From assembly GCF_032854445.1 (NCBI RefSeq), contig NC_088305.1:5645606-5709605 (forward strand): 64,000 bases of DNA, in the 5' to 3' direction. Source of the stretch: Liolophura sinensis (Eukaryota > Mollusca > Polyplacophora > Chitonida > Chitonidae). Below are positions 1-64,000 of the stretch, one piece after another. The notes under the pieces are model-generated. The model did no database searches. It was not told where the DNA came from and saw nothing but the letters and a program-made list of their open reading frames with translations. The translations under genes and the position numbers were made by a program. Each line of letters begins with the position of its first letter. Positions within the stretch are counted from its first letter, which is position 1.

Positions 1-410
1 TGACAGTTGACCCTGTCTCATTTTGCTGACAGGTGTCCTTCATTTGTTCTTCTGACAGTTGACCCTGGCTTGTTATGCTGACAGCTGATCCCGGATTGCT
101 ATGCTGACAGTTGACCCTGGCTTGTTCTGCTGTCAATTGATCCTGGATTGTTCTGCTGACAGTTGGCCCTGGTTTGTTCTGCTCACAGTTGATCCTGGAT
201 TGCTGTGCTGACAGTTGATCCTGGTTTATTTTACCGACAGTTGATCCTGGATTGCTCTGCCAGTAGTTGATCTTGGTTTGTTCTGCTGACAGTTGACCCT
301 GCATTGATGTGCTGACAGTTTATCTTGATTTGTTTTACTGACACTTGATCCTGGATTGCTCTGCTCACAGTTGATCCTGGTGTGTTCTGCTGAAAATTTC
401 TAGCTTGAGA
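1..410. repeat. 26-bp minisatellite running off the left edge
   Basis: TGCTGACAGTTGATCCTGG-type units start at 1, 27, 53, 79 and 105 and continue with decay to about 410, giving about 16 copies. The open minus-strand frame at 231-545 is a product of this array. Confidence 0.9.
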
Positions 411-1492
411 TTCTAGGTTGATATTCAGAGATTTGATTTTCTGTGTTTCAGGGGAGGTTACCTTGTGAAGCCAGAATTGGTGGAGTTTTGGCAGGGCCAG
501 ACAAACAGAGTGCACGACAGGATTGTGTTCAGGCGACAGAGGCAAGGCGAGGTAATAGATCCTGCAGTAACAAAAACGGGAGAGGACGGCTGGGTATATG
601 AGAGGCTATGTCCCTGAGACATATAAACTCAGACTGATGTATGTGCGAGGCATATAGACTCGTACAGTGTCTCACATATTATATATTACTGCACATGCAT
701 TAAGCAGAATTAAAGATTTGTCATTTATTTTGAGGTGTGGTGGGAACTTGGGACAAAATATTCGCTCTTCTTTGATGTTTGTGAGCCTGGTGAGGAGTAC
801 AGGTTGTATCATGTATATTTGATGTGCTGTGCAAACCTGAAAATAATTTTGAAATTCGTAATAGTAAGTTAAAAGTAACTTTTAAGACTTGTTATTCTCT
901 TAATAAAGACATCAGCATGAGGATCAAAGCTTTTGTAATGTGAAATTTACATGGAGATACCTTGTCTTCATTATTATCATTGAACCCACACACAGCGGAC
1001 TATGACTCTGAAGCTGTATATAGTGTGGAAGTTGTGTGACATGATTAGTAAATTTTCCAGCTACTCACAGTTTGCCTGTCAAAAATGTGTTTACTAAGGT
1101 GCTGGTACATGATGCCAAGGGTTGTATGTGAAGTTTTATCTTATCAAAGCACATAACGTAAAATCTACCTCTTCATATTCAGATTTCAGTTTTTTAAATC
1201 GCACATGGAGTTTTGTGTCTGTCGACTTTTGTTTCTTAGAACAAATACTTGTTACAGTATCTTGTATTTGTTATATCTTTATTTAGGCTAAAGTTTTCAT
1301 TATCCGGAAGGAGTATTATAGAGTACAAGTATATATTATATTTATGTAAATTTGTGAGAATACATAGGTATTATTTTCCTCAGGAATATTAAAATTAAGA
1401 AATGAGGTAGCAAAATACAGCAAAAAATTATTTGACTACACGCAAGATCTTGTGAGTTTCAAATGTATGTTTGTAAACAACCGCTGTGAATG
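411..1492. other. Stretch without recognised features
   Basis: AT-rich single-copy-looking sequence; no convincing exon, RNA gene or repeat seen on either strand. Confidence 0.5.
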
Positions 1493-1765
1493 AATGACTG
1501 AGGGGTTAGAATGCCAGCGCCTCGAAATTACCCAGGAACCTCTCACCAATTCTGTTGTGTGAGTTCAAGTCCAGCCCATGCTGGCTTCCTCTGTGGCGGT
1601 ACAATGGAAAGGTCTGCTAGCAACGTGTGGATGGTCATGGGTTTACCCCAGGGCTTTTCCTGGTTTCCTCCCACCATAATGCTGGCCGCCTTCGCATAAT
1701 TGAAATATTCTTGAGTACGGCGTAAAATACCAATCAAATAAATAAATCAAAATACCAATCATGTA
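1493..1765 (+). mobile_element. SINE family A, near full length
   Basis: The tRNA-like head is degraded but a B-box-like GAGTTCAAGTCC is kept. The conserved body (GTTTCCTCCCACCATAATG) and the 3' end ATTCTTGAGTACGGCG follow, then CAATCAAATAAATAAAT. The terminal 'aataccaatca' is duplicated. Confidence 0.85.
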
Positions 1766-1974
1766 AGGGCTGAAATTAATATATTGCTCTCGCTATTCAT
1801 AAGCCTTTTTTTTTATTAGTAAAATCCAGTTTGTAGAGCATATGTTCTCCCGTGCAGTTATTTTGTGCACATTTCATTACGTATTCATTTTTCAAGGGAG
1901 TACGTTAATCTACTTTTGTACTTCCTATTGTAAGTGTAATTCCGCTTAATTGGCGTGATATTTGAAGTTCAGAG

Positions 1975-2520
1975 CCCAATTGCACAAAGTGATTGTAGCT
2001 ACAATGGATTTTAGACGCTACAGATGAGTTTACAGTTGATTGTGAAAATAATTTACACCGCCTGCACGAAGGAATTGTAAGGCGATTGTAATTTGTTTGA
2101 AGTTACAATCGCTATCGCAGACCAAATTTTACTCGTAGATAAAAGTGGCCTATAACTTTTCTTGCCTTCATTTTCAAAAGACTTCTACATCATAATGATT
2201 CAGCAGCTAGCAACAACAACAACATGTGAAAACATGTTCGTAACATTTTTTTTAAAACAATTACATTTGCACATGTTTGCAAACCGAGTCGAAAAGTATT
2301 AACTAACCGTCTATCTAAGGCAAGTATGCGTGCTTAACATTTATTTCGGGGCTATAGTAAATATTTACAACATGTCGACCTGATTGTATTTTTTGATGGT
2401 AACTTAGGCCTACAATCCCTTCGTGCAAGAGGGTGTCAGTTGTAAGTTATGGCTACGATCGAGATCTTAGTGATATACAATCGTCTTAGGCTTAAGATTC
2501 CTTTGTTCAAGCGTCCCCTG
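1975..2520. mobile_element. Possible degenerate MITE with long inverted ends
   Basis: CACCGCCTGCACGAAGGAAT near 2056 is inverted at about 2408-2432 (CCTTCGTGCAAGAGGGTGT), and further GATTGTA/TACAATC pairs lie outside. No coding content. Confidence 0.35.
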
Positions 2521-2669
2521 CCAAGGGTTGATATTATTCATAATAATATATTTGTTGGATTAGGGAACTTAACATTTATACAAAGCTAATTGTCGCTTAT
2601 AGAATGAAGTCCGTATTAAGGAAATTGGAGCTTACGCGATTCATACCATGTTGGAAGTTTTATCTATTT

Positions 2670-2790
2670 GATTTGGAAGGTCTGCCATCAACCTGCGGAT
2701 GTTCGTGAGTTTCACCCCGGGCTCTGCCTGGTTTCCTTCCACGATGATGCTGGCCATCGTCGAAATATTCATGGGTACAGAAAATAAAAC
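2670..2790 (+). mobile_element. SINE family A, 3' half
   Basis: Body and tail of SINE A (CAACCTGCGGATG to an AATAAAAC tail) without the tRNA-like head; tail-to-tail with the next copy. Confidence 0.75.
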
Positions 2791-2794
2791 AATA

Positions 2795-2912
2795 ATTTCA
2801 GCCGTACTCAAGGATATTTCACTTATACCTATGCGGCCAGCATCGTCGTGGAAGGAAACTGGGCAGAGCTTGGGGGCAACCAACGGCCATCCGCAGGTTG
2901 GTCATTTTACCA
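2795..2912 (-). mobile_element. SINE family A, inverted partner of 2670-2790
   Basis: GCCGTACTCAAGGATATTTC through CGGCCATCCGCAGGTTGG is the reverse complement of the preceding copy, forming an imperfect palindrome of about 240 bp. Confidence 0.75.
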
Positions 2913-3984
2913 ATGACCCAATATTCTAGATTGTATTCATGTAATGCAAAATTTTATGTTGTACAAATGAAATTTGAATAATGATCGGCTTTGTTAACAG
3001 AGACACATGTACATTCATGTGGGCCCACAACGATGTCCAAGATGTTTGTTTAAGAGATTTGCTCAGCATACTGTTAATAAACTGTGGACATAAACATTGA
3101 ATTATTTCCTTCAAATTTTCTGCTCTTCATCTCAGGCTTTTAAATCAGGTTATTGTAGGAATGTTAGGATTCTCCTGTTTCTAGCCAAATCTTAGTGGTT
3201 TTCCTCGGGCACCCTCCACTCATTAAGCTGACTGAAATCATAGAAGTGAGAAATTCTTGAGTTCCTGACTGTTTATGTGATTAAACAGCAACCAAAGAAA
3301 TAAAATGACAGCTAACAATCACAACCAACTTATGTTTTAACTGAGACTTTAAGATAGTAGGTCTACATGTAAAAGTGTTACTGAAGTGGTGGCATGGGGG
3401 TAAATCACGCCTAGGTGCAAAATGTAACGAGTTTCACGCACGTGTTTGCAACTCAGACTTAATTGCAAGCACTTTTGCCAAAAAATTAAGTGCTTTTTTT
3501 TGGAATAAATGAAACCGCGTAAAAGAACATGTGGTGTGACTTCGGAAATTTCCGTCCGCAGGCGACAGTGCAAGAGAAAAATAAATGAACATTAACCCAT
3601 CATACTAGGCCTGGTTTCCGTGATCTGGACATTTGTCTTACGTGCGTTGAATTCGCCTGTAACATCGTACCTTGTTCCTTTTCAGATATGATTGGTATCT
3701 TGGATTCACTTGGGCTCACATTATATCTTGTAGTGTAACATTTGTATGATGTATTCCTAAAAATTGGAAAAAATCAAAAATGTTCTTGTGGAAACATAGG
3801 AGGCGCTGTACGAGGTAGATGACTTTTACATCATTGTTGTAGTGATGACTTGTGCGGTTAAGCTCACTAACATCAAACCATGTCGTTCTTCGAACATGAC
3901 TGAGATGCTACATTGGTTTTGCTTCGATTTCACCTGGTACTTTTCAGTGTTAAAATCACTGCGCTGATATAAAACGATAATATG
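2913..3984. other. Stretch without recognised features
   Basis: AT-rich sequence; the short frames here lack splice context and protein-like composition. Confidence 0.5.
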
Positions 3985-4022
3985 AAAATGTAAAACACCA
4001 ATCAAATAAAAAAAAAAATAAA
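3985..4022 (+). mobile_element. SINE family A, 3' tail remnant
   Basis: GTAAAACACCAATCAAATAA followed by an A-rich tail is the last 30-40 bases of SINE A. Confidence 0.6.
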
Positions 4023-4436
4023 GATAATGCGAGTCTTGCATACCGTGCCCAATGGGAATCATTGATTTATAAACATATGGACATTTCGTATGTGTGTTCA
4101 CGCTGTACGTGGGCTAGGTTTCGATTTTAACAGGGACTGTATCGATCAAACTTCCGGTTTCTATGGCATGCAAATCAATGACGTGATGGCAATGGACACT
4201 CAACTAGAGATTAGGATTTCATATGAATTTGGTAGGTCTACCATGTAGCTTCATATCGAAATGAGATGAACTCCTACTTAAGCATGGCCTTATTCGTCAA
4301 ATTTCAGGTTTCCATGGCAACCAACTGGAAACCGACGGTTTCAGCTGGACCTAAACAGAAGTTAAAGCGTTTCAGGTTACATATTTGGTGTTCTGGTCCA
4401 TACTGAAGTGAAACTGAGTCGATTTCGATTATATTT

Positions 4437-4541
4437 ACAGATTTGCAACCGGTTTCCTCCCACCATAAAGGTGGTTGCCGTCGTATAAGTGAAATATTCT
4501 TGGGTCTGGCGTAAAACACCAGTCAAATAAATAAATAAACA
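4437..4541 (+). mobile_element. SINE family A, 3' fragment
   Basis: GGTTTCCTCCCACCATAAAG to the (AAAT)n tail; head missing. Confidence 0.8.
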
Positions 4542-5227
4542 TTTATTGATTTCATGGCAAACGACTGGAAATTGGAAGTTTCAAGCTAGGACATGATCAC
4601 AGTAGAGAAAGAAATACTAAAACAGTGTAAATCCATAGCAGTGATGACGGTATGATAGTGGGCAAAAGGTCACAATTTACGTAAGTCTTGCATTGTGGCA
4701 GAATTAGGTAAAAGATAGGCCTTTATTAGTTGCGGTTTGATGTAATTCTCAGTTCGAGCAACGCTCCTGTTCACACGCGTATTAAAAATCCCGAGCCTTA
4801 AAAAACTCTTATTCCAGTTACCCCTCTCCGCAAATAGGCCTGTGTATGCAGAGATGTTAATTTATCTTCGGATATTGATTTCATTTTTGGCATGCAGGGT
4901 TGTATATAGGTGAACTACGTTCGATTATATGTCAGCTAATGTTTCGATAAAATTTCTGGTTTCTGTGGTATATGTCTAGAACCGTAAAATCTGAAATACG
5001 TGAACACAACCATACAATTTCCGAGTTTGACATATTCTGACATGACACTAAGCCATCGCTTATGGCCGTGCGACTTGAAAATTCACCGGCAAACACGTAA
5101 CCACTGGAGTTCAAATCCACGTCAGCCGCCTCATTGTTTCGCAAACACAAGCGCTTAAGACCCGACGCAACAGTGAAATTGAGTTCAGTTGGTTTTAAGC
5201 TCTCGTTTATGCCAAGTTTTACTTTTA
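4542..5227. other. Stretch without recognised features
   Basis: The 128-codon minus-strand frame overlapping its end (4932-5318) runs into a D copy and has no splice or homology support. Confidence 0.4.
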
Positions 5228-5530
5228 ACAGTGTTGTTTTAATGTTATTATATGCTAAATGTGGTGAAAACGGAGTAGTTTGAGTATTTCTTGACCAGTG
5301 ACGTCTAATAAATTTCAATTAACACCACTGCAATTTTTTAACCTAATTCTGCTCAAGCCATGGTACTAGGGGGCGTATAATTTTACTACTATTTATACAC
5401 TAACATGAAAAGTTGGAATAAAACCCTGACAAGTAAATTGACAAGGGGCCGTATTTCACAGGTTACGTGTGACCATTTACCACCTTTAACACTGTAGCCG
5501 CTGCCCTGGTTTTACTCTCCATGTAAAGTT
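5228..5530 (-). repeat. Dispersed repeat D, near full length
   Basis: Contains, in order on the plus strand, ACCAGTGACGTCTAATAAAT, TAAGCCATGG-like CAAGCCATGGTACTAGGGGG, GGCCGTATTTCACAGGTTAC and GGTTTTACTCTCCATG, the diagnostic blocks of D read in reverse. Confidence 0.75.
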
Positions 5531-5878
5531 ATATCGCAGCGTAAATTATTATACTCTCGTGTTGTCACGAATTCTGACGAACGTCGACTCCTTCAAAGGT
5601 ACGATGTGTATGCCTACGGCAGGTGGGATATGCTGGGATACGCATGAGTCAGTGTTTGGCAACAAAGGCGGTGTTGTAATTAGCAGAATTCAGAATCTGT
5701 GACGTTGGCAGAAAATCAACTGGAAGTTGTGTTGTAAATCGTAGTTAATTGAAATGGCTCAGGAGAATGTAGTTGCGGTTAATTTATTTGTAGAGGGAGT
5801 GGACATTTGTGTGAAGGCATTGGATCCATTCCAGAATGGACAAGTGAAAAGCAAAAACTTCTGTACAGTAGTTTCGAC

Positions 5879-5938
5879 TTCCAAGTAACAACAAAATTTT
5901 GGAGCGTCTTCCAAGTAACAACAAAATTTTGGAGCGTA
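5879..5938. repeat. 30-bp exact tandem duplication
   Basis: CTTCCAAGTAACAACAAAAT... through TTGGAGCGT occurs twice back to back. Confidence 0.9.
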
Positions 5939-5995
5939 TTCATGTAACAGGCTGTGTTTTGGGTTATTTATTAATTTTTTTACATGGTTTGCATG

Positions 5996-6155
5996 TCATT
6001 GTTCACTAAATGTGATGACAAAACAACATTTTAGTAGCTAATATTTTGTAATTAATATCACTGCTTTTTTTTTCTTTTACGTAATTCTGCTTAAGCCATG
6101 GTGCTTGAGAGCGTATAAATTGCTACTGTTTAAGCATTTACTTGAGAATTTACAT
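5996..6155 (-). repeat. Dispersed repeat D, partial
   Basis: Shows the CTTAAGCCATGGTGCT and TTGCTACTGTTTAAGCATTT blocks only; the D core at the other end is missing. Confidence 0.6.
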
Positions 6156-7027
6156 GATTGTAAGTGAATCCTTACCACAAACTCCATAAATGATATACAC
6201 CAGGTTCAAAATTTTCTTGCAAACACCCTAACGCTGGTTCTTGTATAGCGTACTACTCTGTGTCTTCTCAAATGGCGCCATAGGAAGCGTTCATACAACT
6301 TAATCTGAGCTTATCACTGGGCGCGCTTTTCATACAGCAATACAGAACGTCATTTTTAAAATAAGTTTTATCACTGAAATTTCGTCATGGACTATATATT
6401 GCCGTGACGGAATCACATAATTTTTGCGGCGGAATCACATAATTTTAGTGATGGAATCACCATGGGATTTTCTACGATAAAAACCATACCAACACTCAAT
6501 GGTATTTTTCACACAGGCAAGAAGAGACAAACCCTTGCTTTGTATAAACATTATCTGGAAACTTCCTACGCAGACTTTCTTATAATAATACAGTGTTATT
6601 GTGGTATTTGCAGCCACAAACATTATAGGGTTACTCTGGAAATTCTCTTGGAATTCTCTGACAGCAGTTCTAATGTGGCCGGCTAACCCAGACACAGATC
6701 GTCGAGCTGGTCTTCCAGTCACGGTAGGCACATACATTGTGGTAATTGAACTCACAACAACAGACCGTTTATTTGGACTGCACGAAAGATATCACATCAC
6801 TCTGCTTTTCCTTTTGTGAAAGCCGCCAATAACCCACATGGTGGTGTGGCTGGTGTGTTTGGTTGCTTCTCCGATGACGTTTTCTCGCCATTTTCTTGTA
6901 CTAGGTTTAGTTCTCGTTCGCAGAGTGTAATTGGTGAGAGTTGTAATTTTCTATTCTGCTTTCTAAGACGATCAACAGCTCTATCTTTTCGGTCTTCTCC
7001 GTTCCTATTGCCTTTCTGTGTCTGAAC
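6156..7027. other. Stretch with overlapping frames but no supported gene
   Basis: Frames of 69-106 codons overlap on both strands (6435-7069). None has a splice site, family motif or codon pattern that favours it. Confidence 0.4.
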
Positions 7028-7115
7028 TAGGGTAGCGACGACAGTGTGATAGCTGGCAAATGGCCACACGTAACCGGTGAAATACGACCTCTTGTCAGTT
7101 TACTTCAATCAGGTA
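7028..7115 (+). repeat. Dispersed repeat D, core fragment
   Basis: AGCGACGACAGTGTGATAGC followed by the GTCACACGTAACCGGTG-like and CTCTTGTCAGTTTAC blocks. Confidence 0.75.
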
Positions 7116-7269
7116 AAACACACAACAAATTGTTATTCTATCCACTAATGATCGATTAATAGTGTTACCTCTTTATTTTTTTTTTCAACATGTTGCTGTA
7201 AAGTGATATTCTATGAATAATTTTAATCATTATTAAATTTAGTTTACACTTTGTTTCTGTTAAAACAAG

Positions 7270-7350
7270 AGCTATTGGCAATTACCCTTGCGATTATTGA
7301 CCTTGAACGTCCTTATTGATTGACGGCTGGTATACGAATTTCTGTTTCGA
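7270..7350 (-). repeat. Dispersed repeat E, 5' end
   Basis: GCGATTATTGACCTTGAACG, GACGGCTGGTATACGAAT and TTTCGACGCATA, the end block of E in reverse. Confidence 0.75.
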
Positions 7351-7920
7351 CGCATAGGTTGTGCAGCAAGAATCCCTTGGTTGTGACGGAAACACATTGC
7401 GTTTGTGAATCCACCACAATTTTCGGTGATTCTATAACGCAAAATATCCGACAAGAACATTTTTTGATCTCCAAATTACGCAAAAATACAAATATCTTAA
7501 ATCTGAACACCTTACAAACAACGATGTTTACACAGTTTCCCGTCAACAAAATCTGAAAATAAACACTTTTTGGTGACGTAATCACCAAAGTAGCAAAATG
7601 GCTGTGGAAATAAAGCATTTGCATAATAATGCCCAAATTTCGTTTTCTTTTATAAAATAGCAAAACATAATTATGTATTCATGGAATATACAAACACTTA
7701 TTTAAAAAAACCGCACCAACACACATTCCAGTACTCGTGAATGGCCAGAAATTGCCGCTTCACAGTGGGAGTATCGCGTAATAAATAATGAATATTCATG
7801 TCTATATTCAATTTCAAATCAGCATGCAAATTCCTTTTTAATACCACATGTCAAGGGATATTAACATTTAAGTTTGAGTGTCCTATTTTGCGTGGAATTC
7901 GTGACTAATATGTAATTAAA
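7351..7920. other. Stretch without recognised features
   Basis: Overlapping frames on both strands (7313-7663) are mutually exclusive and unsupported. Confidence 0.4.
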
Positions 7921-8020
7921 AGACGTAAAACTAGAGCAGCGACGACAGTGTGATAACTGGCAAATGCTCACATGTGACCACTGAAATACGTTCTCTTGTC
8001 AATTTAGCGTTAGGGGACGT
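7921..8020 (+). repeat. Dispersed repeat D, core fragment
   Basis: AGACGTAAAACTAGAGCAGC, GACGACAGTGTGATAACTGG and CTCTTGTCAATTTAG. Confidence 0.75.
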
Positions 8021-8709
8021 ATTCTGAGAAGGAAAAACCATATGATTGAGACGTGTCTACTATCAAGGTCAAAACATTGCCCAATTTGTAGTAACAGTGT
8101 GACGTGTCTAACTCTGACTACCGTATTTTGGTCATCAACATTGTCGTGTAAGTAGAGTAAGTTTTCCATGCCAGTTAAACTGTGCAGCGCCCAGGCATGA
8201 AACCGTGTATTGTTTTGCTACGGTGACATGTGTAATCTATGGAAACCGGGTGAGGTCATGCGCGGTTTTCCACATATTTGCCCCTTGTCAGGAACTTGTA
8301 GAGATACATATATTATTTTGAAAAAAACTGCTTGCTTTAGTCAAAATTCAGTCGAGATGAGGACGACAATGAGACAATTTGACGACATCCAAACAATATG
8401 CAGTCATGTATTCAGGAGTATTGTTACATCTTGAATCTGGGTCTAAATCTCGCGTTGCAGTCGACTGAATCGTAGTGCATTGATTTTCAACTTCCGAATT
8501 TGGCCAGAATGTCGTCTATATTCCTAATCTCCGGGAAATAACTGATTTGATTCTCAAAATTTAACTAGCAAATGAACTCGGGGAGAGCGTGATCTCTCTT
8601 ACGCGTTACCAGCTTTATGTATGATACATTGTTTCCTGCATATTCCTTTAGGATGTGCTGTTTTGCTTTTTTTGGAAGTGTGAGTTACGATTGTCGACTT
8701 TGGACGGTC

Positions 8710-8977
8710 CTGGGGCCTCCGTGGCTCAGCTGGTTAGCGCGCTAGCGCAGCATAATGACCCAGGAGTCTCTCACCAATGCGGTCGCTGTGAGTTCAAGTC
8801 CAGCTCATGCTGGCTTCCTCTCCAGCTGTACGTAGGAAGGTCATCAGCAACCTGCGGATGGTCGTGGGTTTCCCCCGGGCTGTGCCCGGTTTCCTCCCAC
8901 CATAATGCTGGCCGCCGTCGTATAAGTGAAATATTCTTGAGTACGGCGTAAAACACCAATCAAAAAAATAAATAAAA
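8710..8977 (+). mobile_element. SINE family A, full-length reference copy
   Basis: The best-preserved copy. The tRNA-like head has an A-box-like GTGGCTCAGCTGGTTAGCGC and a B-box-like GAGTTCAAGTCC, then the conserved body (GTTTCCTCCCACCATAATG, GCCGCCGTCGTATAAGTG), GAGTACGGCGTAAAACACC and the tail CAATCAAAAAAATAAATAAA. Length is about 268 bp. Pol III transcription of the head is inferred from the boxes. Confidence 0.92.
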
Positions 8978-10067
8978 TTGGACGGCCCTTGGGATGGTTA
9001 ACGGGTAGCAAACACTGAACGTGGACGCTTACATACAGTCGTACAACTTGGCAACAACAGGAGATTACAGGACCTCTGGCGAGATTCAGGCGTCATTCTG
9101 GGACTTGGTCTAACAGGGAACCAGAAAGCAAGGTTCGAGCAAAAGTGTAAGATTCAGTCAATAACGAGAGATTCAGACACAGTGCGAGATTTACACGAGA
9201 TCTTTGACTGAATATCGTTATCATCGTGTTGGGATCTTGTCAGTTGTCTTAATCTCAACCAGGACATAATTTCGACTATGAAAGTCTCGCAGTGTCGATC
9301 GAATATCGCTGTGAGTGGTTTGGTGTAAGTACGTGGAAGAGAACGTGGCCGTAACCGCCTTCCATAGTCACGGGTTAACCTCACCACCTCTGCCTGCAGA
9401 TTTCTGACAAGCTTTTGTTGAAAGGGTCATGACCTAGATAAGTGGCGACCTCGGCCGGCATGTCAGAAAACAGCTGATGGAAACGAGGCCGGCTTTTTTT
9501 TTTTTTTAACCAGCGACAGACTGGCAGTGACAAATTCGATGTTCATACGAGCCTGGCAGGAGAAAAAACAGAACATGAACAATTCTCGCTAGACTCGACT
9601 GATCCAATTATTATTAAAACAGGCAAGTGACACTTGACTAATTTTTAACGGCCCTAAACGAGAGCTGGTTGGCGTCCGGCAGCCAGCTGTATAGCTTGAA
9701 TCCCAGGCCTTTGTCTGCATCTGGAACATCCAGGTTAGCTAAGCTTTCCAAGATTTCAAAATATTGTGCACTATTCACACCTGATTCTATAAATCATTTT
9801 AAGACACGATTAAAATATAGGAGCGAAATAACAATACTTTGTTGTAACTGGGTTATAACAGTATATATACGAATGGCCAGATGCCAATTTCGAAAGAAAA
9901 AACAGGCGAAGTTTAGATTCAGTGTTACGGGCTTTAAAGATATGGCAAGCTATCTAAAAATTAAACATTCTCGTCGGTGGAAAGCTTTTCTGTATACTGT
10001 TCGTGTTCAGTTATATTTGATATTTATATACAACGTATGTTAGGTTTACATCCAGCTTGCGCAATAG
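8978..10067. other. Stretch without recognised features
   Basis: Includes a T10+ run at 9486-9497 and a 124-codon plus-strand frame (9669-10043) with no family match or splice context. Confidence 0.45.
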
Positions 10068-10142
10068 GAAAGCGTACCCTATTGGTTACAGTTACGAAAG
10101 CGTACCCTATTGGTTACAGTTACGAAAGCGTACCCTATTGGT
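10068..10142. repeat. 28-bp tandem array, 2.7 copies
   Basis: GAAAGCGTACCCTATTGGTT plus eight bases repeated almost exactly at 10068, 10096 and 10124. Confidence 0.9.
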
Positions 10143-10502
10143 GAGCGTTATCACCATTTTCCTAAAAATATAATCTCAAAACGAAAAGTAAAGCAAAAAT
10201 ATTCTTTTCTTCAAAAGTTTTCAGGTTTTTTAAAAATATTGTCAGATGGAAGAAAATTAGTTTAAAATTGCTGAGATCTTTCGGATACTCCAAAGTTTTA
10301 GATTTATTTACAAATATCAAATTCTTTGAGGGTTTTAAAATTCCACAATAGTTTAGTATCGTATTTTTCACAAGAATTAGGACTGGGGTTTGCAAAGATT
10401 GGATATAGCAGAAATGGGCATGACTAGCATTTAGTGTTATTTTCATGTAGCTGTAAGTATTATACATCATTCTGTATTTTTAAAGAGGTTTCCTTTCTTT
10501 AG

Positions 10503-10628
10503 GCGTTGGTTCGTATACCAAACGTCAACCATAATTGACGTTCCGGGACAGTAATGGCCAGAGCAATTTCCAAAACAACGCAAAACAAAAACTGCCAAAA
10601 AACTAAGAAAGTATATAAAGTAATAAAT
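10503..10628 (+). repeat. Dispersed repeat E, 5' half
   Basis: TTCGTATACCAAACGTCAAC, GACGTTCCGGGACAGTAATG and AACTAAGAAAGTATATAAAG in E order. Confidence 0.7.
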
Positions 10629-10916
10629 TGAAACTGAGATACATATTTTATTATCAACAACTTATGTGGATGCATTAGCATGGTACACGATATGAATACA
10701 GATTTCTCTCATTCACCTAGAACGTTCCTTGCGTCTTTCCAAAATAATTGAAAACTGCCTGACTGCTTTTTTTTGCATGATCCCGCCCTGATTTTATACT
10801 TAATATGCTTTCTTTGTTCTTAGATGGCTTGTGTTAAACGTAGTTTTGGAAACAAGCCTCGCGATTATTGACCTGGAACGTCCATACTTGTTTGATGGCT
10901 GATATGTGAATGTCCA
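10629..10916 (-). repeat. Dispersed repeat E, inverted next to the previous copy
   Basis: CTGAGATACATATTTTATTA, CCTTGCGTCTTTCC, TTGTTCTTAGATGGCTTGTG and GCGATTATTGACCTGGAACG are E blocks in reverse order. With 10503-10628 it makes a head-to-head pair. Confidence 0.75.
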
Positions 10917-11032
10917 CTGATGAACGCTGGTATGCGAATATTCATTGACGAACGCTGGTATACAAAAGTCCATTGACGAACGCTGGTATGCGAATATCCA
11001 TTGACGAACGCTGGTATACGAATGACGAATTC
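10917..11032. repeat. 28-bp tandem array made from the end of repeat E
   Basis: GAACGCTGGTATGCGAATA units start at 10922, 10950, 10978 and 11006, a constant 28-bp period. The unit matches the TTGACGGCTGGTATACGAAT end block of E and directly continues the E copy at 10629-10916. Confidence 0.85.
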
Positions 11033-11419
11033 AAGCTAAGAGGAGTGTTGAAGAGAGGAGGCCAGAAAAACGCCTATGAAATCGAACTAATGTTCTGTTG
11101 GCGCGTAAATTTAGCCTGTATCCAAATCGTGTACCATCATGATTCAAGGATCTAGGTTGTCGTTAACTGAAAATACACATCCAACGTGGCAAGTTAATTC
11201 AACAGGATGTATACCCTGCCTCTAGTACTATCTTCAGCTGAATTATAGACAAAGTGAAGTACCAGAGAGCCACAGAATCTGGACACTCCGGCCATTTTAA
11301 TTTACACCATTTTTATACTCATTGCACGGTATATAAACTGTGATGTTTGATGAAAAAACTGTGCAGTAAAGCCGATCCAATCAAGTGGACAACTCATGAA
11401 CTAGACTACGAACGCTTGG

Positions 11420-11490
11420 CTGCTTTGTCGGATTGTATTTCTGACCTGTGACGTCACGTGTTCGAATCCAGCTGTCGCTGTTTCCGCTTC
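11420..11490 (+). mobile_element. Possible tRNA-like SINE head
   Basis: GTTCGAATCC (11459-11468) is a good Pol III B-box, preceded by CTGACCTGTGACGTCACGTG as in a tRNA T-arm context. The A-box side is unclear and no known tail follows. Confidence 0.25.
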
Positions 11491-11804
11491 TGCTTTAAAA
11501 TGCCGCTTCAGTCCTCAGATAAACCAGGCGAAAATAGGAAAATGATATGAGGGATACCACATTGAACAGAGCTATCAGCACCGTTCAAAAACATTTACGA
11601 TGAATAACACTATTTAACCTCAATTACTGAAGAGTACTCAAAAACAAAATCTTGGACAGTTTCCGTAAAATTCGAGATAATATTCTTTATGTGACGATGA
11701 GTCAGGTAGATATGTGACGTCGATTAAGGTAATTATGCTGGAATGACGTCATGCGCGTTTCAAAGTCCGACGTCATCCCTATACGTCAGCGATGGGTGAC
11801 GTCA
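11449..11804. promoter_or_regulatory. Cluster of CRE-like TGACGTCA palindromes
   Basis: Perfect TGACGTCA occurs at 11449-11456, 11744-11751 and 11797-11804. Near-matches lie at 11715 (TGACGTCG) and 11768 (CGACGTCA). CACGTG overlaps the first. CREB/ATF binding is inferred from the consensus; no gene is attached. Confidence 0.35.
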
Positions 11805-12743
11805 AGTGTTCTTGCGTGTTTTGTTTCCGTATTATCCTCCGAAACTAACAACAGCGGTTTTAATACAATGCAATTTTTTTTACAGTTTATGAAATCAAAT
11901 TCAGATTATCGACCCATTTTACTCTGCCTTTAAGACATACAGGTCTTGGCATTGAAGTAGTTTGTCAGATATATCCGGCAAAGTGAAAACACCTTGGGCA
12001 CGGGGTTAAGCGATCAATAAATCAATTATTCATAGAACTGATGAAAAAAATACTGTTACTTACATTATGTATCCAGGGTCAAACAGCCCAGAACCAAGCT
12101 TCTTGCTGTACACATCAGAATTCTCACCAGACGACCGAAGGACAAACCAGAAGGTGATCAACAGAATTAAGCTTTTATTTGCTACTCAAAGCGGATGCCA
12201 TACAGACCATTTTCTCGTGCACACTCACGTGACGTTTACAGTCTTTATCTTTACATATTCTACACAAGTATCTTACGATCATAAACTCACGAACTTTGGC
12301 ATACAGATATAAACTGTCTGACTAACGATAAGAACAAACGACTGCAATTGCGAGACAAATTTGGTACAACTATGTTTATAGTGAATTGCGGACATGGTCA
12401 TCGTGTCTCCACATCAATATTTCCCATAGCTCCTGACGCTGGAAACAATCTACAGGCACCAAAGACGATCTGCTAGCGTTCACTCAAATCCAGTTTAAGC
12501 TACATCCGAGCTGATATCACATACTGTCCCGTGAACAACACAGCTAAGGTTGTTGCGTAACTAGAGTATTGTTATACATTGCCTCAGCAATATACGCTAT
12601 ACCAAAGATCGAGCTACAATTAAAAGCTTACGCTCGCTACAAACAGTTAGGCCGAGAGTACTGTCAACATAGTCTATTTGATCACAGTTAAAAGGCGTAA
12701 ACAGTTTATAAACTTTGTGTAAGCCATTAATAGCAAGAGACTA
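11805..12743. other. Stretch without recognised features
   Basis: AT-rich; an 81-codon frame at 12067-12312 has no support. Confidence 0.45.
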
Positions 12744-12902
12744 GGGCCCGGTTGTTCAAAACTGTTTTAAGCCATAATACCAGATTTAACTTTAAGCCAA
12801 GCGTTCAATTTTGTTCTTAGCCCACTAATAATTCCATAATAATATGTTAAATATGGCGTAAATATGTTACTCTTAAACTATGACTTTGGACAACTGCATT
12901 AG
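12744..12902. mobile_element. MITE-like element, about 160 bp
   Basis: CCCGGTTGTTCAAAACTGTT at the left and TATGACTTTGGACAACTGC at the right are imperfect inverted ends; the middle is AT-rich. The NGGTTGTTCAAA end type is common in small DNA transposons. Confidence 0.45.
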
Positions 12903-13634
12903 CTGCTGAGTTTGGCTACAATTTTGAATTCAAAATATGACTTAATACCGGTATTAGCTAATACACTTGCGAACCACGGGGCCCTGAACTTTCTTCAAGA
13001 ATATCCATTTGCTGTTTTGTTTCTAGATCCGTGTGTTACTTTTTCGCCTTTAATAATAGTTCCATTGCTGTTTATTTCTTGTGATCATCGCGGCTGTGTC
13101 GTTCTAGTTATCCACTGACATATCTCCAGTCACGTTACTGAATCATTTACATTGAGTTGGTAATCAGGAAGGGTGTGTTTTGTTTTACAACATGTGTGTT
13201 ATAAACACTCTCATGTAGGCATTGTCATTAAATTTTTGAAAAAAATTATTTCATTCTACACATTTAACTGCTATTTTACATTAACATTAGAGTTAATAAC
13301 ATAGACGTATGTTCTTTAGCACAAACTACATTGAAAAACCCGCCATCAAAATTCTTGAACAACACAACATAAAACAATGTCATTCATATATCCATTTAGA
13401 AAAGTTCATGCTACACGACTGTTATTCATTGCATTCCTAAGGGAGAAAAAAAAGCATGTTAAATATGAAGTAGGTGATTGGTTGTGTGTGCGTAAATGTT
13501 TTTGTATGGTAGAAAAAACAGTAATCATTGTGTAGCCACCAAGGTAGGAAACTCGCATCATAACTTTGTGCTTGTCTGCAGTTATTTAGTTCTATATATA
13601 GCAGAATGTGTGAAATTAGTCAGTGTAGTATTAG

Positions 13635-13772
13635 TTACATGGTTACTCAGTGATAGGATAAGCAAATATATATTGTCCATAATCCTCGTATTTGGCGAGA
13701 TGTCAGCCGAGCCCATTATAACGATTATTGACACCATACATTTGCGTATCCTATCACTGAGTAACCACGTAA
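13635..13772. repeat. Inverted repeat with 43-bp arms
   Basis: Arms 13635-13677 and 13730-13772 pair through TGGTTACTCAGTGATAGGAT and its complement, with about six mismatches and a 52-bp spacer. Similar residues (SNHVTNS) therefore appear in frames on both strands. Confidence 0.8.
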
Positions 13773-15459
13773 CGAATTCACTTCGCAAAGACCCATCAGT
13801 TCAGTGCAGAAGACCGATGTATATGTAAAACGCCTCAGCGTTATGACCATCGTTTGACCCCAACAAAGGGAGATAACCTACTCAGTAGTCACATTTGACG
13901 TCGTCTGCAGGATTCGAGATTATATCTGTACCTCACGTGACCGTTGTTGTCCAATGAAAAGCGGAGTATTTTGTCTGATGCGGGATAACTGTGAGTATTT
14001 GTATGGCCTTTCCCTAAGCTGTATAATATATCATAACCAATGTGAAAGACTTGGTGTAACAGTTGTTCTCCTGCTTCAACGAAACAATACATTTAAACTA
14101 TTTACATAGTTAGCAACGGTAAATATGCATTCATTAACAAAGCCTTTGTACATCATCGAGACAGTTTCAGTTGCAGTCGCGTCTTCTCTGGAAATACACT
14201 TGTCACTGTCTTATCGTCACGAAGATAAATTTGGAATTTTCTGCGAAAGACCACCACATCCACCTGCTAGCATTCGACCTCACGGTGCCTTTCAACGACC
14301 CAAAGCGCATGCGCAACTGCCTTGTACACCGGACCATAAGTGTATCATGTAACATTCAGCTGGACAATATGCTCTTCGTTAAACATAAAAACATACACTC
14401 GAGTAAAATGTGTTCACAAGACGAGTGCGTATCACAATAACAGCTTTACAACACATGGTATTCATTTGTTACATTTATCACTGGAAGTTCTGTTATGTAA
14501 TACCAGCCACAAGGCTTTTTTTCACTGTCAACACGTCCTACCAATCGCAAGATGTCACTGAGCACAAATTTACACACGCTAATCGCTGTTATTCTAAAGA
14601 AATTTCTCTATAGCTGTTCACTCCATGTCACGTGACACTGATTGGCATTGATAATTAGGTTAATGCATTTAATGTAATGTGAAGGTAACGTTTATTTCTA
14701 TAAATTTGATTCATGCATTCAGGGGAGACGAATATGTTTAAGCTATGTGGGCACAAGTAGGAAATAGCCTATAAGCCGTATTCATATAAGGAATAGGGAA
14801 ATCCCCCATCGATATGATCTACTTGTGCACAAGCAGTATTCTCCCCGTAATGGATGAACCATTCCGTCACCGTGGCTATGGATAAACTTTACCGTTATTT
14901 TTTAACGTCTGTGCACAGTTAAGCTGTAGTTGGTTTAACTGGGTTAAATAAAATCTCTCACTGTCTTTCTTTAGAGTAAATTAGGAAAGACAACAGTTGG
15001 TTGGTTTGGAAGCGATCGTGACAATTAACAAGCAACACGAGTAGCCCTCGCAAAGTATAGTATTTGCCCACAGCAATGCATCGCCCTCGGGATCGGAATA
15101 TTGCGGCGCTATCAGATTTGTTGTGTGAGAATGATAAGTTGGCAGCGCTGTTACATAGTTTCATTCTTGCGCAGTTACCCAATATTTGCCTAGTTGCAAA
15201 CAATACTCAAGCCTTGTGGCGACCCATCAAATTATCACACGTTTTATGGAAAACAACATAGTTAGTTGATTCAGCTCTTGGAGAGCCTGCGTTGAGTGTC
15301 AGGGCATCTTATTCCACTGTACATTCTGTACAGCGCAGCATCTTCACGGTACAGACAGACATTTGCCTTTCTTTAAATACCGACTTCGTGGGTTAAAGTC
15401 TCCTCAGTAGAGTACAGGAGACATTTGCGTTTGTTGTTACTGCAGGTATATTAATGTTG
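13773..15459. other. Region 3' of the GDF8/11-like gene; no gene seen
   Basis: Overlapping plus-strand frames at 14125-14613 (67-89 codons) have no motif or splice support. The 3' UTR of the minus-strand gene should occupy the right part. Confidence 0.4.
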
Positions 15460-15879
15460 TTACGATAGCTTGGCGTCTTCCAAAATTCGTCCAACATGAC
15501 AGCCCTCCTCACAAACAGGAGCATGTTTCGTGACCATGCCTGGAATATATTCAATGACAAAGTTGGAGGCGTTTTTCCTGTAGAGCATCTGCAAAGGGCC
15601 TAACGAAGAAGGCTTGCAGCAGGCTTCGTACGAAGAGTTCACGTTCTTAAGGATGTGGGTCTGCTGGTTGATTTGTTTGTAGATCAACGGACAGTCGCCG
15701 CTGCAGAAGTAGGACACGAACTTTTTGGGAGACCACGACAAAGTGCCAGTCGAAGGATTGGAAGTCCACGAGCAAGTATCGTCGCAGCACACAGTGGAGT
15801 CTTTGTCACAGGTCTTGGAGGAGTCTCGTCTGTATCGACGTCGGTAATCCTGAATCACCCGTATAGCGAGGAACGGCTC
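15460..15879 (-). CDS. Exon 3 of the myostatin/GDF8/11-like ligand (furin site and cystine-knot growth factor domain)
   Basis: The last coding exon follows an ATTACAG acceptor in phase 0 and starts EPFLAIRV, equivalent to the family's 'PFLEVKV'. The basic site YRRRYRR (residues 356-362) should be cut by furin-type proteases, releasing a ligand of about 121 residues from D363. The ligand has ten Cys: C368, C375-C376, C380, C403, C407, C431-C432, C467 and C471. The CC-to-YFCSGDC spacing of 26 residues equals that of vertebrate myostatin, and WSPKKFVSYFCSGDC parallels 'iaPkrykanYCsGeC'. EACCKPSSLGPLQMLY is the conserved CC-P-s-pl-mLY segment. Three oddities stand out. There is an extra Cys at 380. 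The closing cysteines are CEEGC, not CxC, with three extra residues before them. A 12-residue tail follows the last Cys. Two N-linked sequons (N425, N447) lie in the ligand. The TAA ends at 15460; no clear AATAAA was found within about 250 bases. Confidence 0.9.
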   Translation of the reverse strand, partial: EPFLAIRVIQDYRRRYRRDSSKTCDKDSTVCCDDTCSWTSNPSTGTLSWSPKKFVSYFCSGDCPLIYKQINQQTHILKNVNSSYEACCKPSSLGPLQMLYRKNASNFVIEYIPGMVTKHAPVCEEGCHVGRILEDAKLS

Positions 15880-16202
15880 CTGTAATCATAAAACATCAAT
15901 TACTACAGCATGAGGTCTAAAACTAGCGCGACAATGGGGTAGTTGACAAATACGGTCTCTTTTCAAAGTTAGCATTCTCACAAATTTCTCTATAATAGCA
16001 TCTGTGTGAAAATCTGACACTCTTCACGAACAGTACGTATTCAAAGGGGTACAAATTTCGCCTTTTTTGACATACCTATACCTATTGTCACCATTAGTAC
16101 GACTATACATGCAGAAATTTTTACATATTAATCTTCTTAAAGCATTTTAAGCTCCTTTCATTTACCAGGCAAGTCATTGACGACATACTAGCCTTTAAAG
16201 CT

Positions 16203-16240
16203 GTGCGTCGAAACAGACATTCGTATACCTGCCGAAACAC
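16203..16240 (+). repeat. Dispersed repeat E, end fragment
   Basis: TGCGTCGAAACAGACATTCG then TATACCTGCCG, the E 5' end. Confidence 0.7.
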
Positions 16241-16679
16241 TCCTTAAATTCAACTGCCGAGGCAGTGAAAGAAATCTGTCCATCTTAGTTGGATATAAGT
16301 AAGACAACCTGATGACAAGAACATCATACTTTTACCAAGATTTATTTAAGAATACTCGCTTCCTACTCTCATTTCATCTTGATAAAGTATAATTTCAGCT
16401 CTGAAATTGTAAATTATCCTTGGATGGTATAACCCAAATGGTCCTGCTGTGGCAAATTGTTCAATTTGCCCTTTAGCATTTGCCACATACAGTATTAATA
16501 ATAATGATTTCAATCTACGCCTAGAGTTATTGATTCCAAAATTTTTAATGCCAAAAAAAATGCTCCATAACTTTGTTAAACTCTACAGTGAGTGAAGAAA
16601 TCATGCTGTCAATCATGAACAGAGTGGTCGGTATTTCTGGTAATATTTTTCGACATGAATGTACTAATCCGCGATTAGG

Positions 16680-16765
16680 GGTGGTCCACAAAGACATTCG
16701 TATAGGAGCCGTCAGCCAAGATGGATGTTCCAGGCCAATGATAGAAAGGCCTATTTTCAAAACCA
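16680..16765 (+). repeat. Dispersed repeat E, 5' fragment
   Basis: AGACATTCGTATAGGAGCCG, TCAGCCAAGATGGATGTTCC and AATGATAGAAAGGCCTATT. Confidence 0.65.
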
Positions 16766-17156
16766 TTCATGTTTATCAACATGGTACTTTCATCAACACT
16801 TGCAATCAAAGCACGAGTGAGATACTTGTTTTCGATGTTTGAATTGAATACGACAATTATTCTCCGATAAGTAGTTTCAAATTTCTATGCCTAGAGCATG
16901 GAGTGTTCGCTGCAACATTGATAGTTGTTGAGTGTCAGTTTCTACCTTTGCTATTTATACAATTATTTCTTACATATTCTTTTGATTATCAACTTGGAAC
17001 GGCGTTTTATTTCCGAGCGACATACATACATGACGCTTAGATTTTGAAGCTGTCCCTATTTGGATTTGTAGGAAGTAATTATAACTATGCATTTGCTGCT
17101 ACAGAAACTGCAAAAAAAAAGTAATTCAGTCTATGGTTTGCACAATCCATGCTTAC

Positions 17157-17536
17157 ATATCCAACATCAGCTCCTTCCCCTGGCGGATGACAACAAGGTT
17201 GTTGTTGTTGTGGTCCAGCGCTTCGATCTCCAGACCGTAATTACTGAGCGGGTCGTGGGCCCATCGGTCGATGATGTTGACCAGGTCGAAATGGGTGCCA
17301 ACCCCCTGCCCTTTCCAGCAGAATCTTCTTGGAACGTGCCAGGCTCCGCATGGGTGGCATGCCCAGGTGGGGCGGTGGCCCTAGTTTGTAAACCCTCAGA
17401 TACGTCACCGTGTTCTGCAGAGTCTTTGATGGACGTAGGTACACCCACAGTTTCCCCTTCTTTATGATGTTCGGGCCCGGGTCGACATTGAAGAAACAGG
17501 CCTTAGAACTGTTGATGTAAGTCAGATAGTCCGGCA
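17157..17536 (-). CDS. Exon 2 of the myostatin/GDF8/11-like ligand (propeptide), with two compensating single-base shifts
   Basis: The exon follows a TTGCAG acceptor and ends before GTAAGC. Its 380 bases complete codon 218 and end in phase 0, fitting exons 1 and 3. Residues about 228-262 contain KACFFNVDPG and KLWVYLRPSKTLQNTV, matching the conserved 'K.cfF.....lWvYLrp..tp..v' of myostatin-type propeptides. The homologous reading then moves by one base at a five-G run (plus-strand C run 17302-17306). It continues as HFDLVNIIDRW, NYGLEIEALD and a run of four Asn, corresponding to the family's '.iDv..vl..Wl..P.sNlGieIkAlDe'. At a four-G run (17177-17180) it returns to the original frame for GEGADVGY, which leads into exon 3. 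Left uncorrected, the original frame hits a stop at 17241-17243. Removing one G from the first run and adding one to the second restores the homologous frame throughout, so either base errors or a real paired mutation explain it. Confidence 0.85.
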
Positions 17537-17764
17537 CTGCAACATTTATAAAATACATGCATGTTAGCAGAATCAAAATTTCCAGTATGAAGAATTCTCC
17601 GTCAGAATTTAGTCTTCATAACAAACATTTGTATATCAGCCGTCAATTAACATTTCAGCAGCAGATGAAAAAACGCCTTGAAATTAAGTACCTATCCATT
17701 GTCTCATGTTTCGGCTGTGGCTATAGCTGAAGAAATTGTCAAACGTCGTGGTATAAATAGTATG

Positions 17765-18135
17765 TATGTATTGCGTGTTTTACGTCGTACTTAACAACTT
17801 AACAATAACGACGAGGAGCCATTAGGTGTGTGTACGCATAGAGTCTAGTGTATCTTCTTGTGGCAAGGCGAGTCCATGTCACCAAAGTGCTGCCTTTACC
17901 AAAGTATCATGTCGAAGACACCTAACATGACACCTCACCCAGTCACATTATACGGACCCTGGGTCAACAAGTCCTATTTCCTCGCTCAAACCATTCAGTG
18001 CGCAGCGCCAAGCCAGGCAGCAACAAGTACCATTTTTGAAAGTCTTTGGTATGACATGACCCAGGCTTCATTCCAGGTCTTCGGACTTCAATCCCACATT
18101 GGCTGCAGACGAAATGATCACCGACGAACTTTATG
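17765..18135 (-). mobile_element. SINE family C, uninterrupted copy
   Basis: TTTTACGTCGTACTTAACAA, ACGACGAGGAGCCATTAGGT, TCTTCTTGTGGCAAGGCGAG and CACCTAACATGACACC align block by block with both halves of the copy at 60205-60820. The 3' tail is at the left, so the element points left. Confidence 0.65.
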
Positions 18136-18949
18136 AAAGGCTAACTGTACAGCGCCGCGACTGATTATTGCCATCAACTCAGAGAACAACAGAGGTGGTA
18201 GATTATCAAGAATTCCATTTCTGAGGTCGCAGATTATATATATGAATTTTTTATGACTGTTGCTGGAATTGAAGCATGTGTGTCCTGGCGATTCAAAGCT
18301 TTATTTTAACCATTTATCCATGACCTCACCTTCATCATCAATTAACGCCATTCATGTCGCCTGGGCGCTATACATAGGTATACATGGTTTACTTGGATAT
18401 CTTTACCTGGGCAATAAACGGTTCACGGTATATTGATGATCAGCTACCATTTAAACAATCTCTGTATAGCAAAGGCTTAAAAAAGGTCTTACATATGGCG
18501 TGTACATATCTCGCCTGGTAGTATTTGTTAGGTCCCGTGTGTTATGTGACGATTTCAATCACCGTCACAAGTTATTAGGCCCCCTACACTGCAAAAACTA
18601 GTGTGGCAAGGTTTTTCGATCAAACTCTTTCAATCTGGGTTTTACACCAAGTATAATTCTCTTATAAGTAAATATGAACAGCGTCCGAATCTGTGGCACT
18701 CAGCTTCATGATTGCGTTTAACTCCACTTAACCTGAGGCATTAAGCATGTTGACTTAGACCCCAATATTTCTTACATGATCACCATAACCAAAGCACAAG
18801 TGAGATATATTTTGATCATAAACAACTTTTTGTATTGTAAATACAGTTCTGATGAGTAAATATAGACTAAGTGTGTATGTAGTATCCCTTCATAATTGTG
18901 TCTAATTCCGCTGAACGAGTGTACCAGGGGCGTGGGGAGGTATACGCAT

Positions 18950-19012
18950 TAGTTTCACTGATATACGTTTGACCATTTGCCAGCTATTACACTGTCGTCG
19001 CTGATGTAGTTT
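18950..19012 (-). repeat. Dispersed repeat D, fragment
   Basis: TTGACCATTTGCCAGCTATT and ACACTGTCGTCGCTG. Confidence 0.65.
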
Positions 19013-19104
19013 GTAGTGTTTTGTATCGTGTTGAAGAAAAAGAAAATTGTTGGCTATTCTGTTTATATGAATCCGTCCTAACTTCGTTCTTAATAATATA
19101 ATAA

Positions 19105-19225
19105 AAGACGTACAGCATAGAGAGTAAGACGAGGGCAGCGACGACAGTGTGATACCTGGCAAGTGGCCACACGTAATCGATGAAACATTGGCTCCTGTCT
19201 ATTTACCTCAGTCAGCAACACACTT
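19105..19225 (+). repeat. Dispersed repeat D
   Basis: AAAGACGTACAGCATAGAGA, GCAGCGACGACAGTGTGATA and a GGCCACACGTAATCGATGAA block. Confidence 0.8.
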
Positions 19226-19359
19226 TCATTCTTCTTTTGTAGTTTTATTAAACCTTGTTTTGGAAACTGGTTGTGCATTTCGGCGTTTCATTTCGCTATC
19301 AAACACATGTTGTGCTGCCAGGTTCACTGTCGATTTGCATACAGTATAATGCCTGTGAA

Positions 19360-19480
19360 TCAATGCGTCGAAACAGACATTCGTATACCAGCCGTCAACC
19401 AATATTACGTTCCTGGCCAATAATTGCAAGGCCAATTCCCAAGAACGACGTGAAACACTAACCACCGAAGAACAAAGGAG
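19360..19480 (+). repeat. Dispersed repeat E, 5' half, joined to D
   Basis: ATGCGTCGAAACAGACATTC, ACCAGCCGTCAACCAATATT and GCCAATAATTGCAAGGCCAA. It runs within about 20 bases into the D copy that follows, showing E-D linkage. Confidence 0.8.
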
Positions 19481-19489
19481 GTATACACA

Positions 19490-19600
19490 ATAACTAAAGA
19501 CGTACACCCAAGAGAATAAAACCAGAGCAGCGACGCCAGTGTGATAGTTGACAAATGGTCACACGTAACCGGTGAAATACGGCCTCTTGTCAATAAAGTA
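19490..19600 (+). repeat. Dispersed repeat D, downstream of E
   Basis: ACTAAAGACGTACACCCAAG, ACCAGAGCAGCGACGCCAGT and GTCACACGTAACCGGTGAAA. Confidence 0.8.
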
Positions 19601-20569
19601 CGAAATTCCGTCCTACGAAAAAAGGACGTAATTATGCAAACAGAAGCAGTCAACAGTTTTCAGTGATATTAACTGGAGATATGTTCTAGGCGACTGACTG
19701 AGATACACAGCTTTTGGCCGAATTATGTTCGGGGAAAATTTCCCTATTGTTTCAGTTTGTGTCGAAAAATGTTCCCACCGAGAAGAGTGAAATGATGACG
19801 TCTTCGCCCAAATGACGTCACGTTCCTCCTGTACTTTGGGTTGAACATGTGTTCCGACTGGTTTGCCTATTAACCCACTGGCATGGCATCTCAAGGCGTT
19901 TATCTTCATGGACAGTTTAACCTGCACCAGGCCACACATAATTCAATTTCCTTACTCCGCATGTCAGCGTTAGGCTAATCAAGATGGCACATGTAAGCGA
20001 TACACGAGAAGAATAAGACCACTGGATGTGCCACGCGTTTCTCAGCTGGTGAGTGGGTTGGTTAAGCCAAAGCCCGTGTGTTTAACCTCTTGTATAGCGC
20101 CGTGTTACCCCTCCCACCCTCCCCCTCCCTCCATCAGGCCGTGGATAAACCCGAGGGTGCGTCTATTTCCTAACAACGCCTGAGAGTAACTTGTTCAAAT
20201 CCACCCCTACTTTATCATAATGAAGACTGACATGAAATGAGCTGATGGAATTTTGGTGAGGCTTGCATTGTGCCGAGAATTTCACACAGCACCCATCCTT
20301 ATTACTTTGCCATATCCATAACCATGCTGACAGCTTAGAAAAACAATATTGACGTTTTTCAGAGGCAGAAAAATATACAATGCAAAAATAGTGTTACGTG
20401 ATCTCTTCGTTTTGAAGCCTCTTTATAAATGAAAGTATTTTTTTTTTGAGTGATGTATAATTTGTGTATGTTGATGTACCAGAGTAAAGCATATAACATC
20501 AGGGGAATTAACACGGACTAAGTGATGAGCCTGTGTCACGTTCAGTGTGATGATACTCTGCATTTTGAA
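19601..20569. other. Intronic stretch, no repeat assigned
   Basis: Contains two further TGACGTC motifs near 19796 and 19813 and a short C/T-rich patch near 20106-20135; nothing else recognised. Confidence 0.4.
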
Positions 20570-20704
20570 TAATTCTAGACCGGTGTCAATTCTAGACCGG
20601 TGTCAGTTTAAGACCAGTGTCAATTCTAGACCGGTGTCAATTCTAGACCGGTGTCAGTTTAAGACCAGTGTCAATTCTAGACCAGTGCCAATTCTAGACC
20701 GGTA
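20570..20704. repeat. 17-bp tandem array made from an internal motif of repeat D
   Basis: AATTCTAGACCGGTGTC and the variant AGTTTAAGACCAGTGTC repeat about eight times. The preceding GCATTTTGAATAATTCTAGA is D sequence, whose own version reads AATTCTAGACCAGTGACG. Confidence 0.9.
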
Positions 20705-20800
20705 AAAGAATAGAGTATAAAGAGTGAACCCAGAGTAGAGTAAATAGTGTGATAAATGGTAATTGGTCACACTTAACGGTGAAATACAGCCTCATGTAAT
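20705..20800 (+). repeat. Dispersed repeat D, degraded
   Basis: AGTGAACCCAGAGTAGAGTA, GGTCACACTTAACGGTGAAA and ACAGCCTCATGTAATTTA. Confidence 0.6.
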
Positions 20801-21084
20801 TTATATGTAGGAGTTTAAGCAAAAAAAAACTGCGCATAAACTTTGCTAAAGCATCGTTGGATAATAACCTTGGACCATAAAGGCGTCACTGTTATAATGC
20901 GCATGCATTGTGGGGAGGAGTGACAGCTCGATTTTGGAATACATTGTAAACAGATTTTACAGACGCTATTTCAGCCGCCCTTTGATTCCAACAACGCACT
21001 ATAGTAACGTTATGATGTACGACCTACGAATACATCATCGTATATAGATACATTTGTATCAAACCTGGAAATTATCCACGGGTT

Positions 21085-21272
21085 TAAAATTTGATTTTGA
21101 TACCATGACTTCTCTTTGCGCGAATCTGGCCTTATTTCGTACTTCACATACTTTCCAAATTCTTTGATGGTGTGTGTTATACGTCGGTTTGGGAATTGAT
21201 CTTGCGATTTTTGACGTGGAACGTCCTTATTGGTTGGCGGCTGGTATACGAATGTCAGTTTCGAATAATAAA
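21085..21272 (-). repeat. Dispersed repeat E
   Basis: TATTTCGTACTTCACATACT, TTGACGTGGAACGTCCTTAT and GGCGGCTGGTATACGAATGT. Confidence 0.8.
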
Positions 21273-21409
21273 TACTCTGTATCACTGAAAGTTGACCACG
21301 GCTTCTCTCTTGCATGTTACATCAACTTTAATAACTAATTATTTATTTTTCTTTACGCGTTCCGTTGGGAGCAGGTGTATTAGGTAGTCGTTGAAGTGGG
21401 TCTTAATAC

Positions 21410-21645
21410 AGCATTTTGAACCATTCCAGCCCTGTGACGTTAAGTAAATTGTAAGCAACATCACTGCATTACGTCTGTTTACTCAATTCTGCTCAAGCCG
21501 TGGTGCTACGAAGCGTGCAATTTCCTTCTGTTAACCCTTACTGAGGTAAAATGAAATGGGGTCGTATTTCACCGGTTGCGCGTGACCATTTGCCAACTGT
21601 CACACTCTCGTCCCTACTCTTGTTTTACTCTCTTTGTTGAAAGCT
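21410..21645 (-). repeat. Dispersed repeat D
   Basis: CAGCATTTTGAACCATTCCA, CTCAAGCCGTGGTGCTACGA, TCGTATTTCACCGGTTGCG and TTGTTTTACTCTCTTTG. Confidence 0.8.
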
Positions 21646-22609
21646 TTTCTAAATTGCGGTTATCAACTTGTAACGCCTTTTCATGGTCAACTTTAAAGGA
21701 AAATGAAAAAGACAAAATGCTAATAAAAACAGTGCTGATTGTAAGTGATATCAACGGCATGGGCAATAACACATATGAATTACACAAGAGCAGACACAAG
21801 AAACATTTAAGGGCAAATTCAAAGGTGCAAAAAGCAGTAATTCGTAATTAAAACAGATATGCATCATATCTTTTGAGAATACGGTGATAATTGGTTTGTA
21901 GCTGCCCATAAGTTAATCAATGGGCAGTCTAGTTCCGTCGTTGTAAGAATCGAATATTTAATCTTGCTTTTATCCCAGTTAACATTGCATTGTAGCCCTG
22001 AATGCATACATTTTGGTTCATCTAAAGTGTATGACAGAGACAAATATAAAGCGAAGTGAGGGGAACGGAATGAAGAGAAGTGATATTTGCTGCAGCAATG
22101 ATGTTCTAAGGCTATGGTGTCGGAGGGCCACACTAATTCGATTGAGAACAGTCAGGAAGGTGAGGGTGTATCCATCGTCGTAGCAGGTTAGTATTCCTAC
22201 CGACAGATCCCCTCATTAGTTCAACGCTTAAATAATGGCTTATTTCACCATTCGTGGAATGTGCCGTGTTTCGCCAGCAACTCTTCACTGCCATACATCC
22301 CGGCAAATCGCCACGTGATTTATGACCGACCAAAATAAACGAGCTGCCAACTGACACTTACACAATGCTTTACTATTCAACAAAGAAACGGTACTTTTTT
22401 TTACCGAAGCTGCTAGTAAAACGTGAGTAGAAATCATAAGAAGCGTGGAGTTTGCATCAGGGTTTGTCAATATTCTTCTCTCGCTAAAGTGTGATTTGAA
22501 TCTAAAGCTAAGTTTATTTGCCACACTCAGTGAAATCTTTAACGACCATCGTAATATTCAACCCGTTTTCTGACTTATCGTTCTGAAATATGCTGTACAG
22601 TAGTTATTG
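21646..22609. other. Intronic stretch without recognised features
   Basis: Short frames on both strands (21576-22524) have no support. Confidence 0.4.
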
Positions 22610-22820
22610 ATACGTGCACAGACATTTGTATGTCAACCACAATGGACGTTCAAGGTCAAAAATCGAAAGACCAATTGCCAGAACAACGATCAACACAAAC
22701 CACCAATGTAAGAGCTACGAAGGTGTAGAAAGTTAGATATTAGAACAGAGTCGCGTAAAGAAAAGCAGTGAACAGCTTTATATGCGTTCAGAAAGACGCA
22801 AGGGGAGATTTATTCAGTAT
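22610..22820 (+). repeat. Dispersed repeat E, diverged
   Basis: CACAGACATTTGTATGTCAA, CAATGGACGTTCAAGGTCAA and CAACACAAACCACCAATG. Confidence 0.6.
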
Positions 22821-22944
22821 ATATCGATGTGATGTACAACAGCAAGTGATATATATATTTAATTGCATAATTAATATAATATAATTTGTTGTTAATTAAA
22901 ACTATGTAACTCATTTGCATTTTGGATACATATTCTTATTCACC

Positions 22945-23040
22945 ACGATGTAAAAGACTACACCCTCGAGAGTAAAACTACTGCAGCGATGACACTGAAA
23001 TGTCTAGCAAATGGTCACATGCAACCGCGTATTTGAGGCA
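22945..23040 (+). repeat. Dispersed repeat D, diverged
   Basis: AGAGTAAAACTACTGCAGCG, TGTCTAGCAAATGGTCACAT and GCAACCGCG. Confidence 0.6.
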
Positions 23041-23244
23041 TTTACATTCCCTGCCCCTCACCCAACCCCCCGAACACGGTTCCAGCGACATTGGACACAA
23101 TTTTGAAGCAGACCGCCTGAGATAATGTAAGGACTCTCCTCTATATTTATTCAGAACAGAATTGTATTTACTTCACTATTTGAGAAACTGAGTAAAGGCG
23201 TTTGCTTGAATACCCATGGCACAGGGTATGTACTCAAATGCACG

Positions 23245-23341
23245 ACGTTTCATACAAAAACAAGCAGTCGACAGTTTTCAAAGATAATGGAAAGACGCAA
23301 GCAATGTCCTAGTCGACTGAAATAAATTAGTATTCAAAAGG
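23245..23341 (+). repeat. Dispersed repeat E, middle part
   Basis: AAGCAGTCGACAGTTTTCAA and GGAAAGACGCAAGCAATGTC lead into the 24-bp array. Confidence 0.65.
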
Positions 23342-23412
23342 GTGTACCATGCTAGTTCATATATCGTGTACCATGCCAGTTCATAAATCGTGTACCATGC
23401 TAGTTCATAAGT
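23342..23412. repeat. 24-bp tandem array made from repeat E, three copies
   Basis: GTGTACCATGCTAGTTCATA units at 23342, 23366 and 23390. GTGTACCATGCTAG is the single-copy block at the same position in other E copies (for example 55139). Confidence 0.85.
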
Positions 23413-23614
23413 TGCTATTAATCAAGATATATATCTTACTTGCGCTATGTTAGCACCTGCTGCAACTTGCATTCTAATTCAACACGACGCGTATATACAT
23501 GTACATCCTCTTTCCTGGGTTAAGCGGCATTTGGTGCAGTTATGAAGCAGAGTGCCAGAGATTATGGACACTTTGTTCATATTTACTTACAAGACTAGTG
23601 TAACAAATGAAACT

Positions 23615-23715
23615 AAATATGATTAAAGACGTACAGCATAGAGGGTAAAACCAAAGCAATGACGACAGTGTGGTAGCTGGCTTGTCAATTCACCTCAGTT
23701 GGGGTTTTATTAAAG
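23615..23715 (+). repeat. Dispersed repeat D
   Basis: ATTAAAGACGTACAGCATAG, AAAGCAATGACGACAGTGTG and TTGTCAATTCACCTCAG; an internal block is deleted. Confidence 0.75.
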
Positions 23716-23819
23716 CGTTTGATCGCATATATTTGACACCAAGTTTTTCTGGTGATAACGTGTGCGACCTTGATTTAAATCCTCAAATAAAACACAGTTG
23801 ATCTAGTTGTTACGGTGAA

Positions 23820-24160
23820 TTTATGCGTCGAAACAGACATTCGTATACTTGCCGTCAACCAATAAGGATGTTCCGGGTCAATGATCGCAAGGCCTATTCC
23901 CAACACGGCACTCTACCACCAACTTTCAAAGAACTAAGGACGTAATCATACAAAGAGAAGGAGTCGGCAATTTTCAATGGTTTTTTGAAAGACATAAGGT
24001 ATGTTCTAGGCGATTGAGTGAAATCAGTATTTTAACCGTATACCATTCTAGAATATAAGTTGTGGTTAATAAAGCATGTATCTCAGTTGCGCTTTGATTG
24101 TAATTTTTCATATATCTAAAGTGGCCATCTAATCCAACACGATGAGCCTTTCTCTCAACC
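23820..24160 (+). repeat. Dispersed repeat E, near full length
   Basis: ATGCGTCGAAACAGACATTC, GCCGTCAACCAATAAGGATG, GAAGGAGTCGGCAATTTTCA, GAATATAAGTTGTGG and CATATATCTAAAGTGGCCAT run in consensus order over about 340 bp. Confidence 0.8.
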
Positions 24161-24454
24161 ATAATAAAAAAAAATAAATAACTAATTAAGTGAACCATTT
24201 TCTTTAGTCAGATGTTAAGTAACCATGAAATTCATTCATTTATTCACAATGTGAATTTATCAGTAGCACGGCAGGCGATTTTCGCTCCTAAAAAACGCGA
24301 TAAATGTGATTGTGTCATGAAAAATAAGACAAACCCCATACAGCTGAACATGTTGTGGTAAGAAAATGGCTGGAACTTTGAAGAAACCGTTACCTTGAGA
24401 AGCATAAAGGGGTTTATCTTGCATACAGGGGTAAATGCGGTATGTGGGTGGGTA

Positions 24455-24655
24455 TATAATTAAAGGCGTGCAACATAGAGATTAAAACCAAAGAAGCGAC
24501 TACTGTGTGATAGCTGGCAATTGGTAACACGTAACAGGTGAAATACGGTCCCTTGTCACTTTACAATACAATATACAATATAATTAAAGATGTACAGCAC
24601 AGAGAGTAAAACGAGCTCAGCGACGACAGTTTGTTAGCTGGCAAAGGCACACTGC
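24455..24655 (+). repeat. Two dispersed repeat D copies in tandem
   Basis: ATTAAAGGCGTGCAACATAG at 24461 and ATTAAAGATGTACAGCACAG at 24583 each begin a D copy. Confidence 0.75.
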
Positions 24656-24954
24656 AGTGTTGCCAAGTTTATAAACTGAGGAACTCTCCCCCAGTGAGCT
24701 GTGTGGCAGTTCGTAACTATTCATTCTAAAGCAAACGCTTGTATATAAAACAAAACAAACGCTTGTATACCTTACATTATATCAAAACTAGAATATGGAT
24801 GTCCGAAATACCCCCATTCCATCCCAAAATATTTTCAGAAATAAAAGAAAGAAAACACAGAAAACCTTAAGAGTATTGACAAGACGTCATGTTGCTTAGT
24901 TTGTCTTCATCTACATGTAGATTATAGGAATGTAGATTTCAGACATCCAGGATA

Positions 24955-25180
24955 GTATACTATAAAAGATAACCTATAAACCTGTTCTACTGGACAATGT
25001 ATATTACTTACTGACGTTGGCTTTGTTCACTCTGTTTTTGTATGTAACTTCAATATAAATAGAAATTCTTTTTGTTTAACACCTTTCTCTGATGAAGGCG
25101 ATAGGTTGTCGCCGCAACGTCAGTAAATAATATACATTGTCCAGTAGAGCAGTTTTATAGTGTTATCATTTATAATACAT
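24955..25180. mobile_element. Inverted-repeat element with a hammerhead-like segment
   Basis: Arms at about 24974-25020 and 25115-25161 pair through CTACTGGACAATGTATATTA and its complement. Between them, 25089-25123 reads CTGATGA, a GGCGA/TCGCC stem and GCAACGTC. That is the layout of a hammerhead ribozyme core with GCAA in place of GAAA. Such segments occur in Penelope-like retroelements. The element could equally be a simple MITE. Confidence 0.5.
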
Positions 25181-25448
25181 GTAGATTGTTCCATTGCCCA
25201 TTCATGGTATACATGAATAACACTATAGTACTGATACATTCAGTTTGAATGGAGAAATGCAGCCACACTTAGGAAGTGTTGCATGGACAAAATCTGAAAA
25301 CATGGAAGAGCACTCCTGAATGGGAGTAATTATGAAAATAATGATTGTCATTCAACGTAAGCATGCTATTAAACTTAAGACAAAGGGACAGACAGTAAGA
25401 CAAAGAGACAGGGTGAATAGAGTATACCCTCCCCTAACCCTAACTTCT

Positions 25449-25479
<31 letters not shown>

Positions 25480-25484
25480 GGGGG
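25449..25484. repeat. (GT)n then poly-G microsatellite
   Basis: About seven GT units followed by a run of about 22 G, abutting the 82-bp array. Confidence 0.9.
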
Positions 25485-25990
25485 TAGTAAAATCAGAGCA
25501 GTGACGACAGTACCCATAATATATCACTAAATAAAACGCGTATATACATGTAACATACAACAAAGGTAGTCAAATCAGAGGAGTGACGACAGTACCCATA
25601 ATATATCACTAAATGAAACGTGCATATACATGTAACATACAACAAAGGTAGTCAAATCAGAGCAGTGACGACAGTACCCATAATATGTCACTAAATGAAA
25701 CGCGTATATACATGTAACATACAACAAAGGTAGTAAAATCAGAGCAGTGACGACAGTACCCATAATATGTTACTAAATGAAACGTGTATATACATGTAAC
25801 ATACAACAAAGGTAGTAAAATCAGAGCAGTGACGACAGTACCCATAATATGTCACTAAATGAAACGCGTATATACATGTAGCATACAACAAAGGTAGTCA
25901 AATCAGAACAGTGACGACAGTACCCATAATATATCACTAAATGAAACGCGTATATACATGTAACACACAACCAAGGTAGTCATCAAACTA
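25484..25990. repeat. 82-bp tandem array, six copies, carrying the D core
   Basis: GTAGT starts units at 25484, 25566, 25648, 25730, 25812 and 25894, with the next start at 25976: an exact 82-bp period. Each unit begins with the D core motif (CAGAGCAGTGACGACAGT) followed by about 55 bp not found in D. Confidence 0.95.
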
Positions 25991-26794
25991 CTTAAAACTT
26001 AAGTCATCAATTGTAAAAGATGAAAAAGCTGGGAAAAGCTCCCACTGTCGTTTCTTTTATGTTCTACAGTAAAGAATGAACAAAATTTTGAACTCCCTAG
26101 AGCCGGGCATTTTAATTGTATATATTGTAGTCGGCATTGCTTGTTTAGACCACCTCTTGTTGACACTTTTTGTACTTTCATCTAACCCGAGAAATGACTC
26201 ACTCTCTCCATTTCGCGACAATAAACTCTATATCAGTCTTTTTAAGATCGCTGGCTCCAAATCCAGAAATCTTCCTGTAAAGAGTACGCCATGTATTAGA
26301 CATTTGAAATTTATGTCGGTGTCATCGTCTAATCTGTCAGTTAAATATCCCGTCCCTAGGGAGAATCAGCTGAGAGGCTGTATGGGGCTGTCAGACTAGT
26401 ACACGGAATGTATGGACAGGCAGGTAAATTTAGACGTCACCTTACCGTAAAAGGTAAGTCAATGCAAAAGATGTTGTAAATCTGCCAGCTGTCTGGATAC
26501 GTGTCTAGTTACTAGTCTGTCACCCCTGATTTATATCATATCAAACAACAGCGACGATGCCGGTCCTTTACACACGGACTTTTTTCCCACATCGGCAGTT
26601 ATGTGTCACAATACGAGATGACTTAGTTTTCAACTTTGCGTGACTGCTAAGATAAGGCAATACAGATATAGTTCGACCTGCTGTGGTGTGCTGTCAAAGA
26701 AAGCTCCAATTGCCGTATTGACCGCGAGATGACCCTTCCCAAAGCGAAATCACATTGTGAGAAATATTTAAATTTAGATATCAGGCCTCAGGAT

Positions 26795-26992
26795 CATGAA
26801 ACGATCTTAAACTTAAGTCAAAATTTCAATGATTAAACTTGGTGTGTTACTTTCCATTACTTTAGTACAAATTTATTTTATGACAACTTACCCCGAATTT
26901 ACAGTGTCACTTCAATATTCTGACCCTGTTACATAAGAAATACAGTTTTAAAATGATCTGAAATTTTGATTTAAGTCTAAGATGTATTTATG
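26795..26992. mobile_element. MITE-like element with inverted ends
   Basis: ATCTTAAACTTAAGTCAAAA at the left pairs with TTTTGATTTAAGTCTAAGAT at the right; no coding content. Confidence 0.5.
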
Positions 26993-27160
26993 AGTGTTTG
27001 ATGGTGTTTTGGGCTCTTTTAATTTTTTATTGCGAAGAATTATTTCTTCATTAAATCTGCCCACGTGAATGATGTTGGGATATGTATTTTTGAGTCTTTA
27101 ATGGTGTTTTTGCTTCTTCTTTTTTTATTACGAAGAATTATTTCTTCATTAAATCTGCAT
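26985..27160. repeat. 98-bp tandem duplication
   Basis: GAAGAATTATTTCTTCATTA and flanks occur twice, 98 bp apart, with about 90% identity by eye. Confidence 0.8.
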
Positions 27161-27539
27161 TAAAGGCTTAGTGACACGTCCTTTTGTATATAAGTTTCAG
27201 TTGTAAACAGAGTAGTGGTAATATTTGATCATTAAAACTTTAAAATGGTGTAAAACTATTCATAACTAAAGTAGTTAACAAGGCATTACTACATTAAGGG
27301 AATGGAATTCTATACTACTTGATAAACCTGTTTCAAAGGTTTAAAAACTGAAAACTGAAGGACATATCTGAATTTTGCGAGATAGGGGTACGAACTAGCA
27401 TTACTTAATTCGAAAGTGTTGTCGTCCAGTGAGAGATGTACGATCACAAATTAGAGGGCATGAACATAGTCATCTGCCCCAGATTTGATACTTAAAACCA
27501 AATTGTAACCTTGTGTGGGGCTTATTCTACGTCACATTA
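27161..27539. other. Intronic stretch without recognised features
   Basis: AT-rich; nothing seen. Confidence 0.4.
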
Positions 27540-27800
27540 ATGTGATTGTATATTAAATGTGAGGACAATTCTTGATCAGTGAGGTTTAATAAATTGCAAT
27601 TAACATCACTGCATATTTTCTTTGCCTAATTCTGCTTAAGCCATTGTGCTAGGGGGTGTGCAAATTGCTACTATTATTTATATATTACCTGAACAGTTAG
27701 AATAAAACCTTGAGTGACGTAAACTGACAAGAGGCCGTATTTTACTCGTTGCGTGTGACCACAGCTTTCATACTGCCCTCTCTGTTCTTGTTTTTCTTTA
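27540..27800 (-). repeat. Dispersed repeat D
   Basis: GTGAGGACAATTCTTGATCA, CTTAAGCCATTGTGCTAGGG, GAGGCCGTATTTTACTCGTT and TGTTCTTGTTTTTC. Confidence 0.8.
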
Positions 27801-28990
27801 TTCTAAACGTCGTTAATTATACATATTGTGAAATACATAGGTATTACGTTTTGCCTTTTGTGTGACCAGACAAGACGTACGCACTATCAGTTTTTTCATT
27901 AGAACAGGTTTGAATAGAAGGGAACATGCATAGGCGTTGATTATTACATTTTTGCATTCTAATCATCTGTGCTATACTTTATAATGGAATTTGATAATCC
28001 CCTCACGGACACTGACGAAGTCAATTTCAGTGATCTATTTATGGCAAAATTGACACCCCTTTGATTAAAAAATGTTATACGCAAAATGAAAATGAAACAC
28101 AGAAAGTGTAAAACAAAACAGTTCAGATCTATAGTTGACAAAAGATCAAAGTATCTTTCACGATATAATCGATACCAATATCGCGAATTAACCTTAATTA
28201 GATATCAATTCTGCCATCTTTCAGTCCTTAATACAACATATTGCATAGTAAAGTGCAGTTGTTATTTCAATCTGCCACAGAAATTCTTAATTTACAATCT
28301 TTACATCGCCTTCGCAGATCTAACTATGCAAACTTGTTTAATATAATACTTCATAATGCTCTAGGACGTTAATAAATGTGAATAGGGCGTCTTGGTAATT
28401 TGTGGAGTATATCAAGGTTTGTGATTTCTCCTTTCTAACTAAAACTGATTAGTGATTAATTAATGATTAATTTGGACACTGATACCAGAATGATGTAGTC
28501 ATAAAAGTTTGCATGGTGATAATGAGACAATCAGTGCATCAAGGCTATGATGTCTGATAAAAATACGAATTTCTGTAATCTAGCTCCAATAAGAATGCAC
28601 GTGTCTTTTTTTAACTTTGTAATTTGCTGCTTTAAAAATAAATCCTTAAAATATTGACATGATACAAGGCATACACAATGTGAAAATGTTGACTTGAGAA
28701 TCGGTTTGTTTATTTGGTAGCCTGATGGTGAATTCAGTATTTTATAACTCTGACGCTAAATGTTAGTACTATCTCTAAATAAAGGCAACACTATGTTCTC
28801 GTCATTTTTTTTTTTACTTTTATTTAACCTTACGGAATAATAGCCTTAACATCAAATCTGAAGGTAAACATCGTGTGCCGTATTTCTACTCAGGCGCTGT
28901 GCCAATCGCATTGATTATACAACGCCTTGATTTTAAGGTGACCTTGTAAGCATCACTTTTCATTGCACCGCTATAGATGTTAATATACCG
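27801..28990. other. Intronic stretch without recognised features
   Basis: AT-rich sequence with a T11 run near 28806; the 86-codon frame at 28086-28346 has no support. Confidence 0.4.
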
Positions 28991-29095
28991 AGTGAGTGAG
29001 TGAGTGATTGGGGTTTAAAGTCGTGCTTAACAATTTTTCAGTCATATGACGACGAAGGAATACTTAGGGTATATGTAATGTACCTCCTTGAAGTG
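28991..29095 (-). mobile_element. SINE family B, 3' end
   Basis: (GAGT)n tail complement, then GGGGTTTAAAGTCGTGCTTA and TTTTTCAGTCATATGACGAC, as in the copy at 61870. Confidence 0.75.
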
Positions 29096-29127
29096 ACATC
29101 TCTGTGATAACGAAATGATATTTATAC

Positions 29128-29375
29128 GCTATGATTAAAGACGTACACTTTAAAGTAGAGGACAGTCTACTTAGAAAATTTCTTTCTTTTGTTTTATTTC
29201 ATAAAATTTATACTGCCCATGTTATTTCAGAGATTAGATCGCCTGTACGATACATGTGTTATATAGTATATGGAAGACTAAGAGAAGAGAGGAAAACCAG
29301 AGGAGTGTGATAGTTGACAAATGGTCACGCGTAAAAGGTAAAATACGGCCTACTGTCAGTTTAATTCAGTTATGG
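29128..29375 (+). repeat. Dispersed repeat D, rearranged
   Basis: ATTAAAGACGTACACTTTAA at the left; AAAACCAGAGGAGTGTGATA and AAATACGGCCTACTGTCAGT at the right, with about 120 bp of other sequence between. Confidence 0.6.
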
Positions 29376-29649
29376 AGTTATTGTCTCAAGCCTGACTGGA
29401 TGTCAAAACGAGGACATGAGGACTTAAGGGGACGTTACTCCCCTTGTACCGTATCGCCGTAATGTTTACAGGCCCCTGTTGCATTACATACGAGGACTCT
29501 GTTCCAAATACCGACTTGGTATAAAACATGTAAACTATGCTTACTACGACTGCACATAAAAGGTGGGACCAAGGCGACAGTAGCCCGGAACGTCTTTTGG
29601 GGAACAGCAAGGGTTGGAAGTTTTCGGAGCACGGATTTAAGATGTAGTT

Positions 29650-29905
29650 AGGCTAAAACATAGAGAGTAAAACCAGAGCAGTGGGATAGTCGGCAAATCG
29701 TCACTTGTATTACCATTATTTCATTATATCGTTGTGTCAGTTTATCAGTGTTAGGGTCTTATCCTAACTATTCATATACAAAATTTAAGGTTAGCAACGT
29801 ATATATCTTAGGCAATGGAAATGCAGTGATATTAATTGCAATATATCAGACATCACTGCTCTAGAATTTCTCAAAACGCTGTGTTGTCATCACACAAACA
29901 CAAAT
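29650..29905 (+). repeat. Dispersed repeat D, near full length
   Basis: ACATAGAGAGTAAAACCAGA, TAACTATTCATATACAAAAT, AATGCAGTGATATTAATTGC and CATCACTGCTCTAGAATTTC cover both ends of D. Confidence 0.75.
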
Positions 29906-29921
29906 TCGTATACAAACATCT

Positions 29922-30000
29922 CCGGCCGAAAGTGGTGAGGTCTGACAGCAACATGCGGATGGTTTTCCCCGGGTCTGCCCGGTTTACTATAAATAAATAG
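29922..30000 (+). mobile_element. SINE family A fragment
   Basis: CAACATGCGGATGG, TTTTCCCCGGGTCTGCCCGG and an AAATAAATA tail; the body between is deleted. Confidence 0.65.
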
Positions 30001-30107
30001 TACACAAACACATCAAACAATGCAAAGGACCCAGGGTTTAGGGATGCTTACTCCATCAGCAGAATCCCGGTTATTAAGGAATATAATATAATTAAAAACG
30101 TACGGCA

Positions 30108-30290
30108 CATATTTATTTATTTACGTATTTGATTTGTGTTTACGTCGTACTCAAGAATATTTTCACATTATGGTGTTAAGAAACCGGGCAGAACACAGAG
30201 AAAACCCATGACCAATCGCACGTTGCTGGAAGATCTTCCCACGCCAGGAAGCCAGCATAAACTAAACTTTGAACTCACAAGTGGTTAGTG
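30108..30290 (-). mobile_element. SINE family A, partial
   Basis: TTTATTTATTTACG tail complement, TACGTCGTACTCAAGAATAT, ACCCATGACCAATCGCACGT and AAGCCAGCATAAACT. Confidence 0.75.
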
Positions 30291-30349
30291 GCTACTTCCG
30301 CTTAACCCGGGGCTAGGGGACTAATGTTAGATCGCGACATTGGATATAT

Positions 30350-30650
30350 GAACGGTTGCAATCAAAGCACAACTGAGATACATATATTATTATTAACACT
30401 TTATATGGTAGCAAGGTTCACGGTTTGAATACTGATTTTATCGATTCGCCTAGAAGAATCTTTGCGCCCTTCCAACATCATTGAAAGCTCTCTTTGCATG
30501 ATTCCATCCTATTTTCGTACTTTATATCCTGTCTTAGTTCTTTGGTAGTTTGTGTTAAACGTCGTTCTGGGAATTGACTATGCGATTATCGACCTGGAAC
30601 GTCCATATTGTTTGACGGATGGTATCCGAATATCTATGTCGATGCATAAA
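30350..30650 (-). repeat. Dispersed repeat E
   Basis: GAACGGTTGCAATCAAAGCA, GCGCCCTTCCAACATCATTG, GCGATTATCGACCTGGAACG and GACGGATGGTATCCGAATAT. Confidence 0.8.
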
Positions 30651-30699
30651 TTGTCAGATTTTCTTCGGTAGGGTTTATTCCGTCCGTTCATGTTTATGC

Positions 30700-30790
30700 T
30701 TTAAAGGTGGTAAAATGCACGCCCCCTAGTACCATGGCTTTAGTGGTAATCTAAGTTCAGGCTTCGCACTTTACCGGTCTAAATAATGAC
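30700..30790 (+). repeat. Dispersed repeat D, internal fragment
   Basis: TGCACGCCCCCTAGTACCAT followed by GGCTTTAGTGG. Confidence 0.5.
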
Positions 30791-30867
30791 TGGAAAGTTT
30801 TTTCAGGTCATTGACAAGTGGTTTTGTGGAAAACAGTCGTATGACGGTAAGTAATGTATACTATTGG

Positions 30868-31005
30868 ATAAATTTATTTATTTATTTGATTTGTGTTTTA
30901 CGCCGTACTCAAGAATATTTCACGCATACGACGGTGGTCATGAAACCGGTTAGAGCCCGCAGGAAGCCCATGACCACAGCTTGATAAATAAAATAAAGCT
31001 TAGCA
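30868..31005 (-). mobile_element. SINE family A, 3' part
   Basis: TTTATTTATTTGATTTGTGT, TACGCCGTACTCAAGAATAT, then AACCGGTTAGAGCCCGCAGG with an internal deletion. Confidence 0.75.
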
Positions 31006-31263
31006 ACGAATTTAATGCTTTCTTTGGCGGCATTTGGATTTCTGGCATGTGCATGGTTATGTTTTTGCATATGATCTGATTATAATTTAATGTTGACAAC
31101 TTTGTAACGTTTGTTCTAACAATGGTTTAATAAAGACGTTGGAACCAACATCAAAGCATAACGTATGAACCAAGCAGTTTGTTATCCATAACTAATTAGT
31201 GGACTTGTGGACTTAAGAATGTAATACTGACAGGTTTAGATGACAGAGTATTATTGCACTTAC

Positions 31264-31915
31264 GCCTGGTGCCAAGAGCAAACATCTTCTCCGTCCTGGC
31301 TGGATCCTCGGGGTTGTCATAGTAGTGGTGTCCACGCTCCCACTGGTCCTGCATGTAGGGCATGTCACTCTGCAAGTTGTACTTGTCAATGATTTTCTGC
31401 AGGTGAGGAATCTTTGGAAGACTCGTGCCAGACACATTTGGAAGATGGGTCAACTGAAGCTTCTTTAATATTTTAGCCTTGATGGTTTCAATGGCAAAAG
31501 CTTTTGCGTTTTCGAACTCCTTGCAAGCTTTGCATTTTGCATTTTCACCGAGTTCCTTGTGAGTGGCAGCTGACACGTTGCCTGTATCGTTGGAATCGGC
31601 GCTTCCCTCGAAGGGTTCGGCGTATTTTCGCGTGGAATCAGTGCCCTCCACATCGTCAACTGCCTCATAGTCAGGGGACCCGCTGGTTGCAGAAGAGTAC
31701 AAATCTTCTTCTGACGTACTATCAGGATTAACACTATATTCACTGGAATGTTTGGCTATTTCTTTGAGCTTGGGAGAAATTTGCTTCTGGGAAAACACTG
31801 TAGGAGACTCTCTGGAAGACTTCACCTGTGCGTGTCGAATTTTGTGGCTATGTACGAGGAAAATAATACCTGCGAAGCCAAAGAGAAAGGCTAACACCGG
31901 TTGTTTCATAGCCAT
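31264..31915 (-). CDS. Exon 1 of a myostatin/GDF8/11-like TGF-beta ligand (signal peptide and N-terminal propeptide)
   Basis: First coding exon of a secreted TGF-beta superfamily precursor. The ATG at 31915 has A at -3 and G at +4; a second in-frame ATG at 31909 could also serve. Residues 1-23 are a signal peptide: a short basic start, then a hydrophobic stretch ending in LVHS. Residues 24-125 are Ser/Asp/Glu-rich and poorly conserved. Residues 128-131 read CKAC, followed by an amphipathic helix with IETIKAKILKKLQL and LPNVS. This matches the CxxC, 'IK.qIL.KLrl...PNiS' signature of myostatin and GDF11 propeptides. N-glycosylation sequons lie at N109, N113 and N160. The exon ends with one base of codon 218 before a GTAAGT donor (phase 1), which fits exon 2. 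The precursor is about 483 codons against about 375 in vertebrate myostatin; most of the excess is in the N-terminal acidic region. Activin/inhibin-beta is the main alternative family. Confidence 0.9.
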
Positions 31916-31936
31916 TTCCCTTTAGGTGGTTGACCA

Positions 31937-32064
31937 AAAGGTATATAATCAGCGGACGGTAATTCTCGCCTGCAGCCCCGCCTTCCGTTGCTGCTATTGT
32001 AATGCTGGCAGCTATCATCTGAGCGCCCTTTTTACAGGCCTTCGTCAGCTGGGGGTATCACTTA
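31937..32064 (-). promoter_or_regulatory. Possible promoter or 5' leader region of the GDF8/11-like gene
   Basis: A TATATA element lies at 31942-31947, only 27-32 bases before the ATG, so a start site at the usual distance would fall on the ATG itself. Two E-boxes (CATCTG at 32016-32021, CAGCTG at 32046-32051) lie just upstream; E-boxes are common in vertebrate myostatin promoters. A GTAAGT-type donor near 32060 and a GCTGCAG acceptor near 31973 could instead mark a short 5'-UTR intron. Either reading is tentative. Confidence 0.25.
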
Positions 32065-32547
32065 CACGGAACACGGGCTTCCCAGTGCTGGCCTGAAATT
32101 CGACAGCTCTCCCGTTCACGCGTCCCGTTATTTATGTTCCTGTCAGGCATCACTCTCCAACCACTTGCTGCTTCTGCAGAGCAAAATAGCCGGCAATTAA
32201 CCAAGCGCGAAAAAAACCACCACTTCCAATAAAGCCGAGCGCTCATTCTTATGGTCCCTCAAAACTGCTTCCACATTTGCCTTGAAATCGACATGTGCAG
32301 ATTGGCAATTCCATGGAACCTGTGGAATATTTTATATTAAAGCAAAAAAAGGGGAATGTCAAGTGCGGGTATTTATATGCACCAGATCAGATTCACGCAT
32401 TAGTGCTCATCTTTTATGCATGGATTGGCTAGAAAAGACGACCGTGAATGTTAACTGGAATGTCATGATATCTCCACATCCCATCCTGTACAACTTGCCA
32501 AAAACTACGTAATCCGTTTATGTTATTATGTAATTTAAACCCATACA

Positions 32548-32650
32548 GGTTAGAGAGTAAAGCCAGAGCAGCGACGACAGTGTGATAGGTGGCAAACTAT
32601 CACACATAAAATACGGCCTCTAGTCAATTTACCTCACTTAGGGTTTTATT
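32548..32650 (+). repeat. Dispersed repeat D
   Basis: AGAGAGTAAAGCCAGAGCAG, GACGACAGTGTGATAGGTGG and AAATACGGCCTCTAGTCAAT. Confidence 0.8.
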
Positions 32651-32673
32651 CTTGGAGTTTTATGTCATTATTC

Positions 32674-32916
32674 AGGGGCCTACGTAATGACCCAGAAGCC
32701 TCTCACCAATGCGATTGTTCTGAGTTCAAGTCTAGCTCATGCTTCCTCTTTGGCCGTATGTACGAAGATCTGACAGCTACCTGCAGATGGTCGTGGGTTT
32801 CCTCCGGGCTCTGTACGGTTTTATTTCACCAGTATGCTGACTGCCGTCGTATATAAGTCAAAGATATTCTTGAGTAAGACGTAAAACACCAATCAAATAA
32901 ATAAATAAATAAATGT
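32674..32916 (+). mobile_element. SINE family A, head partly deleted
   Basis: TACGTAATGACCCAGAAGCC, GAGTTCAAGTCTAGCTCATG, CTGCAGATGGTCGTGGGTTT and (AAAT)n tail; the A-box part is missing. Confidence 0.85.
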
Positions 32917-33539
32917 CATTACTGCAACAGAAAGCGGCGATTTATATATGCCCTTGGTAGTTACATCGTGTTGTGGACAGTTTTTAAGAACAGCCATCAT
33001 TAAAGAATTTGGAATATTTTAACCTTCAGCGCCGAAGTGTCAGTATGTAATAACAAGTTGTATTCAAGTGTGTTCTGGGTTAACTACCTGTAAATGCGTT
33101 GACCCTGCCTTCAGGTTATCCACACAATGGCGTCGTTTATTCGTATTTTTCGGAAACGATGCTTAACCGTCCTCCTGATCATGACGGAGAATGATACTTA
33201 AGTAAACCTTCAAATTTATTCACTCCTTGCAGAGATTTTCTCTTCCACTGGAGCCAGCTTTCGAGTTGAAGGTAAGCAGGATGGTTATTTAAGGAATAAT
33301 ATTTTCATAGTTGCAACAGTAGGATATCATTTTTACCCGAAGCAGGTGCGGCATGCAAGGTTAGGACAAGCCAAGTCAGCGATATGGTCATTCGGCCCGC
33401 CCCACTTCCCTGGCCCTCTCTACCTGCCGAGATGTATTACCGGCTCAGCGGCCTTGACAAACAGCTGATTCTAACAGCTGATCCTGTACGCCTCAGGCGA
33501 GAAGACTCTCTCAGTGTCTATTCCGGTCACGCTACTCAC
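32917..33539. other. Stretch with one GC-richer frame, no supported gene
   Basis: A plus-strand frame at 33384-33560 (segment YYRLSGLDKQLILTADPVRL) is richer in G+C than its surroundings and reads fairly protein-like, but it runs into the 33540 repeat and has no splice evidence. Confidence 0.3.
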
Positions 33540-33700
33540 ATTCAGGGCACGTCCGGACGGAGAAGCAAAAACACCGTAATGCTAGCGGAAAAGACACTGT
33601 ACTACGGACAAAACACGTAATGTTAGCAGAGAAAACACGGTACACTGATGGAGGATAGAAATAGAGTATTGTTGAGACATATGGAAACGAAACGGCACGC
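33540..33700. repeat. Degenerate tandem array, left part
   Basis: Variants of AAAACACCGTAATGTTGACG spaced by 20-25 bases; continues after the SINE at 33863. Confidence 0.6.
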
Positions 33701-33862
33701 TAAAACACTGCACTGTCGAAGGATGAAGGCCGATAATGTTGACAACCAAAACACTTTTCAGTGGGCTGAAATAACGCATCGTATTGTAGTATGACGAACC
33801 ATATATTTGTAACGGTGGTTGTCAAAGACGTAAATGTTGATGACACCGCACTGTTGATGGAC

Positions 33863-34113
33863 ACGATCGGTCGGTTAAAGCGCTAGCGCAGCGTAATGAC
33901 CCAGGAGTCTCTCACCAATGCCGTCGCTGTGAGTTCAAGTGCAGCTCTTGCTAGCTTCCTCTCCGCCCTTACGTGAGAAGGTCCCTAGCAACCTGCGGAT
34001 GGTCATAGGTTTCCCCCGTGCTCTGCCCGGTTTCCACCCACTATAATGCTGGCCGCCGTCGTATAAGTGAAATATTCTTGAGTACGGCGTAAAACAGCAA
34101 TCAAATAAATAAA
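33863..34113 (+). mobile_element. SINE family A, inserted in a degenerate tandem array
   Basis: GGTTAAAGCGCTAGCGCAGC, GAGTTCAAGTGCAGCTCTTG, AACCTGCGGATGGTCATAGG and AAAACAGCAATCAAATAAAT. GATGGACACGA at both ends (about 33853 and 34115) may be target duplication, but it also matches the array sequence. Confidence 0.85.
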
Positions 34114-34412
34114 TTGATGGACACGAAGAAAACATCGTAATGTTGACGGTTAAATCACCGTAATGTTCACTGAAAAACACCGTAATGTTGACGGCAAAAA
34201 CACAGTAATGTTCAATGATAAAACGCTGTTCTGTTGACGGATACGGAGAAAACACCGTAATGCTGACGGTCAAAACACCGTAATGTTGAATCACAAAAGG
34301 CGGTTCTGTTGACGGATACGGATTAAACACTGTAATGTTGAATGACAAAACATCGTTCTCTTTACGGCCATAATACCGTAATGTTGACGGCCATTACACC
34401 GGACAAATTACC
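34114..34412. repeat. Degenerate tandem array, right part
   Basis: AACACCGTAATG(C/T)TGACGG recurs about ten times. A longer unit with GTTGACGGATACGGA repeats at about 34237 and 34307. Confidence 0.75.
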
Positions 34413-35284
34413 ATACTACCTAAAGATGTCGCGGACGAACAAAGCATCGTATTTTAGAGTAAAAAACTATACATTTCTGACGCTAGCTCGAACCATTGCG
34501 AGGCGAGGAATTCTCGATATAAAGCAATGTCGTTCTTGTCTGACCAAATCTATTACCCATGACAACAAAACAGAGTATTCCCATAAGACAACAATCAACA
34601 GCCAAAGATGAGCATAGTACACCTTAAAGATATCAATTCTGTACTCTGGTGCAATCTTAAGTGAAAAATTTACCATAAATAGAAAAGAAATTTCTATGTC
34701 AATGCCAAATAATTTTTTGCGTATGTTTGTTGATGTTGTATTTGCAAACTTTTTCAAGCTAAAAAAATTGTACAAACAGCAAAAAGAATTGCAAAACCTC
34801 TTTCTATCCTTTCCAAAGATGTATGCCGTGTACTACAGGAATCACGTATACATTGATGTCATTCCGTTCCACAATTGTGTTTTGTTGTACAGTCCGAAAT
34901 GGTGAACTTGATCAATTTTATAGAGTTCCACGAGTAATGACATGGGCATATTTTTTCGATAAGTTTAAGACGTCACATTTAGGAAACATCAATGAACGTT
35001 AAACGTACATCTGTGGATAGCTCCGACTGATGAGATGTCAGAAGACATTTATTTAAATATATTTAAAGACATATATTTAAAATAAAATGCGAGACAGTTA
35101 ATTAAACTTATTTTTAGTTTCTTAGCTATTACACATTAGTGTATACAAAATAACCTTGGGAAGCCAATAATTATTGACTATGGTATAAAACTGACAACGG
35201 TTGAAACACTACTGAAACAAGCGTTCAGTCCTATGCGCCTAACAACTTTCCTACACTGTGTCTTGCAACAATAAATTTAATGAT
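34413..35284. other. Stretch without recognised features
   Basis: AT-rich; frames at 34342-34905 on both strands are unsupported. Confidence 0.4.
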
Positions 35285-35600
35285 ATAATTAAACACACAC
35301 CGCACAGAGAGTAAAACTAGAGCAGCGACGACAGCGTCATAGCTGGCTAATGGTCACGCGTAACCAGTGAAATAGGGCCTCTTGTCAGTTTACCTTAGTC
35401 AGGTATTCTATTTTATTTATTCATTCTATTTTCATGTTAATGCATGAAAGCAGCAATTCACACACCCTCTGGCATCATGGTTTAAGCAGCATAAGCGAAA
35501 TAAATTGACAAATTAAGTAGATTGCAGTGATGTTAACTGAAATTTATTAGACATCACAGGTGTAGAAAATACGTCTTCTGAAATCGTTGCGACATTTCTG
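35285..35600 (+). repeat. Dispersed repeat D, near full length
   Basis: AGAGAGTAAAACTAGAGCAG, GGTCACGCGTAACCAGTGAA, TCATGGTTTAAGCAGCATAA and TGCAGTGATGTTAACTGAAA span the full D order. Confidence 0.8.
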
Positions 35601-36157
35601 GCATTTTCATAATGGCGTTGTTTATAATAATGTACTTATATATTATTGACACGAGTCCTTATATGCAGTTATACTATGACACAGTCGATTCGTTCAATAT
35701 TTTCCCCAAATAACATTAGAAAAAAAGCCCCAAATACTTGATAAATGATATCATACGGTCGCCTGGTCAGTACTGTTAGAACAAAAGTGGTATCTGGCAT
35801 TTTTTTTCGTTATTGTACTTGGTTTGTTGAATGACAATTCGTTTAAAAGATCTGACTGGTTTGTAAATTTAACATCCACTTTAAATGAAAATTTAAAAAA
35901 TTGAAAATATCATTCACGGTGAACTTCAGCTTGAAGGGCTGCAAGGTGTTCTCTATAAAAAAGAAAAACATTCAGTTATCCTGGAAGAATACAATAGATA
36001 TTCTGAATATGTTCGTGCTACAGAGAACATGCAATTTTTATTTGTTATCTCTTCTGGTCGTTTAACTTTTTTGTCTCTTTCTAGGTCTCTGTTAAAAACG
36101 GAAAATAGAGAGTATTCGCTGTAAAACGTACAGTTTATTGATTTGCATTTAATGTGA
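35601..36157. other. Stretch without recognised features
   Basis: AT-rich; nothing recognised. Confidence 0.4.
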
Positions 36158-36300
36158 AAGACCACAGCATCGCGATTAAAACCGGCGCAGCAAGGACAGT
36201 ATGATACTTGCAGTTGGCAAATCACCACAGTCATATGACAGGTGAAATTTGGTCTCTTGAGTATCAAAGTTGACGCTTCGATTCTTGTAAATTTACCCCA
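36158..36300 (+). repeat. Dispersed repeat D, diverged
   Basis: CGATTAAAACCGGCGCAGCA, AGTTGGCAAATCACCACAGT and GGTGAAATTTGGTCTCTTGA. Confidence 0.55.
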
Positions 36301-36959
36301 TTTAGGATATTTAACATATTAATCATCATAAAGATGATCTCAAATAGTTTCCACTGTATTATAATGTTATCAATTTATTTTTTTGTTTTTTTTTGTTTTT
36401 ATTATTATTATTTTACAGTTTAGTTAACGGGTTTTAAAGCAAGAACCCATAAAAATGTTAGGCATGTATAGTTAAGGTCACTAGGTCATGGTGAGATCAA
36501 ACTAGTGTTATTCCGGGAACCCCTGTCAAGTAAACACTTATACCCGTTCTATCTCTTATCAGAAAATCGGAAGGAAATGCCAAAACTAGGGGTCTATATT
36601 TACATTTTTGTTTACGTTTCGACGATTTAAGTATAGCTTGTTTGCCTAACCTTCAGTAAAGATTGGATGTCGTCAGATTTCACGCGTGCCTTCATGAATT
36701 TCTTGCCAATTAGCATTCCATAAGTTTATATCGACATGCACCGATTATCTAAGTTAACTCTTTTCTTGACTTCCAATCCCCCACCTGGCGATTGTATACT
36801 GTACATTTTACATTCCCACAGGTTTTACATGAGTGTTGGAAACCAACTCGTAAAATCTTTAACCAAATGAAGTAATCGGTTCCTTATCACCCAAATCAAA
36901 CGTTCGCATTAAGCAGAATTTAAGATAAAATGAAAGCGGATAAAGGCCCTACTAATTAA
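36301..36959. other. Stretch without recognised features
   Basis: A T-rich and ATT-rich patch at 36375-36415; otherwise nothing seen. Confidence 0.4.
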
Positions 36960-37045
36960 TGAAGGCGTAATAGCAGACATTCATATAGCAATCGTCAACC
37001 AGGAAGCACTATCACGGCCGATAATCCCAAGCACAACCTGAACTC
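36960..37045 (+). repeat. Dispersed repeat E, 5' end
   Basis: GCAGACATTCATATAGCAAT, CGTCAACCAGGAAGCACTAT and CCGATAATCCCAAG. Confidence 0.55.
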
Positions 37046-37289
37046 CATGCTGGAATAACAGTTCCGGAGGCCTGAGCCCAGCCTGTCTTAGACCCAGATT
37101 TAGTCTTAACTTGCATAATTTCTCAATTTATTTTTGAACTTAGGCGCTAACTTTCAATTTTGTCATGAAAGTCTAAAACAACTCGTAAGTATTAAAATGA
37201 CCATTCCTATAATAAGTAACAGTTTTATAGCAGTATTTTCCTTAAGTCTAAGGTCATCTCCACTTGCGATTGTTTTAATTTCAACTGTT

Positions 37290-37570
37290 TATTGAATCTA
37301 ACATTTTAGTAAATTCTACACCAGTGACGTCTAGTACTAAAACTGAAATGAATATCACTGCATTTTTGTATCTAATTCATGTTAAGCCTTGGTACCAGTG
37401 GTTGTGCACATGGTCAGAAATTAATCATTGACATCAAAGATTTAGAGTATAACCCTATCTGAAGTGAAATGAGATGTATCCAGATCTCAGGAGTTACACG
37501 TAACTGTTGCTGATAATCACAGTGTTGCACCTGCTGTGGTTTTATTCTCTGCATGTGCTGTTGTCTTAAC
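37290..37570 (-). repeat. Dispersed repeat D, diverged
   Basis: TACACCAGTGACGTCTAGTA, CATGTTAAGCCTTGGTACCA and TGCTGTGGTTTTATTCTCTG. Confidence 0.65.
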
Positions 37571-37589
37571 CCGGGGGTTAGGAGCGGTA

Positions 37590-37920
37590 TATTCATCGTG
37601 TTGAATTAGATCGCCGTGTTGCATATATGAAGAGTTGCAATCAATGCGCAACTCAGATACATGTTTTGTTCTCGACAACTTCTATAAGAGCATGGTACAC
37701 GCTTTGAAAACTGATTTCCGAGAACATACGCTGCGTCTTTCCAGCATCAAGGAAAACTGTCGATTTCTTCCCTTTGCAGGATTCCGTCCTTTTTTTTGTA
37801 CTTTATGCACTTTCTTCGTTCTTTGGCAGTTTATGTTAAACGACGTTGGTGGGAATTGGCATTGTGATTATTGACCGGGAAACGTCCATTTTGGCTGAGG
37901 GCTGGTATACGAATGCCGAT
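37590..37920 (-). repeat. Dispersed repeat E, near full length
   Basis: ATATGAAGAGTTGCAATCAA, GCTGCGTCTTTCCAGCATCA, TTCTTTGGCAGTTTATGTTA, TGTGATTATTGACCGGGAAA and GGGCTGGTATACGAATGCC. Confidence 0.8.
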
Positions 37921-38007
37921 CATAGATTTTATACTGCTTTACAATCCAGAAAAGAAATGTATCTATAGTATGAAATTAAGATGGAGTTCGGTTGTTTGTA
38001 AATGTGT

Positions 38008-38205
38008 CTTGCGATTATCGCATTGGAACCCCCATCATGGTTAACGAGTGGTACATGTGATTATCGACTTGGATACCTATCGTGGTTAACAAATGGTATA
38101 TGCGATCGTCGACTCAGAACCCTAACGTGGCTAACGAGTTGTATATGCGATTGTCGACTCGGAACCCTAAAGTCGTTAACAAGTGGTATATGCGATTGTT
38201 GAACA
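38008..38205. repeat. 45-bp tandem array made from the end of repeat E
   Basis: GCGATTATCG-type unit starts fall at 38011, 38057, 38102, 38147 and 38192. The unit matches, end to end, the 45-bp E stretch from GCGATTATTGACCTGGAACG to GGCTGGTATA. Confidence 0.85.
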
Positions 38206-38329
38206 GAACTAACTAATGTTTCTGTGGCACGGCTCACATTGATGTTCTAGGTGCGTAAATTTAACCTGTATATCTGGCAACATTCTACAAGAGGAATAGT
38301 TTCAAGTTTGATACCGGTGTTGTAAATTA

Positions 38330-38560
38330 TTCTAAATTGGATAGAAATATACCAAGGACTAGGGGCTGTATACTCATCGAGTTGAATTATATCACTATGT
38401 TGGGTATATGAACAGTTGCAATCACAGTGACACACAGATAGATGGTGTGATTATCGAGACCTCTTATACTGTCAAGGCTCACGATTCGAACACTAACTCA
38501 ATTCTTTGCGTCCTTTCGTCATCATTGGAAACTGTTGATTACTTCTTATCCCATTGTGTT
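38330..38560 (-). repeat. Dispersed repeat E, partial
   Basis: AGGGGCTGTATACTCATCGA, ATATGAACAGTTGCAATCAC and TTGCGTCCTTTCGTCATCAT. Confidence 0.7.
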
Positions 38561-38673
38561 TACTGTATATAGTTTTTGAGTTCTCCATTGGTTTGTGCTA
38601 AACCTCATTTTGGTTTTATAAATACCCACGGGAGGGGGGGGGGGAGGGGAGGGGCGTAATTGTGGTTGACGCA

Positions 38674-38798
38674 TTGTATTTATTTATTTGGGAAAACCCA
38701 CGACCATCCGCAGGTTGCTGGAACTCACAGCGACTGCATTGGTGAGAGGCTTCTGGGTCATTACGCTGCGCTAGCGCGCTAACCGACTGAGGTATAAC
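38674..38798 (-). mobile_element. SINE family A, head with internal deletion
   Basis: ACCCACGACCATCCGCAGGT is followed directly by AACTCACAGCGACTGCATTG and GCTGCGCTAGCGCGCTAACC. Confidence 0.8.
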
Positions 38799-38924
38799 GC
38801 CTTGTAAAAGACCATCGATTCCCCTGATTATGACTGATGCTCGATAGCACAAGGCTGAGGTCTGTATCAACAGTAAAAATTATGAACTGCAACTAAAAAA
38901 TTAAGCTATCCGGAAACACGACTG

Positions 38925-39190
38925 AGAAACATCTGTTTACACTGGTGATGTCTAATTAATTGTAATTAACATCACTTAATTATTTTTTACTTCACTTGTT
39001 TTTACCACATATTTGAACTCATGCTGGTAGGAACGTGGAAGTTGCCACTGTATAAGTATTTCTACACACCAGTTAGAAGAAAATCCTAAGTAAAATAAAT
39101 TGAGTTGGGGGTGGGGGGTGGGGCAGGATTTCACTGCTTATGTGTTACCATTTGTCTGCTCTGGGTTTTATTCTCCATGCTGTTATCTTT
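38925..39190 (-). repeat. Dispersed repeat D, diverged
   Basis: CACTGGTGATGTCTAATTAA, TGTAATTAACATCACTTAAT and CTGGGTTTTATTCTCCATGC; a G-rich patch (39103-39125) interrupts it. Confidence 0.65.
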
Positions 39191-39639
39191 ATATCGGAGT
39201 GAGTATCGATATCTGGGTAATACTTAGGACTTCGAAATGCGATTTGAGTGACATTTACGGAGGAATTTTGAAGTTATGGCGGACTGTATAGAATAATTTA
39301 CTTAATACTTTTTTTGCGATCTTGTTCATAAGTGGAGGAAACCGAACCAGTGGAATCTGAGCACAAGATCCGTAACTTGTTTAAACTGAGAGTTCTTGGA
39401 CAAAGATAAAGTCAGACACTTCATAAAGCATATTATTATGTTGTTTAAACAGAAGAACTTAAGAAGTTTCGTGAGATGGGGTCCTGAATTTCAGCCAATG
39501 CCCGATTGTCACTAGATCTGAAAACTTTTAAAAAATTATGTTGTTTTCTCTAGAGTAAGTGACCGGCCTGTACATAATAGGTGGTGATTGCAATATGAAT
39601 GTGTTTTTAGTTTGTCATTTTATCGGTATATTTCGGTTG

Positions 39640-39797
39640 AATATCGACATGGTGCATGCAAAGATCCATGTCAAGAGCAGAGAACGGGTTCTGAATGCTC
39701 CACTGAAGACGAAGATTTGATTTCAGTTTCGCCTGTTCTGTCTACGTATGCCCCGGTATCTAGCAAACAGCAATGGCGAAAGCTGTGCGAGAAGTGA
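39640..39797 (+). CDS. Candidate terminal exon of unknown gene (low confidence)
   Basis: An open frame ends in TGA at 39797 with a hydrophilic, low-bias composition (segments GACKDPCQEQRTGSECSTED and SSKQQWRKLCEK). A possible poly(A) signal (AATAAA) follows about 30 bases later near 39828. No convincing acceptor or upstream exon was found. Confidence 0.15.
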
Positions 39798-40334
39798 AAA
39801 TCCAGTTCTCCGGGAGTAAAACCAGATAATAAAACCGAACTGGTGATATTTTGTTTATGGGGTGGCTTACATCAGATAATATTGTGAAGTAATATAGCTA
39901 TAGAGTACATACATTCATGTCTAGGAACGTTATGCTCAAAATGATTTGAAAATATCCAATGCCAATGCCTTCAAATCGTTTCCGCTGACAACTGACAATG
40001 TGGGAGACATATATCTCAGGAAAAATTTACAGCACAGGGAGCTGTTGTTGTTCTCCTGTATGCATTCCGTGAAGAAAACAAAAAAAAATTAGCCAACAAA
40101 AAATAGAAAAAGCTAACTCTTCAGGATTTATCGTGACGGATAGCAGGTGAGATTAAATATATGAGTCTTTCAATTATTCAGAATAAATGACTTCCCTGCA
40201 CAGTAGACTAATGTCAGCTTCCTGAAGATAATTCGGTTAAAGGAATCATCATAAAAAGTTCAACTCTTGTTCAACTCTCGGAGTTGTTGTTATGACCTAC
40301 GCCATGTTAACCTTTCAGGATAATACAGGTCGCT

Positions 40335-40450
40335 CTGCATAGAGAGTAAAACCAGAGCAGCGACGACAGTATAAGTGGCAAATGGTGACACATAACTGGT
40401 GAGGCACGGCCTCGTCAGTTTACTTACTGTAATTCTTCAACCTTTTCGCA
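40335..40450 (+). repeat. Dispersed repeat D
   Basis: GCATAGAGAGTAAAACCAGA, GCAGCGACGACAGTATAAGT and GGCACGGCCTCGTCAGTTTA. Confidence 0.8.
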
Positions 40451-40694
40451 TGTTTGCATGGTGTTTATTAAACCATATTATGAAAACAGTCTGTGTTCAC
40501 TGATGAAATTATACTTTTTGGAAAGCCCTGAAACTGGCCAATCCAGCCAATGCAGTTTTGTTTCCAAAATCGAATTAATAGTGTGCTTAACTTACAGTGA
40601 AAGGTGCTCTTTCATATGCGAAAAGGTTGAGAAATTAAGTAAGTTAAAACTTTTTTCTAACTGGTCATCTAAATACTTAAATGGTAGCAATTAC

Positions 40695-40755
40695 ACCCCC
40701 CCCCCCCCCCCGACCTCCACACACACACACACACACACACACACCCCTACCCCCA
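40695..40755. repeat. Poly-C and (CA)n microsatellite
   Basis: A run of about 17 C followed by about 12 CA units; the 146-codon frame at 40458-40898 runs through it (PPPP, THTHTH) and is not a gene. Confidence 0.9.
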
Positions 40756-41699
40756 GCACCATGACTCAAACAGCTAGGTTACCATCCCATTTAACAAACA
40801 ATAACACGAAAACAATTAAAAGAATGCAAGGGGGCCAGGCCTTGGGGCTACTTAGTCCACCAGCAGATCCTGCTTTATGCCGAAAACAATATAAATAAAA
40901 GACTTGCAGCATAGAGAATGTCATTCACATCATCTCTTATATTGGTGTATCAATTGATAATGATTACAGATTATCACTCAAACTATTCAAGAAAATGATG
41001 ACAAAAGTACATGTATCACTTGAAAGCCAAAATGTAAATCTCACACTGAATAACTACGCATTATAAACGCAGGGAAAGTTGACGTTTTGGTGTGATGGAT
41101 TGTTATTCTGGCCGCGAAGGACCTGAGCCAGTGTTATGCCTGGGACTCAGCCAGGTATTTAGAATTCCATGACCGCCTTAGAAGAGTGAACCGCTCCAGA
41201 ACGGGAATTGAGAAGGTCTGACTAACAAGATTAGCAGGCAGGTGGGGGTGGGAAGCAAGATGAGTGAATGTGAGTTGGCGCACAACGCTGGTAAGTTGAC
41301 AGGAATTTGTATCATTTGTGGTATTAGCGACCCTATAACCTCTCTACAAACGCCTAGAATGTGACTTCTTTTTATCCCCCGGGGATTCGTCCTCTTTTGT
41401 GAGCTGCCAAGACAGAGCTGGGTGCTGTCACATTCTACCGTGACGAATTTGTTGCTACAGAAATAGCCAGGAATTAATTGTTCAAAGGTTCATGGGCAAA
41501 AGGTAGTTCACCTTTTTTTTACAGGAAAACGGTTTTATAAGTGTGCACTGGCATGATGTAATTCATTCGTTAGGAGTTCATAGACTAAATGAAAGAACAT
41601 AAAGCAGATCTCAAAACATGTCTAACGGCTCATTGTGTTTTAAGCTATTCCAAAGGAGAGGCAGAGGAATGGGAGCACACGGTGAAATATCACAATATA
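40756..41699. other. Stretch without a supported gene
   Basis: GGCCAGGCCTTGGGGCTACT at about 40835 recurs in related form next to other D copies (30030 and 45560), so it probably belongs to the D neighbourhood; otherwise nothing recognised. Confidence 0.4.
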
Positions 41700-41703
41700 G
41701 AAT

Positions 41704-41856
41704 GGCTGCCAATACCCACGACCATCCGCAGGTTGTTGACAGACCTTCCCACATACGGCCGAAGAGGAAGCCAACATGAGCTGGACCTGAACTCACAGCG
41801 TCTGCATTGGTGAGAGATTTCTGGGCCGGGACGCTAACCACGGAAGCTAGGGAAGC
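41704..41856 (-). mobile_element. SINE family A, 5' part
   Basis: ACCCACGACCATCCGCAGGT, CATACGGCCGAAGAGGAAGC, ACCTGAACTCACAGCGTCTG and GACGCTAACCACGGAAGCTA. Confidence 0.8.
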
Positions 41857-43529
41857 CCCGAAAATGGCGTTAAAGGCAAAGAACACACTATCTTAAAGTA
41901 AATCTCAGATGAAATTAGATATCGTCCGGAAAAAACAGTTTGACTTATTTTTTAAAATATTTTTCTACGTAGTTAAATGCATTTAACACTTTGGATTGCA
42001 CTGTGGCCTTTTCTGACCTTAATGGAATCAGTGATGCTACTTCAGTGTACTGCCGCTTGATATACATAGATTGCTGTATTTCCTCAGTCAAAATCTTTAT
42101 TTAGAGCTATGAATGCATTCAACAAACGGACCATGGAGGGAACTATTTCAAGCACAATCTATTGCTATGACGTCACTGATACCCTCTGGGCCCCAACAGA
42201 CCATCATAGAATCCTATGTTTTAAATGTATTTTAGTCGGTTAGAAAAAGTCTAAAAAAATTAATAAATCTATTTTTCTGGACAGTGTTGAATGGTCTTTC
42301 ATAAGATAAATACTAATATTTTAGTGTTTTCTTTGCCTTTAATCAACAATCAAATCAAGTCGTAACTTTAATGTGAATTTTCTCCTAGTACTGAGATCTT
42401 GTTTCCTTCCGTCCGTTACAAACCGAGGAACTTTCCAACATTGCTGTTATCACCAGTAATATTAGCAGCAGTGATTAAGCAAAAATATCTGCTAATTCGG
42501 TAGGCAAGTTAATGATTCTCTATCGAACGTAATCGTTGAAAGGAAAACTCTCGTTAAAAAAAAAGCGGAGGCGCATTTCTGAATACAAGATTAGCAACTC
42601 GCCTGTGACGACAGAGCTCGCCATCTGATTGGCAGAAACGTGATGACCAATGATATGCCATGTACATCTGGCTCTGTTAATCTCCATAACATATCGCCTT
42701 GCGCCTGTCATATGTGCGGTTTCTGTACGGGGCATGAATGTAGTGAAACCTGTTTGCTGGCCGAAAGCCTGTCAGGGCCAGTTCCCTCGCGAATTTACTT
42801 CTCATGACAGGGATATATCGTTTTCACGTGGCTAAAAATTGTAACTTGTCAAAAATAATCAGCGTGTTTACATACTGGTATTTACAGATTAACTAAGAAA
42901 AGTGTTGTCCTGTTGTGCACGATGAAATCGTAACACGCTTTCGGCGATGAATTTAAAACAGCCGCCAACTACAGGCTAGTTAGTAGGCATTCATATCACA
43001 GCGGGAACTGTATAGGTTTACCCAGCTCAAAAAACTGACTTGCTTTCTTTGGATTAATAAATTGATCAAGACGCCCGTTATATTTCTAACAGGTGACGTA
43101 TGAACGTTATTTGAGCTACCGGCCTGTTTAGCATATGTTTATACTTCAGGGCGTCAGGCGAGGTCGTAGGTGTAGGTTATCTGATGACCAAATTCATTCC
43201 CACTTAGATGACTCATCACGATATACATTAACCCACTTTTAACTGATCATTCTGTTGATCAAATCGGGTTGAAGTGACAGAAGTAAATCTAATATCTTAA
43301 CTTTTCATAAACAGCTATAGCACCTAATGATCTATATTTTCATATCTGTAAACACATCTCACTGAGAACAAAAAAAAAACATTTTGTGAAAGACAACAAA
43401 AAATTTGTTTACAGCATGTTTAGTTCTGTAAACGTATATAGCACAAAGGCATTAATACAGGAATCAAAGAAACAGTGTTATCGTGGAAGAATGAAGTCAT
43501 GCCGAATAAATTACTGCAGTTAATTTTCT
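41857..43529. other. Stretch without recognised features
   Basis: About 1.7 kb of AT-rich DNA; overlapping frames at 42520-42835 are on opposite strands and unsupported. Confidence 0.4.
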
Positions 43530-43790
43530 AACTCGTTATCACCACGATTTGTCAACGAGTTGCTCAGTTAATAAACAAAAATGCCATTAATGAGAGATGT
43601 AGCAGCTGACATGGTAAACGATTTGGATACCGTTACTGATTTTATTCATTAGCCTAAAACATTCCTTGCATCTCTCCGTCATCGTTGAAAACTGTTGACT
43701 TCTTCTCTGTGGAGGAAACCGCCCTCATTTCTTACTTTATACACTTAATATCATTAGTTCACTGGTGGCATGTGTTGAACATTGTTTTAG
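43530..43790 (-). repeat. Dispersed repeat E, diverged
   Basis: TTCCTTGCATCTCTCCGTCA, GAAAACTGTTGACTTCTTCT and TTACTTTATACACTTAATAT in reverse E order. Confidence 0.6.
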
Positions 43791-43908
43791 AAATTCGTCT
43801 TCCGATTTTTTGGTTATTTAGTTCATAAGTTGACCTGAGGAATTCTGGCATTTGACTGCATATATTGAATACTACTCCTCTGTCCCTGTTTAACCTTGGT
43901 ATTTCGAT

Positions 43909-43928
43909 GTATTTATTTATTTGTTCAT

Positions 43929-43971
<43 letters not shown>

Positions 43972-44056
43972 TATGATTGGTGTTTTACAGCATTATGTTT
44001 TAAGAAGACGACCAGAACCCGGCGGAAAACCACGGTCATCCGCAGGCAGCCAACTT
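43909..44056 (-). mobile_element. SINE family A fragment with expanded (ATTT)n tail
   Basis: About 15 ATTT units (43909-43970), ATGATTGGTGTTTTACAGCA, then a deletion to ACCACGGTCATCCGCAGGCA. The tail itself has become a microsatellite. Confidence 0.75.
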
Positions 44057-44681
44057 ACTCACTAGTATGTCTAGTTTTGTGGGATGCTATCAGAGTTCAG
44101 TGTGTCAGAGCCGTCAGAAAGCTACAAGGAATGTTCCTATCAAACAAACATTAGCCTATTTAACACCACTAACCGTCGTACCATCAATTGCACCATCCAG
44201 GCATCCGTAATCCTAAGTGATCGACCAGAACTTGCACTGCTAGACCCTCTTCAAGAACCTGCGAATTTGCTTGTCGTACAACACCTGCTTATATGCTTAT
44301 AGTACAACAACTGACACAAACCATTTCGCTGCCTTAAAGCTATACCAATAAATGTCAACAATGTCAGACAGTCCTTGGCCATGTTTCGATGGGCTACTTT
44401 TGTGCCATTTTCTTGATTTATTTATACATTTGATTCACTTATGGCGGATAATTGAATGGGTGGAGAAAAGCCGAAACAAGGGTAAACCACTGACCTTTCC
44501 TAAGTTAGCTTTGACATGTGTGATATCTGAATGAATCAAATCAGGAATTATTTAAAGAAAAAAATAAACCATCGACAACAAATAATCTTAACCACGTTAA
44601 CCATTATTGTTAGCAAATGCAATGTAGTTGTATATACTGCGGTGACACTAAGCTGTTTTTCCTGATCCACCATTAACGCCT
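44057..44681. other. Stretch without recognised features
   Basis: Short overlapping plus-strand frames only. Confidence 0.4.
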
Positions 44682-44749
44682 TGATGCTGACCGCCGTCGT
44701 ATAAGTGAAGTATTCTTGAGAACGACGTAAAACACCAATCAAATAAATC
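44682..44749 (+). mobile_element. SINE family A, 3' end
   Basis: GATGCTGACCGCCGTCGTAT, AAGTATTCTTGAGAACGACG and AAAACACCAATCAAATAAAT. Confidence 0.8.
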
Positions 44750-45594
44750 AGCCATTAACGTCACATTGCCAGTCCTCGGGTTCTACCGTAGAACAGACCG
44801 TCAGCTGTTAAAATCTACACCTTGCGTTAATCATCGCCAGAATAGCATTTGCTCCAAAAAATCTGCAACACAAATCACCACATGCATAATGAATGAATGA
44901 ATTAATTAATCATCCAAAATTTCCATTTATCATGCTCTACCTGTTGGTCAAGAGTCGCGTTCGCGTAATGTCGCGTTCCCAGAGTTCGACTGTTGAATCC
45001 ATTTTTAGGGACGAGACTCCATAGTCGAATAAAAACAGAACAGCAGATAAATGATTTAGATGAATTGCACAGATCGGTACGGCAAATCTCACAGTGTTAA
45101 CGAGATATAAGGAGTTTCTGATGAAGTCCCAAAAATTGCATTGCTGAATTTATCCGACCCCAAAATCGATAGGTAAAAATGAAGACATATTTGGCCATAT
45201 TGTGATGCCTGTGTTTCACACGATGGTAAAACACAAAGCAAATAAAGACAAAATCAGATCAAGCACTTAAAAAGTCACTTCACACTTCATATTAGATGTT
45301 TATTCAATTCATAATGAATGAATTAGGTACGGATAGTTGATCATTTACCCTAGTGTTTAGTTAATTCAATGCTTAAGTTGTATGATTCACTCAACTAATG
45401 AAATAAGCATTTTACCTTAGTATTTTTATGAGTATCTAAATAACTAAATTTTAATCTTTATTCATAACCAATGAATTTAATACAGATATTTCCCAAGCTG
45501 CTTTAGGGTTTCATTACATTGTATTTCTGCATAACCCGGGATTCTGCTGGCGGACTAAGCATCCAAGAGGCCTGGTCCCTTTGCATTGTTTTAA
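44750..45594. other. Stretch without recognised features
   Basis: AT-rich; its right end (GGGATTCTGCTGGCGGACTA) is the D-neighbour sequence also seen at 30060 and 40855. Confidence 0.4.
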
Positions 45595-45895
45595 TGTGAT
45601 TGTATGTTTAACGTGAAGACAAAACAGCATTTTGAGTAATTCTAGACCAGTGACGCCCAATAAATTACAATTAACATCTACGCATTTTTTAAATTTAATT
45701 CTGCTTAATGGTGCTAGGGGGTGTGTAAATTGCTGTTATTTAAGCATTTACATGAACAGTTAGAATAAAACCCTAACTGAGGTAAATTCACAGGAGGTAG
45801 TGTTTCACCCGTTACGTGTGACAATTTGCGAGCTGACACACTGTCGTCGCTGCTCAGATTTTTCTCTCTATGCTGTACGTCTTAGTAATATTCAT
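45595..45895 (-). repeat. Dispersed repeat D, reference near-full copy
   Basis: TGTGATTGTATGTTTAACGT, ATTCTAGACCAGTGACGCCC, TTCTGCTTAATGGTGCTAGG, AACAGTTAGAATAAAACCCT, GTTACGTGTGACAATTTGCG and TCTCTATGCTGTACGTCTTA give the whole D order over about 300 bp. Confidence 0.85.
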
Positions 45896-46171
45896 TGAGG
45901 TCGATTCTTAAGTTTGAACATTCGCTCATAACCAATGGATTTCGTACGGCCATTTGTCATCTTCATGAGTATTTTATTCTTGGATATTCTTATATTTCAA
46001 TTTTTAATATAAATTGCCAATGAATTATGTATTGATATTCAACACTTCCCCTTGGTACATCATTCAGAATAATGCTTAAATTTTAATATTCAGTGATAAC
46101 TAGTGCATTGAGTTTGACAGTTTACCTTACTGGTATATTAAGGGCAGAGCTGGTGTCTTAGCATTCACTCA

Positions 46172-46417
46172 TACACTAAAAAAAATCAGTCTGTTGTCTG
46201 AGTGATGCTTGAATGTACCAGTATTCCGTTATCCCGTAGATTATTCTATGAAATATAACACATGTGTTCCATTAATTTAACATTAAAGTTTTATCAGACT
46301 AACAAGATGTTATGCTAAATATAACACAATATTGTGTGAAAATAACAGAATACATTCTAGCATCACTCAGACAACAGACTTTCTGTTAAAATTAACAGAT
46401 TTATTTTTTGAGTGTAG
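46172..46417. mobile_element. MITE with about 60-bp inverted ends
   Basis: ACACTAAAAAAAATCAGTCT at the left and ATTTATTTTTTGAGTGTAG at the right form the outer ends; TCTGTTGTCTGAGTGATGCT is inverted at about 46360-46380. No coding content; the end type resembles Tc1/mariner-derived MITEs. Confidence 0.65.
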
Positions 46418-46439
46418 TTCAGTGCTCTATTCAGGGCCA

Positions 46440-46680
46440 CAGAATAAATCTAAACAACTAACATCACTGCACTTTTTTACTTAATTCTTTTTAAGCCATG
46501 GTGCTAGGAGGAGTGTGATGTGCCACTATTTTAGCCTTAAATGGACAGTTAGAATAAAACCCTAACTGAGGTAAATTGACAAGAGGACGTATTTCACGTA
46601 TAACACGTCTGACCATTTGCCAACTGTCACACTGTTTTCATTACTCTGGTTGTACTCGCTATGCTGTAGTTTATTACATT
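46440..46680 (-). repeat. Dispersed repeat D
   Basis: CTTTTTAAGCCATGGTGCTA, GGACAGTTAGAATAAAACCC, GAGGACGTATTTCACGTATA and TCGCTATGCTGTAG. Confidence 0.8.
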
Positions 46681-48403
46681 ATACTTATACTTTATTACAT
46701 TAAATGTTATTATTCAATCGTAGCCCCTGAATTTCCTTGATTTGATTTTAAGCAGCTTTTTGCGGAAACTATACCGATTTTCCTCCCAGATTTTCCCCTT
46801 TTTTCCCTGTATTCCAGAAAGATATGAAAACGAATCTACCTTTAGGTTTGCACATTGACATACGTGATCTTGTTGAATTGTGGGTTTAAATGCAAACCTT
46901 TTGTATACCAGATATATTTTACTGGTGAAAAAATGGTTTACGGGCAAAATTCTGCCAGGCCTTTACCACAGACTTATACCGTAAGGACACAGAAACGTTT
47001 TTTCTTTGGTGCCAATAAAATTATCTAAATCACTTGTTTTTACCCTTTTTGAAACCTTTTTTATGAAGTGAAAGTATCTTACGATGAGTCACTCCACGAT
47101 TGCGTAACCGTGGTGTTACATCATCACGTGATACTTAGTCAGACTAACCCGTCTTGTAACTGATGAATAAAACCGGTCAATATTGCTCCGTTGAGAATGG
47201 TGTAAAAACGCATTTAACACACAAACGGAAAAGCAATAAATTTCCTCTCTTAAAATCTGACAACATGACACATTAAAGCGATTTCAATGTGGTTTTGTTT
47301 AAGCCAAGCGCTGTAAATCCATTACTATATGCCACTAATGCTTTAGGACGATACGTGTGAGCAGTTATAGAGTTTGTCCATCAAAGTGTACGAACGATGA
47401 ACGACGCATTAAACAATTTACTTTAGCTGCAACAAGTTTCCTGCACGCGGAAAACTTCTGTTTCATGCTTCATTTTGTTTTATGTTATTTTTTTTTTAAC
47501 ATTTGCTGTTTATCTGATTGCTTGAAAACTGCGTAGAAGCGAAATAAATACTGGTAATCTATAGTCGAGTTAACGAACCCATGTACGTGAAGCGCCATAC
47601 TGTCTGTGGATATAACCACTGTCCAATCCACACGCAAGGAGAAAGGTGCGAGGGACGGCCTTGCAGCTTGTTCCCTGATTGATGAAATGAGGCCTGCTTA
47701 TCTTATTGCTAAATTTACATTACCATTAAAGCCAATTTTATTGGTAATTACCAGAAGAGAATTTTAACCCAATTGCGTTGCAACAAATACCAAGTGCACA
47801 GCGCACATCAGCTGACTTATTATATTTTCTATCTAATTGTTGCAATATTTCATTTGTGTTAAGCGTATAAAATGGATTTAATGAAATATGGGATTTTTGA
47901 GAATACGTATTGAGTTATCGAATATAATTGAATTGAGTTCACCATTTTTCTGCTGTTGGCTCCAGGAATGTAAGGGACACATGTATATCCCTGAACTGTT
48001 TTTGTGCTCCAAATGTAAAGCCACGGAGCTATACATCTTACTGTTTCACGTGGGTCAGAAAACTCTTCATAATTAAACTATAGTAAAAATTCGTACAAAA
48101 ATGTAGCTCATGACGTATTATATTAACTGGCCCTTTTGGGAAATTTGCGTCAAGAAACTGAACGTTTCAAAAATACTTCCTTTGTGACTTTGTGACATTT
48201 AATGAACTATTAAGAAAGAGATGGCATGCTCGTGATGATTTTACAAAATGTTTACCGGTAGTTAAAATTATAAGCAGATTAGTTTTTTTTAATCCGTGAC
48301 GAACTATAGTTTATGAAACATTGTCTTTGGTGCTTTTATCTAAAAATTAGAGACACCATATTTGGACATCTACTTTTTATTTATGTGATTGTTGTTTAAA
48401 TAT
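46681..48403. other. Stretch without recognised features
   Basis: About 1.7 kb of AT-rich DNA. A 62-codon plus-strand frame at 47888-48076 has a possible acceptor (TTGGCTCCAG) but no other support. Confidence 0.4.
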
Positions 48404-51400
48404 GATTAAAGACGTACAGCATAGAGGGTAAACCAGAGCAGCGACGACATCGTGACAAACGTACAGCATAAAGAGTAAAACCAGAGCAGCGAAGACAGTG
48501 TGATAGACGTACAGCACAGAGAGTAAAACCAGAGAAGCGACGATAGCGTGACAAACGTACAGCATAGAGAGTAAACCCAGAACAGCGACGACAGTGTGAC
48601 AGACGTACAACATAGAGAGTAAAACCAGAGCAGCGACGACAGTGTGATAGACGTACAGCATAGAGAGTAAACCAGAGCAGCGACGACAGCGTGACAGACG
48701 TACAGCATAGAGAGTAAACCAGAGCAGCGAAGACAGTGTGATAGACGTACAGCATAGAGGGTAAAACCACAGCAGCGACGACATTGTGATACACGTACAG
48801 CATAGAGAGTAAACCAGAGCAGAGACGACAGTGTGATAGACGTAAAACATAGAGAGTAAAACCAGAGCAAGGAAGACAGTGTGACAGACGTACAGCATAG
48901 AGAGTAAACCCAGAGCAGCGACGACAGTGTGATACACGTACAGCATAGAGGGTAAAACCACAGCAGCGACGACATTGTGATACACGTACAGCATAGAGAG
49001 TAAACCAGAGCAGAGACGACAGTGTGATAGACGTAAAACATAGAGAGTAAAACCAGAGCAAGGAAGACAGTGTGACAGACGTACAGCATAGAGAGTAAAA
49101 CCAGAGCAGCGACGACAGTGTGATACACGCACAGCATACACAATAACCCAGAGCAGAGACGACAGTGTGATAGACGTACAACATAGAGAGTAAAACCAGA
49201 GGAACGAAGACAGTGTGACAGACGTACAGCATAGAGGGTAAAACCACAGCAGCGACGACAGTGTGATAGACGTACAGCATAGAGAGTAAAACCAGAGCAA
49301 CGAAGACAGTGTGACAGACGTACAGTATAGAGGGTAAAACCACAGCAGCGAAGACAGCGTGACAGACCTACCGCATAGAGATTAAAACCAGAGCAACGAA
49401 GACAGTGTGACAGACGTACAGCATAGAGAGTAAAACCAGAGCAACGAAGGCAGTGTGACAGACGTACAGCATAGAGGGTAAAACCACAGCAGCGACGACA
49501 GTGTGATATCCGTACAGCATAGAGAGTAAACCAGAGCAGAGACAAAAGCGTGATAGATGTAAAACATAGAGAATAAAACCAGAGCAACGAAGACAGTGTG
49601 ACAGACGTACGGCATAGAGGGTAAAACCAGAGCAGCGACGACAGTGTGACAGACGTACAGTATAGAGATTAAAACCAGAGCAGCGACGACAGTGCGACAG
49701 ACGTACAGTATAGAGAGTAAAACCAGAGCAGCGACGACAGTGTGACAGACGTACAACATAGAGAGTAAAACCAGAGCAGTAAAGACCGTGTGATAGACGT
49801 ACAGCATAGAGAGTAAACCCAGAGCAGCGACGACAGTGTGACAGACGTACAACATAGAGAGTAAAACCAGAGCAGCGACGACAGTGTGATAGACGTACGG
49901 CATAGAGAGTAAACCAGAGCAGCGACGACAGCGTGACAAACGTACAGCATAGAGAGTAAACCAGAGCAGCGAAGAAAGTGTGATAGACGTACGGCATAGA
50001 GAGTAAACCCAGAGCAGCGAAGATAGTGTGACAGACGCACAGCATAGAGGGTAAAACCACAGCAGCGACGACATTGTGATACACGTACAGCATAGAGAGT
50101 AAACCAGAGCAGAGACGACAGTGTGATAGACGTAAAACATAGAGAGTAAAACCAGAGCAAGGAAGACAGTGTGACAGACGTACAGCATAGAGAGTAAAAC
50201 CAGAGCAGCGACGACAGTGTGATACACGTACAGCATAGACAGTAACCCAGAGCAGCGAAGACAGTGTGATAGACGTACAACATAGAGGGTAAAACCAGAG
50301 GAACGAAGACAGTGTGACAGACGTACAGCATAGAGGGTAAAACCAGAGCAGCGACGAAAGTGTGATAGACGTACAGCATAGAGAGTAAAACCAGAGCAAC
50401 GAAGACAGTGTGACAGACGTACAGTATAGAGGGTAAAACCACAGCAGCGAAGACAGGGTGACAGACCTACAGCATAGAGGGTAAAACCAGAGCAACGAAG
50501 ACAGTGTGACAGACGTACAGCATAGAGAGTAAAACCAGAGCAACGAAGGCAGTGTGACAGACGTACAGCATAGAGGGTAAAACCACAGCAGCGACGACAG
50601 TGTGATATCCGTACAGCATAGAGAGTAAACCAGAGCAGAGACGAAAGTGTGATAGATGTAAAACATAGAGAATAAAACCAGAGCAGCGAAGACAGTGTGA
50701 TAGACGTAAAGCATAGAGGGTAAAACCACAGCAGCGACGAGATTGTGATACACGTACAGCATAGAGAGTAAACCAGAGCAGAGACGAAAGTGTGATAGAC
50801 GTAAAACATAGAGAGTAAAACCAGAGCAAGGAAGACAGTGTGACAGACGTACAGCATAGAGAGTAAAACCAGAGCAGCGACGACAGTGTGATACACGCAC
50901 AGCATAGACAGTAACCCAGAGCAGAGACGACAGTGTGTAGCGTACAACATAGAGGGTAAAACCAGAGGAACGAAGACAGTGTGACAGACGTACAGCATAG
51001 AGGGTAAAACCAGAGCAGCGACGAAAGTGTGATAGACGTACAGCATAGAGAGTAAAACCAGAGCAACGAAGACAGTGTGACAGACGTACAGTATAGAGGG
51101 TACAACCACAGCAGCGAAGACAGGGTGACAGACCTACAGCATAGAGGGTAAAACCAGAGCAACGAAGACAGTGTGACAGACGTACAGCATAGAGAGTAAA
51201 ACCAGAGCAACGAAGGCAGTGTGACAGACGTACAGCATAGAGGGTAAAACCACAGCAGCGACGACAGTGTGATATCCGTACAGCATAGAGAGTAAACCAG
51301 AGCAGAGACGAAAGTGTGATAGATGTAAAACATAGAGAATAAAACCACAGCAGCGACGACAGTGTGACAGACGTACAGTATAGAGATTAAAACCAGAGCA

Positions 51401-51512
51401 GCGACGACAGTGCGACAGACGTACAGTATAGAGAGTAAAACCAGAGCAGCGACGACAGTGTGATAGACGTACAACATAAAGAGTAAACCAGAACAGCGAC
51501 GACAGTGTGATA
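48404..51512. repeat. 3.1-kb minisatellite of about 65 units of 47-48 bp, made from the D core
   Basis: The unit runs GACGTACAGCATAGAGAGTA, then AAACCAGAGCAGCGACGACA, then GTGTGATA: 48 bp, or 47 when one A is lost. This is the start of repeat D. Units differ by a few substitutions (CAGAG/CACAG, GCAGCGAC/GCAACGAA, GTGTGATA/GTGTGACA). Blocks of several units are themselves repeated. The array starts in normal D left flank (ATGATTAAAGACGTACAG). It ends in sequence like the tail of repeat E (GATTGCAACTGTTCACACCC). Frames of 129-575 codons on the minus strand are repeats of 16 residues such as LSHCRRCSGFTLYAVR and are not credible proteins. Confidence 0.97.
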
Positions 51513-51562
51513 GCTGATTGCAACTGTTCACACCCAATGTGGTGATAGTATTCAACGGCAGG
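51509..51562 (+). repeat. Dispersed repeat E, tail fragment flanking the 48-bp array
   Basis: TGATTGCAACTGTTCACACC, CAATGTGGTGATAGTATTCA and ACGGCA parallel the E tail at 55200-55240. Confidence 0.6.
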
Positions 51563-52138
51563 TGAATAGGGCTATTGTTCAGCTCGGCTATTGCTCTCGC
51601 CTTGGATGCACTCGAAGACTCCGTGCTACGAATGTCTTACTGTAGAGGACATGTTTGTTCATTTGTGAGCACACCGCCACTGGACAGCTGATTACAACAG
51701 AAATCGTTACCACATGCGTGATCCATAGACTGAGGAGCACACTTTAAGCTGTTTTAGTGATATCCGAAAGAATGCATGTATGCAAGGTTCTTGCCAAAGC
51801 GAAGTCCAATCGCCGCATCCAAATCTATCCTTGTCTGTCGACTTGACATGCCATGACTGATAGGCAAACTGAAACAAAATCGACACAACTATCCCGGCGT
51901 ACTAGTATACTCTGATATGTGAATCCACCATGTGAGCAAGCATCACAAGCCGGAGAGCATGTTAGTAATTAATGATGAGCCAATGGTTTAGACATTTTAG
52001 ACAGTTCTTCTTCAGTTCCAATTGAAACTGGGTAGAAATATTAAAATAATAGGACGTAGATCCTATGGAAGAGAGCTAATACCATAATTCGGAAGGTTTT
52101 ACGATGCTCAGCACGACTTAACCCCTACAATTTTATCT
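51563..52138. other. Stretch without recognised features
   Basis: No frame or repeat recognised. Confidence 0.4.
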
Positions 52139-52412
52139 TATTTTATTTACTTTATTTGATTGATGTTTTACGCCGTACTCAAGATTATTTCACTTATACG
52201 ACGGCGGCCAGCATTATGGTGGGAGGAAACCGGACAGAGCCCGGAAAAAACCCACGACCATCCGAAGGTTGATGACAGACCTTCCCACTTACGGCCGCAG
52301 GGGAAGCCAGCATGAACTGGACTTGAACTCACAGCGACCACATTGGTGAGAGGCTTCTGGGTCATTACACTGCGCTAGAGCGATAACCAAGTGAGCCACA
52401 GAGGTTCCCAAC
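52139..52412 (-). mobile_element. SINE family A, full length
   Basis: Tail complement TTTATTTGATTGATGTTTTA, TACGCCGTACTCAAGATTAT, CATTATGGTGGGAGGAAACC, ACTTGAACTCACAGCGACCA and head GAGCGATAACCAAGTGAGCC. Confidence 0.92.
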
Positions 52413-53005
52413 CCCTAGAATTAAAGTCCTCAAAAGCAAAATTTTCAGCAGTTCCTGTAAAATTTACCTGTTGTGGGGTGGATATTTTTGTGACGTTAAT
52501 CAAGCAGATGTTAGGTCGAACATGCTAAAGGTTCATTTAGGCCATATACTTCAGCGAATGGTTTGGCGCCATGTGCTCGTGCGTGGCGTCACACCACGTA
52601 AAATTGGAGCGGACAGCAAATTTTTTTTTCTGCATTATCCTTTCTGAATCATACAATAGCAGTTTTAATACGCGGTCATTTTTGTGTGATTCAGTAACGC
52701 AACTCAATCTATCATTTCACCTTGCTTTGAAGACAACGATGTCCTGACACTAATGTAACTAAGCTATACATGTACGTTTAAGTTTAGGTTGGTTTTATCT
52801 GTATAGATCAAATACAAAATACAAACAGATCTTAACAAAAGCGATATACAGGAAGCGTCTCTAATCCCTTTATTGTAGGTATATGCCCCCTGGAAGCTTA
52901 TTCACTTTACAGCAATGTCCCCCAATCACTGACATGACACTTATGATCCGGAGAAAAATTTAACATGATTATTTAGTTTCTGTAAATCGTTATATTTAGT
53001 GGATC
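52413..53005. other. Stretch without recognised features
   Basis: AT-rich; nothing recognised. Confidence 0.4.
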
Positions 53006-53165
53006 TGTACGTCGAAACAGACTTTCGAATTCCAGTCGTCAACTAAAATGGACGTTCCGGGTCAGTAATAGACAAGGTAAATTCCAATAAAACGTTTACC
53101 AGAAACAACTGGAAAAACTAAGAAAGTATACAAAGTACGAATTTTGGATGGAATCATACAACGAA
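53006..53165 (+). repeat. Dispersed repeat E, 5' half
   Basis: GTACGTCGAAACAGACTTTC, GGACGTTCCGGGTCAGTAAT and ACTAAGAAAGTATACAAAGT. Confidence 0.75.
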
Positions 53166-54220
53166 AATTGATTTCCGAATTTTGCAAGCCACATCGATGG
53201 TAAAGTAACTGGATCACAGGTGTTTATTAAGAACCTCAATATAACTAAAAGAAAAAGACATAATGAGATAAAAATTTAAAAATACACTTTATATAACCAA
53301 AAACACTATGGTATAATAATAAAAAACGGATTTATTCATTTTCTATCTCAGGCCTGTCCACACAGCGTGACACTCATGAGCGGTGTTTACTTGATGTTTG
53401 CTGCAACGCAATTTGCTGCACTTGCATTAATTATATAAAGTTGTCAACATGTAGAACAGCAGATTTAATGCATGTGACATAAATCTCCAGACCTGCAGTT
53501 TTTTCCTGCTGCAACACTTTTTCTCCAGTTTCATTACCACATAAAGATCGACCTGTACACGTAATGTCGCACATGTATAGACTGAAAAACTCTGCCATTC
53601 TAAATTATCTGATTACTCAGACTGGCTTATATTTACGCTTCTATTACAATCCACTTCCATACGTCAAGCTGTTTCCTAAAAGTTAATTCCGACTGACCTT
53701 CCGAAAAAGTTCGTATTTGCGCATTTTTTAAAAAAATTCCAGTGATTTATCTTCGAGTGAAAAGAGTGCGAGGTGATTGTTTACATATTTACTTATCCGT
53801 CCGACTATCAACATTAACCTCAGTAGACTTGTGTAAACGTTTATGAAAAATGGCCAGTGTGTCCGAGTCGTAAGATAAATAAAGTATTCGCCTAGATTCA
53901 ATATGCGCAGAAAGATAACTCTGTAGAGAGCAATTAGCTAATTTTCACACCGAGCTATGCGGGGACAATCTAATTTTTTCTTTCCTCAGAAGCTGAACTG
54001 CGTGGATTTTTTCAGGTAAACATTACGGTGCTTTACTGACGAAAACCAAATGCACAAAAAACGAGCGGGTTATCATAAGATCATAGATGCGTAATTACTA
54101 CACCAGTGTGAAAGTTTGTTAGAAACCAGGCCATTTTCACGCCTGTGCCCTTGAGCTGGAAACAGTCAGTCCTGACTCACAGATGAACCCTTAGCTCGCT
54201 CAAAATCAGAACATTCCTAC
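53166..54220. other. Stretch without recognised features
   Basis: AT-rich; no exon or repeat recognised. Confidence 0.4.
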
Positions 54221-54391
54221 CCCCTCGACTATCCCCACGGGAAACTCCGGATGCAGACAGCAACTGCATGGGCATCTGGTTGTCAATGTGACACTGCACC
54301 ACGCTGTCCCCTGCGGAGATGCAAGTATTAATAGACATACCCACAGGAACAAGCGAGGCATCTTGACAGTGTAACGGTGATTGCCGACAGC
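54221..54391 (-). CDS. Candidate second exon, phase-compatible with 57477-57573 (low confidence)
   Basis: After a weak acceptor (CACCCTAAG) the frame that continues from the 57477 donor is open for about 56 codons. It includes CRQSPLHCQDASLVP, SAGDSVVQCHIDNQMP and QLLSASGVSRG. A possible donor is GTAGGA at 54220. Phase agreement alone has a one-in-three chance, and an alternative frame (MPRLFLWVCLLILASPQG) resembling a signal peptide is also open, so this is only a lead. Confidence 0.2.
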
Positions 54392-54894
54392 CTTAGGGTG
54401 CACACGTACTTTAAATTAATGTGCACAACTAATCATAAAGCTAACACAGCAGTTGTATGCAGTTCATATTTTCAAGAGTTAAAACAACTCGAGGGCCAAG
54501 AATCTAGTAGGATGTGACTCATGTTGCATATTTAATGTACTATGCATACTTTCTCAATTTTTCAAGATCAGCCGCCATTAAAATATTAAATAATACAACA
54601 CCGCATACTCCAAATGACTGTCACTTTCTGTAACTGTCAAACAAGATGAAAGTCGCAACAAATATGTCCCTCTCAGTCTAAATCTTACACACGTATCCCC
54701 AAGTCTTTTCATTTTGCGCAATAAAATAATCGTATTTATCGGTATCACTATGGTGCTGACTGAACGCGTACAACTTTACAGAATAGTCTTGTCAGACTAA
54801 ACATTACGCTATCCGTAAAAATGTTGAAAGAACGGACATATATAATTTGTGAAAAATATAACAGAATTTGAAAGATTACATGGTCGGTCGAATA

Positions 54895-55255
54895 ATATAA
54901 ATCTATGTGTCGAAACGGATATTCGCACGCCAGCCGTCAACCAATAAGGACGTTCCAGGTCAATAATCGCAAAGCCAATTCTCAAAACACAAACCACCAG
55001 AACTAAAAGAACTAAAAAAGTATGTAAAGTACGAAAACAGGACAGAATCATGCAAAGACAAGCAGTCAACAGATTTCAGTGATGTTGGAAAGACGCAAGG
55101 TTATATTCAGGCGACTTAGCGAAATCAGTATTCAAATCGTGTACCATGCTACAATATCAGTGGTCGACAGGAAAATATACATCTCGGTTGCGCTTTGATT
55201 CCAACTGTTCATATATCCAACTTGGCGATTTAATTCAACACGAGGAATATACAGC
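54895..55255 (+). repeat. Dispersed repeat E, reference full-length copy
   Basis: ATGTGTCGAAACGGATATTC, GCCGTCAACCAATAAGGACG, ACTAAAAAAGTATGTAAAGT, GCAAAGACAAGCAGTCAACA, ACGCAAGGTTATATTCAGGC, GTACCATGCTACAATATCAG, TCGGTTGCGCTTTGATTCCA and AATTCAACACGAGGAATATA: the full E order over about 360 bp. Confidence 0.85.
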
Positions 55256-55309
55256 CCCCTAAGCCTACCGAGAGCCTTATACTGTGATATAACTCTGGTA
55301 CTAGAAATA

Positions 55310-55395
55310 CTAGAAGCCATATTTCACCGGTTACGGGTGACCGTTTGCCAGCCATCACACTGTCGCTAATCTGGTTTTACTCTTTTTGTTATCGA
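55310..55395 (-). repeat. Dispersed repeat D core, next to E
   Basis: CCATATTTCACCGGTTACGG, GTTTGCCAGCCATCACACTG and ATCTGGTTTTACTC. It lies about 55 bp from an E copy in the opposite orientation to the 19.4-kb E-D pair. Confidence 0.7.
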
Positions 55396-56987
55396 TCTTT
55401 ATATTTTGATACATTTATTATTTCACAATAATGCACTTATTTATATACTATGACAGTAAAACAAAAAATTAAACAGTGTCGTTTGATACATATGTATCAT
55501 GCATTATTAAGCAAATGTTTTATTATTATGTCGAGGACGTGCTATAAATCTGTAACGATTATATACTTACCAGTTTAAGACAATTTACTGTTTGCTTTTT
55601 ATGGTATATACATAGTCGACGATCACAAATGATACTAAAAACAAACTGATGCGTTTTTTTTCATTTTCACATGCCTATGTTAGCGGCATGCATCGTTTCA
55701 TTCTTGCCGACTTACACTATCACCTATATACATATGACAGACTTATTACTTTAGTTTTACAATTACAATACAAGTTTTTACAATATAGTTTGTTGTGTTA
55801 TAATTTGTGGACTAATTTACCAGAATGGAGCCTCTTGATTGATGCACTTATATCATGTCAATATCAGAGCTAATGGTTTTGTCAGAGCTTTTCTGACATG
55901 CGTTTATGTTAAGGGAAGAAATATATTACTTTGCAGTTATCAGATGGAAATATATATTCCAGTTAAAATGTTTTATCCAGTCAGCATTGACCTAATCACG
56001 CCCATCAGCGACAGTTGTTAATAAAGTAATAAAAAACGAAAGAAATTCATAAGCTTCAACCGCAAGATGACAGTAAACCATATTTAAACAACTTATTATT
56101 CTTATTATTGCTATTATTATTATTTTCTGGTTTGTTTATTTTTGTTAAATTTGTTGGTATGCTGACAATAAACCGATGAAGTGCTCTATGCACTGTTTGT
56201 TCAGTCGCACATGCTGTACGCTGTTTGCAAGACCGCTTGTCTGCAACCAATGTGATGTGCATACATGCGTTCGTCAGTATCAAGCCAAAGGTCGGTACTT
56301 TACAATTCACTCCGGTTATTTTACCCATACACCTAATCGCTATTGTGTAAGTGGAAAAAGTCTTCAGTATAATATAAATCAAGCCTGCTATCAATGAGAG
56401 TCAGTAGCTCTCGTGGCATCTGGAAGAGCTTGAGCCGTCTCAGACAAGGAACCTAACTAGAATTATACTTGGTGTAGAAAATAATATCCAGTTTTATTAT
56501 AACAGAAAGGTACAAGCTGTTTTCATACTATATATATATCATATATTTAAGCACGCAGGTTTAGTTCCAAATGGACTCATGCCTGTATAGCCCTTAGCAC
56601 CGGTTCATGCGGAATTAGATCAGTGAACGATAGAGTATACGTGCAGAGAAATTCAAGATGCTCTCACTTCATCTGGGCTGTAAAAAAATTCTTCAAAAAA
56701 AAAAATCTAGTCCATGCATAACATTAACCCAGTGACAAATTTAATCACAGCGTTATATCGAACAAATAAATCTTTACTGGCGGAAGCTTTTCTTGCGTGT
56801 AACGGTAAATGGCTATTTATCATTACAGTACAGGGCGAGGGAGCCTGGACGGCGAAGGGTTGGAACTATCGGATCCGGGTATAATGGCCAGGGCTGATCG
56901 ACTGCTTTTCATAATTAGGAGACCTACACCCTGGTCACGGATCAATATTTCTTCTTCTATAATACACTCAACGTAATATTTCAAGCG
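55396..56987. other. Stretch without recognised features
   Basis: About 1.6 kb, AT-rich, with an (ATT)n-like patch at 56090-56130; overlapping frames are unsupported. Confidence 0.4.
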
Positions 56988-57097
56988 ATAATTTATTTAT
57001 TTTATTTATTTGATTCGTGTTTTGTAAAATACTCAAGTATATTTCATTTATACGACCGCGGCCAGCATTATGGTGGGAGGAAACCAGGCAAACTCTA
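56988..57097 (-). mobile_element. SINE family A, 3' half, split by repeat E
   Basis: ATTTATTTGATTCGTGTTTT, ATTTATACGACCGCGGCCAG and CATTATGGTGGGAGGAAACC stop at 57097; the element resumes at 57389. Confidence 0.8.
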
Positions 57098-57388
57098 TGC
57101 GACGAAACACATTCGTATATCAACCGTCAACCAAAAAGGACGTTCCAGGTTAATAAGCGCAAGGCCAGTTCCCCAAACGACATTTAACGCAAATTACCAA
57201 AGACGTAAGAAAGTATATAAAGTACGGTCAACAGTTTTCAATGATGTGAAAAAGACGCAAGATATGTTCTGGGCGACTGAGTGAAATCAGTATTCAAATC
57301 GTATAGCATGCGAGAATATCAGTGGTAGATATCAAAATATGTGTCTCAGTTGCGCTTTGACTGCAACTGTTCATATATCCAATGTGTC
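57098..57388 (+). repeat. Dispersed repeat E inserted inside a SINE
   Basis: TATGCGACGAAACACATTCG, AACCGTCAACCAAAAAGGAC (approximate block), GGCGACTGAGTGAAATCAGT and CAACTGTTCATATATCCAAT. SINE A sequence resumes immediately after. Confidence 0.8.
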
Positions 57389-57432
57389 GGGGAAAACCCA
57401 CGGCCATCCGCAGGCTGCTGCAAGACTTACGT
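57389..57432 (-). mobile_element. SINE family A, continuation of the copy split at 57097
   Basis: GGGAAAACCCACGGCCATCC then GCAGGCTGCTGCAAGACTTA continues the body exactly where the left piece stopped. Confidence 0.75.
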
Positions 57433-57476
57433 ACTACAATCCATAAATCGACCAACATACATGTACATAAACTTAC

Positions 57477-57573
57477 CGGTGCCGTCAGAGAAGTGAATGA
57501 GATTTCGCTCTTTCCGCACAAAGACGTCTGAGCCATACGTCGATAGACCATTGTTCTCGCACAAGTGGTACAT
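57477..57573 (-). CDS. Candidate exon of unknown gene (low confidence)
   Basis: On the minus strand an ATG at 57573 opens 32 codons, including the segments CENNGLSTYGSDVFVRK and NLIHFSDGT, which look protein-like. The frame runs into a perfect G|GTAAGT donor at 57476-57471 in phase 1. A stop lies just before the ATG, so it would be a first coding exon. The overlapping frame starting MASLASQTG (57653) is also open to the same donor, so the frame is uncertain. No family recognised. Confidence 0.22.
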
Positions 57574-58162
57574 ACAGAGTGAAGTATGTCACTGGGAAAC
57601 ATGATAGTCCGCATGTCTGTACGCCGTCCGGTCTGACTGGCCAGTGAAGCCATGTTACACTAAACTTAGACATTGCGCTACTGAGGAATTATTGGAAATA
57701 CTTTTTCATCAGTTTGTTGTTGAATCCGATGCTCAAACCTCAACTCATTTGACTGTCTAGGGTGCTGGGACGAGATTAGTTGTTTTGTGATGCAAATTGA
57801 GGCGAATCCGCAGTTCTTTTGGCGTCTTATTTCTTCCAGCGTTTAACCCTTTTACATGTAAAAATTACCTACCCTAATGCATAGCGTTCATTTATGTATG
57901 GAAATGTGACAAAATTTGTTAGCGTCGTTGTATATGTGCCAATGAAAGAGTACTGGACTACGTAGATGGGAATCACATAAGGGCAGCGTGGCACACTTCT
58001 CTGTATTTATGCATAAACTACATAAGCAGTTTTTCCATCACAAATGTAGGAACGAACAATAAACAACACAGCTTTAACCTGAATTACTTTTGGCGGTGGA
58101 GGTTCGCCGTTGAACTGAGGTAGACGTGAAACACTATTATGCCTTTAACGTTGTAAATCTAT

Positions 58163-58412
58163 AGGCGACGTATCAGACATTCGTATACCAGCCGTAGGCC
58201 CAGATTGACGTTCCACGTCAATAATGGCAAACTCCCAAAGCGACGCCCAACACCAACCACTGAAGAAATTGGAAAGTATATAAATTAAGAAATTAGGACT
58301 GCTTCTTGCAAAAAGAAGCAGGCAGCATCTTTCGGTGATGACGGAAAGATGTAAGGAATGTTTTAGGCGAATGAATTAAGTCAGTAACCTAATCGAGTAC
58401 CATGCAATAGTT
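58163..58412 (+). repeat. Dispersed repeat E
   Basis: CAGACATTCGTATACCAGCC, TTCCACGTCAATAATGGCAA, AAAGAAGCAGGCAGCATCTT and TCGAGTACCATGCAATAG. Confidence 0.75.
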
Positions 58413-58470
58413 TAAACTTTTGTCATTTATCACATTGCTGTTAAATAACTGAGCAACTCGATAACGAGCT

Positions 58471-58700
58471 GGCTCATGGGTAAAGCATGGGTCAACTTTA
58501 TAAATTACAACAATGGCTCATGGTTAAAGCATGGGTCAACTTTATAAATTACAACAATGGCTCATGGGTAAAGCATGGGTCAACTTTATAAATTACAACA
58601 ATGGCTCATGGGTAAAGCATGGGTCAAATTTATAAATTACAACAATGGCTCATGGGTAAAGCATGGGTCAACATTATAAATTACAGTAATGGCTCACATA
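58471..58700. repeat. 44-bp tandem array, five copies
   Basis: GGCTCATGGGTAAAGCATGG units start at 58471, 58515, 58559, 58603 and 58647, with a partial at 58691: an exact 44-bp period with very few differences. Confidence 0.95.
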
Positions 58701-58734
58701 AATTATTTTCAGGAAAATTTGAAGTTTGAAATAT

Positions 58735-59174
58735 ATTAATGCTAGGGACTTACACTTCGTACTTAGAGTACAGATTATAGTACAAACAAATTGGCAGCTA
58801 CACCATTCCTGGTTTCGAACCAAAGTCCACAAATCAATAAAAGCGTAACTGAGATACGTTTCTACTTTTTCTTGCTTCATAGCATGTTATTTTGTGTAAT
58901 ACATGTGTGGACCTATCCGTGTTTTAAACATGTTGCCATAGTTGTGGACGACGCACAGATGTTTACACGTATGTCTATCCAAAGTCAATGACAACTGCAG
59001 ACTACTTCTACTTCCAGCAGGTAACTATCTCCTGATACATATATCATACATGATGCAGTAATTTTTTAGACATTGTGACGCTAAAGTATGCATTATTGTT
59101 ATTGAGATTGGTCTTTGGGAATTTGACTTCCCACCAAGTAGGAGGATTATTTTCCCAGTCCGATAATTTTCTGC
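58735..59174. other. Stretch without recognised features
   Basis: No supported frame or repeat. Confidence 0.4.
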
Positions 59175-59252
59175 ATTAGAATCAACTAATTTTCAGTATT
59201 AGAATTAACTAATTTTCAGCATTTAGAATTAACTAATTTTCAGCACTAGAAA
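59175..59252. repeat. 24-bp tandem array, about three copies
   Basis: TTAGAATTAACTAATTTTCA units, nearly identical. Confidence 0.85.
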
Positions 59253-60084
59253 TGTGTAAATTGGAAATAACAGTTTTGTTACCGTACTTAAAGGTTCTTT
59301 ATAAATCTCCTTCAAACCACAGGCCGCCGTATCGATCCAACAAGGCCGGTGATACTGCTATATGAAAAATGTTTTACCCATTTTAGAAATGGAGCATTTC
59401 TCCGTTGGCGTTATAGTCATCTGTACTTCATGGTGTCCTGTGAGTCTTACCCCAGCAACAATGTCTTGGAATTATGCCCAATGCGGACAGAATCCATCCA
59501 AAACGTCAGCACGTAGATTAGCGATTTATCAGGGCACAGGTCTATTGTTTAAGAGTCTAAGGCCAGCCCAAGAATTGTGCTTACTTTGCATTCAAAAGTT
59601 CATAAACGTTCTCTGTTAATGAGAGCATTTATGAACTTGTTTCCGTTTGCGTAGAAGAGGGATTATTCCTAGATTAGTTCTGCGGAGCGCGGTCACTATC
59701 GCGAAATTTTCAAACATTCCGGGTCTGGGTTACCACCTAGTCCTTTACTTAACGGCACCTTCAATTCATCATTGAAAACTCACATGGGAGCAATGGTACC
59801 CTTATAAAGGGCAACTTGCCACCCACATATAATATTCTGGTTCTCGGTACAAGTCAAATTTCATCGAAATCCATGCATATAGCTTTTTTCTGTACAGGGA
59901 CAAATAAACCCGGCAAAACCATTACCTCCATGACGGATGTACCAGTGTTGTATGCCTTTGATACGTCTAACAGAGCTCCCTTCCCACAACGCTGGGTATT
60001 TTTCTGTCCGCTCTTAAAACCTTCTACCTGACATTTTCTCAATCAGCGATCTTTAGCCGAGGAGATATTACTTTTATTGGAATT
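59253..60084. other. Stretch without a supported gene
   Basis: Plus-strand frames at 59362-59619 and 59816-60031 show no family motif or splice sites. Confidence 0.4.
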
Positions 60085-60122
60085 TACGGATGGTCGTGGG
60101 TTAATAAAATAAATAAATACTT
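60085..60122 (+). mobile_element. SINE family A remnant
   Basis: TTACGGATGGTCGTGGGTTA joined directly to an AATAAATAAAT tail. Confidence 0.55.
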
Positions 60123-60204
60123 TTATTGGACCTGTTGTATCGTTATCATACGATGTCAAATTCATTAGGCTATCTATGTATGCTTGCATATATGTATGTA
60201 TGCT

Positions 60205-60290
60205 TGGGCTTTAACGTCGCACTTAACATTGAATTGTTTATTATTACGCCGAGGAATCATTAGGTGCATGTACATATACTGTGTCTTCTT
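60205..60290 (-). mobile_element. SINE family C, 3' part (left half of a split copy)
   Basis: GGGCTTTAACGTCGCACTTA, ACGCCGAGGAATCATTAGGT and TGTCTTCTTGTGACG match 17765-18135; the body resumes at 60612. Confidence 0.7.
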
Positions 60291-60611
60291 GTGACGACCG
60301 ACTCCGATAGCACAGTTGGTAGAGCGTCCGCTTCAGGAGGCAGTAGATCCAGGGTCAGTCACACCTAACAGAGGAAGTTGTAACTTCCTCGTTTGGCATT
60401 CGGCATGTAGGGGTTAGTGCAACGACTGGTTGACCCGCATCAGTATTATTTGCTCGGGCGGGGCGGCTTCGGTAAGTCGTCTCAGTGAAGCAGCACTAGA
60501 TAAAAGAGCTGTGGGAATCCGTCCTGCAACAAATAGGCACCTTTCATGCACTCAAAGGACTAATTCCTCGTCATGACTGAAAAAATTGTAAAGTACGACG
60601 TTAAACCCCAC
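60291..60611 (+). mobile_element. SINE family B, full copy nested in SINE C
   Basis: The tRNA-like head has CACAGTTGGTAGAGCGTCC (A-box region) and GATCCAGGGTCAGTC (weak B-box). The body contains AAGCAGCACTAGATAAAAGA and GGGAATCCGTCCTGCAACAA, and the 3' end is GTACGACGTTAAACCCCACG. Length is about 320 bp. Confidence 0.75.
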
Positions 60612-60820
60612 GAACCCAGGACGAGTCCAAACACCAGACCTGACACCCTACCCAGCCACATTATACTGACACCGGGCCAACCAGTCCTATTTCCTTACTC
60701 TAACCTCTCAAGTGTTGAGCGCCATAGTACCTTTGGTATCATCCGACCCAGATTTGATCCCTGGTCTTCTGACTTCGGGGCGGACGCTCTAACCAGCTGG
60801 CCATCATAACGGTTTTATTC
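60612..60820 (-). mobile_element. SINE family C, 5' part (right half of a split copy)
   Basis: GGACGAGTCCAAACACCAGA, AGCCACATTATACTGACACC and a tRNA-like head in reverse (GGACGCTCTAACCAGCTGGC, complement of GCCAGCTGGTTAGAGCGTCC). Confidence 0.7.
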
Positions 60821-61447
60821 TAACTATTCGACAGACCATTCAAGTAGCCACGCTACGGGCAGGTCCGTGAAGTGAGTAGCCGCAAACCTTCCGGCAACAG
60901 AGAGCCTGTCTGTTCATACTTCGTTTGGTCGAAGCCATTATCAGGAAATTAACCTAGATATAGCGATGTTCAACACAAATCCTGACTGTCGAACGGGAGA
61001 AACTTAATGGGCATAGAGTTCAGTAATGTAAAATTCCGTTTCTCGACATGGATTGTCGACAAATTCATAAGAGTGACAAGTGATCACCGGTTTATTTGAT
61101 AACATGCACATCTGGCTCTTAAACGTGATTTTGACTGACGTGAAATTTTTGCCATCTTTAAAAAATTACCTCGTCAGTAACGATTCTCCATATTAAATGA
61201 AATCGAACACAAAGCAATTCATGTTGTCTTCTAGTTGAAGCAGTTTTGAGGGTGAAGACGGAACAACATGGGCAAAGAAATGCAGGCTACTCGTGAACCA
61301 TATAAGTCGGAGACAGTCCTACATGTCAACACACTAGAAGACCTTTGGAGTGAACGACTATCCGGGCCCTTTGAGATTTGTGTACTACTCAGCATGCTAG
61401 TGTTGTGAAGATTATCTTTTTTTTAGAGTATCCGTTCTGTTTGTGTT
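60821..61447. other. Stretch without recognised features
   Basis: No supported frame or repeat. Confidence 0.4.
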
Positions 61448-61670
61448 ATTTATTCATTTGATTGGTGTTTAACGCCGTACTCAAGACTATTTCACTTCCG
61501 TATATACGACGGCGGCCAGCATTATGGTGGGAGCTTGAGACCAGGCCGTGCCAATGGGAAACCCACAACCATCCAGGTTGTTGCCAGACCTTCCCAAGCA
61601 GCAGAGAGGAAGCCAGTTTGAACTGGACTTGAACTCACAGCGACCACTGAGACAGGTTGAGAGGCCCCAC
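61448..61670 (-). mobile_element. SINE family A, near full length
   Basis: TTTATTCATTTGATTGGTGT, AACGCCGTACTCAAGACTAT, CATTATGGTGGGAGCTTGAG and ACTTGAACTCACAGCGACCA. Confidence 0.88.
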
Positions 61671-61872
61671 CTGTTTGTGTTATCTCAGAGACCAAACCAT
61701 AAAGGATCCAGCTTATGACAAAGAATAAATAACTAACCCCGTGGACTGTAGGATCGCACCAAATGCCAACAACATTTAAAGTAGCGAGATATAACATTTA
61801 AATCTGTCTGGCATGTTCTTATATCAGTCTGGATATTTGTTGACTGCATAACTTCTGAGAAATAGATCAGAT

Positions 61873-62085
61873 TGAGTGAGTGAGTGAGTGAGTGAGTGCA
61901 TGAGTGTTTGGGGTTTAACTTCGTACTTAACAATTTTTCAGTCATATGACGACGAAGAGGACCTTAGAGTGCATGTAATGTGCCTATTTGTTGCAGGACG
62001 GATTCCATCGCTCTTTTATCTAGTGCTGCTTCACTGAGAGGCCTTACCGAAGGCAAGTAAGCTGTCCCGCCCGAGAGATCAGACT
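61873..62085 (-). mobile_element. SINE family B, 3' two thirds
   Basis: (GAGT)n at 61873-61900, GGGGTTTAACTTCGTACTTA, TTTTCAGTCATATGACGACG, TTGTTGCAGGACGGATTCCA and TTTATCTAGTGCTGCTTCAC are the complement of the nested copy at 60291-60611. Confidence 0.8.
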
Positions 62086-62191
62086 GAAGAATTTACCTTT
62101 GACTTACACTCTTTTTCTATCAGTCTTCATTGCAAAATTTTAAATTTGAAAATTGAGTAGATAAAAAGAATACATGTTCAAGTGAAAAACA

Positions 62192-62197
62192 TTTATT
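62192..62197 (-). terminator. Poly(A) signal AATAAA of the gene ending at 62281
   Basis: TTTATT on the plus strand gives AATAAA on the minus strand, about 85 bases beyond the TAA of the terminal exon at 62281-62445, a normal distance for a short 3' UTR. Confidence 0.5.
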
Positions 62198-62280
62198 TAT
62201 ATAAAAGAAGAAATATACACAGCTAACAGGGGTACATGTACATTCAACTGTAAAAGAAATTCCCTAAGGAATTATGTCTG

Positions 62281-62445
62281 TTATCCAGGGGGGCCATCTT
62301 CCATTGCGGCGTCTGGTGGTGGTGTCGGCTGTTGTCGTTGTTGCAAGGTTTGCAGATATTTCTCCTGACCATCAAGCTTGCTTACAACAGCATGGTACTC
62401 CTTTAGAGGAGGTAAAATAATGGCTAAATATCCATCCGTTTCAGG
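62281..62445 (-). CDS. Terminal coding exon of an unidentified gene
   Basis: A good acceptor (pyrimidine tract ending TTCTTTCAG) is followed by an open frame of 54 codons and TAA. The start is PETDGYLAIILPPLKEYHAV; residues 21-35 are charged and helix-like, and the end is Gln- and Pro-rich, closing in EDGPPG. A poly(A) signal, AATAAA, lies about 85 bases past the stop on the same strand (62192-62197). Acceptor, protein-like composition, stop and poly(A) signal together make a real last exon likely. I do not recognise the family. The rest of the gene should lie to the right, beyond the window, with the 89-bp array in its intron. Confidence 0.55.
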   Translation of the reverse strand, partial: PETDGYLAIILPPLKEYHAVVSKLDGQEKYLQTLQQRQQPTPPPDAAMEDGPPG

Positions 62446-62691
62446 CTGAAAGAAGAAGGAACAAAAACAGTTAATACAAGTTAATTCAGTACTGCACATG
62501 AAAGCTAACGTCGCAAATCTGCAATATAGTGGTACTATATAAATCTCATCAAAAATCGGCATTGCTGCATTCAGCTATGTCATATATTTACAATGCCGTT
62601 CTTTGTCAAACGTAGATAAGTAACGCCATACACGATCAAATCACTAATATATGATGCCACTTACTTTGCATACAATCAACCAAATCACAAA

Positions 62692-62880
62692 TATTTATTT
62701 ATTGATTTGATTGGTGTTTTATGCCGTACTCAAGAATATTCGCTAATATGATGGAGGGAGTTAACTGGGCGGAGCCGGGGGTAAACCCACGACAATCCGC
62801 CTGTTTGGAAGCCAGCATAAGCTGGACTTGAACTCATAACGATTATAACTGTGCTGGCGTGCTAACTCCCTGGGTCACGC
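62692..62880 (-). mobile_element. SINE family A, degraded
   Basis: TTTATTGATTTGATTGGTGT, TATGCCGTACTCAAGAATAT, AAACCCACGACAATCCGCCT and CTGGACTTGAACTCATAACG. It lies in the presumed intron of the gene ending at 62281. Confidence 0.85.
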
Positions 62881-63019
62881 AAATCACAAATACACAATGC
62901 TACAAACATGCATACATGGTCAAAAAATATACCCACATTGCTATTAGTCTCAATCAAATCACAAGTTTACTTTGACATAGTCATTGCAATAAATCTGTAC
63001 AGACACACTCACATCATTA

Positions 63020-64000
63020 ATCTGCAATACCATACCTGAAAAGCAAATCTGCAACGTCATACTCAGTGACACCTCAACTGTGCACAGCTATACCCTGTCA
63101 AATCAAGACTCTGAAATACCATACCTGAAAAGCAAATCTGCAATGTCATACTCAGTGACACCACAACTGTGCAAAGCTATACCCTGTCAAATCAAGACTC
63201 TGAAATACCTTACCCGAAAAGCAAATCTGCAATGTCATACTCAGTGACACCTCAACTGTGCTAGGTTATACCCTGTCATATCAAGACTCTGAAATACCAT
63301 ACCCAAAAAGCAAATCTGCAATGTCATACTCAGTGACACCTCAACTGTGCACAGCTATACTCTGTCATATCAAGACTCTGAAATACCTTACCCGAAAAGC
63401 AAATCTGCAATGTCATACTCCGTGACACCACAACTGTGCAAGGTTATACCCTGTCATATCAAGACTCTGAAATACCATACCCGAAAAGCAAATCTGCAAT
63501 GTCATACTCAGTGACACCTCAACTGTGCACAGCTATACCCTGTCAAATCAATGCTCTGAAATACCTTACCCAAAAAGCAAATCTGCAATGTCATACTCAG
63601 TGACACCACAACTGTGCACAGCTATACTCTGTCATATCAAGACTCTGAAATACCTTACCCAAAAAGCAAATCTGCAATGTCATACTCAGTGACACAACAA
63701 CGGTGCACAGCTATACCCTGTCAAATCAAGACTCTGAAATACCTTACCCAAAAAGCAAATCTGCAATGTCATACTCAGTGACACCTCAACTGTGCAAGGC
63801 TATACCCTGTCATATCAAGACTCTGAAATACCATACCCGAAAAGCAAATCTGCAATGTCATACTCAGTGACACCACAACTGTGCAAGGCTATACCCTGTC
63901 AAATCAAGACTCTGAAATACCTTACCCAAAAGCAAATCTGCAATGTCATACTCAGTGACACCACAACTGTGCAAAGCTATACCCTGTCATATCAAGACTC
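63020..64000. repeat. 89-bp tandem array, about 11 copies, running off the right edge
   Basis: CTGAAATACC recurs at 63111, 63200, 63289, 63378, 63467 and 63556, an exact 89-bp period. Unit blocks are AAAGCAAATCTGCAATGTCA, TACTCAGTGACACC and CAACTGTGCACAGCTATACC. Variants (CCTCAAC/CCACAAC, CACAGC/CAAGGT, CAAATC/CATATC) are shared between non-adjacent units. Confidence 0.95.

Follow-up and report, generated by a model that had tools for sequence, protein, structure and literature searches.

D- and E-derived tandem arrays in a 64-kb window of the Liolophura sinensis genome: five private minisatellites and one dispersed tandem tail

D, E and six tandem arrays

The window (the whole 64,000-nucleotide stretch of Liolophura sinensis DNA that was analysed) carries copies of two repeated sequences, D and E, together with tandem arrays built from pieces of them. 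The first-pass annotation used both names without defining them, and their consensus sequences, of 872 bp for E and 379 bp for D, were rebuilt from copies found in the genome. The E copy at 30288..30652 (plus strand, E 483-872) provided the genome query, positions 30327-30652, while the longest D copy of the window lies at 45518..45883 (plus strand, D 1-370, 89%). Tandem arrays were called by TRF and those of period 10 or more were taken as minisatellites; the groups of shorter period (3 of 20 in the window and 5 of 42 in a random genome sample) were dropped. Exactly six of the 17 minisatellites retained in the window resemble D or E more closely than their shuffled units do, the other 11 showing no D/E match when compared to 300 shuffles each. 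TRF recovers in this way all six arrays that had been claimed, with periods of 17, 24, 28, 45, 48 and 82 bp. The array at 34129, which begins 15 bp past a copy of the SINE A, was also considered as an offspring of that element, a candidate left unsupported by 60 of 300 shuffles. One array of the random sample (L079, 5807-6945) matches SINE A at 1/300 shuffles.

Three of the six arrays lie in or on an element copy. The 28-bp array (10898..11024, plus strand, 4.5 copies of E 832-854) directly extends the 3' end of an E copy at 10632..10914 (plus strand, consensus positions 580-854). The 24-bp array (23342..23410, minus strand, 2.9 copies of E 617-635) has E on both sides and is a triplication within an otherwise unbroken E copy at 23250..23594 (minus strand), which it splits into E 721-617 (23250-23355) and E 635-426 (23385-23594). 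The earlier statement that these two arrays continue an E copy is thus borne out. The 17-bp array (20571..20703, plus strand, 7.8 copies), whose unit matches D 121-135, is entered from a D fragment at 20540..20585 (plus strand, D 89-135) and is followed by an inverted D fragment (20711-20803).

The 45-bp array is called by TRF at 38038..38199 (plus strand, 3.6 copies) and by self-match is longer, about 38010-38209. It is separated by about 95 bp from an E copy upstream (37565..37915, plus strand, E 496-852) and by about 80 bp from an E piece downstream (38287-38357, E 188-253). Its unit corresponds to E 801-854 and spans an imperfect direct repeat of E, TGCGATTATTG / ACGAATGTCTG, whose two parts lie, by eye, about 44 bp apart, near the 45-bp period. 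No D/E copy adjoins the 82-bp array (25483..25982, minus strand, 6.1 copies), and no more than half of its unit, 41 of 82 bases, matches D (D 327-367). The 48-bp array is by far the largest (48410..51513, minus strand, 65 copies, 65.0 by TRF) and repeats D 320-369. It is closed by a D right end at 48400..48455 (minus strand, D 323-379), including a terminal TTAATTATAT-like stretch, while its other edge (51465..51556, minus strand) reads D 303-369 followed by a stretch that weakly resembles E (E 530-573, E-value 3e-4).

The match of each unit to the D/E consensus was compared with 3000 dinucleotide shuffles of that unit. None of the shuffles reached the match of the 28-, 24-, 82- or 48-bp unit, and a single one reached that of the 45-bp unit. 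The 17-bp unit, with 14 of 15 bases identical, is the weakest (18/3000), a weakness offset by the D copy that leads into that array. The similarity of the units to D/E, by this comparison, lies beyond chance. Accidental or low-complexity matches could be argued for the 17-bp unit alone and have a negligible probability for the set, given that five of the six units stand at 0 or 1 of 3000 shuffles and that the 17-, 24- and 28-bp arrays adjoin or sit within D/E copies. The units had also been described as matching a different short block each. This is not the case: there are four blocks, not six, because the 28- and 45-bp units share one (E 832-854 is nested in E 801-854) and the 48- and 82-bp units another (D 327-367 inside D 320-369).

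Nature of E and D

E is predicted to be the 3' end of a reverse-transcriptase (RT) element. The consensus of its upstream part is open for 159 codons and contains YIDD, and one genome locus (L082) has a 716-amino-acid open frame with GIPMG and YTDD. These sequences were spotted by eye and we take them to be RT motifs; searches of the RT-like protein of E against Pfam and PDB sequences matched nothing. Pfam revealed no GIY-YIG domain in the 716-amino-acid frame at E values up to 5, a search that may be blind to this frame because its RT is unmatched as well. Sub-threshold profile matches to a Spiroplasma phage family (E 0.013) and to VraX (E 0.034) were taken as chance. E copies are truncated at the 5' side and have a fixed 3' end; neighbouring copies are found in direct and in inverted orientation. 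At L082, a single copy, comparison of the 460 bp upstream with the 3' UTR, minus its final ~50 bp, revealed no similarity indicative of a pLTR.

D is 379 bp long and its right end is fixed; by our own reading, 10 of 15 D loci carry an additional head-to-tail copy. A weak similarity of 39 bp between E (about 554-592) and D (about 236-274) suggests that the two may be related. The arrangement at 23200-23700 in the window had suggested that E and D are halves of one element, a reading rejected because D is mostly not followed by E and the sequence upstream of E is coding. No hammerhead was detected in three D loci (L029, L032 and L042) at E <= 2, nor across the window at gathering score; D was rejected as a retrozyme for want of this ribozyme in its tandem unit.

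Private arrays, a dispersed tail and array frequencies

The 609-Mb genome was searched with the unit or the tandem junction of each array, allowing up to 3 mismatches and thus blind to more distant copies and to any copy in stretches outside the searchable sequence, with reversed patterns as controls. All 18 matches of the 17-, 24-, 28-, 45- and 82-bp patterns fall within the window's own arrays (5, 2, 3, 2 and 6, respectively) and their reversed controls gave none. Since these five arrays are absent elsewhere in the genome at <=3 mismatches, they grew in place. The independent local growth that had been proposed for all six is therefore supported for these five, which have distinct units and a single locus at that threshold; it finds no support in the 48-bp array, the junction of which occurs at many places.

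The 48-bp tandem junction has 2,924 genome matches at <=3 mismatches, several per array (reversed control, 0), compared to 2,402 for the single D right end. Exact junctions, 100 of which are among the matches listed, lie by our own count at no fewer than 54 separate places on at least 11 contigs. Tandem 48-bp copies are present in 3 of 15 D loci examined (L035, L042 and L039, the last with about 1.7 copies), so that the 48-bp unit is not, as had been stated, single-copy in other copies of the element. D is organized as a body with a variable left end, a 48-bp array of 1 to 65 units and about 11 terminal nucleotides. The terminal stretch, more or less altered, follows the tandem part in L042, L040 and the window array; the exception is L035, where the array passes into a (TG)n tract without it. 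The 48-bp array is a multi-locus tandem repeat borne by D, and because its junction is common to many loci the tail probably spread with D.

The broader proposal that D/E repeatedly seeds minisatellites was examined in 15 stretches of 10 kb (150 kb) picked at random, under a fixed seed, among 12 large contigs. The draw did not extend to C12 or the small contigs, and the stretches fell on C2, C4, C6, C7, C8, C10 and C13. None of their 37 minisatellites matches D/E (95% upper limit 7.8%), a clear difference from 6 of 17 in the window (Fisher P = 0.0005). We ascribe this difference to the richness of the window in D/E, which makes up 15.6% of it outside the arrays, versus about 1.4% of the random sample (E 0.52%, D 0.91%, about 2.1 kb in all). 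When set against the D/E share of the window, the excess of matching arrays is marginal: P = 0.038 for 6/17, and P = 0.090 for the 5/16 left when the dispersed 48-bp array is removed. The 8 kb adjacent to the window contain no D/E match and have arrays at six places.

Private D/E-derived arrays number 0.54 per kb of D/E, compared to 0.22 per kb elsewhere in the window and 0.25 in the random sample. The per-kb excess in the window has P values of 0.08-0.09, or 0.03-0.04 if the 48-bp array is counted. The non-significant excess points in the direction of the seeding idea.

Sixty D/E-targeted loci (39.0 kb of D/E) contain three arrays other than the 48-bp one that overlap D/E by at least half (periods 78, 14 and 12 bp), fewer than the background rate predicts (P = 0.014). 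The 12-bp array, of 2.2 copies, is the only one of them that overlaps E. This set omits duplicate loci (L001, L003, L007, L008 and L010-L012), the random and window stretches, and two arrays (L060, L080) whose overlap with D/E is just 2% and 7%. Its loci favour well-preserved copies and are partly redundant rather than independent, L044-L050 forming one cluster on C1 and L015 overlapping L044. A modest propensity of D/E is compatible with these counts, whose power is low because of the small amount of D/E in the random sample and the bias of the targeted loci. The generalisation that D/E seeds repeats especially often is not supported, and in so far as these samples can stand for the genome it does not pass the enrichment check that had been proposed with it.

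Origin of the arrays and known systems

The arrays are best accounted for, with a probability of about 0.78, by ordinary tandem duplication on the spot, within the remains of retroelements, together with one dispersed tandem tail of D. The window would be exceptionally crowded with decayed 3' ends of retroelements (E and the perhaps related D). For the 17-, 24-, 28-, 45- and 82-bp arrays, a short piece of D or E would have been tandemly duplicated after insertion and then expanded locally; short imperfect direct repeats may have been the sites of the replication slippage or unequal exchange that made the duplications. The 48-bp tail would have arisen elsewhere, spread with D copies and lengthened here to 65 units. 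No special seeding power of D/E would be required.

It is unlikely, in our judgement, that D/E is instead intrinsically prone to tandem duplication, mainly in its 3'-terminal 75 bp and for instance via reverse transcription or end repair. Four of the six seeds (28, 45, 48 and 82 bp) do come from the terminal 75 bp of one or the other element, a segment that holds about 29% of the D/E bases of the window; one D locus (L040) has its own array, of period 78 bp, in the same segment, and both the extra head-to-tail D copies and the D tails that are tandem at many places agree with such a tendency. The four terminal seeds are, however, not four separate hot spots because they form two pairs that share a block. 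The random arrays without any D/E match, the lone short E-overlapping array of the targeted loci and the marginal excess in the window also argue against proneness. A narrower version, which we hold to be quite unlikely, makes the terminal 75 bp of E and D a hot spot at or soon after insertion, where reverse transcription would make the first duplication; one element family would then be an ongoing source of both private minisatellites and the dispersed 48-bp satellite. If it were true, the birth of minisatellites would be tied to reverse transcription.

The comparison with bivalve elements that have tandem cores leads to another reading, in which D and E would be non-autonomous elements of Helentron type (pearl/HINE) and the arrays their variable cores. 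Two points are in line with it: the 48-bp array, flanked on one side by the D body and on the other by a short terminus, varies widely in unit number, and Helitron-type Rep genes occur in the genome (9 PF14214 matches). The upstream part of E, however, encodes an RT-like protein and not a Rep/helicase, which disfavours a Helitron origin of E; its copies have the 5' truncation and fixed 3' end described above, and the five remaining arrays are private and not common cores. This reading is accordingly very improbable. The bivalve analogy fails for E and for the private arrays and survives, loosely, in the layout of the 48-bp D tail.

Duplication in place within element debris, the reading preferred here, makes the window a clear local example of two known routes at once: minisatellites that grow in single dead copies and stay private, and a tail that spreads with its element. 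Growth in place from element pieces is an ordinary route for such repeats. The window also provides a caution, in that a match between an array unit and a given repeat needs weighing against the local share of that repeat.

Penelope-like elements are RT elements described in PMC11167929 as having copies in tandem or partial tandem. The direct and inverted E neighbours are reminiscent of them; a difference is that no hammerhead was found in the three D loci and the window searched here. Oyster pearl and Cg_HINE are, according to PMC7492417, non-autonomous Helentrons with satDNA-like central repeats. Dispersed D resembles them, for the 48-bp repeat only, by a flanked tandem array that varies in length, and differs in the size of the repeat (48 bp, versus the longer pearl repeats of about 160 bp), in the RT-like coding of E and in that the copies have just one of the six arrays in common. 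The closest parallel comes from human tandem repeats derived from transposable elements, for which Ahmed and Liang (2012, PMC3389668) give 5,747 single-locus clusters grown in place from inserted elements and 185 multi-locus clusters, with LTR12 repeats propagated by transposition. Host and elements are different, the chiton arrays coming from what are probably 3' ends of RT elements. The five private arrays, with units that match D/E beyond shuffled units and occur at one locus only (<=3 mismatches), are akin to the human single-locus class, and the 48-bp array to the multi-locus class.

Tandem arrays derived from D and E

Tandem-repeat finding in the window bore out all six arrays of the first-pass annotation, with periods of 17, 24, 28, 45, 48 and 82 bp. 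Exactly these six of the 17 window minisatellites (period 10 or more) match the dispersed families D and E beyond shuffled units (300 shuffles each); with 3000 shuffles each, 0, 0, 0, 0, 1 and 18 reach the score of the array. Alignment to the consensus places the seeds of the 28-, 45- and 24-bp units at E 832-854, E 801-854 and E 617-635, and those of the 17-, 82- and 48-bp units at D 121-135, D 327-367 and D 320-369, respectively. From these coordinates the seeds fall in four blocks, not in a different block for each array as had been claimed. Four of the six lie within the final 75 bp of E or D, a region that accounts for ~29% of the window D/E bases, in a comparison based on few cases.

The 17-, 24- and 28-bp arrays sit inside or beside D/E copies. 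A D copy directly precedes the 17-bp array, and the 28-bp array directly follows E as annotated. The 24-bp array, also reported to continue an E copy, is a triplication within one E copy. E pieces are present on either side of the 45-bp array, 80-95 bp away. The period of this array approximates the ~44-bp spacing of two imperfect direct repeats seen by eye in E. The 82-bp unit is half D, its other half having no assignment, and no D/E copy was found beside this array.

The genome was searched with unit or tandem-junction patterns allowing up to 3 mismatches (for 82 bp, a pattern inside the unit). At this limit five arrays are private to their locus: the 17-, 24-, 45-, 28- and 82-bp patterns have 5, 2, 2, 3 and 6 matches, all in the window's own arrays. 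The sixth is dispersed. The junction between adjoining 48-bp units has 2,924 genome matches, several per array, versus 2,402 for the single D right end and 0 for a reversed-pattern control; among the matches listed, 100 exact junctions occupy 54 places on 11 contigs (own count). Arrays with this junction have 5.3 copies at locus L035, 16 at L042 and about 1.7 at L039. The D terminal stretch, more or less altered, closes the array in L042, in the window and in L040 (C6:33200800-33202700), where the same D 3' end bears another tandem unit (78 bp, 3 copies) with a junction of its own; in L035 the array passes instead into a (TG)n tract. Because the junction is common to other D loci and the D terminus closes the array, the 48-bp array represents a tandem D tail rather than the local growth proposed initially.

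D/E content and frequency of arrays

D and E make up 11.9% and 7.9% of the window including arrays, and D/E outside the six arrays 15.6%. Fifteen random 10-kb stretches contain 0.91% D, 0.52% E and 2.4% of another dispersed family, SINE A. None of their 37 minisatellites attains a D/E match comparable to those of the six (95% upper limit 7.8%); the nearest two are reached by 8 and 15 of 300 shuffles, about chance for 37 tests. The difference between 6/17 and 0/37 (Fisher P = 0.0005) is ascribed to the window's D/E content. Against the 15.6% share, 6/17 gives P = 0.038, and 5/16, leaving aside the dispersed 48-bp array, P = 0.090. A modest excess of private arrays in D/E is possible, since they number 0.54 per kb of D/E versus 0.22 per kb for other arrays in the window's remaining sequence and 0.25 per kb in the random sample. 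In 60 loci targeted for D/E (115 kb, 39.0 kb of D/E), the arrays with at least half of their extent in D/E have periods of 48 bp (2 loci), 78, 14 and 12 bp; the three non-48-bp arrays are fewer than expected from background (P = 0.014) in these loci, which were chosen as the best-preserved copies and are partly redundant. Together, these results indicate that the abundance of D/E is the main reason for the D/E-derived arrays in the window. The random arrays and the share-based comparison thus do not sustain the idea that D/E repeatedly seeds minisatellites, beyond the possible modest excess.

The window appears to be a patch rich in D/E. Its D/E density is ~10 times that of the 150 kb of random genome, and the 8 kb to its right (L083) have no D/E match. 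In this flank, arrays with other units stand at six places. The first continues the window's 89-bp array (window 63021-64000 to L083:1-1462; 93% matches in the window, extending ~1.4 kb beyond its edge), which is followed by other large arrays.

The nature of D and E and other window features

Self-comparison of the window revealed several dispersed families. D and E had been named without definition and their consensus sequences were rebuilt from genome copies, using one copy of each as query against the genome that the window comes from (609 Mb, 632 contigs). The first search gave 5,396 candidates for E and 4,197 for D, the best 40 being scored for each, and alignment of the fetched copies yielded an E consensus of 872 bp in all. 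E copies have a sharp end on one side (...TTTCGACGCATAGATT) and variable cut points on the other. The upstream part of the consensus holds a stop-terminated open frame of 159 codons with a YIDD motif, whose peptide has at least 150 genome matches (150 of 6,861 candidates scored). A 716-amino-acid open frame from this abundant family (L082:460-2610) displays by eye the motifs GIPMG and YTDD, which we take to be reverse-transcriptase-like. Given the upstream frame with such motifs and the variably cut copies, E most likely represents the 3' end of a reverse-transcriptase element whose copies are 5'-truncated. The 716-amino-acid frame had no match in Pfam (E<=5) or PDB (E<=1) sequence searches. 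Searches for the clade of E found no hammerhead, and no repeated 3' UTR in the 460 bp upstream in L082, a single copy whose 3' UTR is incomplete. E neighbours occur in direct and inverted orientation, which recalls Penelope-like elements (PMC11167929).

The D consensus spans 379 bp, its right end fixed (...GTACGTCTTTAATTATATT) and its left end variable; by our own reading, 10 of 15 fetched loci have an extra head-to-tail D copy, mostly partial. The region C1:56.12-56.49 Mb is a local segmental cluster: eight of the matches listed for an E-bearing segment lie there (92-100% identity to the query), and across the five compared loci a diverged D follows E at a distance of about 640-700 bp.

SINE A, with 24 matches in the window, has a tRNA-like head, a conserved core and an end in AAATAAATAAATAAAA (copy at 8732-8977); it is presumably a MetaSINE-type element of the kind known from molluscs. 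A 23/45/75-bp array (34129-34356) begins 15 bp after the SINE A copy 33871-34114, and its unit has no match to SINE A beyond shuffles. On the minus strand a TGF-beta domain is encoded at 15460-15858 (Pfam PF00019, E 8e-10). An ORF at 31196-31915, 15 kb away on that strand, matches a TGF-beta propeptide below threshold (E 0.056), and the two are possibly exons of one gene.

Array origin and known parallels

The private arrays probably arose by tandem duplication, through slippage or unequal exchange, followed by local expansion, and the 48-bp tail probably spread with D copies. The likeness to bivalve elements with tandem cores, suggested initially, holds at most for the 48-bp tail and not for the other arrays, the oyster case being one of central repeats shared among Helentrons (PMC7492417). 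In human, 7,276 minisatellites, or 23%, are reported as derived from transposable elements, with 5,747 single-locus and 185 multi-locus clusters (Ahmed and Liang, PMC3389668). The mechanism proposed here matches these single-locus and multi-locus classes of human elements.
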